Shown here in pieces: positions 1 to 64,000 of a stretch of 64,000 bases of DNA. Within the stretch, counting starts at the first letter, position 1. The number at the start of each line of letters is the position of its first letter. This stretch comes from Marinovum algicola (GTDB taxonomy: Bacteria; Pseudomonadota; Alphaproteobacteria; Rhodobacterales; Rhodobacteraceae): positions 310,001 to 374,000 of the forward strand of contig NZ_FNYY01000002.1 of assembly GCF_900109145.1 (NCBI RefSeq), read 5' to 3'. The translations under genes were made by a program, and so were the position numbers. The notes under the pieces are model-generated. The model was not told the origin of the DNA, searched no databases, and saw nothing but the letters and a program-made list of their open reading frames with translations.

Positions 1-267
1 ATGGTGGCCGATGTCGGGCAATTCCAGCACGTCCCTGGCAGATTTGGGCTCGGCCAGAAAGGTGCCCTTGCCCACGTGCCGCCAGATCAGCCCCTCATGT
101 TCAAGCGCTTCCAGCGCCCGGCGCAGCGTGGTGCGCGTCATTCCCAATGCGCCGATCAGATCCCGCTCTGCCGGAAGCCGGTCACCGGGCGCATAACCGC
201 CCGCGTCGATAAAGGCTTTCAGACTGTCCACGCTGGCCTCGCGGCTAATGTGCATTGGTTTGTCCAT
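1..267 (-). CDS. GntR-family transcriptional regulator, N-terminal part (cut by window edge)
   Basis: Read on the minus strand, this encodes the first 89 residues of a GntR-type regulator and runs off the left edge. The winged helix-turn-helix is clear: GGYAPGDRLPAERDLIGALGM, then TRTTLRRALEALEHEGLI and the wing WRHVGKGTFL. Start at 267; a second ATG lies four codons in. The effector domain is outside the window, so the subfamily (FadR/HutC/other) cannot be told. It diverges from the FAH-hydrolase operon beginning at 440, so it is the obvious candidate regulator of that operon. Confidence 0.85.
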   Translation of the reverse strand, partial: MDKPMHISREASVDSLKAFIDAGGYAPGDRLPAERDLIGALGMTRTTLRRALEALEHEGLIWRHVGKGTFLAEPKSARDVLELPDIGHH

Positions 268-308
268 TTCGCTGTCTAACCTCAGATTGATCAACCAATT
301 CTGAGATA

Positions 309-387
309 TTGGATCGATTATGGCCGATCAATCCTATATTGCAAGAAATAAAATCGATATTATCGCAGTCTCTTCGGATTGATCCAA
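309..387. promoter_or_regulatory. Divergent promoter region with a spaced inverted repeat
   Basis: The 172-bp AT-rich gap between the GntR gene and the gene at 440 holds TTGGATCGAT (309-318) and its near-perfect inverse ATTGATCCAA (378-387). A further GATCAAT lies between them (325-332 area). Repeated GATC-centred half-sites between a GntR gene and its divergent operon fit an operator array. This is seen in sequence; the assignment to the GntR protein is inference. Confidence 0.4.
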
Positions 388-439
388 AATTGATCTGAGC
401 TTATGACTTTAGCAACGAATCAAAAAACCTGGAGGAACC

Positions 440-1126
440 ATGCCCGATTACATCATCGAACCGCCGCAGCCCGTGGGGCTGCCGATTGCCGGCAACGATG
501 CCCTGTTCCCGGTGCGCAGGGTCTATTGCATCGGGCGCAATTACGCCGCGCACGCCATCGAGATGGGCGACGACCCCGACCGCGACCCGCCGTTCTTCTT
601 CCAGAAGAATCCCGACAATCTCGATCCTTCGGGAAAATTCCCCTACCCCACAAAGTCCGACGACGTGCATTACGAGGCCGAGATGGCCGTTGCGCTCAAG
701 ACCGGCGGCGTCAACATTCCGGTCGATTCGGCGCTCGACCATGTCTTCGGCTACGCGCTGTCGCTCGACATGACGCGGCGCGACCTCCAGGGCGCGGCCA
801 AGAAGAAGGGCCGCCCCTGGGAAGTGGGCAAGGCCTTCGAGCGATCGGCCCCGATCGGGCCGATCCTGCCGGCCTCGGACATCGGCCACCCCTCCGAGGG
901 GCGGCTCGAACTGACGGTGAATGGCGAGACCAAGCAGGAAGGCGACCTGAACCAGATGATCTGGAAGGTGCCGGAGATGATTTCCTATCTGTCGGACCAT
1001 TTCGAACTGGCGCCAGGCGACGTGATTCTCTCGGGCACGCCCGCCGGCGTCGGCCCGATCACCAGAGGCGATGTCATGGAACTGAGCATCGAGGGCCTCG
1101 GCAGCCTGAAAATCCCGGTCGTCTGA
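440..1126 (+). CDS. Fumarylacetoacetate hydrolase (FAH) family protein
   Basis: A 228-residue single-domain FAH-fold protein, a family of metal-dependent hydrolases, decarboxylases and isomerases acting on beta-diketo or 2-oxo acids. Recognisable blocks are YCIGRNYAAHAIEMG near residue 30, FFFQKNPDNL, the metal-ligand motif YEAEMAVAL, the core VFGYALSLDMTRRDLQ, and the C-terminal SGTPAGVGPI. The ATG at 440 follows a good ribosome-binding site (CTGGAGGAACC). It is first in an operon with a CoA ligase and a PanE-like reductase. The substrate is not deducible; fumarylpyruvate-hydrolase-like activity is one option. Confidence 0.88.
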   Translation: MPDYIIEPPQPVGLPIAGNDALFPVRRVYCIGRNYAAHAIEMGDDPDRDPPFFFQKNPDNLDPSGKFPYPTKSDDVHYEAEMAVALKTGGVNIPVDSALDHVFGYALSLDMTRRDLQGAAKKKGRPWEVGKAFERSAPIGPILPASDIGHPSEGRLELTVNGETKQEGDLNQMIWKVPEMISYLSDHFELAPGDVILSGTPAGVGPITRGDVMELSIEGLGSLKIPVV

Positions 1127-1143
1127 TCCCAGCCACCTGACAG

Positions 1144-1166
1144 GGGCCGCCCCCGCCGGGCGGCCC
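1144..1166 (+). terminator. Intercistronic GC hairpin
   Basis: GGGCCGCCC and GGGCGGCCC pair with a 5-nt loop just after the FAH-hydrolase gene. There is no U-run, so it is more likely an attenuating or mRNA-stabilising hairpin inside the operon than a full terminator. Confidence 0.4.
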
Positions 1167-1186
1167 GCATCCAAGCGGAGCCCGCC

Positions 1187-2728
1187 ATGAGCCAGACCCT
1201 CGCCACCCTGATCGCGGCGCATGCCGCCACCGCCCCGGCCATCGGCGCACCCGGGCGCGACTGGCTGACCTACGGCGCCCTGCGCGACCTGACCGGCGAG
1301 GTCGGCGCGGCCCTGCACGGCCAGGGCATCGGTCGGGGCGACCGGGTCGCCATCGTGCTGCCCAACGGGCCCGAGATGGCCACCGCCTTTGTCACCATCG
1401 CCCAGACCGCCACCGCGGCACCGCTGAACCCGGCCTACCGGCAGGAGGAATACGAGTTCTACCTCGAAGACCTCAAGGCCAAGGCGCTGGTGGTGGCCGC
1501 GGAATACGACGGCCCGGCCCTACCCGCCGCCGCCCGGTTCGGCATCCGGGTGCTGCGGCTGACCGCCTCGGCGCGCGATCCCGCCGGCACCTTCACGCTG
1601 TCGACCGAGACCGCCGGCGACAGGTGCGACACCACCGCGCCCGAGGCCGACGACACCGCCCTGATCCTGCACACCTCCGGCACGACCTCGCGGCCCAAGA
1701 TCGTGCCCCTGCTGCACGCCAACGTCGCCGCCTCGGCGCGAAACGTCAGCGCCTCGCTGGACCTGACGCCGGAGGATTGCTGCCTGAACGTCATGCCGCT
1801 GTTTCACATTCACGGGCTGATTGCCGCGGTCTCGGCCTCGCTTGCCGCCGGCGCGCGGATCAGCTGCGCTTCGGGCTTCAATGCGCTGAAGTTCTTTGCC
1901 CAGCTCGACGAGGTTCGGCCCAGCTGGTTCACAGCGGTGCCGACCATGCACCAAGCGATCCTGTCCCGCGCCGCCCGCAACAGCGAGATCATCGCGCGGG
2001 CGCCGGTGCGGTTCCTGCGGTCGTCCTCCGCCTCGCTGCCGGCGCCGGTGATGCAAGAGCTGACGGCCACTTTCGGCGCGCCGGTGATCGAGGCCTATGG
2101 CATGACCGAAGCCGCGCATCAGATGTGCTGCAACCCGCTGCCGCCCCGCGCCCAGAAGCCCGGATCGGTCGGCATTGCCGCCGGGCCGGAAGTGGCGATT
2201 GCCGACGAGACGGAAAACCGCCTGCTCGACCGCGCCGCCACCGGCGAGATCGTCATCAGCGGCCCGAATGTCACCCCGGGCTATGAGGGCAACCCCAAGG
2301 CCAATGCCGAAAATTTTTTCGAGGCCGGGGGCAAGCGCTGGTTCCGCACCGGCGATCAGGGGGCCTTCGACGCCGAAGGCTATCTCCGGTTGACCGGCCG
2401 GCTGAAGGAGATCATCAATCGCGGCGGCGAAAAAATAAGCCCGCTCGAGGTCGACGCCGCGCTGTTGAGCCACCCCGAGATTGCCCAGGTCGTCTGTTTT
2501 GCCGTGCCGCATCCGAAACTCGGCGAAGAGATCGCCGCGGCGGCGGTTCTCGCGGAAGGGTCGTCGCTCGACGAGCAGGGCATCCGCGCCTTCGCCGCCG
2601 AACGCTTGGCCGATTTCAAGGTGCCCCGCCGCGTCCTCCTGCTCGACGAGATCCCCAAGGGCGCGACCGGCAAGATCCAGCGCATCGGCATGGCCGAAAC
2701 GCTGGGCCTGATGGAGGCCGACGCATGA
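1187..2728 (+). CDS. AMP-dependent acyl-CoA synthetase (acid-CoA ligase)
   Basis: A 513-residue ANL-superfamily adenylating enzyme that should convert a carboxylic acid to its CoA thioester through an acyl-adenylate. Seen: the P-loop LHTSGTTSRPK near residue 160, the A5 motif AYGMTEAAHQM near 305, the hinge RTGDQGAFDAEGYLRLTGRLKE near 390, and the C-terminal catalytic lysine motif PKGATGKIQR near 497. Overall style is like small-acid ligases of the oxalyl-CoA/FadD-like group, but the acid is not determined. Its stop overlaps the next start (ATGA, 2725-2728), indicating translational coupling. Confidence 0.9.
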   Translation: MSQTLATLIAAHAATAPAIGAPGRDWLTYGALRDLTGEVGAALHGQGIGRGDRVAIVLPNGPEMATAFVTIAQTATAAPLNPAYRQEEYEFYLEDLKAKALVVAAEYDGPALPAAARFGIRVLRLTASARDPAGTFTLSTETAGDRCDTTAPEADDTALILHTSGTTSRPKIVPLLHANVAASARNVSASLDLTPEDCCLNVMPLFHIHGLIAAVSASLAAGARISCASGFNALKFFAQLDEVRPSWFTAVPTMHQAILSRAARNSEIIARAPVRFLRSSSASLPAPVMQELTATFGAPVIEAYGMTEAAHQMCCNPLPPRAQKPGSVGIAAGPEVAIADETENRLLDRAATGEIVISGPNVTPGYEGNPKANAENFFEAGGKRWFRTGDQGAFDAEGYLRLTGRLKEIINRGGEKISPLEVDAALLSHPEIAQVVCFAVPHPKLGEEIAAAAVLAEGSSLDEQGIRAFAAERLADFKVPRRVLLLDEIPKGATGKIQRIGMAETLGLMEADA

Positions 2729-3705
2729 AGATCTGCATCTTTGGCGCCGGGGCCATCGGCGGCTACATGGGCGTCAAGCTCGCGCAGGCCGGAGCCGATG
2801 TCAGCCTGGTCGCGCGCGGGCCGCATCTGGCCGCGATGCAGGCAAACGGGCTGACCCTGCACGAAAACGACAAAGCCCCGGTCACCGTGCCGGTCACCGC
2901 GTCCGACGACCCGGCGGCGCTGGGGGTACAGGATTACGTGATCGTCACCCTCAAGGCGCATTCCGTGCCGCCGGTGGTGACCCGGATGACCCCTCTGATC
3001 GGCGCCGACACCACCATCGTCAGCGGCGTGAACGGTGTACCGTGGTGGTATTTTCACAAACATGGCGGCGCATTCGAAGGCACGAGGCTTGCCTCGGTCG
3101 ACCCCGGCGACGCGCAATGGAACGGCTTTGGCCCCGACCGGGTACTGGGCTGCGTCGTCTATCCGGCGGCCGAGGTCACCCGGCCCGGCGTCATCACGCA
3201 TATCGAAGGCAATCGCTTTTCGCTTGGCGAGCCGGACGGCACGAAATCCGACCGCGCGCTGGCGCTGTCCAGGGCCCTTGCGGCGGCCGGTCTGAAAGCG
3301 CCGGTGCGCCCCCGCATCCGCGATGAAATCTGGGTCAAGCTTTGGGGCAACCTGTCTTTCAATCCGATCTCGGCGCTGACCCATGCCACGCTTGAGGTGC
3401 TCTGCACCGATCCCGGTACGCGGGCGGTCGCGCGCGGCATGATGCGCGAAGCGCAGGAGATCGCCGAGAAGCTGGGGGTGAAATTCCCCATCGATGTCGA
3501 ACGCCGGATCGATGGCGGCGCGGCAGTGGGGGCGCATCGCACCTCGATGTGGCAGGATCTCGACGCCGGCCGGCCGATGGAAATCGATGCCTTGGTTGGG
3601 GCGGTCCAGGAACTCGGGCGGTTGACGGACACTCCCACGCCGACGCTCGACACCGTGCTCGCGCTGGTCGCCCTGCGCGGCCGCGTGGCCGGCCTGTATC
3701 ACTAG
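2725..3705 (+). CDS. PanE/ApbA-family 2-dehydropantoate 2-reductase-like protein
   Basis: A 326-residue NAD(P)H-dependent ketopantoate-reductase-family protein. The N-terminal Rossmann motif is MKICIFGAGAIGGYMGVKLA, followed by DYVIVTLKAHSVP and VSGVNGVPWWYF. The C-terminal ApbA domain has the DEIWVKLWGNLSFNP block with the conserved Lys and Asn. Its context, behind a FAH hydrolase and a CoA ligase, argues for reduction of another 2-oxo acid in a catabolic pathway rather than pantothenate synthesis. Start overlaps the ligase stop by 4 nt. Confidence 0.88.
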   Translation: MKICIFGAGAIGGYMGVKLAQAGADVSLVARGPHLAAMQANGLTLHENDKAPVTVPVTASDDPAALGVQDYVIVTLKAHSVPPVVTRMTPLIGADTTIVSGVNGVPWWYFHKHGGAFEGTRLASVDPGDAQWNGFGPDRVLGCVVYPAAEVTRPGVITHIEGNRFSLGEPDGTKSDRALALSRALAAAGLKAPVRPRIRDEIWVKLWGNLSFNPISALTHATLEVLCTDPGTRAVARGMMREAQEIAEKLGVKFPIDVERRIDGGAAVGAHRTSMWQDLDAGRPMEIDALVGAVQELGRLTDTPTPTLDTVLALVALRGRVAGLYH

Positions 3706-3799
3706 CCCCCGTCACATTCACTCCGCTGGAGCGGCGCCTGAAGAGCGCCGGAAAATCCCAGACCGCGCCCCGGGCCAAGGCGGTCGCAGCGCACTCTGG

Positions 3800-3823
3800 G
3801 ATATTGAATGCCTCCGAAATATC
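3800..3823. promoter_or_regulatory. Small inverted repeat upstream of GntR gene
   Basis: GATATT (3800-3805) and AATATC (3818-3823) form an inverted repeat in an AT-rich patch just before the ribosome-binding site of the GntR gene at 3849. It could be an autoregulatory operator. Short arms, so low confidence. Confidence 0.25.
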
Positions 3824-3848
3824 GATAATATTGCTCAAGGAGGCGGAA

Positions 3849-4529
3849 ATGAACACACATGAACCAGATATCGGCGCTCCTTCGGGCTCGGCGACGAACC
3901 GGGCCTACGAGAGATTGCGAAGCATGATCGTCATCGGCGAGCTGAAGCCCGGCGAAAAGCTCAAGATCGACGGGCTGCGCAAGCGGCTCGACACCGGCGC
4001 CTCGCCCATTCGCGAAGCGCTCAGCCTTCTGACCTCCGACAACCTGGTTGAACGCATCGACCAGCGAGGCTTTCGCACGGCAGAGATCAGCGCCGAGAAT
4101 TTCCGCGAGATTCTGCGTCTCCGCTGCGTTCTGGAAGACATGGCACTGCGCGAAAGCATCGCGCATTTCACCCAGGACTGGGAAGAGACGGTCGTGCTCG
4201 CGCATCATCGGATGCAACGATCCCAGGCAGCCGGCAGCGCCGATTTCGAGGATCTGCACAAGGCCTTTCACATGACGCTGCTGGCCAATGCCCCCTCGCC
4301 CATCCTGCTCAAGTTCTGCTCGCAATTGTACGATCTGAACATCCGTTACCGTTTCCTCGCCGGAAAGGCGCTGGAATATCAGCAGCGGGACGTGGCCGAG
4401 GAACACGCCGGCATCCTGGCCGCCGCCATCGCCCGCGACGCCGATACCGCAAGCACGCGGCTGCTCGATCACTACAAGCTGACCGGCGAATTCCTGGCCG
4501 GATTGCTGGGCGACGGGACCTTCGGCTGA
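3849..4529 (+). CDS. GntR-family regulator with FCD domain
   Basis: A 226-residue FadR-type GntR protein. The wHTH spans roughly residues 15-85 (AYERLRSMIVIGELKPGEKLKI, then ASPIREALSLLTSDNLVE and the wing QRGFRTAEIS). An all-helical FCD domain follows (LRCVLEDMALRESI, the metal-site-like DLHKAFHMTLLANAP, AEEHAGILAAAIARDADTA). The reading frame is open far upstream, but ATG 3849 has an excellent ribosome-binding site (CAAGGAGGCGGAA), so I start there. It is likely a ligand-responsive repressor of the operon at 440-3705 or of the convergent transporter ATPase operon. Confidence 0.9.
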   Translation: MNTHEPDIGAPSGSATNRAYERLRSMIVIGELKPGEKLKIDGLRKRLDTGASPIREALSLLTSDNLVERIDQRGFRTAEISAENFREILRLRCVLEDMALRESIAHFTQDWEETVVLAHHRMQRSQAAGSADFEDLHKAFHMTLLANAPSPILLKFCSQLYDLNIRYRFLAGKALEYQQRDVAEEHAGILAAAIARDADTASTRLLDHYKLTGEFLAGLLGDGTFG

Positions 4530-4619
4530 CGGTCGTCGCATCCCGCCGGCTGACCGGTCACCGCCGGCGCATGGCACCCCGGGGCGAACGCCCGCGCCTT
4601 TCCAAGCCGGCGGCCGGGG

Positions 4620-5357
4620 TCAGTGGGTCAGCACCTGATCGAGAAAGCTTCGCGTGCGCGGGTTTTTCGGCGCGGTAAAGAAGCTCTCGGGATCGTTTTC
4701 CTCGATGATCTCGCCGGCATCCATGAACAGCACCCGATCGGCCACCTTGCGGGCAAAGCCCATCTCGTGGGTGACGCAGATCATCGTCATGCCCTCTTGC
4801 GCCAGGGTCACCATGACGTCGAGTACCTCGCCGATCATCTCGGGATCGAGCGCCGAGGTCGGCTCGTCGAAGAGCAGAATCTCGGGTTTCATGCAGAGCG
4901 CCCGGGCGATGGCCACCCGCTGCTGCTGCCCGCCCGAAAGCTGGCCGGGGTATTTGCGCGCCTGATTGCCGATCTGGACCTTGTCGAGAAAGCGCATGGC
5001 GGTCTCTTCCGCCTCGGCCTGCGGCAGCTTGCGCGCCAGCATCGGTGCCAGGGTGCAGTTCTCGAGGATGCTGAGATGCGGGAACAGGTTGAAATGCTGA
5101 AAGCACATCCCCACCTCGCGGCGCATTTCCTCGATATTGGGTGCGTCGGCGAGGATCGGCTCGCCGTTCACCAGGATCTCGCCGGACTGGTGCTCCTCGA
5201 GCTGGTTGATGGTGCGGATCATGGTCGACTTGCCCGAGCCCGACGGCCCGCAGACAACGATCTTCTCGCCCTTGGCCACCGAGAGGGTGACATCGCGCAG
5301 CGCGTGATAGGAGCCGTACCACTTGTTGACATTTCGCATTTCGACGGCGGGGGTCAT
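4620..5357 (-). CDS. Polar amino-acid ABC transporter ATP-binding protein (GlnQ/AapP-like)
   Basis: A 245-residue ATPase: Walker [10 protein letters not shown] (residues 37-45), Q-loop [10 protein letters not shown], signature [15 protein letters not shown], Walker [15 protein letters not shown], and H-loop [15 protein letters not shown]. This is the AapP/GlnQ class. It ends the minus-strand operon that starts at 13356, directly after ridA, with no permease or binding protein nearby. An Aap-type binding protein with two permeases and no ATPase sits at 19214-22532, so this is probably its missing energy subunit. Start 5357 is preferred over 5363 because GAGGAG would be too close to the latter. 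Confidence 0.92.
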
Positions 5358-5368
5358 CGGCATTCTCC

Positions 5369-5719
5369 TCAGGCTGCGGGCGCTTCGGCCGCGGTGATGA
5401 TGATCTCGACCTTCAGCGCATCGCGGGCCAGACGCGCCTCGCCACAGGCCCGCGCCGGGGCCCGGCCCTCGGGCACCCAGGCATCCCAGACCGCGTTCAT
5501 CTCGGCGAAATCCGCCATGTCGGCGAGCCAGACGATGGCTTGCAGGATGTGGCCGCGGTCCGATCCGGCCTCGGCCAGAAGAGCATCGATGCGCGCCAGG
5601 CAGTCGCGGGTCTGCGCGCTCACGCCGTCGCCGGCGCCGACCTGACCGCAGAGGTAGATGGTGCCGTTGTGCTTGACGATCTTGCTCATCCGGGGACCGG
5701 TGTGAAGACGCTCTATCAT
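5369..5719 (-). CDS. RidA-family (YjgF/YER057c/UK114) protein
   Basis: A 116-residue RidA-family protein, a group that hydrolyses reactive enamine/imine intermediates or related products formed in amine and amino-acid catabolism. Seen: [55 protein letters not shown], and the C-terminal arginine region [11 protein letters not shown] with VEIIITA. Start overlaps the prpE stop (ATGA at 5716-5719). Its place in an operon with FAD and hydantoinase-type enzymes fits removal of an imine product. The exact RidA subgroup was not resolved. Confidence 0.88.
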
Positions 5720-7629
5720 GCGGAATGTCCTATCAGGTTGCGGGCTTTCAGCGCCGCGGTGATTTCATCGAGAATGGCCGGGTCGTCGATTGCCGCCGGC
5801 ATCTTGAAGCTGGCGCCGTCGGCGATCTTCTGTACCGTGCCGCGCAGCACCTTGCCCGAGCGGGTCTTGGGCAGGCGCTTGACCTCGAGCGCGCATTTGA
5901 AGGCCGCCACCGCGCCGATTTTTGCGCGCACCAGCTGCACCAGCTCGCGTTCCAACTCTGCCGGATCGCGGTCGGCGCCGTCGTTGGTGACGAAAAAGCC
6001 CAGCGGCATCTGCCCCTTGAGCGCATCCGCCTTGCCGACCACCGCGCATTCGGCAATGTCGGCATGGCTGGCAATCACCTCCTCCATCGCCCCGGTCGAC
6101 AGCCGGTGGCCGGCGACATTGATGATGTCATCGGTGCGCGCCATGATGAAGACATAGCCATCCTCGTCGATCACGCCGGCATCCGAGGTGGCGTAATAGC
6201 CGGGAAACTCCTGCATGTAGGAACTGAGGAAGCGCTCCGGCGCGTTCCACAGCGTCGGAAAGCCCGAAGGCGGCAGCGGCAGCTTGCAGGCGATATTTCC
6301 CAGCGTGCCGGGCGCCACCTCCTGGCCGTCGTCGTCGAGCACCCGGATGTCATAGCCCGGCATCGGTTTGCCCGGAGAGCCGAGCTTGACCGGAAAGGCC
6401 CCCAGCCCGACCGGATTGCCCGACATCGGCCAGCCGGTCTCGGTTTGCCACCAGTGATCGATCACCGGGCGATCGAGTTTCTCCTGCGCCCATTCGATCG
6501 TCGCCGGATCCGAGCGTTCCCCGGCCAGAAAGAGGGTGCGGAACCGGCTCAGGTCATAATCGCCGATCCGCGCGCCTGCCGGGTCTTCCTTGCGGACCGC
6601 GCGCAGCGCCGTCGGCGCGGTAAAGAGCGCGACAACCCCGTGATCGCGGATCACCCGCCAGAAGGCGCCGGCATCGGGTGTGCCGACCGGTTTGCCCTCA
6701 TAGACCACGGTCGTCGCACCATGCAGCAGGGGCCCGTAGCAGATGTAGGAATGGCCGACGACCCAGCCGACGTCGGAGGCCGCCCAGAACACCTCGCCCG
6801 GCTGCACGCCGTAGTGGTGCTGCATCGTCCATTTCAGCGCCACCATATGGCCGCCATTATCGCGTACCACGCCCTTGGGCTGGCCGGTGGTGCCCGAAGT
6901 GTAGAGGATATAAAGCGGATCGGTCGCCGCGACCTCGACGCATTCCGTGCCTTCGCCGGCGGCGACGGCGGCCCTCACCGCCGCGGCATAATCGACGTCG
7001 CGGCCCGGGGTCAGATCGCAGCGCAGGGTCTCCCTTTGCAGGATCACGCAATGCGCGGGCTTGTGCTCCGAGAGCGAGATCGCCTCGTCGAGCAAGGGCT
7101 TGTAGGCGATCACCCGCCCCGGCTCGATCCCGCAGGAGGCCGAGATCACCGCGCGGGGCGTCGCATCCTCGATCCGCGTGGCCAGCTCGGCCGCCGCGAA
7201 GCCGCCGAAAACCACCGAATGCACCGCGCCCAGACGGGCGCAGGCCAGCATGGCAAAGACCGCCTCGGCCACCATCGGCATGTAGATCACCACGCGGTCA
7301 CCCTTGGCCACGCCCATGCCCCGCAACACCGAGGCCAGCGCGCTGACCTGCGCCTGCACCTCGGCGTAGGTATGCCGCGTCACCTGCCCGGTCACCGGGC
7401 TGTCGTGGATCACCGCCAGCCGGTCGCCGTGGCCGTCCGCGACATGGCGGTCGACGCAATTGTAGCAGGTGTTGCAGGTTGCGCCGTCGAACCAGCGGCC
7501 GTAAACCCCGCTGTCGGGATTGAAGACGGAGGTCGCCGGAGTGAACCAGTCGATCTCCTTTGCCGCCTCCTGCCAGAAGCCCTGGGGATCGGCCTGCCAC
7601 GCGGCATAGGTTTCAGCGTATCGGGACAT
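5716..7629 (-). CDS. prpE: Propionyl-CoA synthetase (PrpE-type acyl-CoA synthetase)
   Basis: A 637-residue acetyl/propionyl-CoA synthetase-family enzyme. The N-terminal ACAS domain begins [16 protein letters not shown] with [11 protein letters not shown], typical of PrpE. Core motifs are [17 protein letters not shown] near residue 245, [11 protein letters not shown] near 390, and the C-terminal lysine motif [11 protein letters not shown] near 595. It would activate propionate or another short acid to the CoA ester in the cytoplasm. The operon context suggests it activates a short-chain acid released in this pathway. The ATG at 7629 has only a weak ribosome-binding site. Confidence 0.9.
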
Positions 7630-7641
7630 GGAATGACGCCT

Positions 7642-8346
7642 CTAGCAGGTGTAGTTCAGGCCGAGGCGACCGCCATCGACGTAGATCGTCTCGCCGGTGA
7701 TGTAGCTGGCCTTTTTCGAGCAGAGGAAGGCCACCACGTCGCCGATCTCGCGGGCCGAGCCGGCGCGGCCCAGCGGGGTACGCGACATGGCCACCTTGAA
7801 GGCCTCGGGGTTGGCGTTGACGCGGATGTTGTGCTTGGCCAGCGCCAGCGAGGCCGCCTTGGTCAGCTGCATGACGCCGCCCTTGGAGGCGCAATAGGCC
7901 GGGATCGCCGGGATCGCCACCTGGGCATTGATCGACGACATGTTGACGATGGCGCCTTCAATGCCGTTTTCCACCATGCTCCGCGCCGCCGTCTGGGTCG
8001 CCAGGAAAACGCCGCGCAGGTTGATGTCGATCACCCGCTCCCAGCTGTCCAGATCGTAGCTCAGGAAATCGCCCGGCATGGCGACACCGGCGTTGTTGAC
8101 CAGCGCCGAGAGCGGCCCGTGGTCCTCGGCGATGCGGGCGAACATTGCCTCGATCTGGCTGACATCGCCCATGTCGCAGGTGATGGCGGCCACGGCGCCC
8201 AGCTTGTCGCCGGCCTCGGCCACGCCTTCGGCGTTGATATCAGCGAGGATCACGTCAAAGCCGTCTTCCTTGAGGGCCTCGGCGCAGGCATAGCCGATGC
8301 CCTGGGCGCCGCCGGTGATCAGTGCGAGAGGTGTCTGCGTCATCAT
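7642..8346 (-). CDS. Short-chain dehydrogenase/reductase (SDR)
   Basis: A 234-residue classical SDR. Cofactor motif ITGGAQGIGYACAEAL, acidic residue ADINAEG (Asp, favouring NAD), NNAGVAMPG, and the active site MSSINAQVAIPAIPAYCASKGG with Ser, Tyr and Lys in YxxxK spacing. The C-terminus is YITGETIYVDGGRLGLNYTC. It probably oxidises or reduces a hydroxy/keto intermediate of the operon pathway. Two adjacent ATGs (8346 and 8343) follow AAAGGA, which lies inside the last codons of hyuB, so the two genes are translationally coupled; a more upstream ATG (8364) is less likely. Confidence 0.9.
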   Translation of the reverse strand: MMTQTPLALITGGAQGIGYACAEALKEDGFDVILADINAEGVAEAGDKLGAVAAITCDMGDVSQIEAMFARIAEDHGPLSALVNNAGVAMPGDFLSYDLDSWERVIDINLRGVFLATQTAARSMVENGIEGAIVNMSSINAQVAIPAIPAYCASKGGVMQLTKAASLALAKHNIRVNANPEAFKVAMSRTPLGRAGSAREIGDVVAFLCSKKASYITGETIYVDGGRLGLNYTC

Positions 8347-8347
8347 C

Positions 8348-9994
8348 TTATCCTTTGTATCCATAGTCCTGTTCGGCCTGCTCCGGCGCGATCAGCCCGG
8401 CGCGCAGGTCGTCTGCCACCCGGCTCGGGTCGCGATCCTCGGGCGCGCCATAGCCGCCGCCGCCCGGCAGGCTGAGCCGCAGGCGCTGGCCGTTCCTGAC
8501 CAGCTGCCGGCCCTTGCTGCGCAGCTGCGTGCCATCGGCCAGTTCCACCCGGCCCGGCGCACCCGCGCCGCCACCGTCGCGCCCCTGCGCCGGATTGTCG
8601 ACCCGGTCGAACATGGCGTTGAAATAGAAATCATAGCCCGCGCGCGCCTCGATCTCGATGATCTGGCCCAGCCCGCCGCGCTGCGCCCCGGCGCCGCCGG
8701 AGCCTTCGCGCAGATCCTTGCGCCAGACGGTGATCGGGCCGACATGTTCCGTCGCCTCGACGCTCATCGTCGAGACGCCGGACGGGAAGGCCGTGGCCGA
8801 CAGCCCGTCGAGCGCGGGGCGCGCGCCGGTGCCGCCCGAGTTGAACATCAGCACCTCGCGCCCCGGCAGCCCGCTGTCGGGATCGCTGGGCCGGGCGGAA
8901 ATCTGGATGTTCCAGAGCGCGCTGGCCCCCTCGGCCGGCACGGTGTTCGGCAGCGCCTGATGCAACGCGCCCAGCACCACATCGGGCACCAGATGGCCCA
9001 GAACGTGGCGCACCGAGACCGGCGCCGGCCGTTTGGCGGCGAGGATGCAACCTTCCGGCGCGGTGATCTCGAAGGGCTCCAGCGAACCGGTGTTGTTGGG
9101 CACCTGCGGAGCGATGGCGCATTTCAGACCATAACAGGCATAGGCGCGGGTATAGACCTCGGGACAGTTCACCCCGAAGCGGCTCATTCCCGAAGTGCCG
9201 GCGAAATCGGCCTTCAGGCTGTCGCCGTCGATGTCGAGCTGCACCTGCATCCGCACCGGCGCGTCATAGCCGTCAACCTGCATCTGGTGGCTGAATTGCC
9301 CGTCAGGCACCTGGGCGATGGCCTCGCGGGTGGCCTTGCGGCTGGCGTCGATGATGAAGTCGGACAGGCCGTCGAGATCGGCAATGCCGAACTCGCCCAT
9401 CATCGCCTGCAACCGCCGATCGCCGGCCTCGTTGCAGGCCGCCAGCGAATACATGTCGCCCACCACCTGATCGGGCTCGCGCACATTGGCGCGCACCAGG
9501 CGGATCAGCTCGCGCGCCACTGTGCCGCGTTCGGCGAATTTCATGATCGGGATCAGCAGGCCCTCTTCATAGACCTCGTTGCCGTCCGGGCCAAAGCCGC
9601 GCCCGCCGATGTCGACCACATGCGCGGTGCAGGCGAAAAAGCCGATGTGTCGACCGTCGCGGAACGAGGGCGAGACGACGGTGATATCATGCAGGTGGCC
9701 GGTGCCCATCCAGGGATCATTGGTGATGAAGACATCGCCTTCGAAGATGTTCTGCGGCCCGATCTCGCGCACGAAATGGGTGACGCTTTCGGCCATGGCA
9801 TTCACATGCCCCGGCGTGCCGGTCACCGCCTGCGCCATCATCCGGCCCTGCCGGTCGAACAGCCCGGCCGAAAGATCGCCGGCTTCTCGCACCGAGGTCG
9901 AGAACGCGGTGCGGATCAGCGTTGTCGCCTGTTCCTCCACCACCGCGATCAGGCGGTTCCACATGATCTGATAGTCAATGGCTGTCGGGGTCAT
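8348..9994 (-). CDS. hyuB: Hydantoinase B / oxoprolinase family protein
   Basis: A 548-residue HyuB-type subunit of an ATP-dependent hydantoinase, oxoprolinase or related carboxylase. Seen: the N-terminus TPTAIDYQIMWNRLIAVVEEQATTL, DLSAGLFDRQGRMMAQ, FITNDPWMGTGHLHDITV, and the glycine-rich C-terminal SLPGGGGYGAPEDRDP. Its start overlaps the hyuA stop (ATGA at 9991-9994). The pair would hydrolyse (or, for acetone/acetophenone-type relatives, carboxylate) a cyclic amide or ketone substrate with ATP. The substrate cannot be read from the sequence. Confidence 0.92.
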   Translation of the reverse strand: MTPTAIDYQIMWNRLIAVVEEQATTLIRTAFSTSVREAGDLSAGLFDRQGRMMAQAVTGTPGHVNAMAESVTHFVREIGPQNIFEGDVFITNDPWMGTGHLHDITVVSPSFRDGRHIGFFACTAHVVDIGGRGFGPDGNEVYEEGLLIPIMKFAERGTVARELIRLVRANVREPDQVVGDMYSLAACNEAGDRRLQAMMGEFGIADLDGLSDFIIDASRKATREAIAQVPDGQFSHQMQVDGYDAPVRMQVQLDIDGDSLKADFAGTSGMSRFGVNCPEVYTRAYACYGLKCAIAPQVPNNTGSLEPFEITAPEGCILAAKRPAPVSVRHVLGHLVPDVVLGALHQALPNTVPAEGASALWNIQISARPSDPDSGLPGREVLMFNSGGTGARPALDGLSATAFPSGVSTMSVEATEHVGPITVWRKDLREGSGGAGAQRGGLGQIIEIEARAGYDFYFNAMFDRVDNPAQGRDGGGAGAPGRVELADGTQLRSKGRQLVRNGQRLRLSLPGGGGYGAPEDRDPSRVADDLRAGLIAPEQAEQDYGYKG

Positions 9995-12078
9995 GCGATA
10001 TCTCCCTTGCGGATCAGGCGCAGGCTGCCGTCGCCCTGGCCGACGCAGCGATAGCCCGAGGTGACGATGGTTGTGGTTTCGTTCTCGACGATGATCGCCG
10101 GGCCGTCGACGGCGCAGCCGGCAGCCATCTCGGCGCGGTCGACCTCGCGCGCCTCGACAGTCTGGCGCAGGGCGGCATCGTAGAACTGGCGCTTGCGCCG
10201 GGCGGTGACCCCGGCGCCGCACGCATGGCGCGCCACCGGCGGGGTTTCCGGCAACACCGAGGCCACCACCAGCGACCAATTGGTGATCTCGATGCCCAGA
10301 CCCTCGATCACCCGGCCGAAGAGCGTGCGATAGGCAGTCTCGAAGGCGGTGAGGATCTCGTCCTTGTCACCGTCGGCAAATGTTTTGTAGGGCAGCACCA
10401 CGGGGATCTCCCAGCCCTGCCCCGCATAGCGCATGAAGGCGGTGAGCCGGGTCGTGGTTTCCGCCGCCTCGGCCCCGGCGGCGACAAAGGCCGTCGCCTC
10501 CTCTTCCAGCTCGGCCAGCGCGGCATTGACGCCGGCGGCGTCGAAAGCATCGAGCCGCTGGAACAGCCCCCGCGTCGCCTCGTAGCTGAACGGTGCCTTG
10601 AGGAACCCGATGGCCGAGCCGACCCCGGCCCCCGGCGGGATGATCAGTTCGGCAATCCCCAGCTTCTCGGCCAGCCGGCAGGCATGCAGCGGCGCGCCGC
10701 CGCCAAAGCCGATCATGGTGAAATGCTCGATGTCGCGGCCGTTTTCCACGGTGTGGACGCGGGCGGCATTGGCCATGTTCTCGTCGACCATCTCGGTCAC
10801 GCCGAAGGCCGCGTCAGAGGCGCTCATCCCGAGGTTTTCGGCCAGCCGGGTGGCCACGGAGGTCTCCGAGGCCGCCACCGACAGCGGGATCGCGCCGCCG
10901 GCGAAATTCTCGGGGTCGAGCCGGCCGAGCAGCAGATTGGCATCGGTCACTGTCGGCTCCTGGCCACCTTTGCCGTAACAGGCCGGTCCCGGCTCGGAGC
11001 CAGCCGAGCGCGGCCCCACCTGGATGCGGCCGAGCGCGTCGATCGAGGCGATCGAGCCGCCCCCCGCCCCGATCTCGACCATCTCGACGACCGGGGTCGA
11101 AACCGTCATGCCGGAGCCTTTCTTGAACCGATAGGTGCGCGCCACCTCGAAGGTATTGGCGGTCTTCGGCGCGCCGTCCTCGATCAGGCAGATCTTGGCG
11201 GTGGTGCCGCCCATGTCGAAGGAGAGTACCGAGTCGAGCTTATGGCCGCGGGCGAAATCGGCGGCAAAGATCGCGCCGCCCGCCGGGCCGGATTCGAGCA
11301 GCCGGACCGGCTGTTCCGCCGCCACCTCGACCGAGATCAGCCCGCCGCCGGAATGCAGCATGAAGACCGGCGCCGTGACCCCGGCCTCGCCCAGCCGGTG
11401 CACCAGCCGGCCGAGGTAATCGGCGACCTGCGGCTGTACATAGGCATTGGCGATCACCGTGTTGAACCGCGGCAGCTCGCGCATCTGCGGCGAGATCACC
11501 GAGGAGAGCGAGATCGACAGCTCCGGCGCGGCGGCGCGCAGCGCCTCGGCGATCTGGCGTTCGTGGGCGTCATTGGCATAGGCGTGCATCAGCCCGATGG
11601 CCACCGCCTCGTAGCCGCCCTCCAGCACCCGCTGCACCATCGCATCGACCTCGGCGGCGGCCAGCGGCAGCAGCACCTCGCCTTCGGGGCCCATGCGTTC
11701 GCTCAGGGTAAAGCGATCCTCGCGCGGCACCAGCGGCTTGGGCAGCGAGAGGTTCAGGTCGTATTGCTCGAAGCGGTTTTCCGAGCGCATCTCGATGACG
11801 TCGCGAAAGCCCTCGGTGGTGATGAAGGCCAGCCGCGCACCGCGCCGTTCGATCAGCGCATTGGTGACCAGCGTGGTGCCGTGAATCACCTGGCCGATCC
11901 GGCCGAGGGCGATGCCGGCCTTGTCGGCGGCAATCGAGATGCCGTCGAGGATGGCCTGTTCCGGCTGGGAGTAATTGGTCAGCACCTTGCAGGTCGACAG
12001 ACCTTCGGGATGGGCGAGCGCGACGTCGGTGAAGGTGCCGCCGATGTCGACGCCGACGCGGATCATGGGATTGGTCAT
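9991..12078 (-). CDS. hyuA: Hydantoinase A / N-methylhydantoinase A / oxoprolinase family protein
   Basis: A 695-residue HyuA subunit with an actin-like ATPase fold. The N-terminus has RVGVDIGGTFTDVALAHPEG; later come HGTTLVTNALIERRGARLAFITTEGFRDV, LLESGPAGGAIFA, SFDMGGTTAKICLIEDG, the metal/nucleotide region GAGGGSIA, and GFGGGAPLHACRLAEKLGI. It is the partner of the overlapping hyuB. It follows the FAD oxidoreductase gene by 3 nt. ATP-dependent opening of a hydantoin- or lactam-like ring is the family expectation. Confidence 0.92.
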   Translation of the reverse strand: MTNPMIRVGVDIGGTFTDVALAHPEGLSTCKVLTNYSQPEQAILDGISIAADKAGIALGRIGQVIHGTTLVTNALIERRGARLAFITTEGFRDVIEMRSENRFEQYDLNLSLPKPLVPREDRFTLSERMGPEGEVLLPLAAAEVDAMVQRVLEGGYEAVAIGLMHAYANDAHERQIAEALRAAAPELSISLSSVISPQMRELPRFNTVIANAYVQPQVADYLGRLVHRLGEAGVTAPVFMLHSGGGLISVEVAAEQPVRLLESGPAGGAIFAADFARGHKLDSVLSFDMGGTTAKICLIEDGAPKTANTFEVARTYRFKKGSGMTVSTPVVEMVEIGAGGGSIASIDALGRIQVGPRSAGSEPGPACYGKGGQEPTVTDANLLLGRLDPENFAGGAIPLSVAASETSVATRLAENLGMSASDAAFGVTEMVDENMANAARVHTVENGRDIEHFTMIGFGGGAPLHACRLAEKLGIAELIIPPGAGVGSAIGFLKAPFSYEATRGLFQRLDAFDAAGVNAALAELEEEATAFVAAGAEAAETTTRLTAFMRYAGQGWEIPVVLPYKTFADGDKDEILTAFETAYRTLFGRVIEGLGIEITNWSLVVASVLPETPPVARHACGAGVTARRKRQFYDAALRQTVEAREVDRAEMAAGCAVDGPAIIVENETTTIVTSGYRCVGQGDGSLRLIRKGDIA

Positions 12079-12081
12079 GGG

Positions 12082-13356
12082 TCAGATGGCCTTGAGTAGC
12101 TGGTTGGCGGTAAAGGCGGATTGATAGAGCCGCGACATCAGGGGCGCCGCCGGCACCGTGGACATCTCGGTCATCGGCAGCGGCAGATCGGCACGGTCCA
12201 TGCCGGTCAGCAGCCCGGCCATGGTTTCGCCGAACATGGTGCCGGTGGTGATGCCGCGCCCGTTGTAGCCTATCGGGGTAAAGAGGTTGGGTGCAAGCTC
12301 GTGAATCCGTGGCAAATGGTCGGGGGTCATGGCGATCTGGCCGTGCCAGGCCTCCTCGAATTCGACCGGGCCGAGCTTGGGGAAGAGCCGGGCAATCTGC
12401 TTTCTGGCCCAGCGATGCGACAGCCCACGATCCTTGTGCCCCATGACCTTGCCCATGGAGCCGATCAACAGCCGGTCATAGGCGTCGCGGCGCACGTTGA
12501 ACATGATCTGCCCGGTGTCCCAGACGCCCTGCCGGCCGGGCAGGATGTAGCTGGCCTCCGGCCCCAGCGGCCGGGTCGCCAGCTGGAAATAGTTGATGAT
12601 CGTGTAGATGCGTTTGAGCCCGGGCCAGAGATCGTCGGAATAGGCATTGGTGCCCAGCACCACCGCCTTGGCGGTGATCACGCCCTTCGTGGTCTCGACC
12701 TTCCACAGGTCGCCGTCGCGGTGCAGCCGGGTGGCGCGCAGGCCGGTGCTGATCTTGGCCCCGGCGCCCAGCGCGGCGCGCGCCAGCCCCCGGCAATAAC
12801 CCATCGGGTTGATGGTGCCGCAGCGGTGATCGACCAGACCGCCGTGGAAATGATCGGTGCCGATCAACCGGGATACCTCGTCACGGCCCAGAAGATCGAC
12901 CGGTTCGCCCAGCCGCTGCCATTCCTTGTGCCGGTCCTGAAGATCGGCAAAACCGCTGGGGCCATGGGCGGCGTGAATGGTGCCGGTGCGGGTCACCTCG
13001 CAGCGAATCTGGTGTTTCTCGATCAGCGAAAAGACATATTCCGGCCCCTTGCCGAAGCGCTTGATGAAGCGCGGGCCATAGGTGTCGCCCAGCTGCTCAC
13101 GCACCTTGCGGGGCGGCAGCCAGAGCGCGGCATTGACCAGCCCGACATTGCGGCCCGAGCCGCCATAGCCGATCTGCTCGGCCTCGATCACATGCGCCGA
13201 AAGTCCCTTTTCGGCGCAGTGCAGCGCGGTCGACAGACCGGTAAAGCCGCCGCCGACGATGGCCACATCCACCGAGACGTCGCCATCCAGCGGCGCACGA
13301 TAGTCGGGCTCCTGCGCAGAGGCGTCCCAGAGCGATATTGCGTCCTGTGCGGTCAT
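12082..13356 (-). CDS. FAD-dependent amine/amino-acid oxidoreductase (DAO family)
   Basis: A 424-residue glycine-oxidase/D-amino-acid-oxidase-family flavoprotein. The FAD motif is VDVAIVGGGFTGLSTALHCAEKG near residue 30, followed by GYGGSGRNVGLVNAALW. The C-terminal flavin-binding segment is IGYNGRGITTGTMFGETMA. It likely oxidises a secondary or primary amine, giving an imine that RidA could handle. Start 13356 follows AGAAGGAGATTCGATAC; upstream in-frame codons are ignored. It is the first gene of the seven-gene minus operon and lies just behind the 38-bp operator at 13422-13459. Confidence 0.9.
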   Translation of the reverse strand: MTAQDAISLWDASAQEPDYRAPLDGDVSVDVAIVGGGFTGLSTALHCAEKGLSAHVIEAEQIGYGGSGRNVGLVNAALWLPPRKVREQLGDTYGPRFIKRFGKGPEYVFSLIEKHQIRCEVTRTGTIHAAHGPSGFADLQDRHKEWQRLGEPVDLLGRDEVSRLIGTDHFHGGLVDHRCGTINPMGYCRGLARAALGAGAKISTGLRATRLHRDGDLWKVETTKGVITAKAVVLGTNAYSDDLWPGLKRIYTIINYFQLATRPLGPEASYILPGRQGVWDTGQIMFNVRRDAYDRLLIGSMGKVMGHKDRGLSHRWARKQIARLFPKLGPVEFEEAWHGQIAMTPDHLPRIHELAPNLFTPIGYNGRGITTGTMFGETMAGLLTGMDRADLPLPMTEMSTVPAAPLMSRLYQSAFTANQLLKAI

Positions 13357-13421
13357 GTATCGAATCTCCTTCTGCGAGGGGCTGTCCTCTCTGCGCAAAG
13401 GCTTGCATGGGTGCCGCCAGT

Positions 13422-13459
13422 GTGTCAATATACGAAATATCAGTTCTATATATCAGCAC
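13422..13459. promoter_or_regulatory. 38-bp inverted-repeat operator, copy 1
   Basis: Arms GTGTCAATATA (13422-13432) and TATATCAGCAC (13449-13459) are separated by exactly 16 nt. They match the arms and spacing of the element at 17168-17205 (consensus arm GTGYYRATATA). The site sits in the divergent promoter region between the FAD-oxidoreductase operon (minus) and the rhodanese gene (plus). One arm contains TTGACA reading toward the minus operon. It is a likely binding site of the IclR-family regulator encoded at 14044-14814; that link is inference. Confidence 0.7.
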
Positions 13460-13481
13460 AATTCAGAACGAAGGAAAGACC

Positions 13482-13886
13482 ATGGCACAGCTCAAGACCT
13501 CTTCGGCCCAGATGGTGGCCGATGCCCGCGCCCGTATCGAAGAGATTGAAACCGGCGACCTGATCGCCATGCTGGACGATCCGAATGTCGTGGTGGTTGA
13601 TATCCGCGACGTGCGCGAGCGCCAGCGCAGCGGCTATATCCCGGGCAGCTTTCACGCGCCGCGCGGGATGATCGAATTCTGGGTCGACCCGGACAGCCCC
13701 TATTTCAAGGACATCTTTGCGCAGGAGGACAAGAAATTCGTCTTCCACTGCGCCTCGGGCTGGCGTTCGGCGCTGACCACGGCCACGCTTCAGGACATGG
13801 GGTTCGAGGCCGCGCACCTGAAAGACGGCTTCTCGACCTGGGAGAAACAGGGCGGCCCGGTGGAATTCCCCGAACCGAAATCCTGA
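13482..13886 (+). CDS. Rhodanese-like domain protein (sulfurtransferase)
   Basis: A 134-residue single-domain rhodanese. The fold shows NVVVVDIRDVRERQRSGYIPGSFHAPRG and the active loop HCASGWRSA with the catalytic Cys at residue 90, followed by GFEAAHLKDGFSTWEKQGGPV. It has an intact Cys, so persulfide transfer is possible. ATG 13482 is preceded by GAAGGAAAGACC; the frame is open further upstream but lies in the operator. It stands alone on the plus strand, and apparent co-regulation with the neighbouring operons suggests handling of sulfur released in the same pathway. Confidence 0.9.
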   Translation: MAQLKTSSAQMVADARARIEEIETGDLIAMLDDPNVVVVDIRDVRERQRSGYIPGSFHAPRGMIEFWVDPDSPYFKDIFAQEDKKFVFHCASGWRSALTTATLQDMGFEAAHLKDGFSTWEKQGGPVEFPEPKS

Positions 13887-13928
13887 GACGGACGCGCACA
13901 GTCCGGACGCACGCGCATCTCAACACCC

Positions 13929-13991
13929 GTCCCGGACCTGCTCCGGGACCTCGCCCTTAACCGGCCAGAGGCCCCGGATCCCGTCCGGGGC
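13929..13991. repeat. Two tandem GC-rich hairpins between convergent genes
   Basis: GTCCCGGA-N5-TCCGGGAC (13929-13949) and GCCCCGGA-N5-TCCGGGGC (13971-13991) are two perfect 8-bp-stem hairpins with near-identical stems, 22 nt apart. They lie between the convergent rhodanese and IclR genes. They may terminate both transcripts or be copies of a short dispersed palindromic repeat; neither has a U-run. Confidence 0.55.
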
Positions 13992-14043
13992 GCGTCTCCT
14001 CCGCGCGCAAGCCCGCGTCGTGACGCCCGGGCGCCGCCCGCTG

Positions 14044-14814
14044 CTAACGGCTGCCCAGCTTGGCCGAGACCGAGCGGGCCGCATGCGCCACCAGCGCGCC
14101 GAAACGTTCTTCGCCGCCCTCCGGCATGTTGATGTCGGGCAGCGAGATGCCCAGCGCGCCGACCGGCTCGCCGCCCGGCAGGGTGATGGCGGCGCCAAAG
14201 CTCAGGATGCGGTCGCGAAACTCGCCGGTGTCATAGGCAAAGCCGCGCTTGAGCGTGCGCCCGAGATCGGCCTCGAGCGCGCCCGGATCGGTCAGCGTCC
14301 GGTCGGTGTGCCGCGTCAGCGCGGGGCCGATCTGATCGCGCAGCTTGTCGTAATCGGCCGCCAGAATGGCCTTGCCGGTGCCGACGCAATGCAGCGGCGC
14401 GGTGCCGCCGATGGCGTTCCACGAGCGGATCGGTTTCTGACTGTCGACCTTGTCGATATAGACCACCGAGAGCCCCTCGCGCACCGCCAGATAGACCGTC
14501 TCGCCGGTTTCCTGCGACAGGAAGGACAGTTCGGGCGCCGCCAGCTCCCGCAGGTTCAGATTCTCGACCGAGGCCCGCCCGACCCGCCAGGTCTTGAGCG
14601 TGGCGGAATAGGTCTTGTCGGGCAGGTGCTGCACATAGCCCAGCGTCACCAGCGTTTGCAGCAGGCGAAAGGTGTTGGACTTGGTCAGCCCCAGCTCCTT
14701 GGACAGATCGGTGACACCCTTGCCCTCTTGCGAGGCGACGAGGTTTTCGAGGATCGACAGGCCCTTTGACAGCGTCGAATCCACCTTGGGCTCTTTCGGG
14801 GCGTCCATGTTCAT
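14044..14814 (-). CDS. IclR-family transcriptional regulator
   Basis: A 256-residue IclR protein. The N-terminal wHTH is STLSKGLSILENLV, VTDLSKELGLTKSNTFRLLQTLVTLGYV. The effector domain has YLAVREGLSVVYIDKVDS, APLHCVGTGKAILA, RGFAYDTGEFRDRILSFGAAI and the ending GALGISLPDINMP. It follows the molybdopterin oxidoreductase gene by 33 nt on the same strand, so the two are probably co-transcribed from the promoter at the 17168-17205 operator, which would make it autoregulated. It is the best local candidate to bind both copies of that operator. Confidence 0.92.
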   Translation of the reverse strand: MNMDAPKEPKVDSTLSKGLSILENLVASQEGKGVTDLSKELGLTKSNTFRLLQTLVTLGYVQHLPDKTYSATLKTWRVGRASVENLNLRELAAPELSFLSQETGETVYLAVREGLSVVYIDKVDSQKPIRSWNAIGGTAPLHCVGTGKAILAADYDKLRDQIGPALTRHTDRTLTDPGALEADLGRTLKRGFAYDTGEFRDRILSFGAAITLPGGEPVGALGISLPDINMPEGGEERFGALVAHAARSVSAKLGSR

Positions 14815-14847
14815 GTCTGTCGGATCCTGTTTTTGTCTTGTTATCAG

Positions 14848-17154
14848 TTATGGTGCCGCGTCGAAAGCCGGCGGATCATGCGCCTCGACCGGCGGCGGCG
14901 TGCCCTCGAACCGGCGAACCTCGACCCGCGCGGAATGCGCCGCCGGGCTCTGGGTCAGCGACGAGGTGCGCAGGTCATGGGTCAGCACGTTGGGGTTGCC
15001 GTGGCGGTCGCGGGCCTGGGGGGCGGCAAAATCCGGATCCCACCAGGCACCGGTCCAGAGAAAGACGCAGCCGGGGTGCACCTCGTCGGTGACCCGTGCC
15101 CCCGCCAGACAGCGCCCGCGCGCATTGTAGAGTTCGACCACCGCCCCCTCGGCGATGCCGCGCGCCTGCGCATCCTCGGGATGGATCAGCACCGGCTCGC
15201 GCCCCGCCACCTTGTGGCTGAGGCTGTAGGCGCCATTGTCGAGCTGGCTGTGCAGCCGGGTCTTGGGCTGGCCCGAGAGCAACGCCAGCGGGTACGCCGC
15301 GCCCTGCCCCGCGGCCAGATCGCGCGGCGGGAACCACGCGGGATGGCCCTTGCAGTCGGGCAGGTCAAAGCCGGCGATGGTCTCGGAAAATATCTCGATG
15401 CGGCCGCTGGGCGTCGGCAACGGATGCGCCTCGAGGTCGGCGCGATACCCGGCGAGAAAGACCTGATCGGGGCTCGGGTCGTCCAGCGCGATCACGTCAC
15501 CGGCGAGAAAGCTCTCCCAGTCCGGCAGGTCAAAGCCCTTCTCCCGCCCCCGGCTGCGGGTCAGTTCCCAGATCTCGTGCAGCCAGCCGTCGGCGGTCTT
15601 GCCTTCGGTGAAATCCTCGGCCACGCCCAGCCGCGCGGCGAGATCGGCGTAGATGTCATATTCCACCCGCGCCTCGCCCACGGGCGCCACCAGCCGCGGC
15701 ATCGGCACCAGCGCATTGTCGGATTTGCCGGCGCCGAAATCGGTCCGCTCCTGCGCGGCGGCCACCGGCAGCACGATATCGGCATGGCGCGCCGTGGCGG
15801 TCCAGTTGACCTCGTTGACGATCACCGTATCGGGCGTCTGGAAGGCGCGATGCAGCCGGTTCAGATCCTGATGGTGGTGGAACGGATTTCCCCCGGCCCA
15901 CCAGACCAGCCGCGCCTCGGGAAAGGTGCGCGTTTCGCCCTGATAACGATAGCTGCCGCCGGGGTTGAGCAGCATCTCGCTGATCATTGCGACCGGAATG
16001 AAATCGGTGACCGGGTTCACCCCCTGAGAGATCGTGCCCCAGCGGAACGGGCGCTCGATATTGCCGATATTGGCGTTGACCCCGTAACCCACGGTATAGC
16101 CGCCGCCGGGCAGGCCGATCTGCCCCAGCATCGCCGCCAGCGTCACCGCCATCCACATCGGCTGTTCGCCGTAATCCGTGCGCTGCACACCGGCCGCGAC
16201 CGAGATCATGGTGCGCCCCGCCGCCATCCGCCGGGCCAGCGCGCGGATGCGCTCGGCCGCGACGCCGGTCTGCGCCTCGGCCCAGTCCGCATCCTTGGCC
16301 ACGCCATCCGCGGCGCCGGTCAGATAGGCCTCGATCCGGTCGAAGCCGACGGTGTAACGCGCCAGAAAAGCCGGGTCGTGCAGCCCCTCGCGCAGCAAGG
16401 TATGCGCCAGCCCCAGCATCAGAGCGGTGTCGGAGCCGGGCCGCGCCGGCATCCATTCGGCCCGCAGCACTTCGGCGGCATCGCTTCGCAGCGGGCTGAT
16501 GTTGACGAAGGAGACACCGTTTTCGACGCAGGCCGCGAGGTTGCCCGCCATTCGGTGACGCGAGACCCCGCCATCGCTGACCTGGGTGTTGCGCAGCGCC
16601 ATGCCGCCGAACATCACCACCAGATCGGCGTGTTTCGCGATCACCGGCCAGCGCGTCGCCTGGGCCACATGGCTGCGATAGGGGCCGACGATATGCGGCA
16701 TCAGACCAAGCGCGGCATTGTAGCTGTAATTGCCCTCGGAGCGGACAAAGCCGCCGATGGTGTTGAGGAACCGCTTGAGCTGGCTCTGCGCGTGATGGAA
16801 CCGCCCGGCGCTCGACCAGCCGTAAGAGCCGGCAAAGATACCGCGGTTGCCATGGGCCGCGCGCACGCGGGTGAGCTCGGCGGCGATCAGGTCGAGCGCC
16901 CGTTCCCAGCTGACCTCGACAAAGCTGTCCTGGCCACGCGGCACCGCGCCGGGCCTGCCCGCCAGCCAGCTCTTGCGCACCGCCGGGCGGCGCACCCGCG
17001 CCCTGCCATGCAGGCTGCCGGGGATATTGGCGTTGATCTCCGAGGCTGCGGGATCCGCCGGGTGGCCCGCCACCGATACAACGCGTCCGCCCTCGATCGT
17101 CGCCAGCCCGACACCCCAATGGCTTGCCGTCAGCTTTGTCTGTCGTTCGCTCAT
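14848..17154 (-). CDS. Molybdopterin-dependent oxidoreductase (BisC/TorA/DMSO-reductase type)
   Basis: A 768-residue bis-MGD enzyme of the DMSO reductase family, closest in style to biotin-sulfoxide/TMAO reductases. Seen: FAGSYGWSSAGRFHHAQSQL (the serine-ligand region), NPVTDFIPVAMISEMLLNPGG, LVWWAGGNPFHHHQDLNRL, VLPVAAAQERTDFG, and the C-terminal dinucleotide-binding SGQPKTRLHSQLDNG with GAWWDPD. There is no N-terminal Fe-S cysteine motif and no twin-arginine signal, so it is probably cytoplasmic. It would reduce an S- or N-oxide. Start 17154 follows GTGAAGGTC. It lies next to operator copy 2. Confidence 0.9.
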   Translation of the reverse strand: MSERQTKLTASHWGVGLATIEGGRVVSVAGHPADPAASEINANIPGSLHGRARVRRPAVRKSWLAGRPGAVPRGQDSFVEVSWERALDLIAAELTRVRAAHGNRGIFAGSYGWSSAGRFHHAQSQLKRFLNTIGGFVRSEGNYSYNAALGLMPHIVGPYRSHVAQATRWPVIAKHADLVVMFGGMALRNTQVSDGGVSRHRMAGNLAACVENGVSFVNISPLRSDAAEVLRAEWMPARPGSDTALMLGLAHTLLREGLHDPAFLARYTVGFDRIEAYLTGAADGVAKDADWAEAQTGVAAERIRALARRMAAGRTMISVAAGVQRTDYGEQPMWMAVTLAAMLGQIGLPGGGYTVGYGVNANIGNIERPFRWGTISQGVNPVTDFIPVAMISEMLLNPGGSYRYQGETRTFPEARLVWWAGGNPFHHHQDLNRLHRAFQTPDTVIVNEVNWTATARHADIVLPVAAAQERTDFGAGKSDNALVPMPRLVAPVGEARVEYDIYADLAARLGVAEDFTEGKTADGWLHEIWELTRSRGREKGFDLPDWESFLAGDVIALDDPSPDQVFLAGYRADLEAHPLPTPSGRIEIFSETIAGFDLPDCKGHPAWFPPRDLAAGQGAAYPLALLSGQPKTRLHSQLDNGAYSLSHKVAGREPVLIHPEDAQARGIAEGAVVELYNARGRCLAGARVTDEVHPGCVFLWTGAWWDPDFAAPQARDRHGNPNVLTHDLRTSSLTQSPAAHSARVEVRRFEGTPPPVEAHDPPAFDAAP

Positions 17155-17167
17155 GACCTTCACCTGT

Positions 17168-17205
17168 GTGCCGATATACAAAACGATTATGCCATATATT
17201 GACAC
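17168..17205. promoter_or_regulatory. 38-bp inverted-repeat operator, copy 2
   Basis: Arms GTGCCGATATA (17168-17178) and TATATTGACAC (17195-17205) with a 16-nt spacer repeat the geometry and sequence of 13422-13459. The site is between the divergent molybdoenzyme (minus) and MetC-like (plus) genes. The spacers differ, so conservation is confined to the arms, as expected for a protein-binding site. Confidence 0.7.
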
Positions 17206-17227
17206 ACCCAGCGCGGACTGTCATCTT
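17199..17227 (+). promoter_or_regulatory. Candidate sigma-70-type promoter for the MetC-like gene
   Basis: TTGACA (17199-17204) is followed after 17 nt by CATCTT (17222-17227), about 30 nt before the ATG at 17257. The -35 box overlaps the right arm of operator copy 2, which suits repression by the operator-binding protein. The -10 box is poor. Confidence 0.4.
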
Positions 17228-17256
17228 CTAATTCGACACATCAGCGCGAGACCAAC

Positions 17257-18441
17257 ATGCCGCATCCCCCTGCCCCCCTTGCCGATGCCCTGGTTCAGAC
17301 CGGCCGCCCCGCGCGCGTCGAGGGCCGCCACGTCAATTTGCCGATCGAGCTCGGATCCACAATGGTATTCGACAGTCTGGCCGCTTTCGAGGCCGCCCGG
17401 GACGCCCGCTATGACAGTGGCACGCTGTATTACGGACGTTATGGCAATACTGCGGTCTTCGAGCTGGAACAGGCGCTGGCAGAGCTCGAACAGGCGGCGG
17501 GCGTGACGCTCACCTCCTCCGGGGTCGCCGCGATCAGCCTGACCTTGATGACCTTTGTCCGCCCCGGCGCGCATCTGCTGGTGGCCGACCATGTCTATGG
17601 CAACACCCGTGCCTTCTGTGACGGGGTGCTGGCGCGCATGGGGGTCGAAACCGAGTATTTCGATCCGATGATCGGCGCCAGCATTGCCGGGCTGATCCGC
17701 GACACCACCTGCGCGGTGATGTTCGAGGCGCCGGGCTCGGGCACCTTCGAGGTGCCCGACATCCCCGCCATCGCCGGCGCCGCGCGGGCGGCTGGCGTGC
17801 CCTCGGTGCTGGACGGCACCTGGGCCACGCCGGTCAATTGCCGGGCGCTGCGCCTCGGCGTCGATGTGGTGGTGGCCTCGCTGTCGAAATACCTCAGCGG
17901 CCATTCCGATTGCATGATGGGCATGATCGCCAGCACCACCGCCCATGCACGGGACATCCGCAAGACGGTGATGGAGGTGGGCGACAAGACCGGCGGTCAG
18001 GAGGTGTTCCTGGCGCTGCGCGGCCTGCGCACGCTGAAACTGCGGATGGCGCATTTCGACGCCGCCGGGCGCGAGATGGCGGCCTGGCTGGCCGCGCAGC
18101 CACAGGTAAAACGGGTGCTGCATCCGGCCTTTCCCGACTGCCCCGGACACGAGCACTGGAAACGCGATTTCACCGGCGCTGCGGGGCTTTTTGCGGTGGT
18201 CTTCCACCCCTGCTCCGATGCGCAGATCGCCGCCTTCGTCGATGCGCTGCATCACTTCGGCATCGGCGTCAGCTGGGGCGGTTACGAGAGCCTCGTGCTG
18301 CCGGTCACCCCGCAACGCAGCGCCGGGACATGGGCCGAGGATGGCCAGCTTGTCCGTTTCAACATCGGGCTGGAAGAGACCGCGAGCCTGAAGGCCGATC
18401 TCGCCGCCGCCCTCCCGCTTCTGAACCCCGCATCGGAGTGA
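17257..18441 (+). CDS. PLP-dependent trans-sulfuration enzyme (cystathionine beta-lyase-like)
   Basis: A 394-residue Cys/Met-metabolism PLP enzyme. Seen: YYGRYGNTAVFELEQALAELE, SSGVAAISLTLMTF, VFEAPGSGTFEVPDI, VLDGTWATPVNCRAL, and the Schiff-base lysine K211 in ASLSKYLSGHSD. The C-terminus, VSWGGYESLVLPVTP, matches MetC-type lyases. It would cleave a C-S bond or catalyse beta/gamma-elimination. Divergence from an S/N-oxide-reductase-type gene under a shared operator points to an organosulfur amino-acid substrate, but that is inference. Confidence 0.9.
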   Translation: MPHPPAPLADALVQTGRPARVEGRHVNLPIELGSTMVFDSLAAFEAARDARYDSGTLYYGRYGNTAVFELEQALAELEQAAGVTLTSSGVAAISLTLMTFVRPGAHLLVADHVYGNTRAFCDGVLARMGVETEYFDPMIGASIAGLIRDTTCAVMFEAPGSGTFEVPDIPAIAGAARAAGVPSVLDGTWATPVNCRALRLGVDVVVASLSKYLSGHSDCMMGMIASTTAHARDIRKTVMEVGDKTGGQEVFLALRGLRTLKLRMAHFDAAGREMAAWLAAQPQVKRVLHPAFPDCPGHEHWKRDFTGAAGLFAVVFHPCSDAQIAAFVDALHHFGIGVSWGGYESLVLPVTPQRSAGTWAEDGQLVRFNIGLEETASLKADLAAALPLLNPASE

Positions 18442-18443
18442 AC

Positions 18444-19079
18444 ATGCACAACAAGATCGACCATTTCGCCATCGGCACACAGAGCCTCGACGAGGGCGTC
18501 GCGGTGCTGCAAGAGACGCTGGGCGTCACCGTGCCGCGCGGCGGCAAACACGACGCGATGAGCACCCACAACTGCGTCATGCAATCCGGCAACGAGAGCT
18601 TTCTCGAACTGATCGCCATCGACCCCGAGGCGCCCGATCCCGGCCGCACCCGCTGGTTCACGCTCGACGATCCCGCCACCCGGGCGCGGCTCGCCGCGCG
18701 GCCCCGCGCGCTTTGCTGGGTGGTGGGGACCGACGATCTCGACGCGGTGATCGCCGCCAGCCCGGTCGATCTGGGCGAAGTGGTGCCCTTTGCCCGCGGC
18801 GAGCGGTCCTGGCGACTGACGGTGCCAGCGGATGGCAGCCTGCCGATGGGCGGGCTGCTGCCGGCCTTCATCGAATGGTCGCCCGGTCCGCATCCCAGCG
18901 CCGGCCAGCAGGACCTTGGCGTTCGGCTGAAAACGGTGCGGCTGTCGCATCCCGATCCCGAGGCTCTGACGGATATGCTGAAGGCCTTGCGGGTGGATCA
19001 TCTGGCCGAGGTGCGCCAGGGCGAGGCGGCGCTGTCCTTTGCGCTCGAAACACCGCAGGGGACCGTGGTGCTCGACTGA
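18444..19079 (+). CDS. Glyoxalase-like (VOC) domain protein
   Basis: A 211-residue protein with a glyoxalase-like domain (Glyoxalase_3 type): IDHFAIGTQSLDEGVAVLQETLGV, GGKHDAMSTHNCVMQSGNESFLELIAID, and GGLLPAFIEWSPGPHPS. The His and Glu at the ends of these strands are the usual metal-site positions. It starts 2 nt after the MetC-like stop and is therefore in that operon. Its reaction is unknown; VOC proteins of this kind include lyases, isomerases and dioxygenases. Confidence 0.82.
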   Translation: MHNKIDHFAIGTQSLDEGVAVLQETLGVTVPRGGKHDAMSTHNCVMQSGNESFLELIAIDPEAPDPGRTRWFTLDDPATRARLAARPRALCWVVGTDDLDAVIAASPVDLGEVVPFARGERSWRLTVPADGSLPMGGLLPAFIEWSPGPHPSAGQQDLGVRLKTVRLSHPDPEALTDMLKALRVDHLAEVRQGEAALSFALETPQGTVVLD

Positions 19080-19101
19080 CGACAGGTGCCGCGCAGAGAA
19101 G

Positions 19102-19141
19102 AGCCCGAAGCCGTCGCAGGACGGTTTCGGGCTTTCTCTTT
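19102..19141 (+). terminator. Rho-independent terminator
   Basis: AGCCCGAA(G)CCGT pairs with ACGG(T)TTCGGGCT over a 6-nt loop and is followed by TTCTCTTT. It closes the MetC-like/VOC operon and faces the convergent ABC-permease operon that ends at 19214. Confidence 0.85.
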
Positions 19142-19213
19142 GCGCATGCCGCGCCGGCTCAATTCGGAAACCAGGTGCCCGGGCGGGGCGCAGACGTCGC
19201 GCCCCTCCCCGCA

Positions 19214-20293
19214 TCACCGCTCGGACAAGGTCATCCGCCGCTTCAGATACTCGCCATATTGACCGAGCGAAAAGATGAACACCCAATAGATCGCCGCCAC
19301 GAAGAGATAGACCTCGATGTAATAGGGCGCCCACTCCGCGGTGCCAAAGGCCGTCTTGCCCGAGGCCAGGATGTCGAAGAAGCCGATGATCGTCACGATC
19401 GCGGTTTCCTTGAAGGTCACGACCACCATGTTGATCGTCGAGGGCAAGGCATGGCGAAAGACCTGCGGCAACACGATCCGCCCGAGGATGCTCCAATAGC
19501 CCAGACCCAGCGCCTTGCCGGCCTCGACCTGGCCTTTGGGGATCGCCTGGAACCCGCCGCGAAACACCTCGGCCTGATAGCAGGCAAAGAACAGCGCGAA
19601 GGCGATGATCACCCGCCAGATCTTGTCGCCCTCGAGCCAGGACGGCAGGAACAGAGGCACCACCACGGCGGCGGTGAACAGCGTGGTCACCAGCGGCAGC
19701 GACCGGATGGTGTCGATCAGCCCCATGGCAAACCAACGCACCACCGGCATCTCCGACCGGCGCATCAGCGCCAGCCCGAGCCCCATCGGCATGCCGAGCA
19801 GCACCACCGCGGCAAACAGAAAGAGCGTCAGCGACAGCCCGCCCCAGCCATCAGTGGTCACCTGCGGCAAGCCCAGCAGGCTGCCCTCCATCAACAGGTA
19901 GTAGCTCGCGAATCCCAGTACCCAGAGCGCCGCCAGCCGCCGCGCCTGCCACATCGCCGGCAGGCAGGACAGCACCACCGTGGCGATGATCGCCAGCGCC
20001 GCCAGCGCCGAGCGCCAGTGTTCCCCGAAGGGATAGGTGCCGAACAGGATCAGCCGGTGGCGCGCGTCGATCACCGCCCAGCAGGCGCCGCCCTGGCCGC
20101 AGGCTTCGACGTTCTCCTGGCGCCAGACCGCGCGCAGCACCGCCCAGTCAAGAAAGCTCCAGGCGATCCAGCCCAGCACGACAAAGACGATCACCGAGAT
20201 CGCCAGCGAGCCGGGCGAGCCGAAACCGCGCTTGAGAAACAGCCGGCGCGAGGTCTCGAAACGGCTGGGCGGGATGATTTCGGCAACGGCCAT
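19214..20293 (-). CDS. aapM: Amino-acid ABC transporter permease, AapM-like
   Basis: A 359-residue inner-membrane permease with several hydrophobic helices and the conserved permease loop QAEVFRGGFQAIPKGQVEAGKALGLGYW (EAA-type motif). The N-terminal part (LGWIAWSFLDWAVLRAVW, a long periplasmic segment with paired Cys) is typical of the AapM subunit of general L-amino-acid transporters. In this family an ATPase gene normally follows directly; here the next feature is the convergent terminator, so the ATPase is missing from the operon. Confidence 0.9.
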   Translation of the reverse strand: MAVAEIIPPSRFETSRRLFLKRGFGSPGSLAISVIVFVVLGWIAWSFLDWAVLRAVWRQENVEACGQGGACWAVIDARHRLILFGTYPFGEHWRSALAALAIIATVVLSCLPAMWQARRLAALWVLGFASYYLLMEGSLLGLPQVTTDGWGGLSLTLFLFAAVVLLGMPMGLGLALMRRSEMPVVRWFAMGLIDTIRSLPLVTTLFTAAVVVPLFLPSWLEGDKIWRVIIAFALFFACYQAEVFRGGFQAIPKGQVEAGKALGLGYWSILGRIVLPQVFRHALPSTINMVVVTFKETAIVTIIGFFDILASGKTAFGTAEWAPYYIEVYLFVAAIYWVFIFSLGQYGEYLKRRMTLSER

Positions 20294-20294
20294 C

Positions 20295-21431
20295 TCAGTG
20301 CTCCTTCAATTGCAGGCGGGCGTTCAGCCAGTTGGTGAACAGCGCGATGGAATAGTTGATGGCGAGGAAGGTGAGCATCAGCATCGCGATCAGCTCGAGC
20401 GTCTGGCCCGACTGGCTGATCGCATTGACGGTGATGTAGAACAGGTCGGAAAAGCCGATGGCGATGCCGATGGTGGTGGCCTTCATCATGAAGATCCACT
20501 GGTTGCCCAGCGGCGGGATGATGCTGCGCAGCGCCATCGGCACCTTGATCCGCGACCAGATCGCCGCCCGGCTCAGCCCCAGCGCCTGCCCCGCCTCGAC
20601 CAGCCCGCGCGGCACCTGCGCCAGACCGCCGCGCACGATCTCGGCCACATAGGCGCTGCCATAGAGCGTGATCGCGGCGATCAGCGCAAAGAGCTCGATC
20701 GGCACAGAGATGCCGCCGGTGAACCGCAGCCCCTGAAGCTCCGGCAACGACAAGAGGCTTTCGCCCTCGGGCCGCAGCACCAGCGCCACCGCCAGTGCCA
20801 GCCCCAGGCTGCCGCCGGCCCAAAGCGCCAGCCCGCGCCAGAAAACCGGCCGCGCCAGGATCAGCGCCACGCCAAGGGCCAGCGAGGCCAGGAGCAGCGC
20901 CACCGCCACCGTCGGACTGACGTTGAGCCCGGGCAGCATCGCGCCGCGCCCCGACAGAAAGGCCACATCCCCCAGGCTCACCGCCTGTCGCGGACCGCCC
21001 ATGTGGATCAGGATGGCGTACAGGAAGATCGCTTGCAGGATCAGCGGGATATTGCGGAAGATCTGCACATAGACGCTTGCGGCAAAGCGCAGCGCCGGGT
21101 GGCGGACATCGCGCATCGTGCCGATCAGAAAGCCGAAGATCGTGGTGGTGACGATGCAGATGAACCCCACGAAAAGCGTGTTCAGCAAGCCGATGAACAG
21201 GGTGTAGGCATAGCTGTCGTTGATCGAGCGTTCGACCAGCGAAAAAGAATAGTTCCAGCCGGTGCCCCGCTCGAGAAAGCCGAAGCCGCTGGTCATGTTC
21301 AACCGGGTCAGGTTGTATTGCGCGTTCGAAACCGCGCCCCAGACCGCCAGAAGCGTGACGACGACCAGCGCCGCCTGCATCCCCAGCCTGCGGTATCTGG
21401 CCCTTGCCCGAAGTTGCTCTGCCGCTGTCAT
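20295..21431 (-). CDS. aapQ: Amino-acid ABC transporter permease, AapQ-like
   Basis: A 378-residue permease with the EAA-type loop YVAEIVRGGLAQVPRGLVEAGQALGLSR and the pair NIPLILQAIFLY and PLGNQWIFMMKATTIGIAIGFSDLFY, characteristic of the AapQ subunit. It lies immediately before aapM (1-nt gap). It forms the heterodimeric membrane channel of a broad-specificity amino-acid importer with AapM. Confidence 0.9.
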   Translation of the reverse strand: MTAAEQLRARARYRRLGMQAALVVVTLLAVWGAVSNAQYNLTRLNMTSGFGFLERGTGWNYSFSLVERSINDSYAYTLFIGLLNTLFVGFICIVTTTIFGFLIGTMRDVRHPALRFAASVYVQIFRNIPLILQAIFLYAILIHMGGPRQAVSLGDVAFLSGRGAMLPGLNVSPTVAVALLLASLALGVALILARPVFWRGLALWAGGSLGLALAVALVLRPEGESLLSLPELQGLRFTGGISVPIELFALIAAITLYGSAYVAEIVRGGLAQVPRGLVEAGQALGLSRAAIWSRIKVPMALRSIIPPLGNQWIFMMKATTIGIAIGFSDLFYITVNAISQSGQTLELIAMLMLTFLAINYSIALFTNWLNARLQLKEH

Positions 21432-21457
21432 GTCGTCCCCCGGAAAATGCGCTCTGC

Positions 21458-21483
21458 GGCGCCGCCCCGACCGGGGCGGCGCC
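21458..21483 (-). terminator. Strong hairpin between binding-protein and permease genes
   Basis: GGCGCCGCCCC and GGGGCGGCGCC form an 11-bp perfect stem with loop GACC between aapJ and aapQ. No U-run. It probably causes partial termination or 3'-end protection, so that the binding protein is made in excess over the permeases. Confidence 0.6.
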
Positions 21484-21500
21484 TGGGTGTGTCGTGATGT

Positions 21501-22532
21501 CTAGTCGAGGATCGGGGCGTAGAGAACACCGCCATGGCTCCACAGGTTGTTCAGCCCCCGCTCCAGCTTGTAGGGGCTGTCCTTGCCGAGATTGCGGTCG
21601 TAGATCTCGCCGAAATTGCCGACCGCGGCGATCATTTCCCGCGCCCAGCTGTCTCGCATGCCCAGACGTTCGCCAATGCCCGGTTCGGCGCCCAGAAGGC
21701 GGGCGACCCGCGGGTTGGGCGGGGTTGCGGCCATCTCTTCGACGTTTTCGGAGGTGACGCCCTCTTCCTCGGCGATCAGCAGCGCGGCCAGCATCCAGTT
21801 GACCACATCGACGAAGTTCTCGTCGCCCTGGCGCATCGCGGCCGCGATCGGTTCGGCCGAGAGCTGATCGTCGAGGATCACATGCGCATCCGGGTTGTCG
21901 ATCTCGGTGGCGCGCAGCACGGCGAGGAACGGCCCCCAGGCGGCGAAGGCATCGCAACGATTGGCCAGGTAGGCCGAGCGCAGCTCTGCGGCGCTTTCAT
22001 AGCTGACCATGTTGTGTTCGATGTTCTCGGTGTTGAGGTAGTTGGCCACCAGCCGCTCGATGGTGGTGCCGGCCTCGACGCAGATCGTGCCGCCGGCCAG
22101 ACCAGAGGCCTCGGTCACCCCCAGGTCGCCATGCGCCATGAGCTGGGCACCGCCAAAGAAATACGGCAGGCTGAATTGCAGCCCCTGCTCGGTGTCGCGG
22201 CCCATGGTCCAGCCTGTGGCCTTGATGATGACGTCGACATCGCCGGATTGCAGCGCCGGAAAGCGCTGCGCCCAGCTCAGAGGCACGATCTGGTTCTTGG
22301 TCGGATCGCCAAGGATGGCGGTGGTCAGCGCGCGGCAGAGGTCGATGTCGAGCCCCTTCCATTCGTTGTTGTCGTTGACCTCGACAAAGCCGAAATAGCT
22401 GCCGTTGTGACCCGAGCACAGCAAGGTGCCGCGCTCTTCGATCTGTTTCACCGTCTCGCTTTGCGCGGCCGCCATCTGCGGTGCCGCGAGACTTGCCGCC
22501 ACGATGGCCCCAGCCGCCAGAAACTTGCTCAT
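21501..22532 (-). CDS. aapJ: Amino-acid ABC transporter substrate-binding protein, AapJ-like
   Basis: A 343-residue periplasmic binding protein. The signal peptide is SKFLAAGAIVAASLAAPQMAAAQS with cleavage after AAA-Q or nearby. The mature part shows IEERGTLLCSGHNGSYFGF, KGLDIDLCRALTTAILGD, and the C-terminal SPYKLERGLNNLWSHGGVLYAPILD, hallmarks of AapJ-type general amino-acid binding proteins. Start 22532 is set by GGGGAAG six nt upstream and by the signal peptide; longer in-frame starts are rejected. Confidence 0.9.
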   Translation of the reverse strand: MSKFLAAGAIVAASLAAPQMAAAQSETVKQIEERGTLLCSGHNGSYFGFVEVNDNNEWKGLDIDLCRALTTAILGDPTKNQIVPLSWAQRFPALQSGDVDVIIKATGWTMGRDTEQGLQFSLPYFFGGAQLMAHGDLGVTEASGLAGGTICVEAGTTIERLVANYLNTENIEHNMVSYESAAELRSAYLANRCDAFAAWGPFLAVLRATEIDNPDAHVILDDQLSAEPIAAAMRQGDENFVDVVNWMLAALLIAEEEGVTSENVEEMAATPPNPRVARLLGAEPGIGERLGMRDSWAREMIAAVGNFGEIYDRNLGKDSPYKLERGLNNLWSHGGVLYAPILD

Positions 22533-22554
22533 GATTGACTTCCCCATTGTTCCA

Positions 22555-22610
22555 TATTTCGGCACGCATGTGCTGTCATACAGAATGTTACCGAATTTCC
22601 TTTGAGTCAA
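22555..22610 (-). promoter_or_regulatory. Candidate promoter and operator half-sites upstream of aapJ
   Basis: On the minus strand TTGACT (22610-22605), 17 nt, and CATTCT (22587-22582) form a plausible promoter. Just downstream lie TATTTCGGCAC (22555-22565) and GTGCTGTCATA (22570-22580). These resemble the arms of the 38-bp operators (GTGYYRATATA) but are arranged back to back with a 4-nt gap. They sit where a repressor would block initiation. The match is partial. Confidence 0.35.
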
Positions 22611-22748
22611 CAGTTTTCCTTCCCGGCCGGGCGCCACCGGCGGGCAACGGCCCGGCCGCGGCGCCCTGCCGTGCCGGGGAGCGGGTAAAATTTGGGCGTG
22701 TGGTGAAGCGGTTGCGCAATGCAGGGGCAGAGCCGGATCGGCCGGGCC

Positions 22749-23966
22749 TCAGATCACCGCGTCTTCGGTGATCGGACGCCGGGCAAGGATGCGATCGTAG
22801 TGGAAGGGCGACAGGTCCAGCGTGCGATAGGCGCCATGGGTCAGCCATTCCGCCGTCCCGCGCCCCATCGCCGGAGATTGTTGCAGCCCGTGGCCGGAAA
22901 AGCCGTTGAGGAAGATGAAATTCGCCAGCTCCGGGTGCGGGCCGGTAATCGCGTTGTGGTCGAAGGTGTTCATCGCGTAATGCCCGGCCCATTGCGCCGT
23001 TACCTTGATCGCCTCGAACTGCGGGATGCGGGCGGCGAGGATCGGCCAGACGCGATCTTCCCAGAGCGCGAAATCCATGTCGAAATCGTCCGGTGCCACC
23101 GCCGGGTCGGCGACTTCATGCGCCCCGCATTGATAGGAGCCGCCGCCGTTCTCGCGCACATGCACACCCGAGGGGTCGATCGTCAGCGGCAGGTCGCGGT
23201 CCAGCGGCTGCGCCGCCTTGAACACCCAAGTATAGCGTTTGCGCGGCTCCACCGGCAGGTCGAGCCCTGCCATCCGCGCCGTCAGCGCCGCGCGCGGACC
23301 GGTGGCATTGACCAGCTGGCCGCAGGCGATCACCTCGCCCGATTTCAGCGTCACGCTTTCGACCCGGGTGCCGGCGGCATTGCGGGTGATCGCCACCACC
23401 TCGTTCTCGATGTATTCGACGCCGCGTTCGCGCGATTGCCGGCGAAACCAGTCGAACACCGCCGCTCCCTCCCAATAGCCCTCGTCGACGCGGTTGATCG
23501 AGCCGAGGACAAGATCATCGACCCGGTAGAATGGATAGGCCGCCGCGATCTCCTCGGGGGTCAGCAGCTCGGTCGCCGCCCCGGCCGCAAGCTGCACCTT
23601 CTGATTGCGGCGCAGCACCTCGGCGAACTCCTCGGTGTCGGCAAGATACATGTAGCCGAAGGCGCGAACTGACAACGCCGGAACACGGGCATCGCCGCCC
23701 ATGTAGCTGCGCATGTTCTTGACGAAGTCGGCGGCAAACTGGCTGATCCGCACGTTGAGCTCGGTCGAGAACTGCTGCCGCATGCAGCTGTTGGTATGGG
23801 CGGTGGAGCAGAACTGATAGCTGGTGTCGCGTTCCACTACCAAAACGCGGCCGTCGAAGTCCTTGTCATCGCTCAGAAACCAGGCGGTCGAGGCGCCCAT
23901 GATCGCGCCGCCAACGATGACCACGTCATAGCTCGCCCGGTTCGGGGCCTCCGTCCTGCCCGCCAT
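22749..23966 (-). CDS. FAD-dependent oxidoreductase (sarcosine oxidase/DAO-like)
   Basis: A 405-residue DAO-family flavoprotein. FAD motif YDVVIVGGAIMGASTAWFLS at the N-terminus, VVERDTSYQFCSTAHTNSCMRQQFS (a region like the SoxB/FOXRED1 family), LVNATGPRAAL, and the C-terminal FIFLNGFSGHGLQQSPAMGR. It likely oxidises an N-methylated or secondary amine. Start at ATG 23966 follows GGGAGAGCTGTG. It lies downstream of pxpABC with a 64-nt gap on the same strand and may be co-transcribed. Confidence 0.88.
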   Translation of the reverse strand: MAGRTEAPNRASYDVVIVGGAIMGASTAWFLSDDKDFDGRVLVVERDTSYQFCSTAHTNSCMRQQFSTELNVRISQFAADFVKNMRSYMGGDARVPALSVRAFGYMYLADTEEFAEVLRRNQKVQLAAGAATELLTPEEIAAAYPFYRVDDLVLGSINRVDEGYWEGAAVFDWFRRQSRERGVEYIENEVVAITRNAAGTRVESVTLKSGEVIACGQLVNATGPRAALTARMAGLDLPVEPRKRYTWVFKAAQPLDRDLPLTIDPSGVHVRENGGGSYQCGAHEVADPAVAPDDFDMDFALWEDRVWPILAARIPQFEAIKVTAQWAGHYAMNTFDHNAITGPHPELANFIFLNGFSGHGLQQSPAMGRGTAEWLTHGAYRTLDLSPFHYDRILARRPITEDAVI

Positions 23967-24030
23967 CACAGCTCTCCCTGACTGCCGCTCTCGACGGGGC
24001 CAGCTTCGCTGTAAAAGACGCGCCTTGCAA

Positions 24031-25053
24031 TCAGTCCGGCACCGCCTCTTCGCCAGAGATCGCGCCGCTGATCAGGTTGGCCCGCATCAGCCGCTGCGCC
24101 AGGGTGCCCTTGGGCACGGCAATTGCCGCCAGATAGGCCGCGCGCGCCTCGGCCGTCTCGCGGGCGATCCGCACCGCTTGCGCGGCCTCGACCGGGGCAA
24201 AGCGCAGCTTGTCGCCGGCGCGCAGCTGGCTCAGCCGGCCGATGTCATCGCCGATCACCGTGGCGATCTTGGGATAGCCGCCGGTGGTCTGGTGATCCGC
24301 CAGAAGCACCGTCGGCACCCCATCCCCGGCCACCTGGACCGCACCGCGGGTGATCGGCTCGGACGGGATCGAGAGCGCGCCGGCACTAGGCAGCTCTGGC
24401 CCCGAAAGCCGCACGCCCATGCGGTCGAAGGCATTGGTCAGCGCGAAGGGTTCGGACCGGAAGGCCGCCAGCGCCGCGGCGGTGAAATGTCGGTCCTGCG
24501 GCCCCAGCACCACCCGCATCTGCCGGTCCTCGGGCAGAAAGTCGGGCCGGGCGATGGCGCCGTGGCGGTCCTCGCGCAGCCGCGCCTCATCGACCTCGAT
24601 CACCTGTCCCGCCGACAGCGCACCGCCGCCAAACCCCGAGGTCGAATGCGTCGCCGAGCTGCCCAGCCAGCTTTCGGCCGCGACCTCGCCGGCCAGCGCC
24701 AGATAGGCCCAGCTGCCGCTCTTGCCCGGGCGGATCGACAGGCTGTCGCCCTGCTCCAGCGCGAGGATGCTCCAGCAGGGTACGGCCGCGCTGCCATGCT
24801 CGACCGTGAAATCGCCGCCGGTCACCGCCACCGAAAGCGCGCCTTCGGTGCATTCCAGCACCAGCCCGCCCATCGACACTTCGATCAGCGTCGCGCCGGG
24901 CGCATTGCCCAGCGCCACATTCGCCGCCGTCGCCGCCAGCCGGTCCATCGGCCCCGAGGCCGAAACGCCGAATCGCATCTGCCCCGGCCGGCCGCCGTCC
25001 TGAAACGTGACAAGCGGCCCGGCAAACCGCACCTTCAAGCTGGCCTGGGTCAT
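24031..25053 (-). CDS. pxpC: 5-oxoprolinase subunit C (biotin-dependent carboxyltransferase-like)
   Basis: A 340-residue PxpC/KipA-family protein. It begins with KVRFAGPLVTFQDGGRPGQMRFGVSASGPMDRLA, the usual opening of this family, and has FGGGALSAGQ, SEPFALTNAFDRMGVRLSGP, and HQTTGGYPKIATVIGDDIGRLSQLRAGD. With PxpA and PxpB it hydrolyses 5-oxoproline to glutamate using ATP. The start overlaps the pxpB stop (ATGA). Confidence 0.92.
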   Translation of the reverse strand: MTQASLKVRFAGPLVTFQDGGRPGQMRFGVSASGPMDRLAATAANVALGNAPGATLIEVSMGGLVLECTEGALSVAVTGGDFTVEHGSAAVPCWSILALEQGDSLSIRPGKSGSWAYLALAGEVAAESWLGSSATHSTSGFGGGALSAGQVIEVDEARLREDRHGAIARPDFLPEDRQMRVVLGPQDRHFTAAALAAFRSEPFALTNAFDRMGVRLSGPELPSAGALSIPSEPITRGAVQVAGDGVPTVLLADHQTTGGYPKIATVIGDDIGRLSQLRAGDKLRFAPVEAAQAVRIARETAEARAAYLAAIAVPKGTLAQRLMRANLISGAISGEEAVPD

Positions 25054-25739
25054 GCGGTGCCTCCCTTGCACAGCGTCTCGTATCGGTCTCGGTCGATGCG
25101 GGCAAAGCGCACCCGATCGCCGACGTCGAACAGAAAGGGCCGCTCGGGATCGTTGCGCAGGATCTCGGTGGGCGAGCGGCCGATGATCGACCAGCCGGTC
25201 GGCATGGTCAGCGTGGTGACTAGACACTGCGGCCCGGCAATCAGCACGCTGCCGGCCGGAATATCACGCAGCGCCTTGGGCTTGCGCGGCAATTGCAGTG
25301 CCTCGGGCACGCCCGACAGATAGGCATAGCCCGGCGCGAAGCCATACATGCCGACGCGGTATTCCGCTGCCAGATGCTGTTCGATCACCGCCTCGGGGCT
25401 CAGGCCCGCCGCCTTGGCCACCGCCGCGAGATCGGGGGCGAGATCGTCGTCGTAACAAACCAGCACCTCCCGTTCGGCGCCCGGCACCTGCGCGGCCGCG
25501 CCCTCCTGCAACAGCGCCCGGACCGCCTGTTCCATCTCGGCATGATCGGTGACCACCGGATCGAAGGTGATCATCAGATTGACGAAGGCCGGCACGGTTT
25601 CCAGAAGCCCCTGCGGCGCGGCGGCATGGATCGCGCTGTCGAGCTGCTGGACCCGCGCGGTCAGGGCGTCGCTGATCTCGTCGCCGAGCTGCACCATAAG
25701 CGCGTGATCGGAGACCGGGGTGAAGGTGACGGCGGCCAT
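25050..25739 (-). CDS. pxpB: 5-oxoprolinase subunit B (allophanate hydrolase subunit 1/KipI-like)
   Basis: A 229-residue PxpB. Family blocks are VSDHALMVQLGDEIS, VPAFVNLMITFDP, VCYDDDLAPDLAAVA, and YRVGMYGFAPGYAYLSGVPEALQLPRK, then IPAGSVLIAGPQCLVTTLTMPTGWSIIGRSP. It overlaps pxpA by one base and pxpC by four, forming a coupled pxpABC unit. Confidence 0.93.
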   Translation of the reverse strand: MAAVTFTPVSDHALMVQLGDEISDALTARVQQLDSAIHAAAPQGLLETVPAFVNLMITFDPVVTDHAEMEQAVRALLQEGAAAQVPGAEREVLVCYDDDLAPDLAAVAKAAGLSPEAVIEQHLAAEYRVGMYGFAPGYAYLSGVPEALQLPRKPKALRDIPAGSVLIAGPQCLVTTLTMPTGWSIIGRSPTEILRNDPERPFLFDVGDRVRFARIDRDRYETLCKGGTA

Positions 25740-26500
25740 CAGACCTCTCCGAAGGCGGCGAAGGTGACCCCCTCGGCCTCGAGCCGCGCGCGGACCCCGC
25801 GCGCCATGGCCACCGCGCCGGGGCTGTCGCCATGCACGCAGATCGACTGCGCCGCCAGCTTGATCGGCGCGCCGTCGATCACCGGCATCAGCCCGGTCCG
25901 CAAGAAGGAAATCAGCCGGTCCGCCGCCGCGCCGGCGTCCTCGATCATCGCGCCGGGCTGGCCGCGCGGCACCAATTGCCCGCTGCTGAGATAGCCGCGA
26001 TCGGCGAAGATTTCGGAATAGACCGGAACACCGGCCGCGCGCGCGGCCGTTTCGGTGCAGGTGCCGGAAATCGCCAGGATCGCCAGCCGATCGTCGATCT
26101 GCCGCACCGCCGCGGCAATCGCCCGCGCGACGTCGATGTCGCGTGCCGCCAGGTTGCCCAGCGCGCCATGCGGCTTGACGTAGCGCACCGTGACCGGCAC
26201 CAGCCGCGCCACCGCCATCAGCGCGCCGATCTGCGCCGCCACCATGCGCCCGATCTCCTCGGGCGGCATGGGAATCACCCGCCGGCCAAAACCTTCGCGG
26301 TCGTTGAACCCGGGATGCGCGCCCACGGCGACGCCCTTGGCGGCGGCCAGTTTCAACGCGGTGTACATCGTCTCGGGGTCGCTGGCATGGCCGCCGCAGG
26401 CGATATTGGCGCTGTTGACGAGGTCCAGCATCGCCGCGTCGTCGCCCATCCGCCAGGGGCCAAAGCCTTCGCCCAGGTCCGCGTTCAAATCGATGCGCAT
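25739..26500 (-). CDS. pxpA: 5-oxoprolinase subunit A (LamB/YcsF family)
   Basis: A 253-residue LamB/YcsF protein beginning RIDLNADLGEGFGPWRMGDDAAMLDLVNSAN, with IACGGHASDPETMYTALKLAAAKGVAVGAHPGF, VRYVKPHGALGN and SICVHGDSPGAVAMA. It is the first gene of the pxpABC operon, with GGAGAACGGC before the ATG. 5-Oxoproline forms spontaneously from glutamine or glutamate, so the operon can be general damage control, but its place next to an FAD oxidase and a LysR gene suggests inducible use. Confidence 0.93.
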   Translation of the reverse strand: MRIDLNADLGEGFGPWRMGDDAAMLDLVNSANIACGGHASDPETMYTALKLAAAKGVAVGAHPGFNDREGFGRRVIPMPPEEIGRMVAAQIGALMAVARLVPVTVRYVKPHGALGNLAARDIDVARAIAAAVRQIDDRLAILAISGTCTETAARAAGVPVYSEIFADRGYLSSGQLVPRGQPGAMIEDAGAAADRLISFLRTGLMPVIDGAPIKLAAQSICVHGDSPGAVAMARGVRARLEAEGVTFAAFGEV

Positions 26501-26537
26501 GCCGTTCTCCCTGTTGGTAAAAGCCCCTGCCCAATGG

Positions 26538-26594
26538 CATAAGACGCGACGCCGGAATTGGCCAGCGTTGCCGAGACCCGAATTTGCGCTTATG
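26538..26594. promoter_or_regulatory. Inverted repeat in the pxpA/LysR divergent region
   Basis: CATAAGACGC (26538-26547) and GCGCTTATG (26586-26594) are inverted copies differing by one inserted base and separated by 38 nt. They lie between the divergent pxpA and LysR genes, a usual location for LysR sites. Low confidence. Confidence 0.3.
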
Positions 26595-26627
26595 TCACGC
26601 GGTCAGGATGGCCAAGGGGGCACCGGG

Positions 26628-27527
26628 GTGAATACGCGATTTCTGGAAACCTTCGTCACGGTGGCCAATCTGGGCAGCTTCCGTGCCGCCGCCGACCGGC
26701 TCAATGTCAGCCAGGCCACCGTGTCGAGCCGGATCTCGGCGCTGGAGACCGAGCTGGGCGTCGATCTCTTCGACCGCGAATTCCATGCCACGCGGATCAC
26801 CGTCGCCGGGGCGCTGATCCTCGACAAGGCGCAGGACATCCTCGCCGCCGAACGCAAGCTGCACATGACGCTTTCGGATCCGGCCACCGCCGCCGGGCGG
26901 GTGCGTCTGGGGCTGGTGTCCTCGGTGGTGCACACCTGGCTCTGCGATCTGATCGAAGAGGTCGCGCGCTGTTATCCGCGGCTCGAGATGGAGCTGACCA
27001 TCGAGCCCACACCCAACATTGCCGCCGCCTTCGACCGCGGCACGCTCGACATGCTGCTGACCACCGAAGACCGGCACGACGCCACCAGCACCTGCGCCGA
27101 TCTGCCGCCGCTGGCCATGGGCTGGTTCGGCCCGGCGGGGATGCGCGGCGAGGCGCTGGAGCTGGCCGATGTGGTGACCGGCCCGCTGATCACCTTTACC
27201 CGCAATTCGCGCCCGCATGCCAATGTGCTGGCGCTGTTCGAACAGGCCGGGCTGCGGCCCTCGATGGTGCATTGCGTCACCTCGCTGGCGGCCATCGCCC
27301 GGCTGACCGAACGCGGCATCGGCATCGCCACCCTGCCGCGCGGCTGCGATCTCTCGGGGCCGGGGCTGTGTGAACTCGATGTCAATGCCACCCTGCCGCC
27401 GCTGCCGCTCTATTGCGTCTGGCGGCGCAGCTCGGACGCGGCGATCTATCAGGCGATCGCCGATCTGGCGCGGGGCTGCGCCGAACAGCATCAGCTGCGT
27501 TCCCGGCGCCCCACCACCGAGGGCTGA
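26628..27527 (+). CDS. LysR-family transcriptional regulator
   Basis: A 299-residue LysR protein. The HTH is FLETFVTVANLGSFRAAADRLNVSQATVSSRISALETELGVDLFDRE, starting within a few residues of the GTG at 26628. The effector domain begins GRVRLGLVSSVVHTWLCDLIEEV. A GTG start is chosen because AAGGGGG lies 8 nt upstream and the HTH begins there; ATG 26592 lacks a ribosome-binding site. It is divergent from pxpABC, which it probably controls. Confidence 0.9.
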   Translation: MNTRFLETFVTVANLGSFRAAADRLNVSQATVSSRISALETELGVDLFDREFHATRITVAGALILDKAQDILAAERKLHMTLSDPATAAGRVRLGLVSSVVHTWLCDLIEEVARCYPRLEMELTIEPTPNIAAAFDRGTLDMLLTTEDRHDATSTCADLPPLAMGWFGPAGMRGEALELADVVTGPLITFTRNSRPHANVLALFEQAGLRPSMVHCVTSLAAIARLTERGIGIATLPRGCDLSGPGLCELDVNATLPPLPLYCVWRRSSDAAIYQAIADLARGCAEQHQLRSRRPTTEG

Positions 27528-27737
27528 GGCCCGGGACCGGAACCGGGCCGGAACCAGCCTGAAATCGCCTTGATCGGAAAACCCGATCACCCCCCCCTGA
27601 AAAATCCCGTTTGTGGAAATCGCAGCCAGCGGCGAGGGTGCGGCAACAGCAATCGACAGGGCCCGACCCACCCCGGACCACGGAACTCCCCCCGTGCCCC
27701 GGGCCGGGAGAGGTCTGTTCAGAGATCAGGACGCAGC

Positions 27738-28406
27738 ATGACCCGTATCCGCCCCACCGACCAGGCCCAACTCTTTGTCTGGAGCGACATCGACCCCGAT
27801 CACGAAGGCGATTTCAACCAGTGGTACGACCGCGAGCACATGGAGGAACGCGTCCGCATCGAGGGGTTCACCGGCGCGCGCCGCTACCGCGCGGTTTCCG
27901 GCGCGGCGCGGCGTTACCTGGCGCTCTACCGCGCCGGCAGCCTGGCCGATTTCACCTCGGCCGCCTATCAGAAGGCCTTTACCAAGCAGACCCAATGGTC
28001 GGTCACCAACTTCGGCCGCATGTCCAACACCCGACGCCGGGTGATGCATGTGGCGCAGGAAGGCGGCTTTGGCTGGGGCGCGGCCCTGGCGTTGGTCGAA
28101 CTGGCGCCGGGCGCGGTGAAGGACGAGACCCTGCGCGCGGTGATGGAGGGGCTGATGGCCGAGCCGGGCGTGATGCGGGTGCATTACATGCAGCCCGATG
28201 AAGCGCTGTCGACGCCGCTGCCGTCGGAATCCACCGAAGGCCGGGTGCTTGCGCCCTGCCTGGCGGTTGACGTCACCTCGGAACCGATTGCAGAAGCCAC
28301 CCTGCGCCAACTTACCGAACGCTTTGGCGGCGCCGTGCGTGAGGCCGAGACCTTCCGCCTGATGTGGGCGCTGGACGAGCACGACCTGCCGCCGCTCGAA
28401 GACTGA
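27738..28406 (+). CDS. Uncharacterised protein with dimeric alpha/beta-barrel-like (EthD-like) N-terminal half
   Basis: A 222-residue protein of unknown function. The first half has DFNQWYDREHMEERVRIEGFTGARRYRA followed by RRYLALYRAGSLADF, the pattern of ferredoxin-like dimeric alpha/beta-barrel proteins (EthD/antibiotic-monooxygenase type). The second half has an equivalent strand pattern (LALVELAPG, MRVHYMQPD) and may be a degenerate repeat. It precedes a TRAP transporter and an amidase on the same strand, so it is likely part of the same catabolic unit. No function is assigned. Confidence 0.75.
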   Translation: MTRIRPTDQAQLFVWSDIDPDHEGDFNQWYDREHMEERVRIEGFTGARRYRAVSGAARRYLALYRAGSLADFTSAAYQKAFTKQTQWSVTNFGRMSNTRRRVMHVAQEGGFGWGAALALVELAPGAVKDETLRAVMEGLMAEPGVMRVHYMQPDEALSTPLPSESTEGRVLAPCLAVDVTSEPIAEATLRQLTERFGGAVREAETFRLMWALDEHDLPPLED

Positions 28407-28416
28407 CATTCCCCCT

Positions 28417-28441
28417 GCCCCGCCCGGGCTTCGGACGGGGC
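28417..28441 (+). terminator. Hairpin upstream of the TRAP binding-protein gene
   Basis: GCCCCG(C)CCG and CGG(A)CGGGGC form an imperfect 9-bp stem with a 5-nt loop. It lies between the unknown gene and the TRAP binding-protein gene, in only 69 nt of intergenic DNA, and is followed by CACAATAACC rather than a U-run. Confidence 0.45.
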
Positions 28442-28475
28442 ACAATAACCACCACCAACCCAACCTGGAGACATT

Positions 28476-29435
28476 ATGAAACATTTCCTCATTGGCACAG
28501 CGATTGCCGCCCTGACCGCCGGTCTGACGCAGGCCGAAACCTGGAAGATGTCGGCCGATGCGCCCGACGGCAACTATCTGACCAAGAACATCCGCGCCTT
28601 TGCCGATGACGTCGCCCGCCTCTCCGACGGCGCGCTCGAGATCGACGTCGTGTCGAATTCGGTCCTGCTCAAGCGCCCCGAGCTCAAGCGCGGGGTACAG
28701 CGCGGCATCGTGCCGATCGGCGAAGTGCTGATCTCGGCGCTGGGCAACGAGGACGCGGTCTATTCCGCCGATGCCGTGCCGCTTCTGGCCACCACCTTCG
28801 ACGAGGCGCGCGCGCTCTGGGAAGCTTCGCGGCCGATCTACGAAGAGAAACTGGCCGAGGATGGCCTTGTCCTGCTCTATGCCGCGCCCTGGCCGCCGCA
28901 GGGCATCTACATGAACCAGGAGGTGACCGATGCCACGTCCTTCGAGGGTGTGAAGTTCCGCGCCTACAACCCCTCGACCGCGCGTCTGGCCGAGCTTCTG
29001 GGCGCCGTGCCGGCGACCATCGCCACCTCGGAGATCAGCCAGGCCTTCTCGACCGGCGTGATCAACGGCATGATCACCTCGCCCTCGACCGGCGTCGACA
29101 GCCAAGCCTGGGATTTCGTCTCGCATTACTACGACGTGCAGGCCTTCATCCCCAAGAACATGGTGATCGTGAAAAAATCCGCCTATGACGCGCTCTCCGA
29201 AGACGTGCAGGCCGCGCTCGAGGAAGCCGCCGAACTGGCCGAGGATCGCGGTTTCGAAATGGCCGCAACCGCCACCACCGAGGCGACCCAGACCATGGCC
29301 GACAACGGCATGACCGTGCTGCCGACGCCCGAGGGGCTGGCCACCGATTTCGAGGAGATCGCCGCCACGATGCGCGCCGAATGGCTGGACCAGGCCGGCG
29401 AGAACGGTCAGACGATCGTTGACGCGCTGAACTGA
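28476..29435 (+). CDS. TRAP transporter substrate-binding protein (DctP family)
   Basis: A 319-residue periplasmic receptor. Signal peptide KHFLIGTAIAALTAGLTQA, then ETWKMSADAPDGNYLTKNIRAFADDV. Family blocks are RGVQRGIVPIGEVLISALGNED, VLLYAAPWPPQGIYMNQEV, and FRAYNPSTARLAELLGAVPATI, where the conserved Arg binds the ligand carboxylate. Signals therefore favour a carboxylate ligand. Genes for both TRAP permeases follow. Confidence 0.92.
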   Translation: MKHFLIGTAIAALTAGLTQAETWKMSADAPDGNYLTKNIRAFADDVARLSDGALEIDVVSNSVLLKRPELKRGVQRGIVPIGEVLISALGNEDAVYSADAVPLLATTFDEARALWEASRPIYEEKLAEDGLVLLYAAPWPPQGIYMNQEVTDATSFEGVKFRAYNPSTARLAELLGAVPATIATSEISQAFSTGVINGMITSPSTGVDSQAWDFVSHYYDVQAFIPKNMVIVKKSAYDALSEDVQAALEEAAELAEDRGFEMAATATTEATQTMADNGMTVLPTPEGLATDFEEIAATMRAEWLDQAGENGQTIVDALN

Positions 29436-29445
29436 TCCCCCTCCG

Positions 29446-29469
29446 GCCCGGGCTGACCTGCCCGGGCCT
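29446..29469 (+). terminator. Intercistronic hairpin between TRAP binding protein and permease genes
   Basis: GGCCCGGGC and GCCCGGGCC pair perfectly around the loop TGACCT, followed by TCTCTGC. The gap of 99 nt and the hairpin suggest partial termination giving excess binding protein. Confidence 0.6.
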
Positions 29470-29534
29470 CTCTGCAATCCGGCCGCGGCGCCCGCGCGCG
29501 CCCCGGCCGCTGTCCTGAAAAGGAGCCTGCCGCC

Positions 29535-30044
29535 ATGGTGCTCACCCGCCACCTATTCACCTTCTGCGGAGCCCTGGCCGCGCTGTCCCTTTTGGGGATT
29601 GCCGCGCTGATCCTGGCGCAGATCGGCCTGCGCCTGATGGGCAGCCAGATCCCCTCGGCCGACGATTTCGCCGCCTGGGGGCTCAGCGCCTCGATCTTTC
29701 TGGCGCTGCCCGCCGCGCTGCTCCATGGCGACCACATCCGCGTCACCTCGCTGCGTCAGCTTCTGCCCGCCCGGCTGGGCCATGGTGCCGACATCCTTGC
29801 CGCCGGATTCGCCACCGGGATGATGGCCTGGGTGGCCTGGGCGATCTTTGGCTATGTCGCGGAAAGCTGGACCTACAATGACGTCAGCCAGGGCATCGTC
29901 GCAGTGCCGTTGTGGATTCCGCAATCGGCGATGGTGCTGGGCTCGGTGCTCTTCGCGCTGGCCTTTGCCGAACGCACCCTGCGGCTGATCCTCGGCCTGC
30001 CGGTCGAACGTGACGACATCTCCGAACAAGCGCGGGGCGAATGA
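29535..30044 (+). CDS. TRAP transporter small permease (DctQ family)
   Basis: A 169-residue integral membrane protein with four predicted helices, starting LFTFCGALAALSLLGIAALILAQIGLRLMG, then SADDFAAWGLSASIFLALPAALLHGDHIRVT, a typical DctQ pattern. It has a good ribosome-binding site (AAGGAGCCTGCCGCC). Its stop overlaps the DctM start (ATGA). Confidence 0.9.
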   Translation: MVLTRHLFTFCGALAALSLLGIAALILAQIGLRLMGSQIPSADDFAAWGLSASIFLALPAALLHGDHIRVTSLRQLLPARLGHGADILAAGFATGMMAWVAWAIFGYVAESWTYNDVSQGIVAVPLWIPQSAMVLGSVLFALAFAERTLRLILGLPVERDDISEQARGE

Positions 30045-31345
30045 CCATGGATATCCTGACACAATCCGCCGTTCTGGTGGTGACCCTTCTGCTTCTGCTC
30101 GGCCTCGGCATCTGGGTTGGCGTGGCGCTTCTGGCGTCGGCGGTGGTGATCTTCGTCATGTTCACCTCGACCCCGGTCGATGCCATCCTCGGCACCACCA
30201 TGTGGGCGCATTCGGCCAGCTGGACGCTGACCGCCCTGCCGCTCTTCATCTGGATGGGCGAGATTCTCTATCGTACGCGGCTGGCCGAAGACCTCTTTGC
30301 CGGGCTCGCGCCCTGGGTCGGCCGGCTGCCCGGCGGGCTGGCACATGTCAACGTGGCGGGCTGCGGCATCTTTGCGGCCGTCTCAGGCTCTTCCGCCGCC
30401 ACCACCGCCACCGTCGGCCGCATCTCGCTGCCCGAGCTGAAGGCCCGCGGCTATGCCGACCGGCTGGCGATCGGCTCGCTGGCGGGCTCGGGCACGCTCG
30501 GCCTGCTGATCCCGCCGTCGGTGGTGATGATCGTCTATGGCGTGGCCGCCCAGGTCTCGATCAACCGGCTGTTCATCGCCGGCGTGGTGCCCGGGCTGAT
30601 GCTGATGGCGCTGTTCTCGGGCTATATCGCGATCTGGTCGCGGATGAACCCCGACGGCGTCCCCGCCCCCGAAGACAGCATCCCGTTGGGCGAGCGCCTG
30701 CGCCGGCTGCGACTGCTGCTGCCGGTCGTGGGGCTGATCATCGGTGTGATCGGCTCGATCTATGCCGGTGTCGCCACCGCCACCGAGGCCGCCGCCATCG
30801 GCGTGGCCGGCGCCCTGCTGATCGCGCTGATCGGCGGCACGCTCAACCTCTCCACCTTCACCGCGTCGCTGATGGGCGCAACCCGCACCTCGGCGATGAT
30901 CGGGCTGATCCTGCTGGGCGCGGCCTTCCTGACCTCGGCGATGAGCTTTTCCGGCCTGCCGGCGCAGCTGGCCGAGATCATCTCGGCCAGCGGCCTGGGC
31001 GCGCCGGGGCTGATTGCGGTGCTGACGGTGTTCTTCGTGCTGCTGGGCTGTTTCCTCGACGGTATCTCGATAGTCGTGCTGACCACCTCGGTGGTGATGC
31101 CGGCCATCGCCGCCGTGGGCGTCGATCCGGTGTGGTTCGGGGTCTATCTGATCATCGTGGTGGAAATGGCGCAGATCACGCCGCCGCTGGGCTTCAACCT
31201 CTTCGTGATCCAGAACCTGACCGGGCGCTCGATCTTCGAAATCACCCGGATGATCGTGCCCTATTTCCTGATCCTGGTGCTGGCGGTGATCCTGCTGACC
31301 GCCTTCCCCGGCATAGCCACCTGGCTTGTCGAACAGACCCTGTGA
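30041..31345 (+). CDS. TRAP transporter large permease (DctM family)
   Basis: A 434-residue membrane protein with about 12 hydrophobic segments. Family marks: WTLTALPLFIWMGEILYRTRLAEDLF, GLAHVNVAGCGIFAAVSGSSAATTATVGRI, GSLAGSGTLGLLIPPSVVMIVYG, and EMAQITPPLGFNLFVIQ. It forms the Na+-driven translocation unit with DctQ. A second in-frame ATG lies two codons in. Confidence 0.93.
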   Translation: MTMDILTQSAVLVVTLLLLLGLGIWVGVALLASAVVIFVMFTSTPVDAILGTTMWAHSASWTLTALPLFIWMGEILYRTRLAEDLFAGLAPWVGRLPGGLAHVNVAGCGIFAAVSGSSAATTATVGRISLPELKARGYADRLAIGSLAGSGTLGLLIPPSVVMIVYGVAAQVSINRLFIAGVVPGLMLMALFSGYIAIWSRMNPDGVPAPEDSIPLGERLRRLRLLLPVVGLIIGVIGSIYAGVATATEAAAIGVAGALLIALIGGTLNLSTFTASLMGATRTSAMIGLILLGAAFLTSAMSFSGLPAQLAEIISASGLGAPGLIAVLTVFFVLLGCFLDGISIVVLTTSVVMPAIAAVGVDPVWFGVYLIIVVEMAQITPPLGFNLFVIQNLTGRSIFEITRMIVPYFLILVLAVILLTAFPGIATWLVEQTL

Positions 31346-31353
31346 GGCCCGTG

Positions 31354-32559
31354 ATGACCGATACCCCCCAGACGAGGCTCGACGCCGCGCGCGCCCGCGC
31401 CAAGGCCCCCGACTTCACCCGCGTCTTCGACGATCCGGTCAGCGGCGACGGCCCGCTTTCGGGCCTGACCGTCGCGGTCAAGGATCTGTTCGACGTCCAG
31501 GGCCAGGTCACCCCGGCCGGCACCCGGGTCCGGGCCGGGGATGCGCCCGCGACCGAGGATGCCGCCACCGTGGCCCGGCTGCGGGCGGCGGGGGCCGGTC
31601 TGATCGGCCATGCCAACATGACCGAGCTGGCCTATTCCGGTCTCGGGCTGAACCCGCATTACGGCACGCCGCTGACCCCCTTGCGCGACGGCTGCATCGC
31701 CGGCGGCTCGACTTCCGGCGGCGCCTCGGCCGTGGCGCGCGGGGTGGCCGATATCGCCCTTGGCACCGACACCGGCGGTTCGGCGCGCATTCCCGCCGCC
31801 TTCTGCGGGCTCTATGGCGTCAAACCCACCGCCAGCAGCATTTCGCACGCCGGTGCGGTGCCGCTTTCGCATTCGCTCGACAGCGTCGGGGTGATGACCC
31901 GCGAAATCGGCCTGTTGCGCCCGGTGCTGAACGTGCTGCGCGACACCCCGCTGCCCGCCGCGCCGATGCCGCGGGCGGTGGTGGTGCCGCAGAATTTCGG
32001 GCTCGACGACGTGGAGCCCGAGGTCATGGCGGCCTTCGAGACCGGGCTCACGGCGCTCGCCGCCGCCGGCGTCGCCGTGCGTCGCCTGTCGCTCGATATC
32101 TTCGAGCGCTACCGTGCCCTGCCGGTCTGGCAGTTCTCGGCGGTGGAATCCCGCGCCCATCACGGCGCACATTACGACAGCGCCCGCGACCGGCTTGACC
32201 CGCGCGTCGCCTCGCGCATGGCCCGCGCCGACGGGGTAAGCGCGATCGACTTTGCCCGCACCCTCGCCGCGCGCGACGCGTTGATCGCCGAGGCAGAGCG
32301 GCTGTTTTCCGATACCCCCGTGGTGCTGCCGACGGTGGCCCTGCTGCCGCCGAGGCTGGCCGCGCTGGAGGACGATGCGACCTATGACCGGACCAACCTG
32401 CTGGCCCTGCGCAACACCAGCTTCGGCAACCTGATCGACGGTTGTTCGGTCAGCCTGCCGCTGACCGACACCCCCGGCGCCGGGCTGATGCTGACCGCCG
32501 CCCGGGGCCGCGACGCGGCGCTGCTGACCCTGGCCGAAACCCTCGCGGGCCGGCTGTGA
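31354..32559 (+). CDS. Amidase (amidase-signature family)
   Basis: A 401-residue amidase-signature hydrolase. The Ser-cisSer-Lys triad is visible: Lys in LTVAVKDLFDVQG, cis-Ser in CIAGGSTSGGASAVARG, and the nucleophilic Ser in GTDTGGSARIPAAFCGLYG. It begins 9 nt after the TRAP permease, with GAGG six nt before the ATG, so the substrate of the amidase is probably imported by the TRAP system or formed from it. The amide substrate is not known. Confidence 0.9.
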   Translation: MTDTPQTRLDAARARAKAPDFTRVFDDPVSGDGPLSGLTVAVKDLFDVQGQVTPAGTRVRAGDAPATEDAATVARLRAAGAGLIGHANMTELAYSGLGLNPHYGTPLTPLRDGCIAGGSTSGGASAVARGVADIALGTDTGGSARIPAAFCGLYGVKPTASSISHAGAVPLSHSLDSVGVMTREIGLLRPVLNVLRDTPLPAAPMPRAVVVPQNFGLDDVEPEVMAAFETGLTALAAAGVAVRRLSLDIFERYRALPVWQFSAVESRAHHGAHYDSARDRLDPRVASRMARADGVSAIDFARTLAARDALIAEAERLFSDTPVVLPTVALLPPRLAALEDDATYDRTNLLALRNTSFGNLIDGCSVSLPLTDTPGAGLMLTAARGRDAALLTLAETLAGRL

Positions 32560-33386
32560 CCCCGCGCCCGCCGGCCTTCGTGGCGCTGGGTGCCCGGCGC
32601 TACCGGGTGGCGCATGTGCCGCTCGAAGGGGTCACCGACCTGGCCGTCACAGGCGGACGGATCGTGGTGCTCCGGCGGCGCATTCCGGAGCTGGTGGAAC
32701 TGGCTTTCGACGGCACCATTCTGGCCGAGCGCGACCTGTCGGATTTCGTCTGCGGTCACGGGCTGCGCGCACTGGGCGGGGCTGCGGCCGGGGTCCTGGC
32801 CGCCACCGACATGGACGGCCACAAGATCGCCCTGCTCGGTCCCGATCTGCACACGCGCGAGCAGCTGCACTGCGACGCGCGTCCAGGGCTGGGCCGACCG
32901 TTCAACCATCCCTGCGACTGCGCCGAGGGGCCGGACGGCCGGCTCTATGTCGCCGATGGCTATGGCAACAGCGCGGTACATGTCTTTGCACCCGACCGGA
33001 CCCATCTGGCCAGCTTCGGCCAGCCCGGGCACGGCGCCGGCGACTTCTCCACCCCGCACAGCCTGCTGTTTGACGGCCAAGGCCGGCTTTGCGTCGCCGA
33101 CCGCGAGAACAACCGGGTGCAGCGCTTTGATGCCGAGGGCCGCTACATCGACGAGATCGGCGGGCTGCACAAACCGATGGCGCTGGCGCTCATGCCGGAT
33201 GGCACGCTGCTGGTCACCGACCAGACGCCGCGGCTTTCGGGATATGACGCCGCCGGCCGGCTTACCGGGCGCTGCCGCACCTTCTCGACCTATGGCCACG
33301 GGCTCGCGGTCTGCGAGGACGGCACCGTGGTGATTGCCGAGATGGCGCCCGACCGGGTGACCTTCCTGCGCCCGGTGGCGGGCTGA
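32556..33386 (+). CDS. NHL-repeat beta-propeller protein
   Basis: A 276-residue protein starting at GTG 32556, overlapping the amidase stop (GTGA). It has NHL-type repeats: FNHPCDCAEGPDGRLYVADGYGNSAVHVFAPDR, FSTPHSLLFDGQGRLCVADRENNRVQRFDAEG, and HKPMALALMPDGTLLVTDQ. These resemble the propeller of peptidyl-alpha-hydroxyglycine alpha-amidating lyase. There is no signal peptide, so it appears cytoplasmic. Lyase or lactonase activity on the amidase pathway product is possible but unproven. Confidence 0.85.
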   Translation: MTPRPPAFVALGARRYRVAHVPLEGVTDLAVTGGRIVVLRRRIPELVELAFDGTILAERDLSDFVCGHGLRALGGAAAGVLAATDMDGHKIALLGPDLHTREQLHCDARPGLGRPFNHPCDCAEGPDGRLYVADGYGNSAVHVFAPDRTHLASFGQPGHGAGDFSTPHSLLFDGQGRLCVADRENNRVQRFDAEGRYIDEIGGLHKPMALALMPDGTLLVTDQTPRLSGYDAAGRLTGRCRTFSTYGHGLAVCEDGTVVIAEMAPDRVTFLRPVAG

Positions 33387-33387
33387 G

Positions 33388-35337
33388 CTACAGCCGGTCC
33401 AGCGTGCTCAACAGGGCGGTATAAGAAATCGGCTTGATCAGCAGCGGCGCGCCACGGCGCGGATCGTCCTCGGCACCGGAAAGCTCCTGCCCGGAGACCA
33501 CGACAAAGGGAATGCCGTTCTCCCGCAACCAGGCCGCCACCGGCTCCGACGTGCCCTCGGCCAGCGTCCAGTCGAGGACCGCGAGGTCGGGCCGTTCGCT
33601 TTCCAGCCGGGCCAGCGCGCTCTGGCTGTCGCGGAACTCGCCGAAGCGGGCGAAACCCCCCTCTTCCAGCGTGGCGGCCAGGTCCATCGCGATGATCACG
33701 TCGTCCTCGACGATCATCACCGACCGCGCCGGGGCCGGCGCCTCGGGTGACGGCCGCAACACTTCGGAGGGGCTCGGGCCGGGCGTATCGGCCTGCCGGG
33801 GATAACTCAGGTCAAACCGGATGCCCTCGGGCCCGACCTCGCGCCGCATTTCGCCGCCGAGCTGTCCCTTGACCACCTCGTGCAGCAGCACCGATCCATA
33901 GCCTTCCTGTCCGTCCGAGACGGCGGGACCGTTGGTGGGCACCCCGGTTTCATGCCAGCAGACGTCAAGCCGGCTGGTGTCGGGCAATGCCCAGCTCAGC
34001 GCGAGCCGGCCGTCGGAGGTGCTGAGAAACCCGTGTTTGAGCGCATTTGTCGTCAGCTCGTGCAGCACCATGGCGAGCACCTGCGCCTCGGTCGGGCTGA
34101 GCGCCACCTGCGGGCCGGACATCTCGATCCGGTCAAAGACATCCGGGCCAAAGGGCGCCAGTTCCTCTTCAGCCAGTTCCTGAAAGGTGACATTCACCCA
34201 GCGCTTCTGCCCCAGCAGACCATGCACCCGCGACAACGCCGCGAAACGCCCCTCCAGATCGGCCTTGACCTGCGCCACGTCGTCGCCGGTGGTCATCCGG
34301 GTGACCGACTGGACCACCGCCAGAAGATTGCGCGCCCGGTGATCGATCTCGCTGGCCATCACTCGTTCGCGTTCGCGGCCGCGCTCGCGCTCGATCCAGC
34401 CCATCGTCGTTTCCAGCACCCGCTCGATGGCCGAGATATCGAAGGCCGAGATCACGCGTTCCTTGTGCCATTGCACCCCGATGACCGAGGTCACCTCGCC
34501 GTTTTCGACCCAGGGCACTCCCAGCCCCTGCACCACGCCCACCCGCTCCAGGTACTCGCGGCTGGCCGGTTCGAGATCGGCGTCGCTCAGCGCCGCGGCG
34601 GTCACCTCACCCGACAGGATCTTTTCCTGAAGGCTCACCCCGACCTGCGACGGCATGGCGATTTCCGCCGAGGGCGGCGTGCCCTCGGCGCACCACTCAT
34701 AGATCATCGCAAAGGCCACCTGGCCTTCGATTTGCGTCCGCTCGCGCAGGCCGACGCGGCAGGCCCCGAGCAGCTCGCCGAGTTTGGCCAGCGAAAAGCG
34801 CAAGGCCTGGTCCGGCGAAGGCGCGGTGCGAAAGGCATTGTTGGCGGCGACGAGGAATTCGGCATTGCGGCGCTGGATCACGTTCTCGGTGATCTCGCTG
34901 CCCGAGTTGAAGACGCCGGTAATTCCGCCGTCCGCGTCGCGCAGCGGGGTGAAGCTGTAATTCCACCAGGTCTCCTCCTCGATGCCATGGCGCCGCATCG
35001 GCAGCATCTGCTCCTGCGCGAAGAGCCCCTGCCCCTGTTCGATCACCTGGGCGAATTGCGGGTCGATGATGTGCCAGATGTCCGACCAGACCTCGCGCGC
35101 CGGCTGGCCCAACGCCGCCGGATGCCGCGGCCCGGGAATCGGCGCCCAGGCGTCGTTGTAGAGCAGGCGCAGCTCCGGCCCCCAATAAATCGCCGTGGGA
35201 AAGGCCGAGTTGAGGCAGATCGACAGCGCGGCGCGCAGCGATTGCGGCCAGTCGGCGGGCGGCCCGAACGGATGGCTGGCCCAGTCAAAGGCGCGGATCC
35301 GCTGCGCCATCTCGCCCTCACCGGCGAGAAAATCCAT
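33388..35337 (-). CDS. HWE-family sensor histidine kinase with C-terminal receiver domain
   Basis: About 649 residues. An N-terminal PAS-like domain (FPTAIYWGPELRLLYNDAW, WWNYSFTPLRDADGGITGVFN) and a GAF-like domain precede the HWE kinase core. This has the phospho-His H333 in EIDHRARNLLAVVQSV, the N-box HELTTNALKHG and the diagnostic W-x-E in VCWHETG. A receiver follows: VEDD near the start, phospho-acceptor D589 in LAVLDWTLAEG, and Lys in LLIKPISY. No output or DNA-binding domain. No transmembrane helix, so it senses a cytoplasmic signal. ATG 35337 is chosen; TTG 35346 with AGGA at 5 nt is an alternative. Confidence 0.9.
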   Translation of the reverse strand: MDFLAGEGEMAQRIRAFDWASHPFGPPADWPQSLRAALSICLNSAFPTAIYWGPELRLLYNDAWAPIPGPRHPAALGQPAREVWSDIWHIIDPQFAQVIEQGQGLFAQEQMLPMRRHGIEEETWWNYSFTPLRDADGGITGVFNSGSEITENVIQRRNAEFLVAANNAFRTAPSPDQALRFSLAKLGELLGACRVGLRERTQIEGQVAFAMIYEWCAEGTPPSAEIAMPSQVGVSLQEKILSGEVTAAALSDADLEPASREYLERVGVVQGLGVPWVENGEVTSVIGVQWHKERVISAFDISAIERVLETTMGWIERERGRERERVMASEIDHRARNLLAVVQSVTRMTTGDDVAQVKADLEGRFAALSRVHGLLGQKRWVNVTFQELAEEELAPFGPDVFDRIEMSGPQVALSPTEAQVLAMVLHELTTNALKHGFLSTSDGRLALSWALPDTSRLDVCWHETGVPTNGPAVSDGQEGYGSVLLHEVVKGQLGGEMRREVGPEGIRFDLSYPRQADTPGPSPSEVLRPSPEAPAPARSVMIVEDDVIIAMDLAATLEEGGFARFGEFRDSQSALARLESERPDLAVLDWTLAEGTSEPVAAWLRENGIPFVVVSGQELSGAEDDPRRGAPLLIKPISYTALLSTLDRL

Positions 35338-35519
35338 CGGGTTCAATTCGTTCCTGCCCTCGCCTTGCAAACCTGGCCCTCACTGCTGCATACCTCTTGC
35401 CCGCCGGATCATTCTGTCAAGCGCCCGGAGACCGCGTTACAGATAGGGCAAGCCCCCCTCTTGACCAGTTCTCCCGGTCGCGTCCACCCCCGGCAGCGAT
35501 CCGCCCCACGCGGCCGCCC

Positions 35520-36467
35520 TCAGGCGATCCGCCCGCGCTGGCCGCTGGGCGAGATGCCGAAGGAGCGGCGATAGAGCCGGGTGAAATGGCCGAGGCTCTG
35601 AAAGCCGCAGGCGACCGCGATCTCGGAAACCGACATTTCGGTCTGCAACAGCAGGTGCCGCGCCCGGTCGAGCCGCAGCTCCATGTAGTAGCGCCCCGGC
35701 GACGTGTTGAAATAGCGGCCGAAAAGCCGCTCGAGTTGGCGCACCGAAATGCCCAGATCCTGCGCGATCAGCATCGGCGAGACCGGCTCTTCCAGCGCGC
35801 CGCGCATGATCTCGATGGCGCGGGCGACATGCGGATTGCGCATGCCGTGGCGCGATTGCAGCGAAATGCGCTGCGCCACCCCCGCCTCGCGCGCGCCGGC
35901 ATAGACCATCATGTCCGACACCGCGACCGAGAGGTCATAGCCGTGATCCCTCTCGATCAGGTGCAGCATCAGGTCGGCGGTGGCCGAGCCGCCCGAGGCG
36001 GTGACATGTTTCTCGTCGGCCACGAAGACACAGCGCTCCAGGGCGACCTCGGGGAACCGCTCGGCAAAGGCATCGTGGTATTCCCAATGGATTGCCGCCT
36101 TCATGCCGTCGAGAAAGCCGGCCTGCGCCAGCACCCAGGCTCCGGAACAGAGCGCGCCGATCCGCACCCCGGTCGATCGCGCCCGGCGCAGCGCCGCCAG
36201 CAGCGCCGGCGTGATCTGCCCGGTCATCCCCAGCCCGGAAATGACGAACAACCGGTCGGCCCGTGGCACCGCGCCAAAGCCATGCGCCACCAGCGTGACC
36301 GACCCATTGGAGGCGCGCGAGGAGATGCCGTCTTCGGAGGCATAGGACCAGGCATAGAGATCCCGGCCGGAAATCAGGTTGGCGATGCGCAAGGGCTCGA
36401 TGGCGCAGGCCAGCGTCAGATGGGTGTGATCCTCGACCAGAAGAAAGACGAAATGCTGCGCGGCCAT
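35520..36467 (-). CDS. GlxA-family transcriptional regulator (DJ-1/PfpI-like domain plus AraC HTH)
   Basis: A 315-residue regulator. The N-terminal DJ-1/PfpI-like domain shows FVFLLVEDHTHLTLACAIEPLRIANL and IGALCSGAWVLAQAGFLDG, with ASGGSATADLMLHLIERDHG. The C-terminal AraC domain has two HTHs: PMLIAQDLGISVRQLERLFGRYF and SVSEIAVACGFQSLGHFTRLYRRSFGISP. This architecture is common for activators of quaternary-amine and amino-acid catabolism (GbdR, CdhR, ArgR of pseudomonads). AAGGAGAGCAGTCAGC precedes ATG 36467. It is divergent from the GntR operon. Confidence 0.92.
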   Translation of the reverse strand: MAAQHFVFLLVEDHTHLTLACAIEPLRIANLISGRDLYAWSYASEDGISSRASNGSVTLVAHGFGAVPRADRLFVISGLGMTGQITPALLAALRRARSTGVRIGALCSGAWVLAQAGFLDGMKAAIHWEYHDAFAERFPEVALERCVFVADEKHVTASGGSATADLMLHLIERDHGYDLSVAVSDMMVYAGAREAGVAQRISLQSRHGMRNPHVARAIEIMRGALEEPVSPMLIAQDLGISVRQLERLFGRYFNTSPGRYYMELRLDRARHLLLQTEMSVSEIAVACGFQSLGHFTRLYRRSFGISPSGQRGRIA

Positions 36468-36513
36468 GCTGACTGCTCTCCTTGGGATGATGCATTTTAC
36501 ATGTCGCACAACA

Positions 36514-36530
36514 TTATACAATGTGTATAA
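36514..36530. promoter_or_regulatory. Perfect palindrome between the GlxA and GntR genes
   Basis: TTATACA-ATG-TGTATAA is a perfect 7-bp-arm palindrome in the 116-bp divergent region. Its size and symmetry are typical of FCD-type GntR operators, so it is probably the site of the GntR protein encoded at 36584. It would control both directions. Confidence 0.6.
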
Positions 36531-36583
36531 ACTTGGTCAGAGGGCGGATTCGCCCGAAATTCCGCAAGAGCCCGAGGATGCCG

Positions 36584-37294
36584 ATGGCCGCCGATACCAA
36601 GACCACCAAGGCGATGCTCTACGAGCATCTGCGCATGGAGATCCTCTCGACCCGCCTGCCCCCCGGTCACGATATCGACGAGGCGCGGCTCTCGGCCGAG
36701 TTCGCGCTGTCGCGCACGCCGCTGCGCGAAGTGCTGCGGCAGCTGGCCGGCGAGGGCTTTGTCGTATTGCGCGAGAACCGCGGCGCGCGGGTGACCGACA
36801 TGTCCTTTGCCACACTGCGCGATTTCTTTGTCGCCGCGCCGATGATCTATGGCGCGGTGCTGCGGCTGGCCGCCGGCAACGCCCGGCCCGGTCAGATCGC
36901 CGCGCTCAAGACGGCGCAGGAGCGGTTTCGCGCCACCCTGCGCCAGGGCAGTGCCATCGACCGGGCGCTGGCCAACAACCGCTTTCACGAGATTACAGGC
37001 GAAATGGCGGGCAACATCTATCTGTTGCCGTCGTTCCACCGGCTGCTGATCGACCATGCCCGCATCGGCACCACCTTCTATCGGCCGCGCACCGCCGAGA
37101 TGACCAACAATCTCGACGCCGCCAGCCGCCAGCACGACGAGATCATCGCCGCCATCGAGGCCGGCGACGAGGACCGCGCCGGCCAGCTGGCCGAGGCGCA
37201 TTGGAACCTGTCACGGGGCCAGATCGAGCTTTTCGTGATGCCCGACGGCCTCGACCTGCCGCTCGGCGCGCTTCCCAGGACGACAACCGGATAG
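36584..37294 (+). CDS. GntR-family regulator with FCD domain
   Basis: A 236-residue FadR-type GntR regulator. HTH: MLYEHLRMEILSTRLPPGHDI, SAEFALSRTPLREVLRQLAGEGFV, wing LRENRGARVTDMS. FCD domain: FFVAAPMIYGAVLRLAAGN, NNRFHEITGEMAGN, QHDEIIAAIEAGDEDRAGQLAEAHW. Start 36584 is chosen because CGAGG lies 6 nt upstream; the in-frame ATG 36521 falls inside the palindromic operator and is rejected. It precedes and probably represses the DapA-like/ALDH/FAD-oxidase genes. Confidence 0.9.
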   Translation: MAADTKTTKAMLYEHLRMEILSTRLPPGHDIDEARLSAEFALSRTPLREVLRQLAGEGFVVLRENRGARVTDMSFATLRDFFVAAPMIYGAVLRLAAGNARPGQIAALKTAQERFRATLRQGSAIDRALANNRFHEITGEMAGNIYLLPSFHRLLIDHARIGTTFYRPRTAEMTNNLDAASRQHDEIIAAIEAGDEDRAGQLAEAHWNLSRGQIELFVMPDGLDLPLGALPRTTTG

Positions 37295-37301
37295 GACAGA
37301 C

Positions 37302-38219
37302 ATGACCCCACGCTTCCGCTTTGACGGTATCTACACCCCCGTCGTCACGCCGTTTGCCGCCGATTTCTCGGTCCGCTGGGACGCGCTCGAAGCGGTGATC
37401 GACTGGCTGATCGGCCAGGGCGTCCACGGGCTGATCTCGGGTGGCTCCACCGGCGAGAATTATGCCCAGACCCTGGACGAACGCATCGAGATCGCGCGCT
37501 TCACCGTCGACAAGACGGCCGGCCGGGTGCCGGTGGTGATCGGCACCGGTGCCATGCTGACCGCGGAGTCGCTGGCGCTGGCCCATGCGGCGCGTGAGAT
37601 GGGCGCCGATGCCATCCTGCTGGCCTCGCCGCCCTATGCGGTGCCGACCGACCGCGAAAACGCGCTCAACGCGCTGGCCATCGACCGGGCGGCGGACCTG
37701 CCGATCATGCTGTACAACTACCCGCACCGCACCGGCACGATGATGGGCGAGGACTTTCTCGACCGGGTCGGCCGCTCGCGCAATTTCTGCGGCATCAAGG
37801 AAAGCTCCGGCGATATCAACCGCGTGCATCTTCTGGCCCGCGATTACCCGCATATCCAGCTTGGCTGCGGCATGGACGATCAGGCGCTGGAGTTCTTTGC
37901 CTGGGGCGCGCCCTTCTGGGTCTGCGGCGGATCCAACTTCCTGCCGGCCGAGCATGTGGCGCTTTACGAGGCCTGCGTGCGCGAGGGCGATTTCGCCAAG
38001 GGCCGCCGCATCATGTCGGCGATGATGCCGCTGATGCGGGTGCTCGAACAGGGTGGCAAATTCATCCAGACCATCAAGCACGGGGTAACCATGACCGGCG
38101 TCGACTGCGCGGTGGTTCGCCCGCCGCTGAAGGCGCTGAACAAGGATGACAAACGCGCGCTCGACCAAGTGGTGCGGGTGCTGAAACGGACGATTGCCGA
38201 TATCCGGGCGGAGGGCTGA
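37302..38219 (+). CDS. Dihydrodipicolinate synthase (DapA)-family aldolase/dehydratase
   Basis: A 305-residue class I aldolase-fold protein. Seen: the N-terminal GIYTPVVTPFAADFSVRWDALEAVIDWL, the GGSTGENYAQTLDER loop, MLYNYPHRTG containing the catalytic-Tyr region, and the Schiff-base lysine K166 in FCGIKESSGD. The context (GntR, aldehyde dehydrogenase, FAD oxidase) argues against lysine biosynthesis. It could be a keto-acid dehydratase, a hydroxyproline-pathway deaminase, or another pyruvate-aldolase-like enzyme. It follows the GntR stop by 7 nt. Confidence 0.88.
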   Translation: MTPRFRFDGIYTPVVTPFAADFSVRWDALEAVIDWLIGQGVHGLISGGSTGENYAQTLDERIEIARFTVDKTAGRVPVVIGTGAMLTAESLALAHAAREMGADAILLASPPYAVPTDRENALNALAIDRAADLPIMLYNYPHRTGTMMGEDFLDRVGRSRNFCGIKESSGDINRVHLLARDYPHIQLGCGMDDQALEFFAWGAPFWVCGGSNFLPAEHVALYEACVREGDFAKGRRIMSAMMPLMRVLEQGGKFIQTIKHGVTMTGVDCAVVRPPLKALNKDDKRALDQVVRVLKRTIADIRAEG

Positions 38220-38222
38220 GAC

Positions 38223-39719
38223 ATGAGCTTGCTGACTAAAGACGAGTACCGGGGGATCGCGCGCGGTCTCGATCTGCCCTGCATGGCCTTTATCGACGGC
38301 GGCTTTCGCCCGGCGCTTTCGGGGCGCACCTTTGCCAGCATCAACCCGGCCACCGGCGAAGAGCTGGCGCAGGTCGCCGCCTGCGCCGCGCCCGACGTGG
38401 ACCTTGCCGTCGCCAGGGCGCGCGATGCCTTTGAGGATGGCCGCTGGTCGCGGCTGCATCCGTCGGAGCGCAAGGCGGTGCTCATCCGGCTGGCCAGGCT
38501 GATGACCCGCGAGGCCCGCGAGCTGGCGGTGATGGAAAGCCTCGACAGCGGCAAGACGATCCTCGATTGCGAGACCGTCGACCTGCCCGAAACCATCAAC
38601 TGCCTGACCTGGCACGCCGAGCTGATCGACAAGATCTATGATCAGGTCGCCCCCGCCTCGGACGATCACATCGCCATGGTGGTGCGCGAGCCGGTGGGCG
38701 TGGTCGGGCTGGTGCTGCCGTGGAACTTTCCGCTGCTGATGATGGCCTGGAAGATCGCACCGGCCCTGGCGGCCGGCTGTTCGCTGGTGGTCAAACCCGC
38801 CGAGGAAACCTCGCTCACGGCGCTGCGCCTGGCGGAACTGGCCGCCGAGGCCGGGCTGCCGCGCGGCGTGCTCAACGTGCTGCCCGGCTCCGGCCCCGAG
38901 GTCGGCGAACCGATCGGGCGGCACATGGATATCGACATGGTGTCCTTCACCGGCTCCACCGCCACCGGCAAGCGCTTTCTGTCTTATGCGGCGGACTCGA
39001 ACGCCAAGGAAGTCGTGCTCGAGATGGGCGGCAAGAACCCCGCGATCGTGCTGGAGGACGCCGAGAACCTCGATCGGGTGGCGGCGCATGTGGTCAATGG
39101 CGCCTTCTGGAACATGGGCGAGAATTGCTCGGCCAGCTCTCGGCTCATCGTGCACCGCGACGTCAAGGCGGCCCTGCTCGACCGCATCGGCCATCACTCG
39201 CGCGCCTGGAACACCGGCGACCCGCTCGACCCCGAGGTACGGCTCGGCCCGCTGGTGTCGCAGGCGCATTACGACAAGGTTCGCGGCTATCTGGACCAGG
39301 CCGGGCCGGTGCTGCTGGGCGGCACCGCGGCCGACGGCCGCGTCGCCGCGACGGTGATCGAGGTGCCGGGCAACGACGTGGCGCTGGCGCGCGAGGAAAT
39401 CTTCGGCCCGGTGCTCTCGGTGATCACCGTGGCCAGTTTCGACGAGGCGATCCAGACCGCCAATGACACCGACTATGGCCTTGCCGCCGCGCTCTTTACC
39501 GCCAATGCCAAACGCGCCATCCGCGGCGCGCGAATGCTGCGCGCGGGCACGGTGACGGTCAACAGCTTTGGCGAGGGCGACATCACCACGCCGTTTGGCG
39601 GCCACAAGCAATCGGGCTTTGGCGGGCGCGACAACGGCATCCACGCCCATGACCAATACACACAGCTCAAGACGATCTGGATCGATCTCGCCGATGATGC
39701 GGACGAGGCCATAGGGTGA
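38223..39719 (+). CDS. Aldehyde dehydrogenase (PuuC-like)
   Basis: A 498-residue NAD(P)-dependent aldehyde dehydrogenase. Blocks ELIDKIYDQVAPASDDHIAM and VVREPVGVVGLVLPWNFPLLMMAWK recall gamma-glutamyl-gamma-aminobutyraldehyde dehydrogenase (PuuC). The NAD motif is FTGSTATGKRFL, the general base Glu lies in VVLEMGGKNP, and the catalytic Cys is C302 in MGENCSASSRL. It probably oxidises an amino- or acylamino-aldehyde to the acid. It follows the DapA-like gene by 3 nt and overlaps the next start (GTGA). Confidence 0.92.
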   Translation: MSLLTKDEYRGIARGLDLPCMAFIDGGFRPALSGRTFASINPATGEELAQVAACAAPDVDLAVARARDAFEDGRWSRLHPSERKAVLIRLARLMTREARELAVMESLDSGKTILDCETVDLPETINCLTWHAELIDKIYDQVAPASDDHIAMVVREPVGVVGLVLPWNFPLLMMAWKIAPALAAGCSLVVKPAEETSLTALRLAELAAEAGLPRGVLNVLPGSGPEVGEPIGRHMDIDMVSFTGSTATGKRFLSYAADSNAKEVVLEMGGKNPAIVLEDAENLDRVAAHVVNGAFWNMGENCSASSRLIVHRDVKAALLDRIGHHSRAWNTGDPLDPEVRLGPLVSQAHYDKVRGYLDQAGPVLLGGTAADGRVAATVIEVPGNDVALAREEIFGPVLSVITVASFDEAIQTANDTDYGLAAALFTANAKRAIRGARMLRAGTVTVNSFGEGDITTPFGGHKQSGFGGRDNGIHAHDQYTQLKTIWIDLADDADEAIG

Positions 39720-41056
39720 CCGGGTACCGGGCCCGCCGGCTGCCGGTTCAGCTTGGCCCGGCGGCCTGGAACGCCCTCTTGCCCGCCGAGCCTGCGGTGC
39801 AGCCTCTCGCGCGTGACACCACGGCGGATTTTGTCCTGGTCGGCGCCGGTTTTGCCGGGCTCTCGGCGGCGCGGCGGCTGACCCAGCTTCAGCCCGGCGC
39901 GCGGATCCTGGTGCTCGAGGCCGGGCGCCTGGCCGAAGGCGCGGCAGGGCGCAACTCGGGCTTCATGATCGATCTGCCGCATGACCTGCAATCCGCCGAT
40001 TACGCCGGAGCCGGCGATGACCGGGCCTGGATCGCCCGCAACCGTCAGGCCATCGGCTTTGCCGCCGAGGCGGTCGAGGAATACGGCATCGACCGCAACT
40101 TCTTTGACCGCGCCGGCAAGATCAACGGCGCCGCCAGCGCCGCGGCCCAGGCCCACAACGACAGCTATGCCCGCCACCTCGCCGCGCTTGGCGAGCACTG
40201 CGAAAAACTCGATGCCCAGGAGATGCGGGCGTTGACCGGATCTCCGCATTACCGCTCGGGACTGTTTTCGCCGGGCACGGTGATGCTGCAACCGGCCGGC
40301 TATATCCGCGGATTGGCCCGGGGCCTGCGCGCGGCCGGCGTGATGATCCACGAGGCGAGCCCGGCCCGGGCCCTCACCCGGCAGGGCCCCGGCTGGCAGG
40401 TGACGACGCCGGGCGGAAGAGTGAGCACCTCGCGGATCATTCTCACCGTCAACGGCCATCTCGAAAGCTTCGGCGTGGCGCGCGGCCGGCTGATGCAGCT
40501 CTTTCTCTATGCCGTGATGACGCCCGAGCTGGACGCCGAGACCCTGGCCCGCCTTGGCGGCGCGCCACGCTGGGGCGTCACCCCGGCCGATCCGATGGGC
40601 ACCACGGTGCGCCGGATCGACAGCGGCCAGGGCGGCAATCGCCTGCTCCTGCGAAGCTGCGCCACGCTGCGCCCCGACATGCGGCCCCGCCGCCGCGATC
40701 TCGCCCGCGCGGCGGCGGTCATGCGGCGCAAGTTCGCCCAGCGCTTTCCGCAACTGGCCGGCCTTCGGATGGAACACGCCTGGGCCGGGCCGCTCTGCCT
40801 CAGCCTCAACGGCGTCTCGGTGACCCGCGAGATCGAGGCGGGGCTGGTCTCGGGCTGCGTGCAGAACGGTCTTGGCACCGCGCGCGGCACCCTGACCGGC
40901 ATTGCCGCCGCCGAACTGGCCGCCGGCGTGCCGAGCCCGCTCACCGATTTCTTTGCCACCGAAGCCGCGCCACGCCGCCTGCCGCCGCAACCCTTGCGCC
41001 AGCTTGGCGCCAATGCGCTGCTGCGGCTCCGGGAGTGGCGCGCGCGGGCGGAATAG
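39716..41056 (+). CDS. FAD-dependent oxidoreductase (PuuB-like, DAO family)
   Basis: A 446-residue flavoprotein starting at GTG 39716, overlapping the ALDH stop. FAD motif FVLVGAGFAGLSAARRL near residue 40, then LEAGRLAEGAAGRNSGFMIDLPHD. A C-terminal block GLVSGCVQNGLGTARGTL follows. The layout recalls gamma-glutamylputrescine oxidase (PuuB) and related amine oxidases, and an oxidase plus PuuC-like dehydrogenase is the usual pair for turning an amine into a carboxylate. The amine substrate is unknown. Confidence 0.88.
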   Translation: MTGYRARRLPVQLGPAAWNALLPAEPAVQPLARDTTADFVLVGAGFAGLSAARRLTQLQPGARILVLEAGRLAEGAAGRNSGFMIDLPHDLQSADYAGAGDDRAWIARNRQAIGFAAEAVEEYGIDRNFFDRAGKINGAASAAAQAHNDSYARHLAALGEHCEKLDAQEMRALTGSPHYRSGLFSPGTVMLQPAGYIRGLARGLRAAGVMIHEASPARALTRQGPGWQVTTPGGRVSTSRIILTVNGHLESFGVARGRLMQLFLYAVMTPELDAETLARLGGAPRWGVTPADPMGTTVRRIDSGQGGNRLLLRSCATLRPDMRPRRRDLARAAAVMRRKFAQRFPQLAGLRMEHAWAGPLCLSLNGVSVTREIEAGLVSGCVQNGLGTARGTLTGIAAAELAAGVPSPLTDFFATEAAPRRLPPQPLRQLGANALLRLREWRARAE

Positions 41057-41071
41057 GCAGGGGCGGGCGAG

Positions 41072-41093
41072 GCCCCGGCGCGGCGGCCGGGGC
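41072..41093. terminator. GC-rich hairpin between convergent genes
   Basis: GCCCCGGC and GCCGGGGC pair over a 6-nt loop in the very GC-rich 112-bp region between the convergent FAD oxidase and MttB-like genes. No U-run on either strand. Confidence 0.45.
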
Positions 41094-41168
41094 GGGAGGC
41101 AGGGGCCGCAGCCTCGCCCCACCCGCCCCGGGCCTGCCCCGGGGCCGCGCGGCCGGGGACGCCACGCC

Positions 41169-42725
41169 TCAATACTCCTGGTTCAGCGCATCCGCCGCCG
41201 GGATCTCACGCTCGCGGCGCGCGATGTAGTCCAGCAGCGCCTCGTTCCTGGCCAGGTCGAGCCGCGGCTCCTGGTACTCCGCCAGGAGCTTGCGCGCATG
41301 TTCCAGCGCCCGCGCGGTGATCTCCTTGGAGCCATCCGCCACCCATTGCTCGATCGAATTGTTGTCGAAGAGCTCCGGCATGAAATAGGCGGTCTGGAAA
41401 TTTTCCTGAGTGTGTGGATGGCCCAGGTAATGCCCGCCCGGCCCGACATCGGCCACCGCCGCCAGCGCGGCGTCGAAATCGCTCCATTTCGGCCCTTCGG
41501 CCATGCGGTAGGCCATGGCGCATTGCTCGGCATCGACAACGAATTTAGCCACCGAGCAATGCATCCCCGCCTCGTTCCAGCCAGCGGAATGCCAGATGTA
41601 ATTGGCCCCGGAATGCAGCACCGCCGAAAGCGTCGTAGCGCTTTCATAGCCGGCCTGGGCATCAAAGGTCTTGGCCCCGCCCAGCGCGCTCGACGTCCGC
41701 CAGGGCACGCCGTAGAACCGCGCCATCTGGCCGATCATGAAGTTCATCAGGCTGATTTCGGGCGTGCCCGCCATCGGCGCGCCGCTCTTCATGCTGACGG
41801 TCGAGAGGTAATGGCCATAGATCGCCGGGCAGCCCTTGCGGATCACCTGGGTATAGGCCAGCGCCGACAGCGCCTCGGCATTGAGCTGCGCCACCGTGGC
41901 CGGCACCGAGGCCGGCGTATTGGCCCCGCCCAGCACGAAGGGCGAACAGAGCACCGGCTGGTTGCGGCGGCAGAAGGCGCGCATCGCGCCCAGCATGGTC
42001 TCGTCCCAGACCAGTGGCGAATTGCCATTGCAATTGCCGGTGGTGACGGCGTGGTGTTCAAGAAACTCCGCGCCGAACAGCAGCGCGCACATCTCCATCA
42101 CGTCCTCGGCGTTCCTGGGGCTGGTGGTCATGCCCATGAACATCTTGTCGGAATGTTTCATCGAGGAATAGGTGATCCGCAGGTGGCGCTGGCTGATCGG
42201 GTGGTCGTAGGGTTCGACGATGTGATGCGCGGTGGAATGCAACGCCGGGCTCATGTGGCTGAGCTTGTGGAACATCGCCAGATCGGCCAGCGTCGGGTTG
42301 CGGCGCCGGTCGTCGAGGTCGCGCAGGTACGGCGCGCCGGTCATTGGCACGAACACCGCCTGACGCCCGCCCAGCGCGACGGTGTTCGCCGGGTTGCGGG
42401 CGTGATAGGTGATCTCGGACGGGATCGAGGCGATCAGCCCGCGCACCAGCCCCCGGTCGAGATAGACCCGCTCGCCCACTACCTTGGCCCCCGCCCGGCG
42501 CCAGTCGGCCAGCGCCACAGAATCGCGGAACACCACGCCGACGTTTTCGAGGATATCCATCGACGCGGCGTCGATCTGCGCGACCTGCGCACCCTCCATC
42601 ACCTCGCAGAACGGCAACCGGTTGGTCAGCCCGGGCAGCATGGTGACATCGCGGGTGCTGCGCAGGCTGCGGCGGGCGGCGCGGCCCCCGGCCCGCATCC
42701 GGGGCTTTGCAGTGGTGGCGGTCAT
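41169..42725 (-). CDS. Trimethylamine methyltransferase (MttB)-family protein, non-pyrrolysine type
   Basis: A 518-residue MttB-superfamily protein. Seen: DAASMDILENVGVVFRDSVALADWRRAGA, HSTAHHIVEPYDHPISQRHLR, GGANTPASVPATVAQLNAEALSALAYTQ, and GHYLGHPHTQENFQTAYFMPELFDN. The frame has no internal amber codon, so it is a non-pyrrolysine member, a group whose characterised members include corrinoid-dependent demethylases of glycine betaine and related quaternary amines. No corrinoid protein gene lies nearby. CAAAGGAG before ATG 42725 fixes the start. It is the last gene of the minus-strand amine cluster. Confidence 0.9.
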   Translation of the reverse strand: MTATTAKPRMRAGGRAARRSLRSTRDVTMLPGLTNRLPFCEVMEGAQVAQIDAASMDILENVGVVFRDSVALADWRRAGAKVVGERVYLDRGLVRGLIASIPSEITYHARNPANTVALGGRQAVFVPMTGAPYLRDLDDRRRNPTLADLAMFHKLSHMSPALHSTAHHIVEPYDHPISQRHLRITYSSMKHSDKMFMGMTTSPRNAEDVMEMCALLFGAEFLEHHAVTTGNCNGNSPLVWDETMLGAMRAFCRRNQPVLCSPFVLGGANTPASVPATVAQLNAEALSALAYTQVIRKGCPAIYGHYLSTVSMKSGAPMAGTPEISLMNFMIGQMARFYGVPWRTSSALGGAKTFDAQAGYESATTLSAVLHSGANYIWHSAGWNEAGMHCSVAKFVVDAEQCAMAYRMAEGPKWSDFDAALAAVADVGPGGHYLGHPHTQENFQTAYFMPELFDNNSIEQWVADGSKEITARALEHARKLLAEYQEPRLDLARNEALLDYIARREREIPAADALNQEY

Positions 42726-42874
42726 GGCAGATCTCCTTTGCAGGAAGACTGGCGCAGACCGGCGCATCGGATGGGGATGATTGCGAATTATCGTTGCAGG
42801 AAACGACATCGCCTGCGCGGCAGCGGCGCAGCGGATGACAGGAACGCCGCCTGCCCTACCACGCCCCGGCCTGT

Positions 42875-43852
42875 CTAGAGCCCGCCGCCCGCCGGGATCA
42901 CCACCTGCACACTGTCCTCCGCGAAATGGTCAAAGCTCTTGACCCAGCGCCGGTGCGGCCAGTGCAGTTCCAGCCGGCCCTCGCGCGGGCGATAGGCGGC
43001 GGTATAAAGCGTGCCGAAACCGGCGGTGAACGCGGTGGAATAGAGCGGCGGCCGCAGGAAGGCCGCGACAAACCGGTCATCGGTGGTCGGATGCAGGCTG
43101 AGCTGTTGCAACAGAAAGCGCTCGCGCTCGACGGTGGCGGTAAACCGCGCATGCGACGACCATTCGACCCGCTCCTGATGGTTGGTGGCCACCGCCGCAT
43201 GGCTCAGCACCGGTTTGCGGTCGGGCGCGAGATAGGCGGTCAGGAACTGCCGCCCGGCATCGAGCACGGTGACATTGTAACTCATGTGGCAGGGAATTCG
43301 CGCCAGCGCGGCGCCGGCCTCTTCGGTGCTGGTGCAGGTCTGGAGCACATAGCGCAGGATCAGCGGCACACCGAAGCCGCGCCCGGTGTTGCGCCGCCCG
43401 CCAAAGGTGAGCGAGACCGCAAGACCGGCATCGTTGATGCCATCGACCAGCCCGAACAGCCCGTCGGACATGCCGATCACCCCCCGGCCCTGCCAGCCGG
43501 TCTTGAGCACCACCGCATCGAAGGCCAGCGGCGCGTAATCGTAATTGCGCACCAAGAGCGGCGCGTCGCCCTGCCAGATCGCCTGCGAACAGGCCGAGAG
43601 ATAGGGCGGCGGGCCGTAGAAGCTCAGAAACCGCGCCGCCGCATCGCCGCCGCCGGCCAGATCGCAAAGCTCCTCCCAGAGCTGCGCGATCTCCGGCATG
43701 TGCTTGCGGATCGCCTTGCGGCATTCCAGATAGGTCGGCCGTGCCGTCAGCCCCTCGCGCGCCCACCATTGGTGATAGGCCGGCCAGTACTGCGCGAACA
43801 GCTCGGCCCATTTCGGCCCGGGCCTGTCTTCGGCGATGGCGCGGAAAAGCAT
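42875..43852 (-). CDS. C45-family autoproteolytic acyltransferase/hydrolase (Ntn-hydrolase)
   Basis: A 325-residue protein of the acyl-CoA:6-aminopenicillanate acyltransferase-like family. The candidate self-cleavage nucleophile is C88 in YLSACSQAIWQGD, giving an 87-residue leader chain; PLLVRNYDYAPL follows, matching the conserved R-N-x-D block. GMSDGLFGLVDGINDAGLAVSLTFGG and the later ATNHQERVEW block (His-rich) are also family-like. It could hydrolyse or transfer an acyl-amide. It lies 17 nt after the ATP-grasp gene, so an amide made by that ligase is a plausible substrate. GTG 43858 is an alternative start. Confidence 0.85.
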   Translation of the reverse strand: MLFRAIAEDRPGPKWAELFAQYWPAYHQWWAREGLTARPTYLECRKAIRKHMPEIAQLWEELCDLAGGGDAAARFLSFYGPPPYLSACSQAIWQGDAPLLVRNYDYAPLAFDAVVLKTGWQGRGVIGMSDGLFGLVDGINDAGLAVSLTFGGRRNTGRGFGVPLILRYVLQTCTSTEEAGAALARIPCHMSYNVTVLDAGRQFLTAYLAPDRKPVLSHAAVATNHQERVEWSSHARFTATVERERFLLQQLSLHPTTDDRFVAAFLRPPLYSTAFTAGFGTLYTAAYRPREGRLELHWPHRRWVKSFDHFAEDSVQVVIPAGGGL

Positions 43853-43869
43853 GGTCACACGCGCCGGCC

Positions 43870-45321
43870 CTACAGCATCTTGAACGCCGGATCGCCCAGC
43901 ACCTGCGCCGCCGGCAAGGGCCGCGCGCGATAGGCCGCCTTGATCCCGGCGATCCATTGTTTCGACCGCTCGGTCAGCGCGAAGCCCTTGGTCATCGAGC
44001 GGCCCCGCGTCACCAGAATGCCCAGGTCGGCGCCCTCGTACCGGTAATCGCCGGGCTTGAGGATACGCAGGAAAAACGCCTCGTCCTCGCTCTCGACCGC
44101 GCGGCGGTGATAGTCGAAACGGGCAAATTCCACCGTGCCATCGGCGCGCATCCGGTAGATGCCCGATTGCGGCGCCTCGGTGATGATGTCGACGCTGTCA
44201 TCGGTGTGCTTGATGACCATCTGCGACCAACTGTCGATCATTTCGGGATCGGACCAGCGAGCATTGAGCTCTTCGACATCGATCTCGAAGGGCTTCTTCG
44301 AGAACTCCAGCAGGTGAAACAGAAAGAGCGGCGCATCCGCATGGGCAAAGGCGGCGTGATTTGTCATCGAACTGGCGCCGGTGATGCGCGGGTTGAGCTC
44401 GCCCAGCCAGATGTCGCCGGTCTTGCGGTCGATCAGGAAGTCCAGCTCGAAATAGCCGCGATAGCCCTCTTTCCGAAGCTGTTCGCCAAACCGATAGGTC
44501 AGCTCGCGCGCCTTCTGTCGGGTCTTCGGGGGAAAGGCGGTGGCAAAGATCTCGTTGCCACACCAGCCGCCGCGATAGGGCGTAAGGTCTTTGAACCCGA
44601 CCAATTCGGTCATCAGCGGGCCGACGATGGTGCCCTCGGCCGTGGCGCAGGCCTCGATGGCCGAGCCACGACAATCGATCCGTTTCATGATCTTGATCTC
44701 GCCCTGGCCGACAATCTCATGTTCATGGCGGCGGAAATCGGCCTCCGAGGCGATGAAGAAGGTGGTATGCCCGCTGTCGCCATAGGCCGATTGCAGCACC
44801 AGATCAACGCCCAGCCCGGCCGCCGCGCAGATCTCGCGCAGCTGGGCGTAGCTTTCCACCTCGGCCAGCGTGTTGGGCACCGAGGGCACCCCCGCCTTGT
44901 TGCCGATGCGCACGGTCTCGATCTTGTTGTCCATCGCGCTGCGCAGCTTGGCCTTGGGGAACCAAAGCTCGCCGCCCAGCTCCCTGACCAGCCGCTCGGT
45001 GGTCTCGTCGAACATCAGAAAGGCAAACTTCGGCTTGCCGCCGCGCGCCTTGACGTAATCCACCACCTCCTTGTGTTGCAGCAGATAGTTGTTGATGTCC
45101 TCGATCGACTGGAACTCGTCATGCGGCATGTCGGAGGGCACCAGAACGTTCGGGTGCCGCCCGTCAAAGCAATCCATGTAGCAGATGTACTTGAAATTCC
45201 GCACCCATTCGTCGAGCCCGAGCAGGTTGAAATTCGTCGCCGAGACGAAATAGACCGGATCGGAATTGGTGTGAAAGTGGCGCCGGATCTCGGAGATGTT
45301 GCGCAGGGTCTTTCTGGCCAT
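43870..45321 (-). CDS. ATP-grasp domain ligase
   Basis: A 483-residue ATP-grasp enzyme, resembling the biotin-carboxylase-type fold but without biotin-carrier partners. Seen: NKIETVRIGNKAGVPSVPNTL at the start of the ATP-grasp domain, LVLQSAYGDSGHTTFFI (the small-domain glycine loop), IKIMKRIDCRGSAIEACATAEGTIVGPL, and the metal-binding motif YFELDFLIDRKTGDIWLGELNPRITGASS (Glu and Asn). ATP-grasp enzymes join a carboxylate to an amine through an acyl-phosphate. It sits between an amino-acid decarboxylase and an Ntn amidohydrolase, so the decarboxylation product may be the amine acceptor. GAGGAGCGATCG precedes the ATG. Confidence 0.88.
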   Translation of the reverse strand: MARKTLRNISEIRRHFHTNSDPVYFVSATNFNLLGLDEWVRNFKYICYMDCFDGRHPNVLVPSDMPHDEFQSIEDINNYLLQHKEVVDYVKARGGKPKFAFLMFDETTERLVRELGGELWFPKAKLRSAMDNKIETVRIGNKAGVPSVPNTLAEVESYAQLREICAAAGLGVDLVLQSAYGDSGHTTFFIASEADFRRHEHEIVGQGEIKIMKRIDCRGSAIEACATAEGTIVGPLMTELVGFKDLTPYRGGWCGNEIFATAFPPKTRQKARELTYRFGEQLRKEGYRGYFELDFLIDRKTGDIWLGELNPRITGASSMTNHAAFAHADAPLFLFHLLEFSKKPFEIDVEELNARWSDPEMIDSWSQMVIKHTDDSVDIITEAPQSGIYRMRADGTVEFARFDYHRRAVESEDEAFFLRILKPGDYRYEGADLGILVTRGRSMTKGFALTERSKQWIAGIKAAYRARPLPAAQVLGDPAFKML

Positions 45322-45340
45322 CGATCGCTCCTCTTCGTGC

Positions 45341-48094
45341 TCATGGCTCTCTACAGGAAAAGCCTTTCAGCGCCTCCTTGGTGAACACCCGAAGCCCCAG
45401 ATCGGCGCGGAAGCCATGGATCTCGCTGACGTCGAGCGCCCGCATGAAGCTGAGGATTTCCGGGCTGATCACCTGCCCCGGCACCAGGATCGGAAAGCCC
45501 GGCGGATAGGGGATGATGAAGGAGGTCGAGACCAGCTCCTCGCCATCCTCGAGCCGGGTCTGCAACTTGTCGTCCAGCGGGATGTAGTCGCATTTCTCCT
45601 CGTCGTAGGCGAGGAAAAAGGCGGCGCGGATGTCGCCCTCGGGGGTGTCGTCGCCATAACGGAACGCCGGATGGAAATGGCTGAAATCCGGCAGCGGCGG
45701 CACATGTTCGACCAGCGCCGAGACCCGGTTCTCGAACGAGCGCTTTTCCATCTTGGAGGCGTCGTCGAGCAGCTCGTCCAGCTCCTTGGCGATCTCTACC
45801 AGCACCTCGATCAGATAGGCGACCGAGCTGCGCGTGGTGCCGATATTGGTCATGAACAGCACGGTGTTGCGCGAGGTCTTGTTGATCTGGATGCCGTATT
45901 TGTCCATCAGGATCTTGGTCTTGAAGGTATCGCCGTCCCAGCCGGTGCCGCCCACCGCCAACGTCACCCGCGTCGGATCGAGCACGAATTCGTCGGTGGT
46001 CCAGGAATTGGCAATGTCGGTCCAGCCCTGATCGGTCTCGTAGTAGCTGGACACGCCGCTTTCGCGGTATTCCTCGGGGATCATGTCGCCGGCGGTGATC
46101 ACCTTGAAATACTTCAACAACAGCGGGTGGGTGGCAATCGCCCGCCGGATCGACATGGCGCTTTCGACCTGCCGCTGGGTGAACTCGAACCCCTCGAGCT
46201 CGACCTGCCTGCGGCCGACGTCGAGCGAGGCAATGATCTGATAGTTCGGCGAGGTCGAGGTATGGGTCATATAGGCCTCGTGGAAGGCCTGCTCCACCTC
46301 GCCCTTGAAGTCCTGATCGTTGACATGGATCATCGACCCCTGCCGCAGCGAGGTCAGCGTCTTGTGCGTCGACTGGGTGCCATAGGCCCGCACCCGGGCA
46401 TCCGGCGGCGGCACCAGCCTCGTGTTCAGGATGGTTTCGTCATCCGCGCCCTCCAGCTCTTTCTGCTGCTTTTCCCAGGCCTCCGCCGTTTCCGGCGTGC
46501 GCAGGCATTCGCGCAGGGTGTTGGCCACGTCCATCGCGGTGCGCTGGCGGTAGGTCGGGTTGAACCGGGCAAAGGCGAACCAGGCCTCGTCCCAAAGAAA
46601 GATCAGATCCCTCTTGATGGCGAGACATTCCTCCATCACCCGCTGCACGTTGTAGACGATGCCGTCGAAGGTGCAGTTGGTGAGCAGCACCATGCGCACC
46701 TTGTCGAGCTTGCCCGCCGCCTTGAGTTTCAGCAGCTGATGCTTGATCTCGCGCAGCGGCACGGCGCCGTACATCGAGTATTGATGCAACGGATAGCTGT
46801 CCATGTAGACCACATGCGCGCCGGCCAGCACCATGCCGTAATGGTGCGACTTGTGGCAGTCGCGGTCGACCAGCACGATGTCGCCGGGCTTGCACAGCGC
46901 CTGCACCACGATCTTGTTGCAGGTCGAGGTGCCATTGGTGGCAAAGAACGTCTGTTTCGAGCCGAAGGCCCGTGCCGCCATGTCCTGCGCTTCCTTGATC
47001 GGGCCGCGCGGTTCCAGCAGGCTGTCGAGCCCGCCCGAAGTGGCCGAGGTCTCGGCGAGAAAGATGTTGGGGCCATAAAAGGCGCCCATGTCCTGGATCC
47101 AATGCGACCGGGTGATCGATTTGCCCCGGCTGATCGGCATGGCGTGGAACACGCCAGTGGGCTGGCGGGAATATTCCTTGAGCGCGGTAAAGAACGGCGT
47201 CTTGAAGCGGGCGCCGACACCCCGAAGGATGTTGAGGTGCAGCTCCATGAAATCTTCCTGGTTGTAGAACACCCGCCGGCAGCGCCCCAGATCGAGGCCG
47301 GCTATCTCTTCGGCCGACCGGTCGGTCACCAGATAGGCATCGAGTTCGGGCCGCATCCGCGCGATCAGCCGGCAGGCCTCCGGCCCGTATTCGCTGGGCG
47401 TGATATGCTCGACCTCGCCTTCGGTGCCCAGCGTGTCGAGGTATTTCTTCAGCAGCGGCAGTTCGTTGTGCGATTTCAGCACGAGCCCGGGGCGGACCAC
47501 CACGGCCTGGACATTGTGGTTGAACAGGATGCCGATCAGCGCGTCCTCGACCGAGGGCACCACCACCGGCTCGTAATGGAACGGATCCTCGGGCCGGCGG
47601 GCGCGGTGCAACGCGTTGCGCAGGAACCGCTCCTGATGTTCGTTGACGCTGTCGACGATCATCACCTCGAAATAGGGTCGCCCCAGCGCCCGCGCCTCGG
47701 GCGAGATCGCGCTTTCGTCTTCGTAATCCTCGCTGTCGATCTCGTCGGCGCCCAGCGGAATGTGTCGGCGGCGATAGGCGCCCGAGGTCAGCGCCCGCGC
47801 CACCCGCCGCACCGAGATCGACAGATCGTCGATATTGCGCGTCTCGAGCAGGCGGCGCAGGTGTTCAAAGGCCGCGTGGCCGGGAAAGGCCCAGTAGCTC
47901 TCGATCGGCGCGAGCGACTGGAACAGCTTTTCCGCGGTCTGCACCAGCCGCTGCCCGGAGCGGCCGTCGACGCCCTTGAGCCGCAGAGACTCCACGCATT
48001 CGCGCAGCGCGCTCCAACGGTCGGCCCGCAGCTGCGTGGCACTGTAATAATCTCCGATCGATGGCAGACCCTTTTCACTTGCAGGTACGTTCAT
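45341..48094 (-). CDS. Orn/Lys/Arg decarboxylase (fold-type I, long form)
   Basis: A 917-residue PLP-dependent amino-acid decarboxylase, longer than the roughly 710-760 residues of enterobacterial LdcI/AdiA. The first 200 residues form an extended N-terminal wing (QAVVVRPGLVLKSHNELPLLKKYLDTLG). The catalytic core has FFATNGTSTCNKIVVQALCKPGDIVLVDRDCHKSHHYG, LIFLWDEAWFAFARFNP, and the Schiff-base lysine K578 in YGTQSTHKTLTSLRQGS. The C-terminal domain contains IPYPPGFPILVPGQVI. It would give agmatine, putrescine or cadaverine; the amino acid is not resolved. Start has GGGAGAACGGA. Confidence 0.92.
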   Translation of the reverse strand: MNVPASEKGLPSIGDYYSATQLRADRWSALRECVESLRLKGVDGRSGQRLVQTAEKLFQSLAPIESYWAFPGHAAFEHLRRLLETRNIDDLSISVRRVARALTSGAYRRRHIPLGADEIDSEDYEDESAISPEARALGRPYFEVMIVDSVNEHQERFLRNALHRARRPEDPFHYEPVVVPSVEDALIGILFNHNVQAVVVRPGLVLKSHNELPLLKKYLDTLGTEGEVEHITPSEYGPEACRLIARMRPELDAYLVTDRSAEEIAGLDLGRCRRVFYNQEDFMELHLNILRGVGARFKTPFFTALKEYSRQPTGVFHAMPISRGKSITRSHWIQDMGAFYGPNIFLAETSATSGGLDSLLEPRGPIKEAQDMAARAFGSKQTFFATNGTSTCNKIVVQALCKPGDIVLVDRDCHKSHHYGMVLAGAHVVYMDSYPLHQYSMYGAVPLREIKHQLLKLKAAGKLDKVRMVLLTNCTFDGIVYNVQRVMEECLAIKRDLIFLWDEAWFAFARFNPTYRQRTAMDVANTLRECLRTPETAEAWEKQQKELEGADDETILNTRLVPPPDARVRAYGTQSTHKTLTSLRQGSMIHVNDQDFKGEVEQAFHEAYMTHTSTSPNYQIIASLDVGRRQVELEGFEFTQRQVESAMSIRRAIATHPLLLKYFKVITAGDMIPEEYRESGVSSYYETDQGWTDIANSWTTDEFVLDPTRVTLAVGGTGWDGDTFKTKILMDKYGIQINKTSRNTVLFMTNIGTTRSSVAYLIEVLVEIAKELDELLDDASKMEKRSFENRVSALVEHVPPLPDFSHFHPAFRYGDDTPEGDIRAAFFLAYDEEKCDYIPLDDKLQTRLEDGEELVSTSFIIPYPPGFPILVPGQVISPEILSFMRALDVSEIHGFRADLGLRVFTKEALKGFSCREP

Positions 48095-48161
48095 TCCGTT
48101 CTCCCTGTTGGCGCCTTTTGCGGCGCTGCGTGTTGTTCTGCCATCCCCTCGGAGGCCCCGG

Positions 48162-49130
48162 TCAGCCGGTGCCGGACACCCTCTTGAAGATCGGCAGGTT
48201 GTCCTCTGGTTTGTAGTCCTGCGGCTCGCGCCCCAGCGCGCTGCGCGGATCGGCCGTGTTCACCCCGGCCTGTGACCCCTGTTGCGGAATGGCCAGCGGC
48301 CCCAGCGTCGTCAGATAGGCGTCGGTGCCGCTGCTGCGGTCATAGACCGAAAAATCCGCCTCGCGGTCGCGGAAGCTCTTGAGCACCTGGCCCAGTCCCT
48401 TCAGCCCGGTCTCGCGCTGGCGGCGCACCATGTCGAGATCGATCTCGATCGGGAACATGTCCTCTTGCCCGGCAGACTGGTGCAGCACCGTGGCGGTCGG
48501 ATCGACCACCAGCGACTTGCCGACACCGCCGGCACCCAGGCCGTTGACGTCGATCACGTAGCACTGGAACTGCGCCGCGGTGGCCCGCGCGATGGCGATC
48601 TCGGCGTCGCGGTCGGTGGTGCCGGTCAGCACGGGGTGCAACAGCACTTCGACCCCCTGGCTGGTAAGTTGCCGCGTGGTTTCCGGGAACCAGATGTCGT
48701 AGCAGATCGACAGGCCGAAGCGGCCCACCCCCGGCACGTCGAAGACGCAGAAATCGGTCCCCGACGAGATATCGGCCTCATAGGGCTTGAACGGGAACAT
48801 CTTGCGATAGGTGCGGATGATCTCGCCATCGGGGTTGATCACCACCGAAGTGTTGTAAATTCGCCCGTCCTCGGCCTTTTCGAACATCGAGCCCGGGATC
48901 AGCCAGATCTTGTGGCGGCGCGCCTCGTCCTGAAACATCCGAAGCGTGTCATTCGGGAACGGCAAGGCGTATTGATGCAGCGGGCCAAAAGCCGCCAGCT
49001 CCGAGAACACCACCATCTGGGTCCAGGGAAACCGCGCCATCAGAACGTCGAGCCGCTCTTTCATGCCCTCGACGTTGGAATGCAGCGCCGCGACATGCAT
49101 CTGTACGCCGGCGATTGCGAAAGGGGTCAT
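48162..49130 (-). CDS. Carbon-nitrogen hydrolase (nitrilase superfamily amidase)
   Basis: A 322-residue nitrilase-superfamily enzyme. The Glu-Lys-Cys triad is visible: E44 in VVFSELAAFG, K110 in TYRKMFPFKP, and C143 in GLSICYDIWFPE. The family includes N-carbamoylputrescine amidase and aliphatic amidases. It heads the minus operon upstream of the decarboxylase (67-nt gap), so hydrolysis of an N-carbamoyl or N-acyl amine is likely. The C-terminal tail after residue 270 is long and poorly conserved-looking. ATG 49130 follows CAAGGAGAAAGAAAGCAG. Confidence 0.9.
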   Translation of the reverse strand: MTPFAIAGVQMHVAALHSNVEGMKERLDVLMARFPWTQMVVFSELAAFGPLHQYALPFPNDTLRMFQDEARRHKIWLIPGSMFEKAEDGRIYNTSVVINPDGEIIRTYRKMFPFKPYEADISSGTDFCVFDVPGVGRFGLSICYDIWFPETTRQLTSQGVEVLLHPVLTGTTDRDAEIAIARATAAQFQCYVIDVNGLGAGGVGKSLVVDPTATVLHQSAGQEDMFPIEIDLDMVRRQRETGLKGLGQVLKSFRDREADFSVYDRSSGTDAYLTTLGPLAIPQQGSQAGVNTADPRSALGREPQDYKPEDNLPIFKRVSGTG

Positions 49131-49539
49131 CTGCTTTCTTTCTCCTTGCACGGCGCGGGCATGTCCTGCGCCGGGTTGTTCTGTCTCCCCCCTGAGCGGC
49201 GGTGGCGGCGGGTCTCTGCCCGGCTCGCGGCCGCTGCTGGTCTTGTGGTCTGGCCCGTCACCTTGTCAGCCTTCCTGCAAACTGCAAGGCAAGATCGTTC
49301 AGGGCCGGTCGGGGCGGCGCGGAGCCCGGTGCCGGGCGCGCTGGCATCCCGGCGTTCATCTTGCGAGACTTGGTCATTTCGGTCCCCCAGCCCGGCCCGG
49401 CGCGCATGTTTCAGGGGCTTTCCCCCCGGGGCAATCCGGTTTTCTTGTTGAATCAGCATAGCTTTGGCGCAGACACATTCAACTCTCGCAAATCGAGCCT
49501 GCCTCCTTATGATGCGGTGCGCGCAATTCCGGGGCATTC
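49131..49539 (-). other. 409-bp intergenic region with a weak promoter candidate
   Basis: No convincing gene on either strand; an open plus-strand frame here (49202-49585) has no ribosome-binding site or recognisable protein. On the minus strand TTGAAT (49482-49477), 16 nt and TATGCT (49460-49455) form a candidate promoter for the carbon-nitrogen hydrolase operon. The rest is GC-rich and without clear features. Confidence 0.4.
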
Positions 49540-50109
49540 TCAGAACGTCGGCGGCGTGCAGGCGCTGATGATGACGCAATCCTGATCGCCGATGTTGCGG
49601 AACTTGTGCGGCAGCCGGCTGTCGAACAGATAACCGTCGCCCCGGTTGAGTACGCGCACCTGATCGCCGACCGTGATCTCGATGATCCCGGCAATCACCA
49701 CCCCGGCCTCTTCGGCCTGATGGCTAAGCATCTTCTCGCCGGTGTCGGCGCCGGGGGGATAGGTTTCGTGCAGCACCTGAAGACTGTGCGACGAGGCATT
49801 GCCCAACTGGCGCAGCGAGACCCGCGAGGCGCCCTTGCCCAAACCCATGTCCTGCGGCGACAGCTCGATGAATTCGTCGGCGGTATAGAAGTACTTGGGC
49901 GTACCGGCGTCCTCGACCTCGGAAAAGAATTCCGACAGCGGGGTCTGCACCGCGTCGAGCAGGCTTTTCAGCGACGAGACCGAGGGGCTGGTCTTGTTCT
50001 GCTCGATCATCGAGACCGCGCCATTGGTCATGCCGGCGCGCGCCGCCAGTTCCCGCTGCGACATGCCGCGCGCCTCCCGCGCCGCCCTGAGTCTTCCGCC
50101 GATATCCAA
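49540..50109 (-). CDS. XRE-family regulator with C-terminal cupin domain (PuuR-like)
   Basis: A 189-residue protein: HTH (LRAAREARGMSQRELAARAGMTNGAVSMIEQNKTSPSVSSLKSLLDAV) followed by a cupin domain (YPPGADTGEKMLSHQAEEAGVVIAGIIEITVGDQVRVLNRGDGYLFDSRLPHKFRN). This is the architecture of PuuR, the repressor of putrescine utilisation in E. coli. The start is TTG 50109, with AAGG 7 nt upstream; no in-frame ATG fits. It diverges from gabT and probably represses it and perhaps the adjacent minus-strand cluster. Confidence 0.9.
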   Translation of the reverse strand: MDIGGRLRAAREARGMSQRELAARAGMTNGAVSMIEQNKTSPSVSSLKSLLDAVQTPLSEFFSEVEDAGTPKYFYTADEFIELSPQDMGLGKGASRVSLRQLGNASSHSLQVLHETYPPGADTGEKMLSHQAEEAGVVIAGIIEITVGDQVRVLNRGDGYLFDSRLPHKFRNIGDQDCVIISACTPPTF

Positions 50110-50275
50110 AGCATCGCCTTATTTTGAGTGCGTGTTTGAAATTGTAAGCGCCGATTTTGCGCGGGGTCAACCGGTATTCGTGGCCAAAACCCGCCGGTCA
50201 CACGCATTTCACCTATATTTACATAGGAATTTCCAAAGGGTTACAAAATTCATCGGATGAGCCTGATGGTCAGGA

Positions 50276-50316
50276 TTGACAAAAATATTGATCACAACGT
50301 ACTAATTTATTGATCA
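50276..50316 (+). promoter_or_regulatory. gabT promoter with two direct repeats TATTGATCA
   Basis: TTGACA (50276-50281) is a good -35 box; TACTAA (50300-50305, 18-nt spacer) is a possible -10. Two copies of TATTGATCA start 22 bp apart (50286-50294 and 50308-50316), covering the spacer and the start region. The spacing of two helical turns is that expected for tandem repressor dimers. The repeats resemble the asymmetric AT-rich sites known for PuuR-type repressors. Confidence 0.6.
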
Positions 50317-50337
50317 TTCACCGGGAGGGTCGGACCC

Positions 50338-51780
50338 ATGACTGCCAGCACCAAACCGCGCGCCAGCCGGGCCGCGAACAAGGACAAGAAAACCGCCGCA
50401 CGCAAGCCCGCGGCCAAACCCGCAGCCAAATCTGCCGCCAAGCCGGTCAGCAAGCCCGTTGTTGCGCAGACCGGCAGCAACGCCGCGCTTCTGGCCCGTC
50501 GCGAGGCCGCGGTGCCGCGCGGTGTCGCCTCTGCCGCGCCGGTCTTTGCCGCCCGTGCCGAGAATGCCGAGCTCTGGGATGTCGAGGGCAAGCGCTACAT
50601 CGATTTCGCCGGCGGCATTGCCGTGCTGAACACCGGGCACCGTCACCCCAAGGTCATCGAGGCCGCCAAGGCGCAGGAAGACCTCTATACCCACACGTCG
50701 TTCCAGGTCGTGCCCTATGAGCCTTACGTCGCGCTGGCCGAAAAGCTGAACGAACTGGCGCCGGGTGATTTCGCCAAGAAGACGCTGCTGGTCACCACCG
50801 GCGCCGAGGCGGTCGAGAACGCCGTCAAGATCGCCCGCGCCCATACCGGCCGCCCCGGCGTCATTGCCTTCAACGGCTCTTACCACGGCCGCACCCTGCT
50901 GACGCTGGGCATGACCGGCAAGATCAGCCCCTACAAGAAAGACGTCGGCCCCTTCCCCTCCGACATCTTCCGCGCGCCCTTCCCCGACGCGCGTCAGGGC
51001 GTGACCGTCGAGGACAGCCTCAAGGCGCTCGAGATGCTGTTTCTCACCGATGCCCAGCCCGACCGCGTGGCGGCGATCATCCTCGAACCGGTGCTCGGCG
51101 AAGGCGGCTATCATCCAGTCCCGGCCGAGATGTTCCAGGCCCTGCGCGCGATCTGCGACCGGCATGGCATCCTGCTGATCTCTGACGAGATCCAGGCCGG
51201 TTTCGGCCGCACCGGCACCTGGTTTGCGATCGAGCATTCCGGCGTCGCGCCCGATCTGATCACCTGTGCCAAATCCATGGCCGGCGGCTATCCCGTGGCC
51301 GGTGTGATCGGCCGGGCCGAGGTGATGGATGCGATGGCCCCCGGCGGCCTTGGCGGCACCTATGGCGGCAACCCGGTCGCCTGCGCCGCGGCGCTGGCGG
51401 CGATCGAGGCGATCGAAAGCGAGGGATTGCTCGCCCGCTCGACCGCCCTGGGCGAAATGTTCAAGGCCCGCTTTGCCGAGATCGGCGCCCGGGTCGCGCC
51501 CTACCGGATGTGGGACATTCGCGGCCTTGGCGCGATGATCGCGGTGGAATTCGTCACCGATTTCGACACCGCCGCGCCCGACGCCGCGCTGACCAAGGCG
51601 GTGATCGCCAAGGCGCTGGACAAGGGTCTGATCCTGCTGGCCTGCGGCATGCATGGCAACGCCCTGCGCATCATGGTGCCGCTGACCGCATCGGATGCGA
51701 TCCTCGAGGAAGCCATGGTGATCTTCGAAGGCGCGCTGGCCGAGGCCATCGCCGAACAGCACGCGCTGGCGGCGGAATAA
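50338..51780 (+). CDS. gabT: 4-Aminobutyrate aminotransferase (class III, GabT-like)
   Basis: A 480-residue class III aminotransferase converting GABA plus 2-oxoglutarate to succinate semialdehyde plus glutamate. Core blocks: GKRYIDFAGGIAVLNTGHRHP, TTGAEAVENAVKIARAHTGRP, GSYHGRTLLTLGMTG, ILEPVLGEGGYHPVP, and the PLP lysine K312 in ITCAKSMAGGYP. An unusual N-terminal tail of about 45 residues is rich in Lys and Ala, with AKPAAK-type repeats. ATG 50338 follows GGGAGGG, and there is no later in-frame ATG before the core, so the tail seems real. Confidence 0.92.
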   Translation: MTASTKPRASRAANKDKKTAARKPAAKPAAKSAAKPVSKPVVAQTGSNAALLARREAAVPRGVASAAPVFAARAENAELWDVEGKRYIDFAGGIAVLNTGHRHPKVIEAAKAQEDLYTHTSFQVVPYEPYVALAEKLNELAPGDFAKKTLLVTTGAEAVENAVKIARAHTGRPGVIAFNGSYHGRTLLTLGMTGKISPYKKDVGPFPSDIFRAPFPDARQGVTVEDSLKALEMLFLTDAQPDRVAAIILEPVLGEGGYHPVPAEMFQALRAICDRHGILLISDEIQAGFGRTGTWFAIEHSGVAPDLITCAKSMAGGYPVAGVIGRAEVMDAMAPGGLGGTYGGNPVACAAALAAIEAIESEGLLARSTALGEMFKARFAEIGARVAPYRMWDIRGLGAMIAVEFVTDFDTAAPDAALTKAVIAKALDKGLILLACGMHGNALRIMVPLTASDAILEEAMVIFEGALAEAIAEQHALAAE

Positions 51781-51789
51781 GCCAACTCC

Positions 51790-51819
51790 GGCTGGCGGCG
51801 GATTTTCCCGTCGCCAGCC
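51790..51819 (+). terminator. Hairpin after gabT
   Basis: GGCTGGCG and CGCCAGCC form an 8-bp stem, extendable by a G-C pair and G-T pair, with an A/T-rich loop. TTGCTTGCC follows. It may terminate partly before the second aminotransferase gene. Confidence 0.5.
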
Positions 51820-51908
51820 TTGCTTGCCCCTGATTTCAGGTTTACCCCGGGGAGCGGGTCCGCCCCCTGCGCCGGACCGACCCGGTTGCCACATCAGGAG
51901 CTCCGCCG

Positions 51909-53228
51909 ATGAACCATGTCTTTCCCCGCCACAGCAAAGCCAAGCTTCCCACCGCCGTTGGCGGCGAGGGGTGTTATCTGATCGACGCAGACGGAAAGCG
52001 CTATCTCGATGGCTCGGGCGGCGCAGCGGTCTCCTGCCTGGGTCATGGCGATACCGAAGTGGTCGAGGCGGTCAAGGCCCAGCTCGACAGGCTGGCCTTT
52101 GCCCACACCGGATTTTTCACCTCGGAACCGGCCGAGGAGCTGGCCGATCTGCTGATCGCAAACGCGCCCGAAGGCATCGACCGGGTCTATCTGGTCTCTG
52201 GCGGCTCCGAGGCGACGGAAGCCGCGATCAAGCTGGCACGGCAATATTGGGTCGAAAAGGGCGAGCCGCAGCGCGGCAAGCTGATCGCCCGCAAGCAGAG
52301 CTATCACGGCAATACCATCGGCGCGCTGAGCGCCGGCGGCAATGAATGGCGCCGGGCGCAATTCGGGCCGCTGCTGCTCGACGTGAGCCATATCGACCCC
52401 TGCTACGAATACCGGCTGCGCCACGAGGGCGAGAGCCCCGAGGAGTACGGCCGCCGCGCCGCCGATGCGCTGGAAGCGGAAATCCAGCGTCTCGGGCCGG
52501 AGAATGTCATGGGTTTCATGGCCGAACCGGTGGTGGGCGCCACCGCCGGCGCACTGGCCCCGGCGCCGGGCTATTTCCAGCGCATCCGCGAAATCTGCGA
52601 CTGCCATGGCGTGCTGCTGATCCTTGACGAGGTGATGTGCGGCATGGGCCGGACCGGCACGCTCTTTGCCTGCGAACAGGATGGCGTGCGCCCCGATATC
52701 CTCTGCGTCGCCAAGGGGCTTGGCGCGGGCTATCAGCCGATCGGCGCCATGCTCTGCACCGCCGAGATCTATGACACCATCGCCCAGGGCTCGGGCTTCT
52801 TTCAGCATGGTCATACCTACATGGGCCACCCGGCGGCGGCGGCGGCCGGCAAGGCGGTGGTCTCGGCGATCCTCGACCGCGGGCTGCTGCCCCGGGTGCA
52901 GGAGATGGGCGAGAAACTGCATGCCAAGCTCACCGACCGTTTCGGCCAGCACCCGCATGTCGGCGACATCCGCGGCCGCGGGCTGTTCCGCGCCATCGAG
53001 CTGGTCGAGGACCGCGACAGCAAGGAACCCTTCGATCCGGCGCGCGGGCTGGCGGCCAGGATCAAGAAGGCGGCCTTTGCCGAGGGGCTGATCTGTTACC
53101 CGATGTCCGGCACGCTCGACGGCCGGCGCGGCGACCATGTGCTGCTGGCGCCGCCCTTCATCATCGAAGAGGCCCAGCTCGATGAATTGGTCGATAAACT
53201 GGACCGCGCCATCGAGGCTTCTATCTGA
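51909..53228 (+). CDS. Class III aminotransferase
   Basis: A 439-residue PLP-dependent omega-aminotransferase. Seen: GKRYLDGSGGAAVSCLGHG, LVSGGSEATEAAIKLARQYW, KQSYHGNTIGALSAGG, FMAEPVVGATAGALAP, DEVMCGMGRTGTLFACE, and the PLP lysine K269 in CVAKGLGAGYQPIGA. This type uses diamines, beta-alanine, taurine or similar omega-amines. It is distinct from the preceding GabT, suggesting a first-step transaminase on a diamine. AGGAG precedes the ATG. Confidence 0.9.
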   Translation: MNHVFPRHSKAKLPTAVGGEGCYLIDADGKRYLDGSGGAAVSCLGHGDTEVVEAVKAQLDRLAFAHTGFFTSEPAEELADLLIANAPEGIDRVYLVSGGSEATEAAIKLARQYWVEKGEPQRGKLIARKQSYHGNTIGALSAGGNEWRRAQFGPLLLDVSHIDPCYEYRLRHEGESPEEYGRRAADALEAEIQRLGPENVMGFMAEPVVGATAGALAPAPGYFQRIREICDCHGVLLILDEVMCGMGRTGTLFACEQDGVRPDILCVAKGLGAGYQPIGAMLCTAEIYDTIAQGSGFFQHGHTYMGHPAAAAAGKAVVSAILDRGLLPRVQEMGEKLHAKLTDRFGQHPHVGDIRGRGLFRAIELVEDRDSKEPFDPARGLAARIKKAAFAEGLICYPMSGTLDGRRGDHVLLAPPFIIEEAQLDELVDKLDRAIEASI

Positions 53229-53256
53229 TGTCTCATTGCCGCAAAGGACACCGCCC

Positions 53257-53820
53257 ATGACCGCCGCCTATCCCCTGCCCCCGATCTCCGACGCCGACTG
53301 GCCGGAAGAGATCGCCGACATGAGCGGCGGCTTCGCGGGCAAACTCAACGTCTATCGCACCATGGCGCATGACCCGGCGCTGCTGCGGGCCTGGACCGAT
53401 CTTCGCCAGCACGTCGTACTCGAAAGCGCGTTGGGGCTGGAGCTTGTCGAAGTGGTGATCCTGCGCACCGGTGTGCGGCTGAACTCGCGGTACGAATGGC
53501 AACAGCACATCTCGCGCGCCCGCAAGGTGGGCTTCGACGATGCCCGCATCGCCACGATCCGCGGCGCCACCGATGCCATGGCGCCGGCCGACGCGCTGCT
53601 GGCGCGGGCGGTGGACGAGCTGTTCGACAATAAGCAGCTCTCGCCGATGACCGCCAAGGCGCTGGCCGAGACCTACGGCAAGGAAGGGATGATCGACCTG
53701 ATGGCGACGGTCGGCTTCTATTCCACGCTGGGCTTTATCCTGAAAACCTGTGGCACGCCGCTCGACGATGACATCGCCGGAGAACTGGCGGCGCGCCCCT
53801 TTCCCGAAACCGAAAACTGA
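53257..53820 (+). CDS. Carboxymuconolactone decarboxylase (CMD)-family protein
   Basis: A 187-residue CMD/AhpD-fold protein. It has AGKLNVYRTMAHDPALLRAWTDLRQHV, LELVEVVILRTGVRLNSRYEWQQHISRARKVGFDD, and GFYSTLGFILKTCG. There is no CxxC redox pair in the catalytic helix, so it is not a peroxiredoxin partner of AhpD type. Function unknown, though CMD proteins accompany many degradation operons. It lies between the aminotransferase and gabD. Confidence 0.85.
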   Translation: MTAAYPLPPISDADWPEEIADMSGGFAGKLNVYRTMAHDPALLRAWTDLRQHVVLESALGLELVEVVILRTGVRLNSRYEWQQHISRARKVGFDDARIATIRGATDAMAPADALLARAVDELFDNKQLSPMTAKALAETYGKEGMIDLMATVGFYSTLGFILKTCGTPLDDDIAGELAARPFPETEN

Positions 53821-53837
53821 GACTAGGAGTTTCTCCC

Positions 53838-55316
53838 ATGCTCGACCAACAGACCGATCTCGCTTCTCTTCTGAACGATCCCGAATTGATCGCGACCAAG
53901 GCCTATCTGGCCGGTGAATGGCGCGACGCCAAGGATGGCGCGACCTTTGACGTGACCAACCCGGCGCGCGGCGACGTCATTGCCAAGGTGGCCGACCTCT
54001 CGCGCGAGGAATGCGCCGAGGCGATCGATGCCGCCTACAAGGCCCAGAAGGACTGGGCGCAATGGACCGGCAAGGAACGCGCCGGCGTGCTGCGCAAATG
54101 GTTCGACCTGATGGTCGAACATGCCGAGGATCTGGGCAGGATCCTGACCGCCGAACAGGGCAAGCCGCAGGCCGAGGCCAAGGGCGAGGTGATGTATGGC
54201 GCCTCGTTCATCGAATGGTTCGCCGAAGAGGCCAAGCGCGCCTATGGCGAAACAATCCCCGGCCACCAGCGCGACAAGCGGATCACCGTGATCACCCAGC
54301 CGATCGGCGTTGCCGCCTCGATCACGCCCTGGAACTTCCCCAATGCGATGATCACCCGCAAGGCCGGCCCGGCGCTGGCCTCGGGCTGCGCCTTTGTCGC
54401 CCGCCCCGCCGCCGAGACGCCGCTCTCGGCGCTGGCGCTGGGTGTGCTGGCCGAGCGCGCCGGCATTCCGCATGGCGTCTTTTCGGTCATTCCCTCGTCG
54501 CGCTCCTCCGAGATCGGCAAGGAATTCTGCGAGAACCCCAAGGTCCGCAAGCTGACCTTCACCGGCTCGACCGAAGTGGGCCGCATCCTGCTTCGTCAGG
54601 CCGCCGATCAGGTGATGAAATGCTCGATGGAGCTCGGCGGCAATGCGCCCTTCATTGTGTTCGACGACGCCGATCTGGATGCCGCTGTCGAAGGCGCAAT
54701 GATCTCGAAATACCGCAACAACGGCCAGACTTGCGTCTGCGCCAACCGCATCTACGTGCAATCGGGCGTCTATGACGAATTCGCTGAGAAGCTGGCCAAG
54801 GCGGTGGCCGGCATGAAGGTCGGCGACGGTCTCTCGGGCGAGCCGACAGTGGGCCCGCTGATCAATCAGGAAGCGGTCGAAAAGGTCGAAGAGCACATCG
54901 CCGACGCCAAATCCAAGGGCGGCAAGGTGATCCAGGGCGGCAAGCGCCACGAGCTGGGCGGCACCTTCTTCGAGCCGACAGTGATCACTGGCGCCACCCG
55001 CGAGATGGTGTTCTCGCAGGACGAGACCTTTGGCCCGATGGCTCCGCTCTACAAGTTCGACACCGTCGACGAGGTGATCGAGCTGGCCAATGACACGATC
55101 TTCGGCCTGGCCTCGTATTTCTATGCCAAGGACCTGAGCCGCGTGACCAAGGTGCAGGAAGCGCTGGAATACGGCATGGTCGGCGTGAACACCGGGCTGA
55201 TCTCGACCGAGGTGGCGCCCTTTGGCGGGGTCAAGCAATCCGGCCTCGGCCGCGAAGGCAGCCGCCACGGGATGGATGAATTCATGGAAATGAAGTACAT
55301 CTGCACCTCTGTATAA
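53838..55316 (+). CDS. gabD: NAD-dependent succinate-semialdehyde dehydrogenase (GabD-like)
   Basis: A 492-residue aldehyde dehydrogenase. Blocks VITQPIGVAASITPWNFPNAMITRKAGPALASGCAFVARPA, FTGSTEVGRILL, the base region SMELGGNAPFIVFDDADLD, and the catalytic Cys C299 in NNGQTCVCANRIYVQ (the paired Cys-x-Cys is typical of GabD). It completes GABA degradation to succinate. AGGAG precedes the ATG; it follows the CMD gene by 17 nt. Confidence 0.93.
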   Translation: MLDQQTDLASLLNDPELIATKAYLAGEWRDAKDGATFDVTNPARGDVIAKVADLSREECAEAIDAAYKAQKDWAQWTGKERAGVLRKWFDLMVEHAEDLGRILTAEQGKPQAEAKGEVMYGASFIEWFAEEAKRAYGETIPGHQRDKRITVITQPIGVAASITPWNFPNAMITRKAGPALASGCAFVARPAAETPLSALALGVLAERAGIPHGVFSVIPSSRSSEIGKEFCENPKVRKLTFTGSTEVGRILLRQAADQVMKCSMELGGNAPFIVFDDADLDAAVEGAMISKYRNNGQTCVCANRIYVQSGVYDEFAEKLAKAVAGMKVGDGLSGEPTVGPLINQEAVEKVEEHIADAKSKGGKVIQGGKRHELGGTFFEPTVITGATREMVFSQDETFGPMAPLYKFDTVDEVIELANDTIFGLASYFYAKDLSRVTKVQEALEYGMVGVNTGLISTEVAPFGGVKQSGLGREGSRHGMDEFMEMKYICTSV

Positions 55317-55321
55317 GCCAG

Positions 55322-55351
55322 AGGTCTCCGGGGTTGCGGCCCCGGAGACCT
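55322..55351 (+). terminator. Hairpin terminator after gabD
   Basis: AGGTCTCCGGGG and CCCCGGAGACCT form a perfect 12-bp stem with loop TTGCGG, 5 nt after the gabD stop. There is no U-run, but its strength and position favour a terminator between convergent genes. Confidence 0.7.
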
Positions 55352-55382
55352 CCACCCCACCGGGCGCCTCGGGCGCCGGCGG

Positions 55383-55718
55383 TCACTCCACCGCGCGGAT
55401 CAGCTTGCGTTCCAGCACCCGCAGGACGGCGCGCAGGTCATGGCCGCGCTTGAGTACCTGCCCCTCCATGCCGATCACCGCATAAAGCCCCTGCCGGTTG
55501 CGCAGCTTGGGCCGTTTTTCGATACGGTAGAGCGGGTTCTCGGCGGTGCGGCGAAAAACCGAGAAAATCGCCACTTCGCGCAGGTTCGAGATGCCGTAGT
55601 CGCGCCACTCACCGGCGGCGACCATGCGGCCGTAAAGCGACAGGATCACCCCCAGCTCGGCGCGCTGAAAGGCCACCACCTCCGGCCCGGCGCCGGGAAA
55701 AGGGGAAAAACTGTTCAT
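55383..55718 (-). CDS. DUF2794 family protein
   Basis: A 111-residue protein matching the alphaproteobacterial DUF2794 pattern: VAFQRAELGVILSLYGRMVAAGEWRDYGISNLREVAIFSVFRR, then AENPLYRIEKRPKLRNRQGLYAVIGMEGQVLKRGHDLRAVLRVL. The function is unknown. The first Met of the family-like N-terminus is at 55718; no clear ribosome-binding site precedes it. It lies after imuB on the same strand with an 82-nt gap. Confidence 0.85.
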   Translation of the reverse strand: MNSFSPFPGAGPEVVAFQRAELGVILSLYGRMVAAGEWRDYGISNLREVAIFSVFRRTAENPLYRIEKRPKLRNRQGLYAVIGMEGQVLKRGHDLRAVLRVLERKLIRAVE

Positions 55719-55800
55719 ACAAGGAGAGTTGCGCGCTTTGCGCCGCAAATCAAGCACCCGCGTCGCAGCGCCACGGAACTGTGACGCCAACGCCCGGGTG

Positions 55801-57462
55801 TCACGCGAAACTCCCCTGGCAGAACCACCCCGAGGACATCGATGCGCCATGGGCATAAAACAGCCAGAGCGCGTCGCCCTCGGCGCAGGTCACCCGCCAG
55901 TAATCGCGCTGGCCCGAGCGCCATGCGGGATCGTCGAGCCACCATTCCGGCGCGATCCGCTCCGGCCCCTGCGCCGAGGTCAGGTGCAGATCGCGGCCGC
56001 GCCAGCGCAGGCGCTCCGGCGGCCGGGGCACATCGGGCGCCTGCACCGGTTCGGGCCGCCAGAGCAGCAGCGGCCGGGGCCGCGCCGGCGGCGCCCAGGC
56101 GGCAGCCGGCTCCGACCAGGCGGCGGCCAGCACGGTTTCGGTCTTTTCCGGGATATGGCTGTCGCCGGGGTGGCGGCGGGTGATCGCCTCCATCCCCACC
56201 CGCGCGCCAATCCGGCCGATCAGATCGTCGAGCGCCGTGTTCGCCGCCAGCCGGGCGTTCACCGCCGCCCCGGCGCCGATATGGCCGACCGGGGTGCGCT
56301 GAGACAGCGGTTCGACCTGCACCGCCTCGAGCCGCAGCATGTCGATGCCAAAGCCGGCGTCGATCTCGTTCAGCTTCATCGCCAGCAGCGGCCGCAGCCG
56401 TTCGGGATCGTCCGAGGCCCGCGCCAGCCGCACCTCGAGCGTCTGCATGGTGTGATCGCTGCGAAAGGCCTGAAGCCTGAGCGTCCGCGCGCCCTGCCCC
56501 CGGGCGCGCAACAGCTCGGACAATCGCGGCAGAAGCCGGTCGAGCCCGGCCGCCACATCCTCTTCCAGCCCGATCGGCTCCGGCAGGGTCATCCGCACGG
56601 CGTAGCGCTGCGGCGGCGCGGCCGGGGACAGCGGTTCCGGCACCGCGCCAAAGGCCTGATCCAGCCGCAGCACCAGCCCCTTGCCGAAACGCCGCGCCAG
56701 CGCCGCCCGCGGCTGGCCCGCCAGATCGCCGATCCGCCGCAGCCCGAGCCGCGCCAGCTGCGCCGCGGTCTCCTCCTCCAGCCGCAACGCCGCCACCGGC
56801 AGCGCCGAGAGCGCGCCACGGGTCTGCCCCGGCGGCGCGATGGTGCCGGTCTCGGCCGGGGCCAGCCGCCCGCTGGGCGCTGCGCCGCCGCGCTCCCAGT
56901 GCCGCCGCCGGGCCGCGCGCGAGCGGGTGGCGCGGGCCTCCTGATCGATGTCATCACCCGAGCGCGCATGGCCGCCGCCCTGGCCGGCAAAGCGCGCCAG
57001 CGCCCAGGCGCCGCCGCGGCTGTCGGCCAGCCCGATCCGCGCGGTCAGCCCCATGTCGCCGGTTTCTTCGACAATCCGCGCACAAAGCGCCGCCTCGCCG
57101 CCAAAGAGATGGGTGCAGCCGGTCACGTCGAGCATCAGCCCATCGCCGCCATCGCCGGCCACCCAGGGGCTGAACTTGCCGGCCCAGCGCAACAGCGCCT
57201 CGAGAAACCCCGCCTCGGCATGACGGTTGCGCCGCGCGGTGCGCAGATCGGCACTGACCGCATGGGCATCGCGCAGCGGCTGGCCCTTGTAGATCCCCAC
57301 CTCCGAGGCCCGCGCCGAAACCGACGACAGGATCTGGCTGTTGCCGATATCCTCGACCACGGCAAAGGGCACCTCGTGCAAGGCAGCTTCGGTGCGCGCC
57401 TGACGCAACAGGCGTTCGGCCCCGAGACGGGGAAACCAGAGAGAGAGCAGACGGCGGGGCAT
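55801..57462 (-). CDS. imuB: Y-family DNA polymerase-like protein ImuB
   Basis: A 553-residue DinB-superfamily protein of the ImuB type. The first polymerase motif is LLSLWFPRLGAERLL, without the usual catalytic Asp pair, as expected for the non-catalytic ImuB subunit of the ImuA-ImuB-DnaE2 mutasome. Others are VVEDIGNSQILSSVSARASEVGIYKGQPLRDA and VTGCTHLFGGEAALCARI, with the helix-hairpin-helix region LARLGLRRIGDLAGQP. The usual imuA and dnaE2 neighbours are absent. It starts 18 nt after a LexA box, with no clear ribosome-binding site. Confidence 0.9.
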   Translation of the reverse strand: MPRRLLSLWFPRLGAERLLRQARTEAALHEVPFAVVEDIGNSQILSSVSARASEVGIYKGQPLRDAHAVSADLRTARRNRHAEAGFLEALLRWAGKFSPWVAGDGGDGLMLDVTGCTHLFGGEAALCARIVEETGDMGLTARIGLADSRGGAWALARFAGQGGGHARSGDDIDQEARATRSRAARRRHWERGGAAPSGRLAPAETGTIAPPGQTRGALSALPVAALRLEEETAAQLARLGLRRIGDLAGQPRAALARRFGKGLVLRLDQAFGAVPEPLSPAAPPQRYAVRMTLPEPIGLEEDVAAGLDRLLPRLSELLRARGQGARTLRLQAFRSDHTMQTLEVRLARASDDPERLRPLLAMKLNEIDAGFGIDMLRLEAVQVEPLSQRTPVGHIGAGAAVNARLAANTALDDLIGRIGARVGMEAITRRHPGDSHIPEKTETVLAAAWSEPAAAWAPPARPRPLLLWRPEPVQAPDVPRPPERLRWRGRDLHLTSAQGPERIAPEWWLDDPAWRSGQRDYWRVTCAEGDALWLFYAHGASMSSGWFCQGSFA

Positions 57463-57480
57463 GGCAGAACAGGCATCTTT

Positions 57481-57495
57481 GTTCGCTATATGTTC
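57481..57495. promoter_or_regulatory. LexA (SOS) box upstream of imuB
   Basis: GTTC-GCTATAT-GTTC is an exact match to the alphaproteobacterial LexA direct-repeat box GTTC-N7-GTTC. It lies 19 nt before the imuB start on the other strand and overlaps a TATAGC sequence that could serve as the -10 box. It implies DNA-damage induction of imuB. Confidence 0.8.
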
Positions 57496-57541
57496 TCATA
57501 CCTACCAGCCGCGTCACCCGATGTCGAGCGCCGCCGGGACG

Positions 57542-57850
57542 TCAGCCGCAGAAGACGCGGGTGATCCGTCCGGTCTCGTCGATCTCGATGTTGGTGCGCG
57601 CCGGCAGGTAATCCATCGTCCGCATGTCGCCGGGCCGCAGGATCCGCTTGGGCGCCGGAACACGCTCGGCCGCCTCCACTGGTTCGCCGACAAGGCCGGC
57701 ATGGGCGCCGGGCGCGCAGGGCGTCGCCTCCCCCGGCGGCGGATCTTGTGGCCCCGCCCCCTGCGCGATCTCTCCGTCCTCGGGCAGACAGCCCGCCAGG
57801 GCCAGCAGAAGGGCCGGCATCACCCCGGCGAAAGACAGACGAAATTGCAT
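57542..57850 (-). CDS. Small lipoprotein with peptidase-inhibitor I78-like domain
   Basis: A 102-residue protein. The signal peptide QFRLSFAGVMPALLLALAGC ends in a lipobox (LALAGC), so it should be a lipoprotein. The C-terminal part, HAGLVGEPVEAAERVP, then ILRPGDMRTMDYLPARTNIEIDETGRITRVFCG, matches the Inhibitor_I78 (Elastase-inhibitor-like) family pattern. GGAGG precedes ATG 57850. A long upstream in-frame stretch is not used. It may protect the cell envelope from proteases; unproven here. Confidence 0.85.
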   Translation of the reverse strand: MQFRLSFAGVMPALLLALAGCLPEDGEIAQGAGPQDPPPGEATPCAPGAHAGLVGEPVEAAERVPAPKRILRPGDMRTMDYLPARTNIEIDETGRITRVFCG

Positions 57851-57987
57851 GGCACCTCCGATCCTGGCCCGCCCCGGTGCTCCGCCGTCCGGCGCGGGAA
57901 CGCCGGGGAAAAGACCGCCCCGGCGCCCCCCTGCTAACAGAAAACCTCTGCCCCGGCCCGCAAATTCCCCGCGCCGGCCTTGATCCC

Positions 57988-58001
57988 GGCAAAGCTTTGC
58001 C
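57988..58001. promoter_or_regulatory. Perfect 14-bp palindrome upstream of frmA
   Basis: GGCAAAGCTTTGCC is a perfect palindrome 36 nt before the frmA start, in the 187-bp region shared with the divergent lipoprotein gene. It could be a repressor operator. The regulator is unknown. Confidence 0.35.
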
Positions 58002-58037
58002 ACAGGGTCTGCCGGACATTTACCAGGGAGAGTGATC

Positions 58038-59150
58038 ATGCGCACCAAAGCCGCCGTGGCCCTTGAGGCCGGCAAACCGCTGGAGATCATGGAAGTGAAC
58101 CTCGAAGGCCCCAAGGAAGGCGAGGTTCTGGTCGAGATCAAGGCCACCGGCATCTGCCACACCGATGAATTCACCCGTTCGGGCGCCGACCCCGAGGGGC
58201 TCTTTCCCGCCATTCTGGGCCATGAGGGCGCCGGCGTCGTCGTCGAGGTCGGCCCCGGCGTCAAGGATCTCAAGCCCGGCGATCACGTGATCCCGCTCTA
58301 TACCGCCGAATGCCGCGAGTGCGAATACTGCCTGCACCCCAAGACCAACCTCTGCCAGAAGGTGCGCGCGACCCAGGGCAAGGGCGTGATGCCCGATGGC
58401 ACCTCGCGCTTTTCCATGCTCGATGGCACGCCGATCCTGCATTACATGGGCTGCTCGACCTTTTCGAACTATACCGTCCTGCCCGAGATCAGCCTCGCGA
58501 AAATCCGCCAGGACGCGCCGTTCGACAAGGTCTGCTACATCGGCTGCGGCGTCACCACCGGCATCGGCGCGGTGATCTATACCGCCAAGGCCGAGATCGG
58601 CAGCCGCGCCATCGTCTTCGGCCTCGGCGGCATCGGGTTGAACGTGATCCAGGGCCTGCGGCTGGCGGGGGCGGATCAGATCGTCGGGGTCGATCTGAAC
58701 GATGACAAGAAGGCGATGGCGACCAAGTTCGGCATGACCGATTTCGTCAACCCGTCCAAGGTCGAGGGCGATCTGGTGGGCCATCTGGTCGAGCTGACCG
58801 GCGGCGGCGCCGATTACACCTTTGACGCCACCGGCAACGTGCAGGTGATGCGCACGGCGCTGGAATCGGCACACAAGGGCTGGGGCGAATCGATCATCAT
58901 CGGCGTGGCGCCGGCGGGGGCCGAGATCTCGACGCGGCCCTTCCAGCTTGTCACCGGCCGGGTCTGGCGCGGCACCGCCTTTGGCGGCGCCCGTGGCCGG
59001 ACCGATGTGCCGAAAATCGTCGATTGGTACATGGACGGCAAGATCGACATCGACCCGATGATTACCCACACCATGCCGCTCGAGGACATCAACAAGGGTT
59101 TCGACCTGATGCACAAGGGCGAGTCGATCCGCTCGGTCGTGGTTTATTGA
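58038..59150 (+). CDS. frmA: S-(hydroxymethyl)glutathione dehydrogenase / class III alcohol dehydrogenase
   Basis: A 370-residue zinc alcohol dehydrogenase oxidising S-hydroxymethylglutathione with NAD in formaldehyde detoxification. Catalytic zinc ligands: C40 in TGICHTDEF, His in [10 protein letters not shown], and Cys in [11 protein letters not shown]. The structural zinc set is [18 protein letters not shown] motif is [32 protein letters not shown] 58038 is preferred; an upstream GTG is two codons away. No S-formylglutathione hydrolase gene follows directly. Confidence 0.93.
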
Positions 59151-59185
59151 TCCGGGCGGTGGGGTGAATCCCACCCTGCGCAAAC

Positions 59186-59216
59186 GCGCATCGCCGGCCC
59201 CGGGCCGGCGATGCGC
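59186..59216 (+). terminator. Long GC hairpin after frmA
   Basis: GCGCATCGCCGGC and GCCGGCGATGCGC form a perfect 13-bp stem with a 5-nt loop, 36 nt after the frmA stop. No U-run. A likely transcript end. Confidence 0.65.
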
Positions 59217-59304
59217 TGCGGCCTGCCCCCAAGTCATCCCGGACAGCGCCCGCGCCATGACGCTTTAAATTGACGCTGGCGGCGCTTGGCCTCATGGTCC
59301 GCGC

Positions 59305-60000
59305 ATGTCAGATGATACCAATCTCCTCGCCGTCCTGATCGACGCCGACAACACCTCTCCGAAATACACCAAGGCAATCTTTGACGAGATCGCCTCGCTG
59401 GGCGAGGCCAGCGTGCGCCGCTGCTATGGTGATTTCTCGTCGCAGCAGATGGCCGGATGGTCGCGCGTGCAGGCCGAATTCGGGCTTGTCCCGCACCACC
59501 AGCCCGCCAATACCGTGGGCAAGAACGCCTCGGACATTGCGCTGGTGATCGATGCCATGGACCTGCTGCATACCGGCCGCTTCGACGGCTTCGTGCTGGT
59601 CTCTTCCGACAGCGATTTCACCCGCCTCGCCAGCCGCATCCGCGAACAGGGGCTGGCGGTCTACGGCATGGGCCAGCGCAAGACGCCGGATGCCTTCCGC
59701 AAGGCCTGCAAACGCTTCATCTTTCTCGAAAACCTCGGCGAGGAAGAGCCCCGCGAAACCCCCTCGAGCCGGCCGCTCGATGAGGCCCGCAACCTGATCT
59801 TCAAGGCGATGGAGGGGATCGAACAGGGCGACGAATGGTACACCCTGGGCCAGATCGGCCAGTTCATCATCGCCGCCAATCCCGATTTCGACACCCGTTC
59901 CTATGGCCACCGCAAGCTGAGCGATCTGGTCGCCCGGCTCAAGGTGTTCGAGACCCGCACGGGCCCCGGCAATCAGCTCATGGTGCGCCGCGTCGACTGA
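59305..60000 (+). CDS. NYN-domain protein with C-terminal OST-HTH/LOTUS-like domain
   Basis: A 231-residue predicted RNase/RNA-binding protein. NYN (PIN-like) domain, residues 1-145, has the acidic residues AVLIDADNTSP, ASDIALVIDAMDLL and VLVSSDSDFTRLASRIREQGLAVYGMGQRKTP. The C-terminal region, WYTLGQIGQFIIAANPDFDTRSYGHRKLSDLVARL, matches an OST-HTH/LOTUS domain. The combination is seen in bacteria and in RNA-regulatory eukaryotic proteins. It is monocistronic, with a convergent methyltransferase downstream. Confidence 0.88.
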   Translation: MSDDTNLLAVLIDADNTSPKYTKAIFDEIASLGEASVRRCYGDFSSQQMAGWSRVQAEFGLVPHHQPANTVGKNASDIALVIDAMDLLHTGRFDGFVLVSSDSDFTRLASRIREQGLAVYGMGQRKTPDAFRKACKRFIFLENLGEEEPRETPSSRPLDEARNLIFKAMEGIEQGDEWYTLGQIGQFIIAANPDFDTRSYGHRKLSDLVARLKVFETRTGPGNQLMVRRVD

Positions 60001-60026
60001 CGCCTGACGGCCCGACCCGCCCGGCG

Positions 60027-60635
60027 CTAGGTGATCCGCCGCGCCATCATCACGCTGTGGCTGGCGCAATCCGGGTCTTCCGCCAGGAACCCGGTCAGCC
60101 GCAGCCCCAGCTCTTCGAGCAGCACGGCATACCCCGCCGGCGACAGGCTGGCGTGATAGACCGTGGCCGCGCCGACCGTGCCGCTGGCCTCGCCGGCCTC
60201 CGGCCCGGCGGTGAACAGCAGGCTGCCGCCGGGCGCCAGATGCGCCGCCATCCGGCGCAGCGTCTCGCGCTGTTCCGCCTCGGTCAGATGGAAGAAACTG
60301 TCCCAGGCGATGATCCCGTCGAAACGCTCGCCGAGATCGAGGCTGCGCATGTCGGCCTGGCGCCAGTCACCTTCGGGCCAGCGCTGCCGCGCGATGTCGA
60401 GCATGGCGCCGGCGAAATCCACCCCGGTCAGGGTAAACCCCTCGGCCATGAACCAGCGCGCGATCGGCTCGCCGGCACCACAGCCCAGGTCGAGCACTCG
60501 GCCGCCCTCGGGCAGGCAGGCGGCAAACCGCGCCAGCCAGCGGGCCTCGAAAAGACTGCGCGAGCGCTGCGCGTCATAGGCCGCGGCCTGGGCTTCATAG
60601 ACCGCGCGGGTCTGGTCCGGATCTGCTTGCGTCAT
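60027..60635 (-). CDS. Class I SAM-dependent methyltransferase
   Basis: A 202-residue methyltransferase: the SAM motif VLDLGCGAGEPIARWF near residue 45, then LTGVDFAGAMLDIARQRWPEGDWRQADMRSLDL and the post-motif GIIAWDSFFHLTEAEQRETLRRMAAHLAPGGSLLF. The substrate is unknown. AAGGAG precedes the ATG. It sits downstream of the sugar ABC operon terminator, so it probably has its own promoter. Confidence 0.88.
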   Translation of the reverse strand: MTQADPDQTRAVYEAQAAAYDAQRSRSLFEARWLARFAACLPEGGRVLDLGCGAGEPIARWFMAEGFTLTGVDFAGAMLDIARQRWPEGDWRQADMRSLDLGERFDGIIAWDSFFHLTEAEQRETLRRMAAHLAPGGSLLFTAGPEAGEASGTVGAATVYHASLSPAGYAVLLEELGLRLTGFLAEDPDCASHSVMMARRIT

Positions 60636-60650
60636 CGTCGAGGCTCCTTG

Positions 60651-60681
60651 AAACGAAAACGGGCGAGGCCCTGCCCCGCCC
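60651..60681 (-). terminator. Rho-independent terminator of the sugar ABC operon
   Basis: Read on the minus strand, GGGCGGGGC pairs with GCCTCGCCC (one mismatch) over a 3-nt loop and is followed by GTTTTCGTTT. It lies directly after the ATPase gene that ends at 60704. Confidence 0.7.
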
Positions 60682-60703
60682 GCCTGGGTCGGTCTTACAC
60701 CGT

Positions 60704-61525
60704 TCAGACCGTGCCGCCCAGAGAGCCTTCGAGCTGGGCCATTTCCTGGCCGCCGGCCATCAGATCCTGCAATTGTTCGGGCGAGATTTCGCCGCGCTGC
60801 GCGGTGCCCAGGGTCTTGCCCCGGTTGAGCACGGTAAAGCGGTCCCCCACTGCCAGCGCATGGCGCACGTTGTGGCTGATGAAGACCACGCCGATGCCCT
60901 GCTTGCGCACCTTGTCGATGGTCGCCAGCACGTTCGAGGTCTGGCGCACGCCCAGCGCCGAGGTCGGCTCGTCGAGGATCAGGATCTTGGCCCCGAAATG
61001 CACCGCCCGGGCAATCGCCACGGTCTGACGTTCGCCGCCGGAAAGCGTGCCCACCGCCTGATCCGGCGCGCGCAGGTTGATCCCCATCTGCCGCATCTCG
61101 GTCATGGTGATCTCGTTCATCCGGGCCACGTCCATGCGCTTCAGCGGCCCGCGCCCGATGGTCGGTTCGCGTCCCATGAAGAAATTGCGCGTCACGCTCA
61201 TCAGCGGGATCATCGCCAGATCCTGGAACACCGTGGCAATCCCCGCCTCCATCGCATCGCGCGGCGAGGAGAAATCCATCGTCTTGCCTTCGAACAGGAT
61301 CTCGCCATGGGTCGGCTTATGGACCCCCGACATGGTCTTGATGAAGGTCGATTTTCCGGCGCCGTTGTCGCCCAGAAGGCAATGGCACTCACCCGGCTTG
61401 ACGTCAAAGCTGACACCGGCGAGCGCGATGATATTGCCGAAGTGCTTTTCGATGTCCTTCATCTCGACGATCGGCGCGGCATTGTTGGGCGCATCGCCGT
61501 GGTGGAACTTGGTATCCTCGGTCAT
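60704..61525 (-). CDS. Sugar ABC transporter ATP-binding protein
   Basis: A 273-residue single-domain ATPase of the CUT2-like class, the family of ribose/inositol/fructose systems whose ATPases are usually two-domain (RbsA, about 500 residues); this is the short FrcA-like form. Walker A GDNGAGKSTFIKTMSG, signature LSGGERQTVAIARAV, Walker B ILILDEPTSALGVRQ, H-loop ISHNVRHALAV. It is the last gene of the binding protein-permease-ATPase operon, one nt after the permease stop. Confidence 0.92.
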   Translation of the reverse strand: MTEDTKFHHGDAPNNAAPIVEMKDIEKHFGNIIALAGVSFDVKPGECHCLLGDNGAGKSTFIKTMSGVHKPTHGEILFEGKTMDFSSPRDAMEAGIATVFQDLAMIPLMSVTRNFFMGREPTIGRGPLKRMDVARMNEITMTEMRQMGINLRAPDQAVGTLSGGERQTVAIARAVHFGAKILILDEPTSALGVRQTSNVLATIDKVRKQGIGVVFISHNVRHALAVGDRFTVLNRGKTLGTAQRGEISPEQLQDLMAGGQEMAQLEGSLGGTV

Positions 61526-61526
61526 T

Positions 61527-62630
61527 TTACCGTTCTCCCGTGACGCGCTTGCGGATGGCGTTGTTGAACAGGACCGCGATCAGCAGCATGCCGCCCAGGA
61601 AGACCTGGAACCAGTCCTGATCGAAATCGGTGTAGGTCAGGCCGATCACCACCATGCCGAAGATGATCGAGCCAAAGAACGCGCCGATGGCCGAGCCGTA
61701 GCCGCCGGTCAGCAGACAGCCGCCGATCACCGCGGCGATGATCGCCTCGAATTCCTTTTGAAAGCCCCGGCGCGAGTCGGTCGAGCCGGCGTCCATCACC
61801 GTGATGATCGCCACCAGCGCCGCACAGCAGGCGGTGACCATGAAGAGCGAGATCTTGACCCGGCGCACCGGCACACCCGAATTGGTGGCGGCGTTGCTGT
61901 CACCGCCGGCGGCAAAGATCCAGTTGCCGGCGGGCGTGCGCAGCAGCACCCAGGTCGCCAGAAGCGCGATGATCACGAACCAGATGATCTCGATCGGCAG
62001 GCCCGGCACCTTGGGATTGCCGTTCTTGAAGGTCTCGACGATGCCCTTTTCGGCCAGCCAGGCGAACAGCCCGCCAAAGGCGTCGCCGGAAAAGAACGGC
62101 GCCAGCCAGTCGCCTTCGGTGGCATCGCGCACGCCGCGCAGCTGGGTCGAACCGCCGGTGGCCAGCTTGAGCCCGACCAGCGACAAGCCGCGCAGGATGA
62201 AGAGGAAGGCCAGCGTCACGATGAAAGACGGCAGGCCCGAGCGGATCACGATAAAGCCGTTGATCGATCCGACGCAGGCGGCAAAGACAAAGGTCGCCGG
62301 AATGGCAATCACCAGCGGCAGGCCGAAGGTCACGGTCGCGGCGGCAAAGAACAGACCGGCAAAGGCCACCATCGAACCGATCGACAGGTCAAATTCGCCG
62401 CCGATCATCAGGAGCGCCGCACCGATGGCCAGAATGCCGAGCTGGGCGGCGGGGGTCATGAAGTTGATGATCCCCGAGGTGGTGAACATCGCGGCGTCGG
62501 CAGTTGCCAGAAAGAACACCGTGACAAGGATGACCCCCGCAATCGCGCCCAGCTCGGGGCGCTTCATGATGCGGGCGCCAAGACCCTCGGATTTGAGCCG
62601 TTCATCGACGGCGGGCGAACTGTCGGACAT
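61527..62630 (-). CDS. Sugar ABC transporter permease (RbsC/FrcC-like)
   Basis: A 367-residue permease with about ten hydrophobic segments. Conserved blocks: AAQLGILAIGAALLMIGGEFDLSIGSMVAFAG, INGFIVIRSGLPSFIVTLAFLFILRGLSL, AAGGDSNAATNSGV, and AVIGGCLLTGGYGSAIGAFFGSIIFG. These are CUT2-family marks. Start 62630 is fixed by AGGAGGAAATC upstream; an earlier in-frame ATG is rejected. Confidence 0.93.
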   Translation of the reverse strand: MSDSSPAVDERLKSEGLGARIMKRPELGAIAGVILVTVFFLATADAAMFTTSGIINFMTPAAQLGILAIGAALLMIGGEFDLSIGSMVAFAGLFFAAATVTFGLPLVIAIPATFVFAACVGSINGFIVIRSGLPSFIVTLAFLFILRGLSLVGLKLATGGSTQLRGVRDATEGDWLAPFFSGDAFGGLFAWLAEKGIVETFKNGNPKVPGLPIEIIWFVIIALLATWVLLRTPAGNWIFAAGGDSNAATNSGVPVRRVKISLFMVTACCAALVAIITVMDAGSTDSRRGFQKEFEAIIAAVIGGCLLTGGYGSAIGAFFGSIIFGMVVIGLTYTDFDQDWFQVFLGGMLLIAVLFNNAIRKRVTGER

Positions 62631-62658
62631 GATTTCCTCCTGAGACCTGCGAATACAA

Positions 62659-62715
62659 GGGGGCCGTGGCGCGGCACACGCCACGGCCCCCATCGTTCGC
62701 AATCGAAAAATTGCG
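62659..62715 (-). terminator. Twin hairpins between binding-protein and permease genes
   Basis: GGGGGCCGTGGCG and CGCCACGGCCCCC form a perfect 13-bp stem (62659-62691), and CGCAAT with ATTGCG a second small stem (62698-62715). They separate the binding-protein gene from the permease and could cause partial termination or protect the upstream message. Confidence 0.6.
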
Positions 62716-62717
62716 GA

Positions 62718-63638
62718 TTAACGGATGCCCTGAGCCGACAGCTCGATCGCCTGACCGGCCTTTTCCTGGGTGACCAGGTTCGGACCCGAGGGCACATTGC
62801 CACCCGGCATCAGGCCGTATTTGGCGTTGTTGGCCAGGAACACGACCGGCAGGTAGCCTTGCAGGAACTGCTGCTGATCGATGGCGAAGGCCGCGTCGCC
62901 TGCGGCGATCGACTCGAGAAAGTTGGCCGAGAGGTCGAAGGATGCGACGTTGACATCGCGGCCCGAGGCCTTGGCCGCCGCCAGCGAGGGCTCGCCCGCG
63001 AGGCTGGCCCCCAGTGCCATCACCGTGTCGACATCTTCGTTCGAGGCCAGTGCCGCCGAGACCTTGGATTCGATTTCCGCCGGGTCGTTGCCGGTGGGCA
63101 GAACCTCGACCGAGCCGCCAAAGCCCTCTTCGAAGCCCGAGCAGCGCAGATCGAGCGCCACGTTGCCGACCTCGTGGTTGACGCAGATCGCGGTGGTGCC
63201 GCCCATTTCGGCCAGCTTCGCGCCGGCCGCCTTGCCGGCGTCGAATTCCGACTGGCCGACATGCAGCGCCGCGCCCAGTTCGGCGGCGACGTCAGAGCCG
63301 GAGTTCATCGAGATCACCGGAATGCCGGCCTGGGTCGCGCGCATGATCGACGGCCCGAGCGCGTCGCCATCGGGGATCGAGACGACGATGCCGTCGGGTT
63401 CCTGGTTGACGGCGGCGTCGATCAGCTGGCTCATCGCCACCATGTCGAAGGTTTCCGGGGCGCGGTATTCCACATTGGCACCGGTATGCTGTGCGGCAAG
63501 GTCCACGCCGTTTTTCACGACCGACCAGAACGGGTCGTTCGCCTGGCCGTGGCTGACGACGATGATGTCCTGCGCCAGCGCGGGCGCGGCCATGCCGACG
63601 GCCGCGGCAAAGGCTGCGGTTTTCAGAAATTTGGTCAT
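62718..63638 (-). CDS. Sugar ABC transporter substrate-binding protein
   Basis: A 306-residue periplasmic-binding protein of the ribose-type fold. Signal peptide TKFLKTAAFAAAVGMAAPALA with AQD cleavage, then IIVVSHGQANDPFWSVVKNGVDLAAQHTGANVEYRAPETFDMVAMSQLIDAAVNQEPDGIVVSIPD. The Asp-rich hinge and NSGSD block are typical. The ligand may be inositol or another cyclitol or sugar: the adjacent palindrome has the GGAA-N6-TTCC form described for rhizobial IolR sites. Inference only. Confidence 0.92.
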   Translation of the reverse strand: MTKFLKTAAFAAAVGMAAPALAQDIIVVSHGQANDPFWSVVKNGVDLAAQHTGANVEYRAPETFDMVAMSQLIDAAVNQEPDGIVVSIPDGDALGPSIMRATQAGIPVISMNSGSDVAAELGAALHVGQSEFDAGKAAGAKLAEMGGTTAICVNHEVGNVALDLRCSGFEEGFGGSVEVLPTGNDPAEIESKVSAALASNEDVDTVMALGASLAGEPSLAAAKASGRDVNVASFDLSANFLESIAAGDAAFAIDQQQFLQGYLPVVFLANNAKYGLMPGGNVPSGPNLVTQEKAGQAIELSAQGIR

Positions 63639-63725
63639 GAGTCCTCCCTTTGACCTGATCGGGGGATTTTCCCCTCGGTTTTCCCGGCCCTCGCCGGCGG
63701 CCCATTCCGCCCCTCTCCGGCAAAA

Positions 63726-63741
63726 TGGAATGTTTATTCCA
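63726..63741. promoter_or_regulatory. Palindromic operator TGGAAT-N4-ATTCCA (GGAA-N6-TTCC)
   Basis: TGGAAT-GTTT-ATTCCA is a perfect 16-bp palindrome, 88 bp upstream of the binding-protein ATG and just downstream of the RpiR-family gene. The core GGAA-N6-TTCC equals the motif reported for IolR (RpiR/MurR family) in rhizobia. It is probably the operator of the RpiR-family protein encoded at 63765-64000. Confidence 0.65.
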
Positions 63742-63764
63742 CTACTCTCGAATCGGACGCAAAG

Positions 63765-64000
63765 TCAACTCCGTTGACGCAAGGCGCTGACCGATACCGC
63801 AAGCGCCGTGGTCAGGGTGGTCGCGGCATTCAGCGCCCTGAATCCGATCACCTCGTCCTCGCGCACGATCAGCACCTCGCGGGCGCTTTCGACCAGCGGA
63901 CAGGCCCCGGAATCCGTGAGGCCGAAGACCGTGACGCCCCGTGCAGACGTCGCCTTGGCCAGCCGCAGCGTCTCGTCCGAAAACGGTGCAAAGGTAACCG
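63765..64000 (-). CDS. RpiR/MurR-family regulator, C-terminal SIS-domain part (cut by window edge)
   Basis: The last 78 codons of a gene whose start is beyond the right edge. Translation shows VTFAPFSDETLRLAKATSARGVTVFGLTDSGACPL and VESAREVLIVREDEVIGFRALNAATTLTTAL, then the stop. This is the end of a SIS domain of the RpiR/MurR regulator family. It lies directly upstream of the sugar ABC operon on the same strand and is presumably its regulator. Confidence 0.75.
   Translation of the reverse strand, partial: VTFAPFSDETLRLAKATSARGVTVFGLTDSGACPLVESAREVLIVREDEVIGFRALNAATTLTTALAVSVSALRQRS

What the first reader, a model, noticed from the sequence alone, without database searches (positions are those of the whole stretch)
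38223..55316. Candidate new acylated-amine (polyamine to GABA) pathway with ATP-grasp and Ntn enzymes in place of PuuA and PuuD
The region holds PuuC-like dehydrogenase, PuuB-like FAD oxidase, PuuR-like XRE-cupin repressor, GabT, GabD, an amino-acid decarboxylase and two amide-hydrolysing enzymes (nitrilase-superfamily and C45), but no glutamine-synthetase-like PuuA or PuuD. Instead an ATP-grasp ligase sits next to the decarboxylase. Hypothesis: the decarboxylase makes a diamine, the ATP-grasp enzyme acylates it, oxidase and dehydrogenase convert the free end to an acid, and a hydrolase releases GABA or a homologue for GabT and GabD. This split and its enzyme set are not a standard pathway I recognise.
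Basis: inference. Interest (0 to 1): 0.75.

Follow-up and report, generated by a model that had tools for sequence, protein, structure and literature searches.

The report
Conserved four-enzyme operon feeding GABA
Four enzymes in this window (an amidase, an unusual amino-acid decarboxylase, an ATP-using ligase and a second amide-cutting enzyme) are one conserved bacterial operon of unassigned function that probably turns a glutamate-like compound into GABA, and it gives genomic context to a decarboxylase family whose activity is unknown.

Summary
The genes are real but form two adjacent systems. (2) 42875-49130: nitrilase, Orn/Lys/Arg-fold decarboxylase, ATP-grasp and C45 genes form a conserved operon: in the 80 nearest ATP-grasp loci the nitrilase is present in 75, the decarboxylase in 78, C45 in 79; ATP-grasp and decarboxylase share 9 of 299 genomes against 0.39 expected. 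GabT and an XRE-cupin gene are frequent neighbours. A diamine route is not supported: the decarboxylase is of the Rv2531c family, activity unclarified; the Glu of lysine/arginine decarboxylases is Asn in 98 of 98; a related clade lies near AspT-type antiporters in 6 of 6 loci fetched; 31 of 80 loci encode a TAXI transporter with VcGluP's glutamate-binding residues. Best reading, inferred (0.4): a glutamate-type compound becomes GABA through an ATP-grasp-made amide. Linkage to arginine genes in Shinella is the main counter-evidence. A Puu-like set lies elsewhere in the genome. My searches found no description.

The parts
48162..49130 (-). Nitrilase-superfamily amidase (322 aa from the ATG at 49130; searches used 48162-49127, i.e. 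without the first Met); first gene of the four-gene operon
   Evidence: PF00795; Glu43, Lys109, Cys142 (counted after the Met) invariant in 10 homologues (catalytic role recalled); 75 of 80 related loci
45341..48094 (-). 917-aa PLP decarboxylase of the Orn/Lys/Arg fold, Rv2531c family; Lys578 = PLP lysine (by motif); Asn738 in place of the Glu of Lys/Arg decarboxylases; Arg742
   Evidence: PF01276; 830 bits to PDB 9n0n; residue counts; 78 of 80 loci
43870..45321 (-). ATP-grasp enzyme (483 aa), annotated 'biotin carboxylase' family NF005096/PRK06524
   Evidence: 752.3 bits, cut-off 684; fold match to biotin carboxylase, PurK and PurD; the motif PRIQVEH of pyruvate carboxylase reads PRITGAS here
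42875..43852 (-). C45-family Ntn enzyme; start placed at 43852 from homologue alignment (the ORF caller starts at 43957)
   Evidence: NF040521 above cut-off; Cys of the CSQA motif invariant (nucleophile role recalled); model of 42875-43897 pLDDT 87, best PDB match isopenicillin N acyltransferase 2x1c; 79 of 80 loci
49540..50109 (-). XRE-cupin regulator, PuuR-like (below PuuR cut-off); frequent neighbour
   Evidence: 27 of 80 loci
50338..51780 (+). GabT, 4-aminobutyrate transaminase; frequent neighbour
   Evidence: TIGR00700 above cut-off; best hit in 21 of 80 loci, 15 of these at 80% identity or more
51909..53228 (+). Second class III aminotransferase (PRK07483 family)
   Evidence: 766.2 bits, cut-off 485; 11 of 80 loci; homologue upstream of the transporter genes in L153 and upstream of the lone ATP-grasp gene in L158; also in L199, an oxidase-unit locus without cassette
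53251..53820 (+). Small protein between the aminotransferase and GabD; carboxymuconolactone-decarboxylase-like by eye only
   Evidence: ORF; no NCBIfam hit; 2 of 80 loci
53838..55316 (+). GabD, succinate-semialdehyde dehydrogenase
   Evidence: TIGR01780 above cut-off; 4 of 80 loci
41169..42809 (-). MttB-superfamily methyltransferase; belongs to the neighbouring unit, not to the cassette
   Evidence: PF06253; 78-87% identical homologue beside the oxidase unit in L197-L200 and L202, 34% in L201; only 1 of 80 cassette loci, at 40%
36521..41056 (+).
   Evidence: recurs without the cassette in L197-L202
35520..36521 (-). GbdR-like AraC regulator of the neighbouring unit
   Evidence: 319.8 bits, cut-off 480; 63-68% homologue beside the unit in L197-L200; 6 of 80 cassette loci have a 28-41% homologue

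Best explanation
The thing to explain is a conserved four-gene operon, nitrilase - decarboxylase - ATP-grasp - C45, joined here to GABA genes. Shown: the operon, its conservation, and the families of its enzymes. Inferred: L-glutamate, or a close relative, is the starting compound. The ATP-grasp enzyme spends ATP to join it through its side-chain carboxyl (or through a side-chain amine) to a partner, giving an amide. The Rv2531c-type decarboxylase, whose pocket no longer has the acidic residue shared by Lys and Arg decarboxylases, removes the alpha-carboxyl of that neutral or acidic substrate. The C45 enzyme and the nitrilase then cut the remaining amide bonds, releasing GABA (or an analogous omega-amino acid) and the partner. 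GabT or a related class III aminotransferase and GabD take GABA to succinate. The FAD oxidase and ALDH next door play no part.
For: Operon: same-strand genes with small gaps; 80/79/78/75 of 80 related loci for ATP-grasp/C45/decarboxylase/nitrilase; all four in 6 of the 8 other genomes with an ATP-grasp orthologue in a 299-genome phylum draw, in three gene arrangements, and three of four within 20 kb in the other 2; genome-level overlap ATP-grasp/decarboxylase 9 against 0.39 expected; correlated distances among the four proteins (shared ancestry contributes). Substrate type: the Glu of the VEKTG stretch in solved lysine and arginine decarboxylases aligns to Asn738, Asn in 98 of 98; Arg742 in 97 of 98. 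Transporters: 31 of 80 loci encode a TAXI binding protein plus a DctM/DUF3394 membrane protein (families by clustering, one representative of each scanned); the representative scores 389 bits to PDB 8S4J = VcGluP, the glutamate-binding TAXI of PMC11574862 (passages read), and the residues matching its V44, Y45, S75 and Q93 are kept in 31 of 31. A Cupriavidus cassette is followed by a sodium:dicarboxylate symporter-family gene. A related decarboxylase clade, without the other three genes, lies near AspT-family antiporter genes in 6 of 6 loci fetched (adjacent in 5, 3.2 kb away in L196), once with aspD. GABA end: GabT in 21 of 80, XRE-cupin in 27 of 80; GabT and GabD homologues (57 and 56%) beside the cassette in G007.
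Against: No enzyme of the four has a substrate tested here. The roles of the LdcI Glu and of Arg742 rest on alignment and recall. Shinella and Roseateles XES5 keep ATP-grasp, C45 and a nitrilase in an arginine cluster with AruI, an agmatinase-family gene, racemase and D-amino-acid dehydrogenase; the decarboxylase was not found in the Shinella record and is elsewhere on the XES5 plasmid. This genome's own second copy (C22) has no decarboxylase. So the decarboxylase is not obligatory. In G086 the four genes lie inside an ectoine operon. Oligopeptide-type ABC transporters sit downstream in others. 33 of 80 loci show neither TAXI nor GabT. The 80 loci are close relatives, so their TAXI and GabT links may reflect few events, and this TAXI type is common without the cassette (122 plasmid records, against 32 with the ATP-grasp gene). 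That the ATP-grasp makes an amide is assumed.
Confidence: 0.4

Rival explanations
1. One reading: decarboxylase makes a diamine, ATP-grasp acylates it, the FAD oxidase and ALDH next door oxidise the free end, a hydrolase releases GABA.
For: All genes lie within 17 kb; GabT and GabD reach their curated cut-offs.
Against: Oxidase and ALDH are absent from 80 and 79 of 80 cassette loci and form their own unit with DapA/GntR/MttB in 6 of 6 loci fetched; in G083 the two units are over 1.2 Mb apart; the decarboxylase lacks the Glu shared by solved Lys/Arg decarboxylases.
Confidence: 0.06
2. Arginine-family route: the module handles agmatine, 4-guanidinobutyrate or another guanidino/ornithine compound on the way to GABA; the ATP-grasp/C45 pair adds and removes a protecting acyl group.
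For: AruI, agmatinase-family, ALDH, D-amino-acid dehydrogenase and racemase genes in one row with ATP-grasp and C45 in Shinella and XES5; arginase-family gene two genes upstream of the whole cassette in G491; precedent for decarboxylating an acylated ornithine: FigC on N-citrylornithine (PMC7857480, abstract read).
Against: Asn738 in place of Glu; AspT and glutamate-type TAXI transporters; no arginase-family or arginine-specific gene among the 18 of 45 listed flanking families that I identified.
Confidence: 0.2
3. The decarboxylase simply makes GABA (or alanine/beta-alanine) from a free acidic amino acid, and the other three enzymes supply that amino acid from an imported amide or peptide-like compound or recycle its nitrogen.
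For: AspT-linked related clade without the other genes; glutamate-type TAXI; two amide hydrolases, and oligopeptide-type ABC transporters in some loci.
Against: Does not explain why a ligase that costs ATP is kept even where the decarboxylase is missing.
Confidence: 0.2
4. A biosynthetic module: the four enzymes build and trim a small amide (osmolyte, signal or storage compound), and the GABA genes are neighbours by chance.
For: Location inside an ectoine operon in G086 and next to nifHDK on a Rhizobium plasmid; GabT absent from 59 of 80 loci.
Against: Importers, aminotransferases and two hydrolases in the operon or its neighbourhood.
Confidence: 0.14

Closest known systems
Puu (gamma-glutamylputrescine) pathway, PuuA/PuuB/PuuC/PuuD
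   Same: Proposed logic: ATP-dependent amide formation, later hydrolysis, GABA handed to GabT and GabD; PuuR-like XRE-cupin regulator nearby
   Different: Ligase is ATP-grasp, not glutamine-synthetase-like; hydrolases are C45 and nitrilase, not a class I amidotransferase; the operon contains a decarboxylase and no oxidase or ALDH
Rv2531c-family decarboxylase (PDB 9n0n, 9n0o, 9n0p)
   Same: Full-length homology, 830 bits over residues 20-910
   Different: Arg742 is Ile in Rv2531c; its activity is stated as not clarified in PMC12910592 (passages read); I did not examine its gene neighbourhood
N-citrylornithine pathway (FigA/FigC, rhizoferrin)
   Same: A ligase first acylates an amino acid and a PLP decarboxylase then acts on the conjugate (PMC7857480, abstract)
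   Different: FigC has the alanine-racemase fold and FigA is an NIS synthetase; siderophore biosynthesis, not GABA
Aspartate/alanine (AspT-AspD) and glutamate/GABA exchange systems (recalled)
   Same: A related clade of the decarboxylase is paired with AspT-family antiporters
   Different: No AspT was seen with the cassette; the cassette has three further enzymes
Isopenicillin N acyltransferase / C45 family
   Same: Fold and conserved Cys; NF040521 above cut-off
   Different: About 17% identity to the solved enzyme; substrate unknown

Membership tests
Puu pathway | Glutamine-synthetase-like PuuA in the operon | tested here: not met
   None of the 5 PF00120 matches in the genome lies in the window
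Puu pathway | PuuB/PuuC-type oxidase and dehydrogenase as conserved partners | tested here: not met
   0 and 1 of 80 cassette loci; separate unit
Puu pathway | Acts on putrescine | not testable with these tools
   Needs assay or growth test
Lys/Arg/Orn decarboxylases (OKR, AdiA, LdcI, SpeC types) | OKR domain with PLP lysine | tested here: met
   PF01276 260.7 bits; STHK Lys578 in 97 of 97 sequences with a letter there
Lys/Arg/Orn decarboxylases (OKR, AdiA, LdcI, SpeC types) | Glu of the VEKTG stretch of solved Lys and Arg decarboxylases (LdcI 526) | tested here: not met
   Asn in 98 of 98; alignment; the role of that Glu is recalled, not found in the papers opened
Lys/Arg/Orn decarboxylases (OKR, AdiA, LdcI, SpeC types) | NCBIfam cut-off for any named decarboxylase | tested here: not met
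   Best 210.1 bits against 968
Rv2531c-type decarboxylases | Full-length similarity to PDB 9n0n | tested here: met
   E 1.9e-248
Biotin carboxylase | BC-like ATP-grasp fold | tested here: inconclusive
   Foldseek to 2v58 E 4.6e-11, but from a model of pLDDT 68.9, and PurK and PurD score about as well
Biotin carboxylase | Glu of the PRIQVEH motif (bicarbonate activation; recalled) | tested here: not met
   PRITGAS; Ala, Ile or Val at that place in 13 of 13 aligned homologues
Biotin carboxylase | Biotin carrier and carboxyltransferase partners | tested here: not met
   None annotated around the ATP-grasp gene in the annotated plasmid loci; gene lists there are incomplete
N-carbamoylputrescine amidase (AguB) | TIGR03381 cut-off | tested here: not met
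   72.2 against 410.25 bits
C45 autoproteolytic acyltransferase/hydrolase | NF040521 cut-off and conserved Cys | tested here: met
   180.5 against 85 bits; Cys123 invariant in 11
C45 autoproteolytic acyltransferase/hydrolase | Self-cleavage and acyl transfer or hydrolysis | not testable with these tools
   Needs protein
GABA shunt (GabT/GabD) | TIGR00700 and TIGR01780 cut-offs | tested here: met
   550.5/506.65 and 701.9/646.35 bits

The most novel reading that the evidence does not exclude
An undescribed amide-carrier route from glutamate to GABA: the ATP-grasp enzyme couples glutamate (or a diamino acid) to a small amine or acid, an OKR-fold decarboxylase acts on the conjugate rather than on a free basic amino acid, and an Ntn enzyme with a nitrilase releases GABA and recycles the carrier. 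It would assign chemistry to the Rv2531c decarboxylase family and to the 'biotin carboxylase' family NF005096.
Probability: 0.25. Interest if true: 0.8.

Novelty: new variant of a known kind. Interest (0 to 1): 0.6.

Why it matters
I found no assigned substrate for any of the four enzymes, and one bears the name biotin carboxylase in public annotation, probably wrongly. The context ties four orphan families together and gives a short list of substrates, so the activity of the Rv2531c-type decarboxylases becomes directly testable in harmless marine bacteria. If the amide-carrier reading holds, it is a new chemical logic for making GABA.

Tried and rejected
Rejected: one 17-kb pathway (the oxidase/ALDH unit is separate). 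Rejected: 'biotin carboxylase' as function (motif and partners). Rejected: a plain Arg/Lys/Orn decarboxylase by family cut-off and pocket residue.

Led nowhere: literature searches for the gene set gave no description; a search for the LdcI Glu526 role and two papers from it (passages) held no statement on that residue, so its role is recalled; PMC9992855 was searched for citrulline and ATP-grasp without result; PMC7268258 (passages) has arginine catabolism of Sinorhizobium but names none of the four genes in the passages shown; the Rv2531c structure paper is not held; a search for hydroxyproline-betaine/MttB papers was only listed. The ATP-grasp model is mediocre (pLDDT 68.9) and its fold search gave only the superfamily. 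The distance-correlation test does not separate co-function from shared ancestry.

Dropped or incomplete rows: one sequence (L168) was read in the wrong frame and is not used. In one search my ORF caller hid the ALDH and DapA genes of L200, the oxidase of L202 and the decarboxylase of L196 behind antisense ORFs (the latter two are placed). In L159 (G575) only a partial ATP-grasp match is known and no cassette gene was called; L154 and L160 are cut by contig ends; G663 and G159 were not fetched. One search counts a gene only if the alignment covers 60% of the window protein.
Full report
What is in the window. Read leftwards, nitrilase (48162-49130), a 917-aa decarboxylase (45341-48094), an ATP-grasp protein (43870-45321) and a C45 enzyme (42875-43852) follow each other with gaps of 67, 19 and 17 bases; MttB (41169-42809) comes next on the same strand. 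Upstream are an XRE-cupin regulator (49540-50109) and, divergent from it, GabT, a second class III aminotransferase, a small protein and GabD. On the other side, reading towards the cassette, lie GntR, DapA-like, ALDH and FAD oxidase (36521-41056) with a divergent GbdR-like regulator (35520-36521).

Two units. Homologues of the FAD oxidase (E 1e-60 or better) occur in 32 of 120 genomes of the family, this one included. I fetched six of these loci: in all six the oxidase, placed, lies with homologues of several of the GntR, DapA, ALDH, MttB and GbdR-like genes (all five in L197-L199; in L200-L202 some are missing or hidden by my ORF caller, and the MttB of L201 is only 34% identical), and none of the six holds an ATP-grasp, C45, decarboxylase or nitrilase homologue. 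L199 does hold a homologue of the second aminotransferase of the window. L200 has an enolase-superfamily gene by Pfam, L202 one by eye, and four of the six have short-chain dehydrogenase genes. This recalls hydroxyproline-betaine catabolism (DapA-type deaminase, DAO dehydrogenase, semialdehyde dehydrogenase; recalled, not tested). In G083 both units are present on one contig of 4.19 Mb, at 2.92 Mb and at 12 kb.

The four-gene operon. Of these 80, C45 is present in 79, decarboxylase in 78, nitrilase in 75, XRE-cupin in 27, GabT in 21 (15 at 80% identity or more), the second aminotransferase in 11, a GbdR-like gene in 6 (28-41%), GabD in 4, GntR and the small protein in 2 each, AdhC, ALDH and MttB in 1 each, oxidase and DapA in 0. 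Because these 80 are close relatives, wider samples matter more. In a draw of 299 genomes of the phylum, 9 have an ATP-grasp orthologue (E < 1e-100), this genome with two copies. Of the 8 others, 6 have all four genes together, in three arrangements, and 2 have three of them within 20 kb. In the same draw the decarboxylase family occurs in 13 genomes, including all 9; expected overlap 0.39, p 1.5e-14 (genomes are not independent). Further loci from class and order draws mostly repeat the set: L150, L153, L155, L156, L157 with four genes, L151 and L152 with three, L158 with the ATP-grasp gene and an aminotransferase only, L154 and L160 cut by contig ends, L159 unresolved. Pairwise distances of the four proteins correlate across 13 distant loci, r 0.73-0.92, each above the maximum of 2000 permutations; shared species history contributes to this.

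Variation. Shinella and Roseateles XES5 plasmids have ATP-grasp and C45 inside an arginine cluster (AruI, agmatinase family, ALDH, D-amino-acid dehydrogenase, racemase, RidA) with a nitrilase a few genes away; the decarboxylase was not found in the Shinella record and is elsewhere on the XES5 plasmid. In G086 the four genes lie between doeB/Lrp and two genes at the doeC/doeD place of an ectoine operon; DoeA, DoeB and EhuR score above their cut-offs. In Rhizobium leguminosarum Vaf10 the decarboxylase, ATP-grasp and C45 genes lie next to nifHDKEN and are followed by an ABC transporter and an amidase. Roseobacter ponti has XRE-cupin, GabT, a glutamate-synthase-family gene, the four genes, then an oligopeptide-type ABC transporter. 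In G491 an arginase-family gene lies two genes upstream of the cassette. This genome's second copy on C22 has nitrilase, C45 and ATP-grasp, a LysR gene and TctC/TctA-like transporter genes (by eye), no decarboxylase.

The decarboxylase. Its closest solved relatives are 9n0n/9n0o, 'probable amino acid decarboxylase' (830 bits); PMC12910592 (passages read) lists 9N0O for Rv2531c and says the activity was not clarified. In the alignment the Glu of the VEKTG stretch of solved lysine and arginine decarboxylases, which I recall as a residue meeting the substrate's positive end, is Asn738; it is Asn in 98 of 98 sequences from ATP-grasp loci, with Arg742 in 97 of 98 and the PLP lysine in all 97 that have a letter there. 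Asn and Arg are also kept in a separate clade of 7 decarboxylases from genomes or records without the ATP-grasp neighbour (support 1.0; midpoint rooting, so its place relative to the cassette lineages is open). In 6 of 6 fetched loci of that clade an AspT-family gene is near: L194 and L196 by Pfam, L195 by its likeness to L194, L204-L206 by annotation; adjacent in five, 3.2 kb away in L196; in Rhizobium T1473 with aspD and an HdeA-type chaperone. Two further decarboxylases, which group with the cassette lineages but have no ATP-grasp gene beside them (L203, L207), have no AspT.

Transporters. 31 of 80 loci have a TAXI binding protein and a DctM membrane protein with a DUF3394 domain (by clustering; one representative of each scanned), and 21 of these 31 also have a universal stress protein gene. 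The TAXI representative matches PDB 8S4J at 389 bits; PMC11574862 (passages read) identifies 8S4J as VcGluP of Vibrio cholerae, with a Kd of 0.065 uM for L-glutamate, Y45 and Q93 as key residues and a DUF3394 'claw' in its membrane partner. The residues aligned to V44, Y45, S75 and Q93 are identical in 31 of 31. Against giving this much weight: relatives of this TAXI protein occur in 122 plasmid records, the ATP-grasp gene in 32, so the transporter is not special to the cassette. The Cupriavidus oxalaticus cassette is followed by a sodium:dicarboxylate symporter-family gene and a family 3 binding protein. 47 of 80 loci have TAXI, GabT or both; 33 have neither.

The other enzymes. The ATP-grasp protein matches the NCBIfam model 'biotin carboxylase' PRK06524, but the motif Glu of true biotin carboxylases is Ala, Ile or Val in 13 of 13 and no biotin carrier is annotated near it in the plasmid loci; the model folds like biotin carboxylase, PurK and PurD, so a carboxylate-amine or similar ligase is the plain reading (inference). 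The C45 model is good (pLDDT 87) and closest to isopenicillin N acyltransferase, then NAAA, ceramidase and bile salt hydrolases. The nitrilase is near Nit2, aliphatic amidase and formamidase, with no family cut-off reached.

Reading. I commit to an amide-based route from a glutamate-type compound to GABA, with the decarboxylase acting on an acidic or amide-bearing substrate, at 0.4. The order of ligation, decarboxylation and hydrolysis is inferred; acylation before decarboxylation has a precedent in N-citrylornithine decarboxylation (PMC7857480, abstract). The arginine-family reading (0.2) keeps real support from Shinella, XES5 and G491. A Puu-like set (GS-like, amidotransferase-like, GS-like, DAO oxidase) lies on C27 of this genome, so polyamine use would not need the cassette.

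Known or new. Searches of the open library found no paper on this gene set; subscription journals are mostly outside it. The enzymes are members of known superfamilies; I did not find the combination, or a function for it, described.

Noticed in passing
window 35520-42809; L197-L202: A conserved unit GbdR-like/GntR, DapA-like, ALDH, DAO oxidase, MttB, often with SDR genes and sometimes an enolase-superfamily gene: looks like hydroxyproline-betaine or related betaine catabolism (recalled); untested.
   Followed up: partly
G000 contig C22, L036 7178-11869: Second copy of nitrilase, C45 and ATP-grasp without decarboxylase, with a VOC-like gene, LysR and TctC/TctA-like transporter genes (the last three by eye).
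   Followed up: partly
L043 2242-16420: Cassette inside an ectoine-degradation operon (doeA, doeB, Lrp, EhuR around it).
   Followed up: partly
L049, L050, L051, L052 (Rhizobium leguminosarum plasmids): Cassette genes near nifHDKEN (L050) or nifA/nifB (L049), or near a Nif11-like RiPP cluster (L051, L052), mostly with an ABC transporter downstream: possible link to symbiosis.
   Followed up: no
Sinorhizobium plasmid hits H25-H32: Only fragments (39-46% of the query) of the ATP-grasp gene: probably decayed copies.
   Followed up: no
L097: Contig labelled Oceanobacillus carries a cassette 81% identical (ATP-grasp) to this alphaproteobacterial one: perhaps a mislabelled or contaminated assembly.
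   Followed up: no
L204-L206: Rv2531c-type decarboxylases paired with one or two aspT genes, once with aspD and an HdeA-type chaperone: perhaps an acid-resistance system with an unassigned decarboxylase.
   Followed up: partly
NCBIfam NF005096 (PRK06524): The public name 'biotin carboxylase' for this ATP-grasp family looks wrong.
   Followed up: partly
window 55801-57462 and 58032-59150: ImuB-like DNA polymerase (by eye) and a class III alcohol dehydrogenase (TIGR02818 above cut-off) downstream; not part of the module.
   Followed up: no
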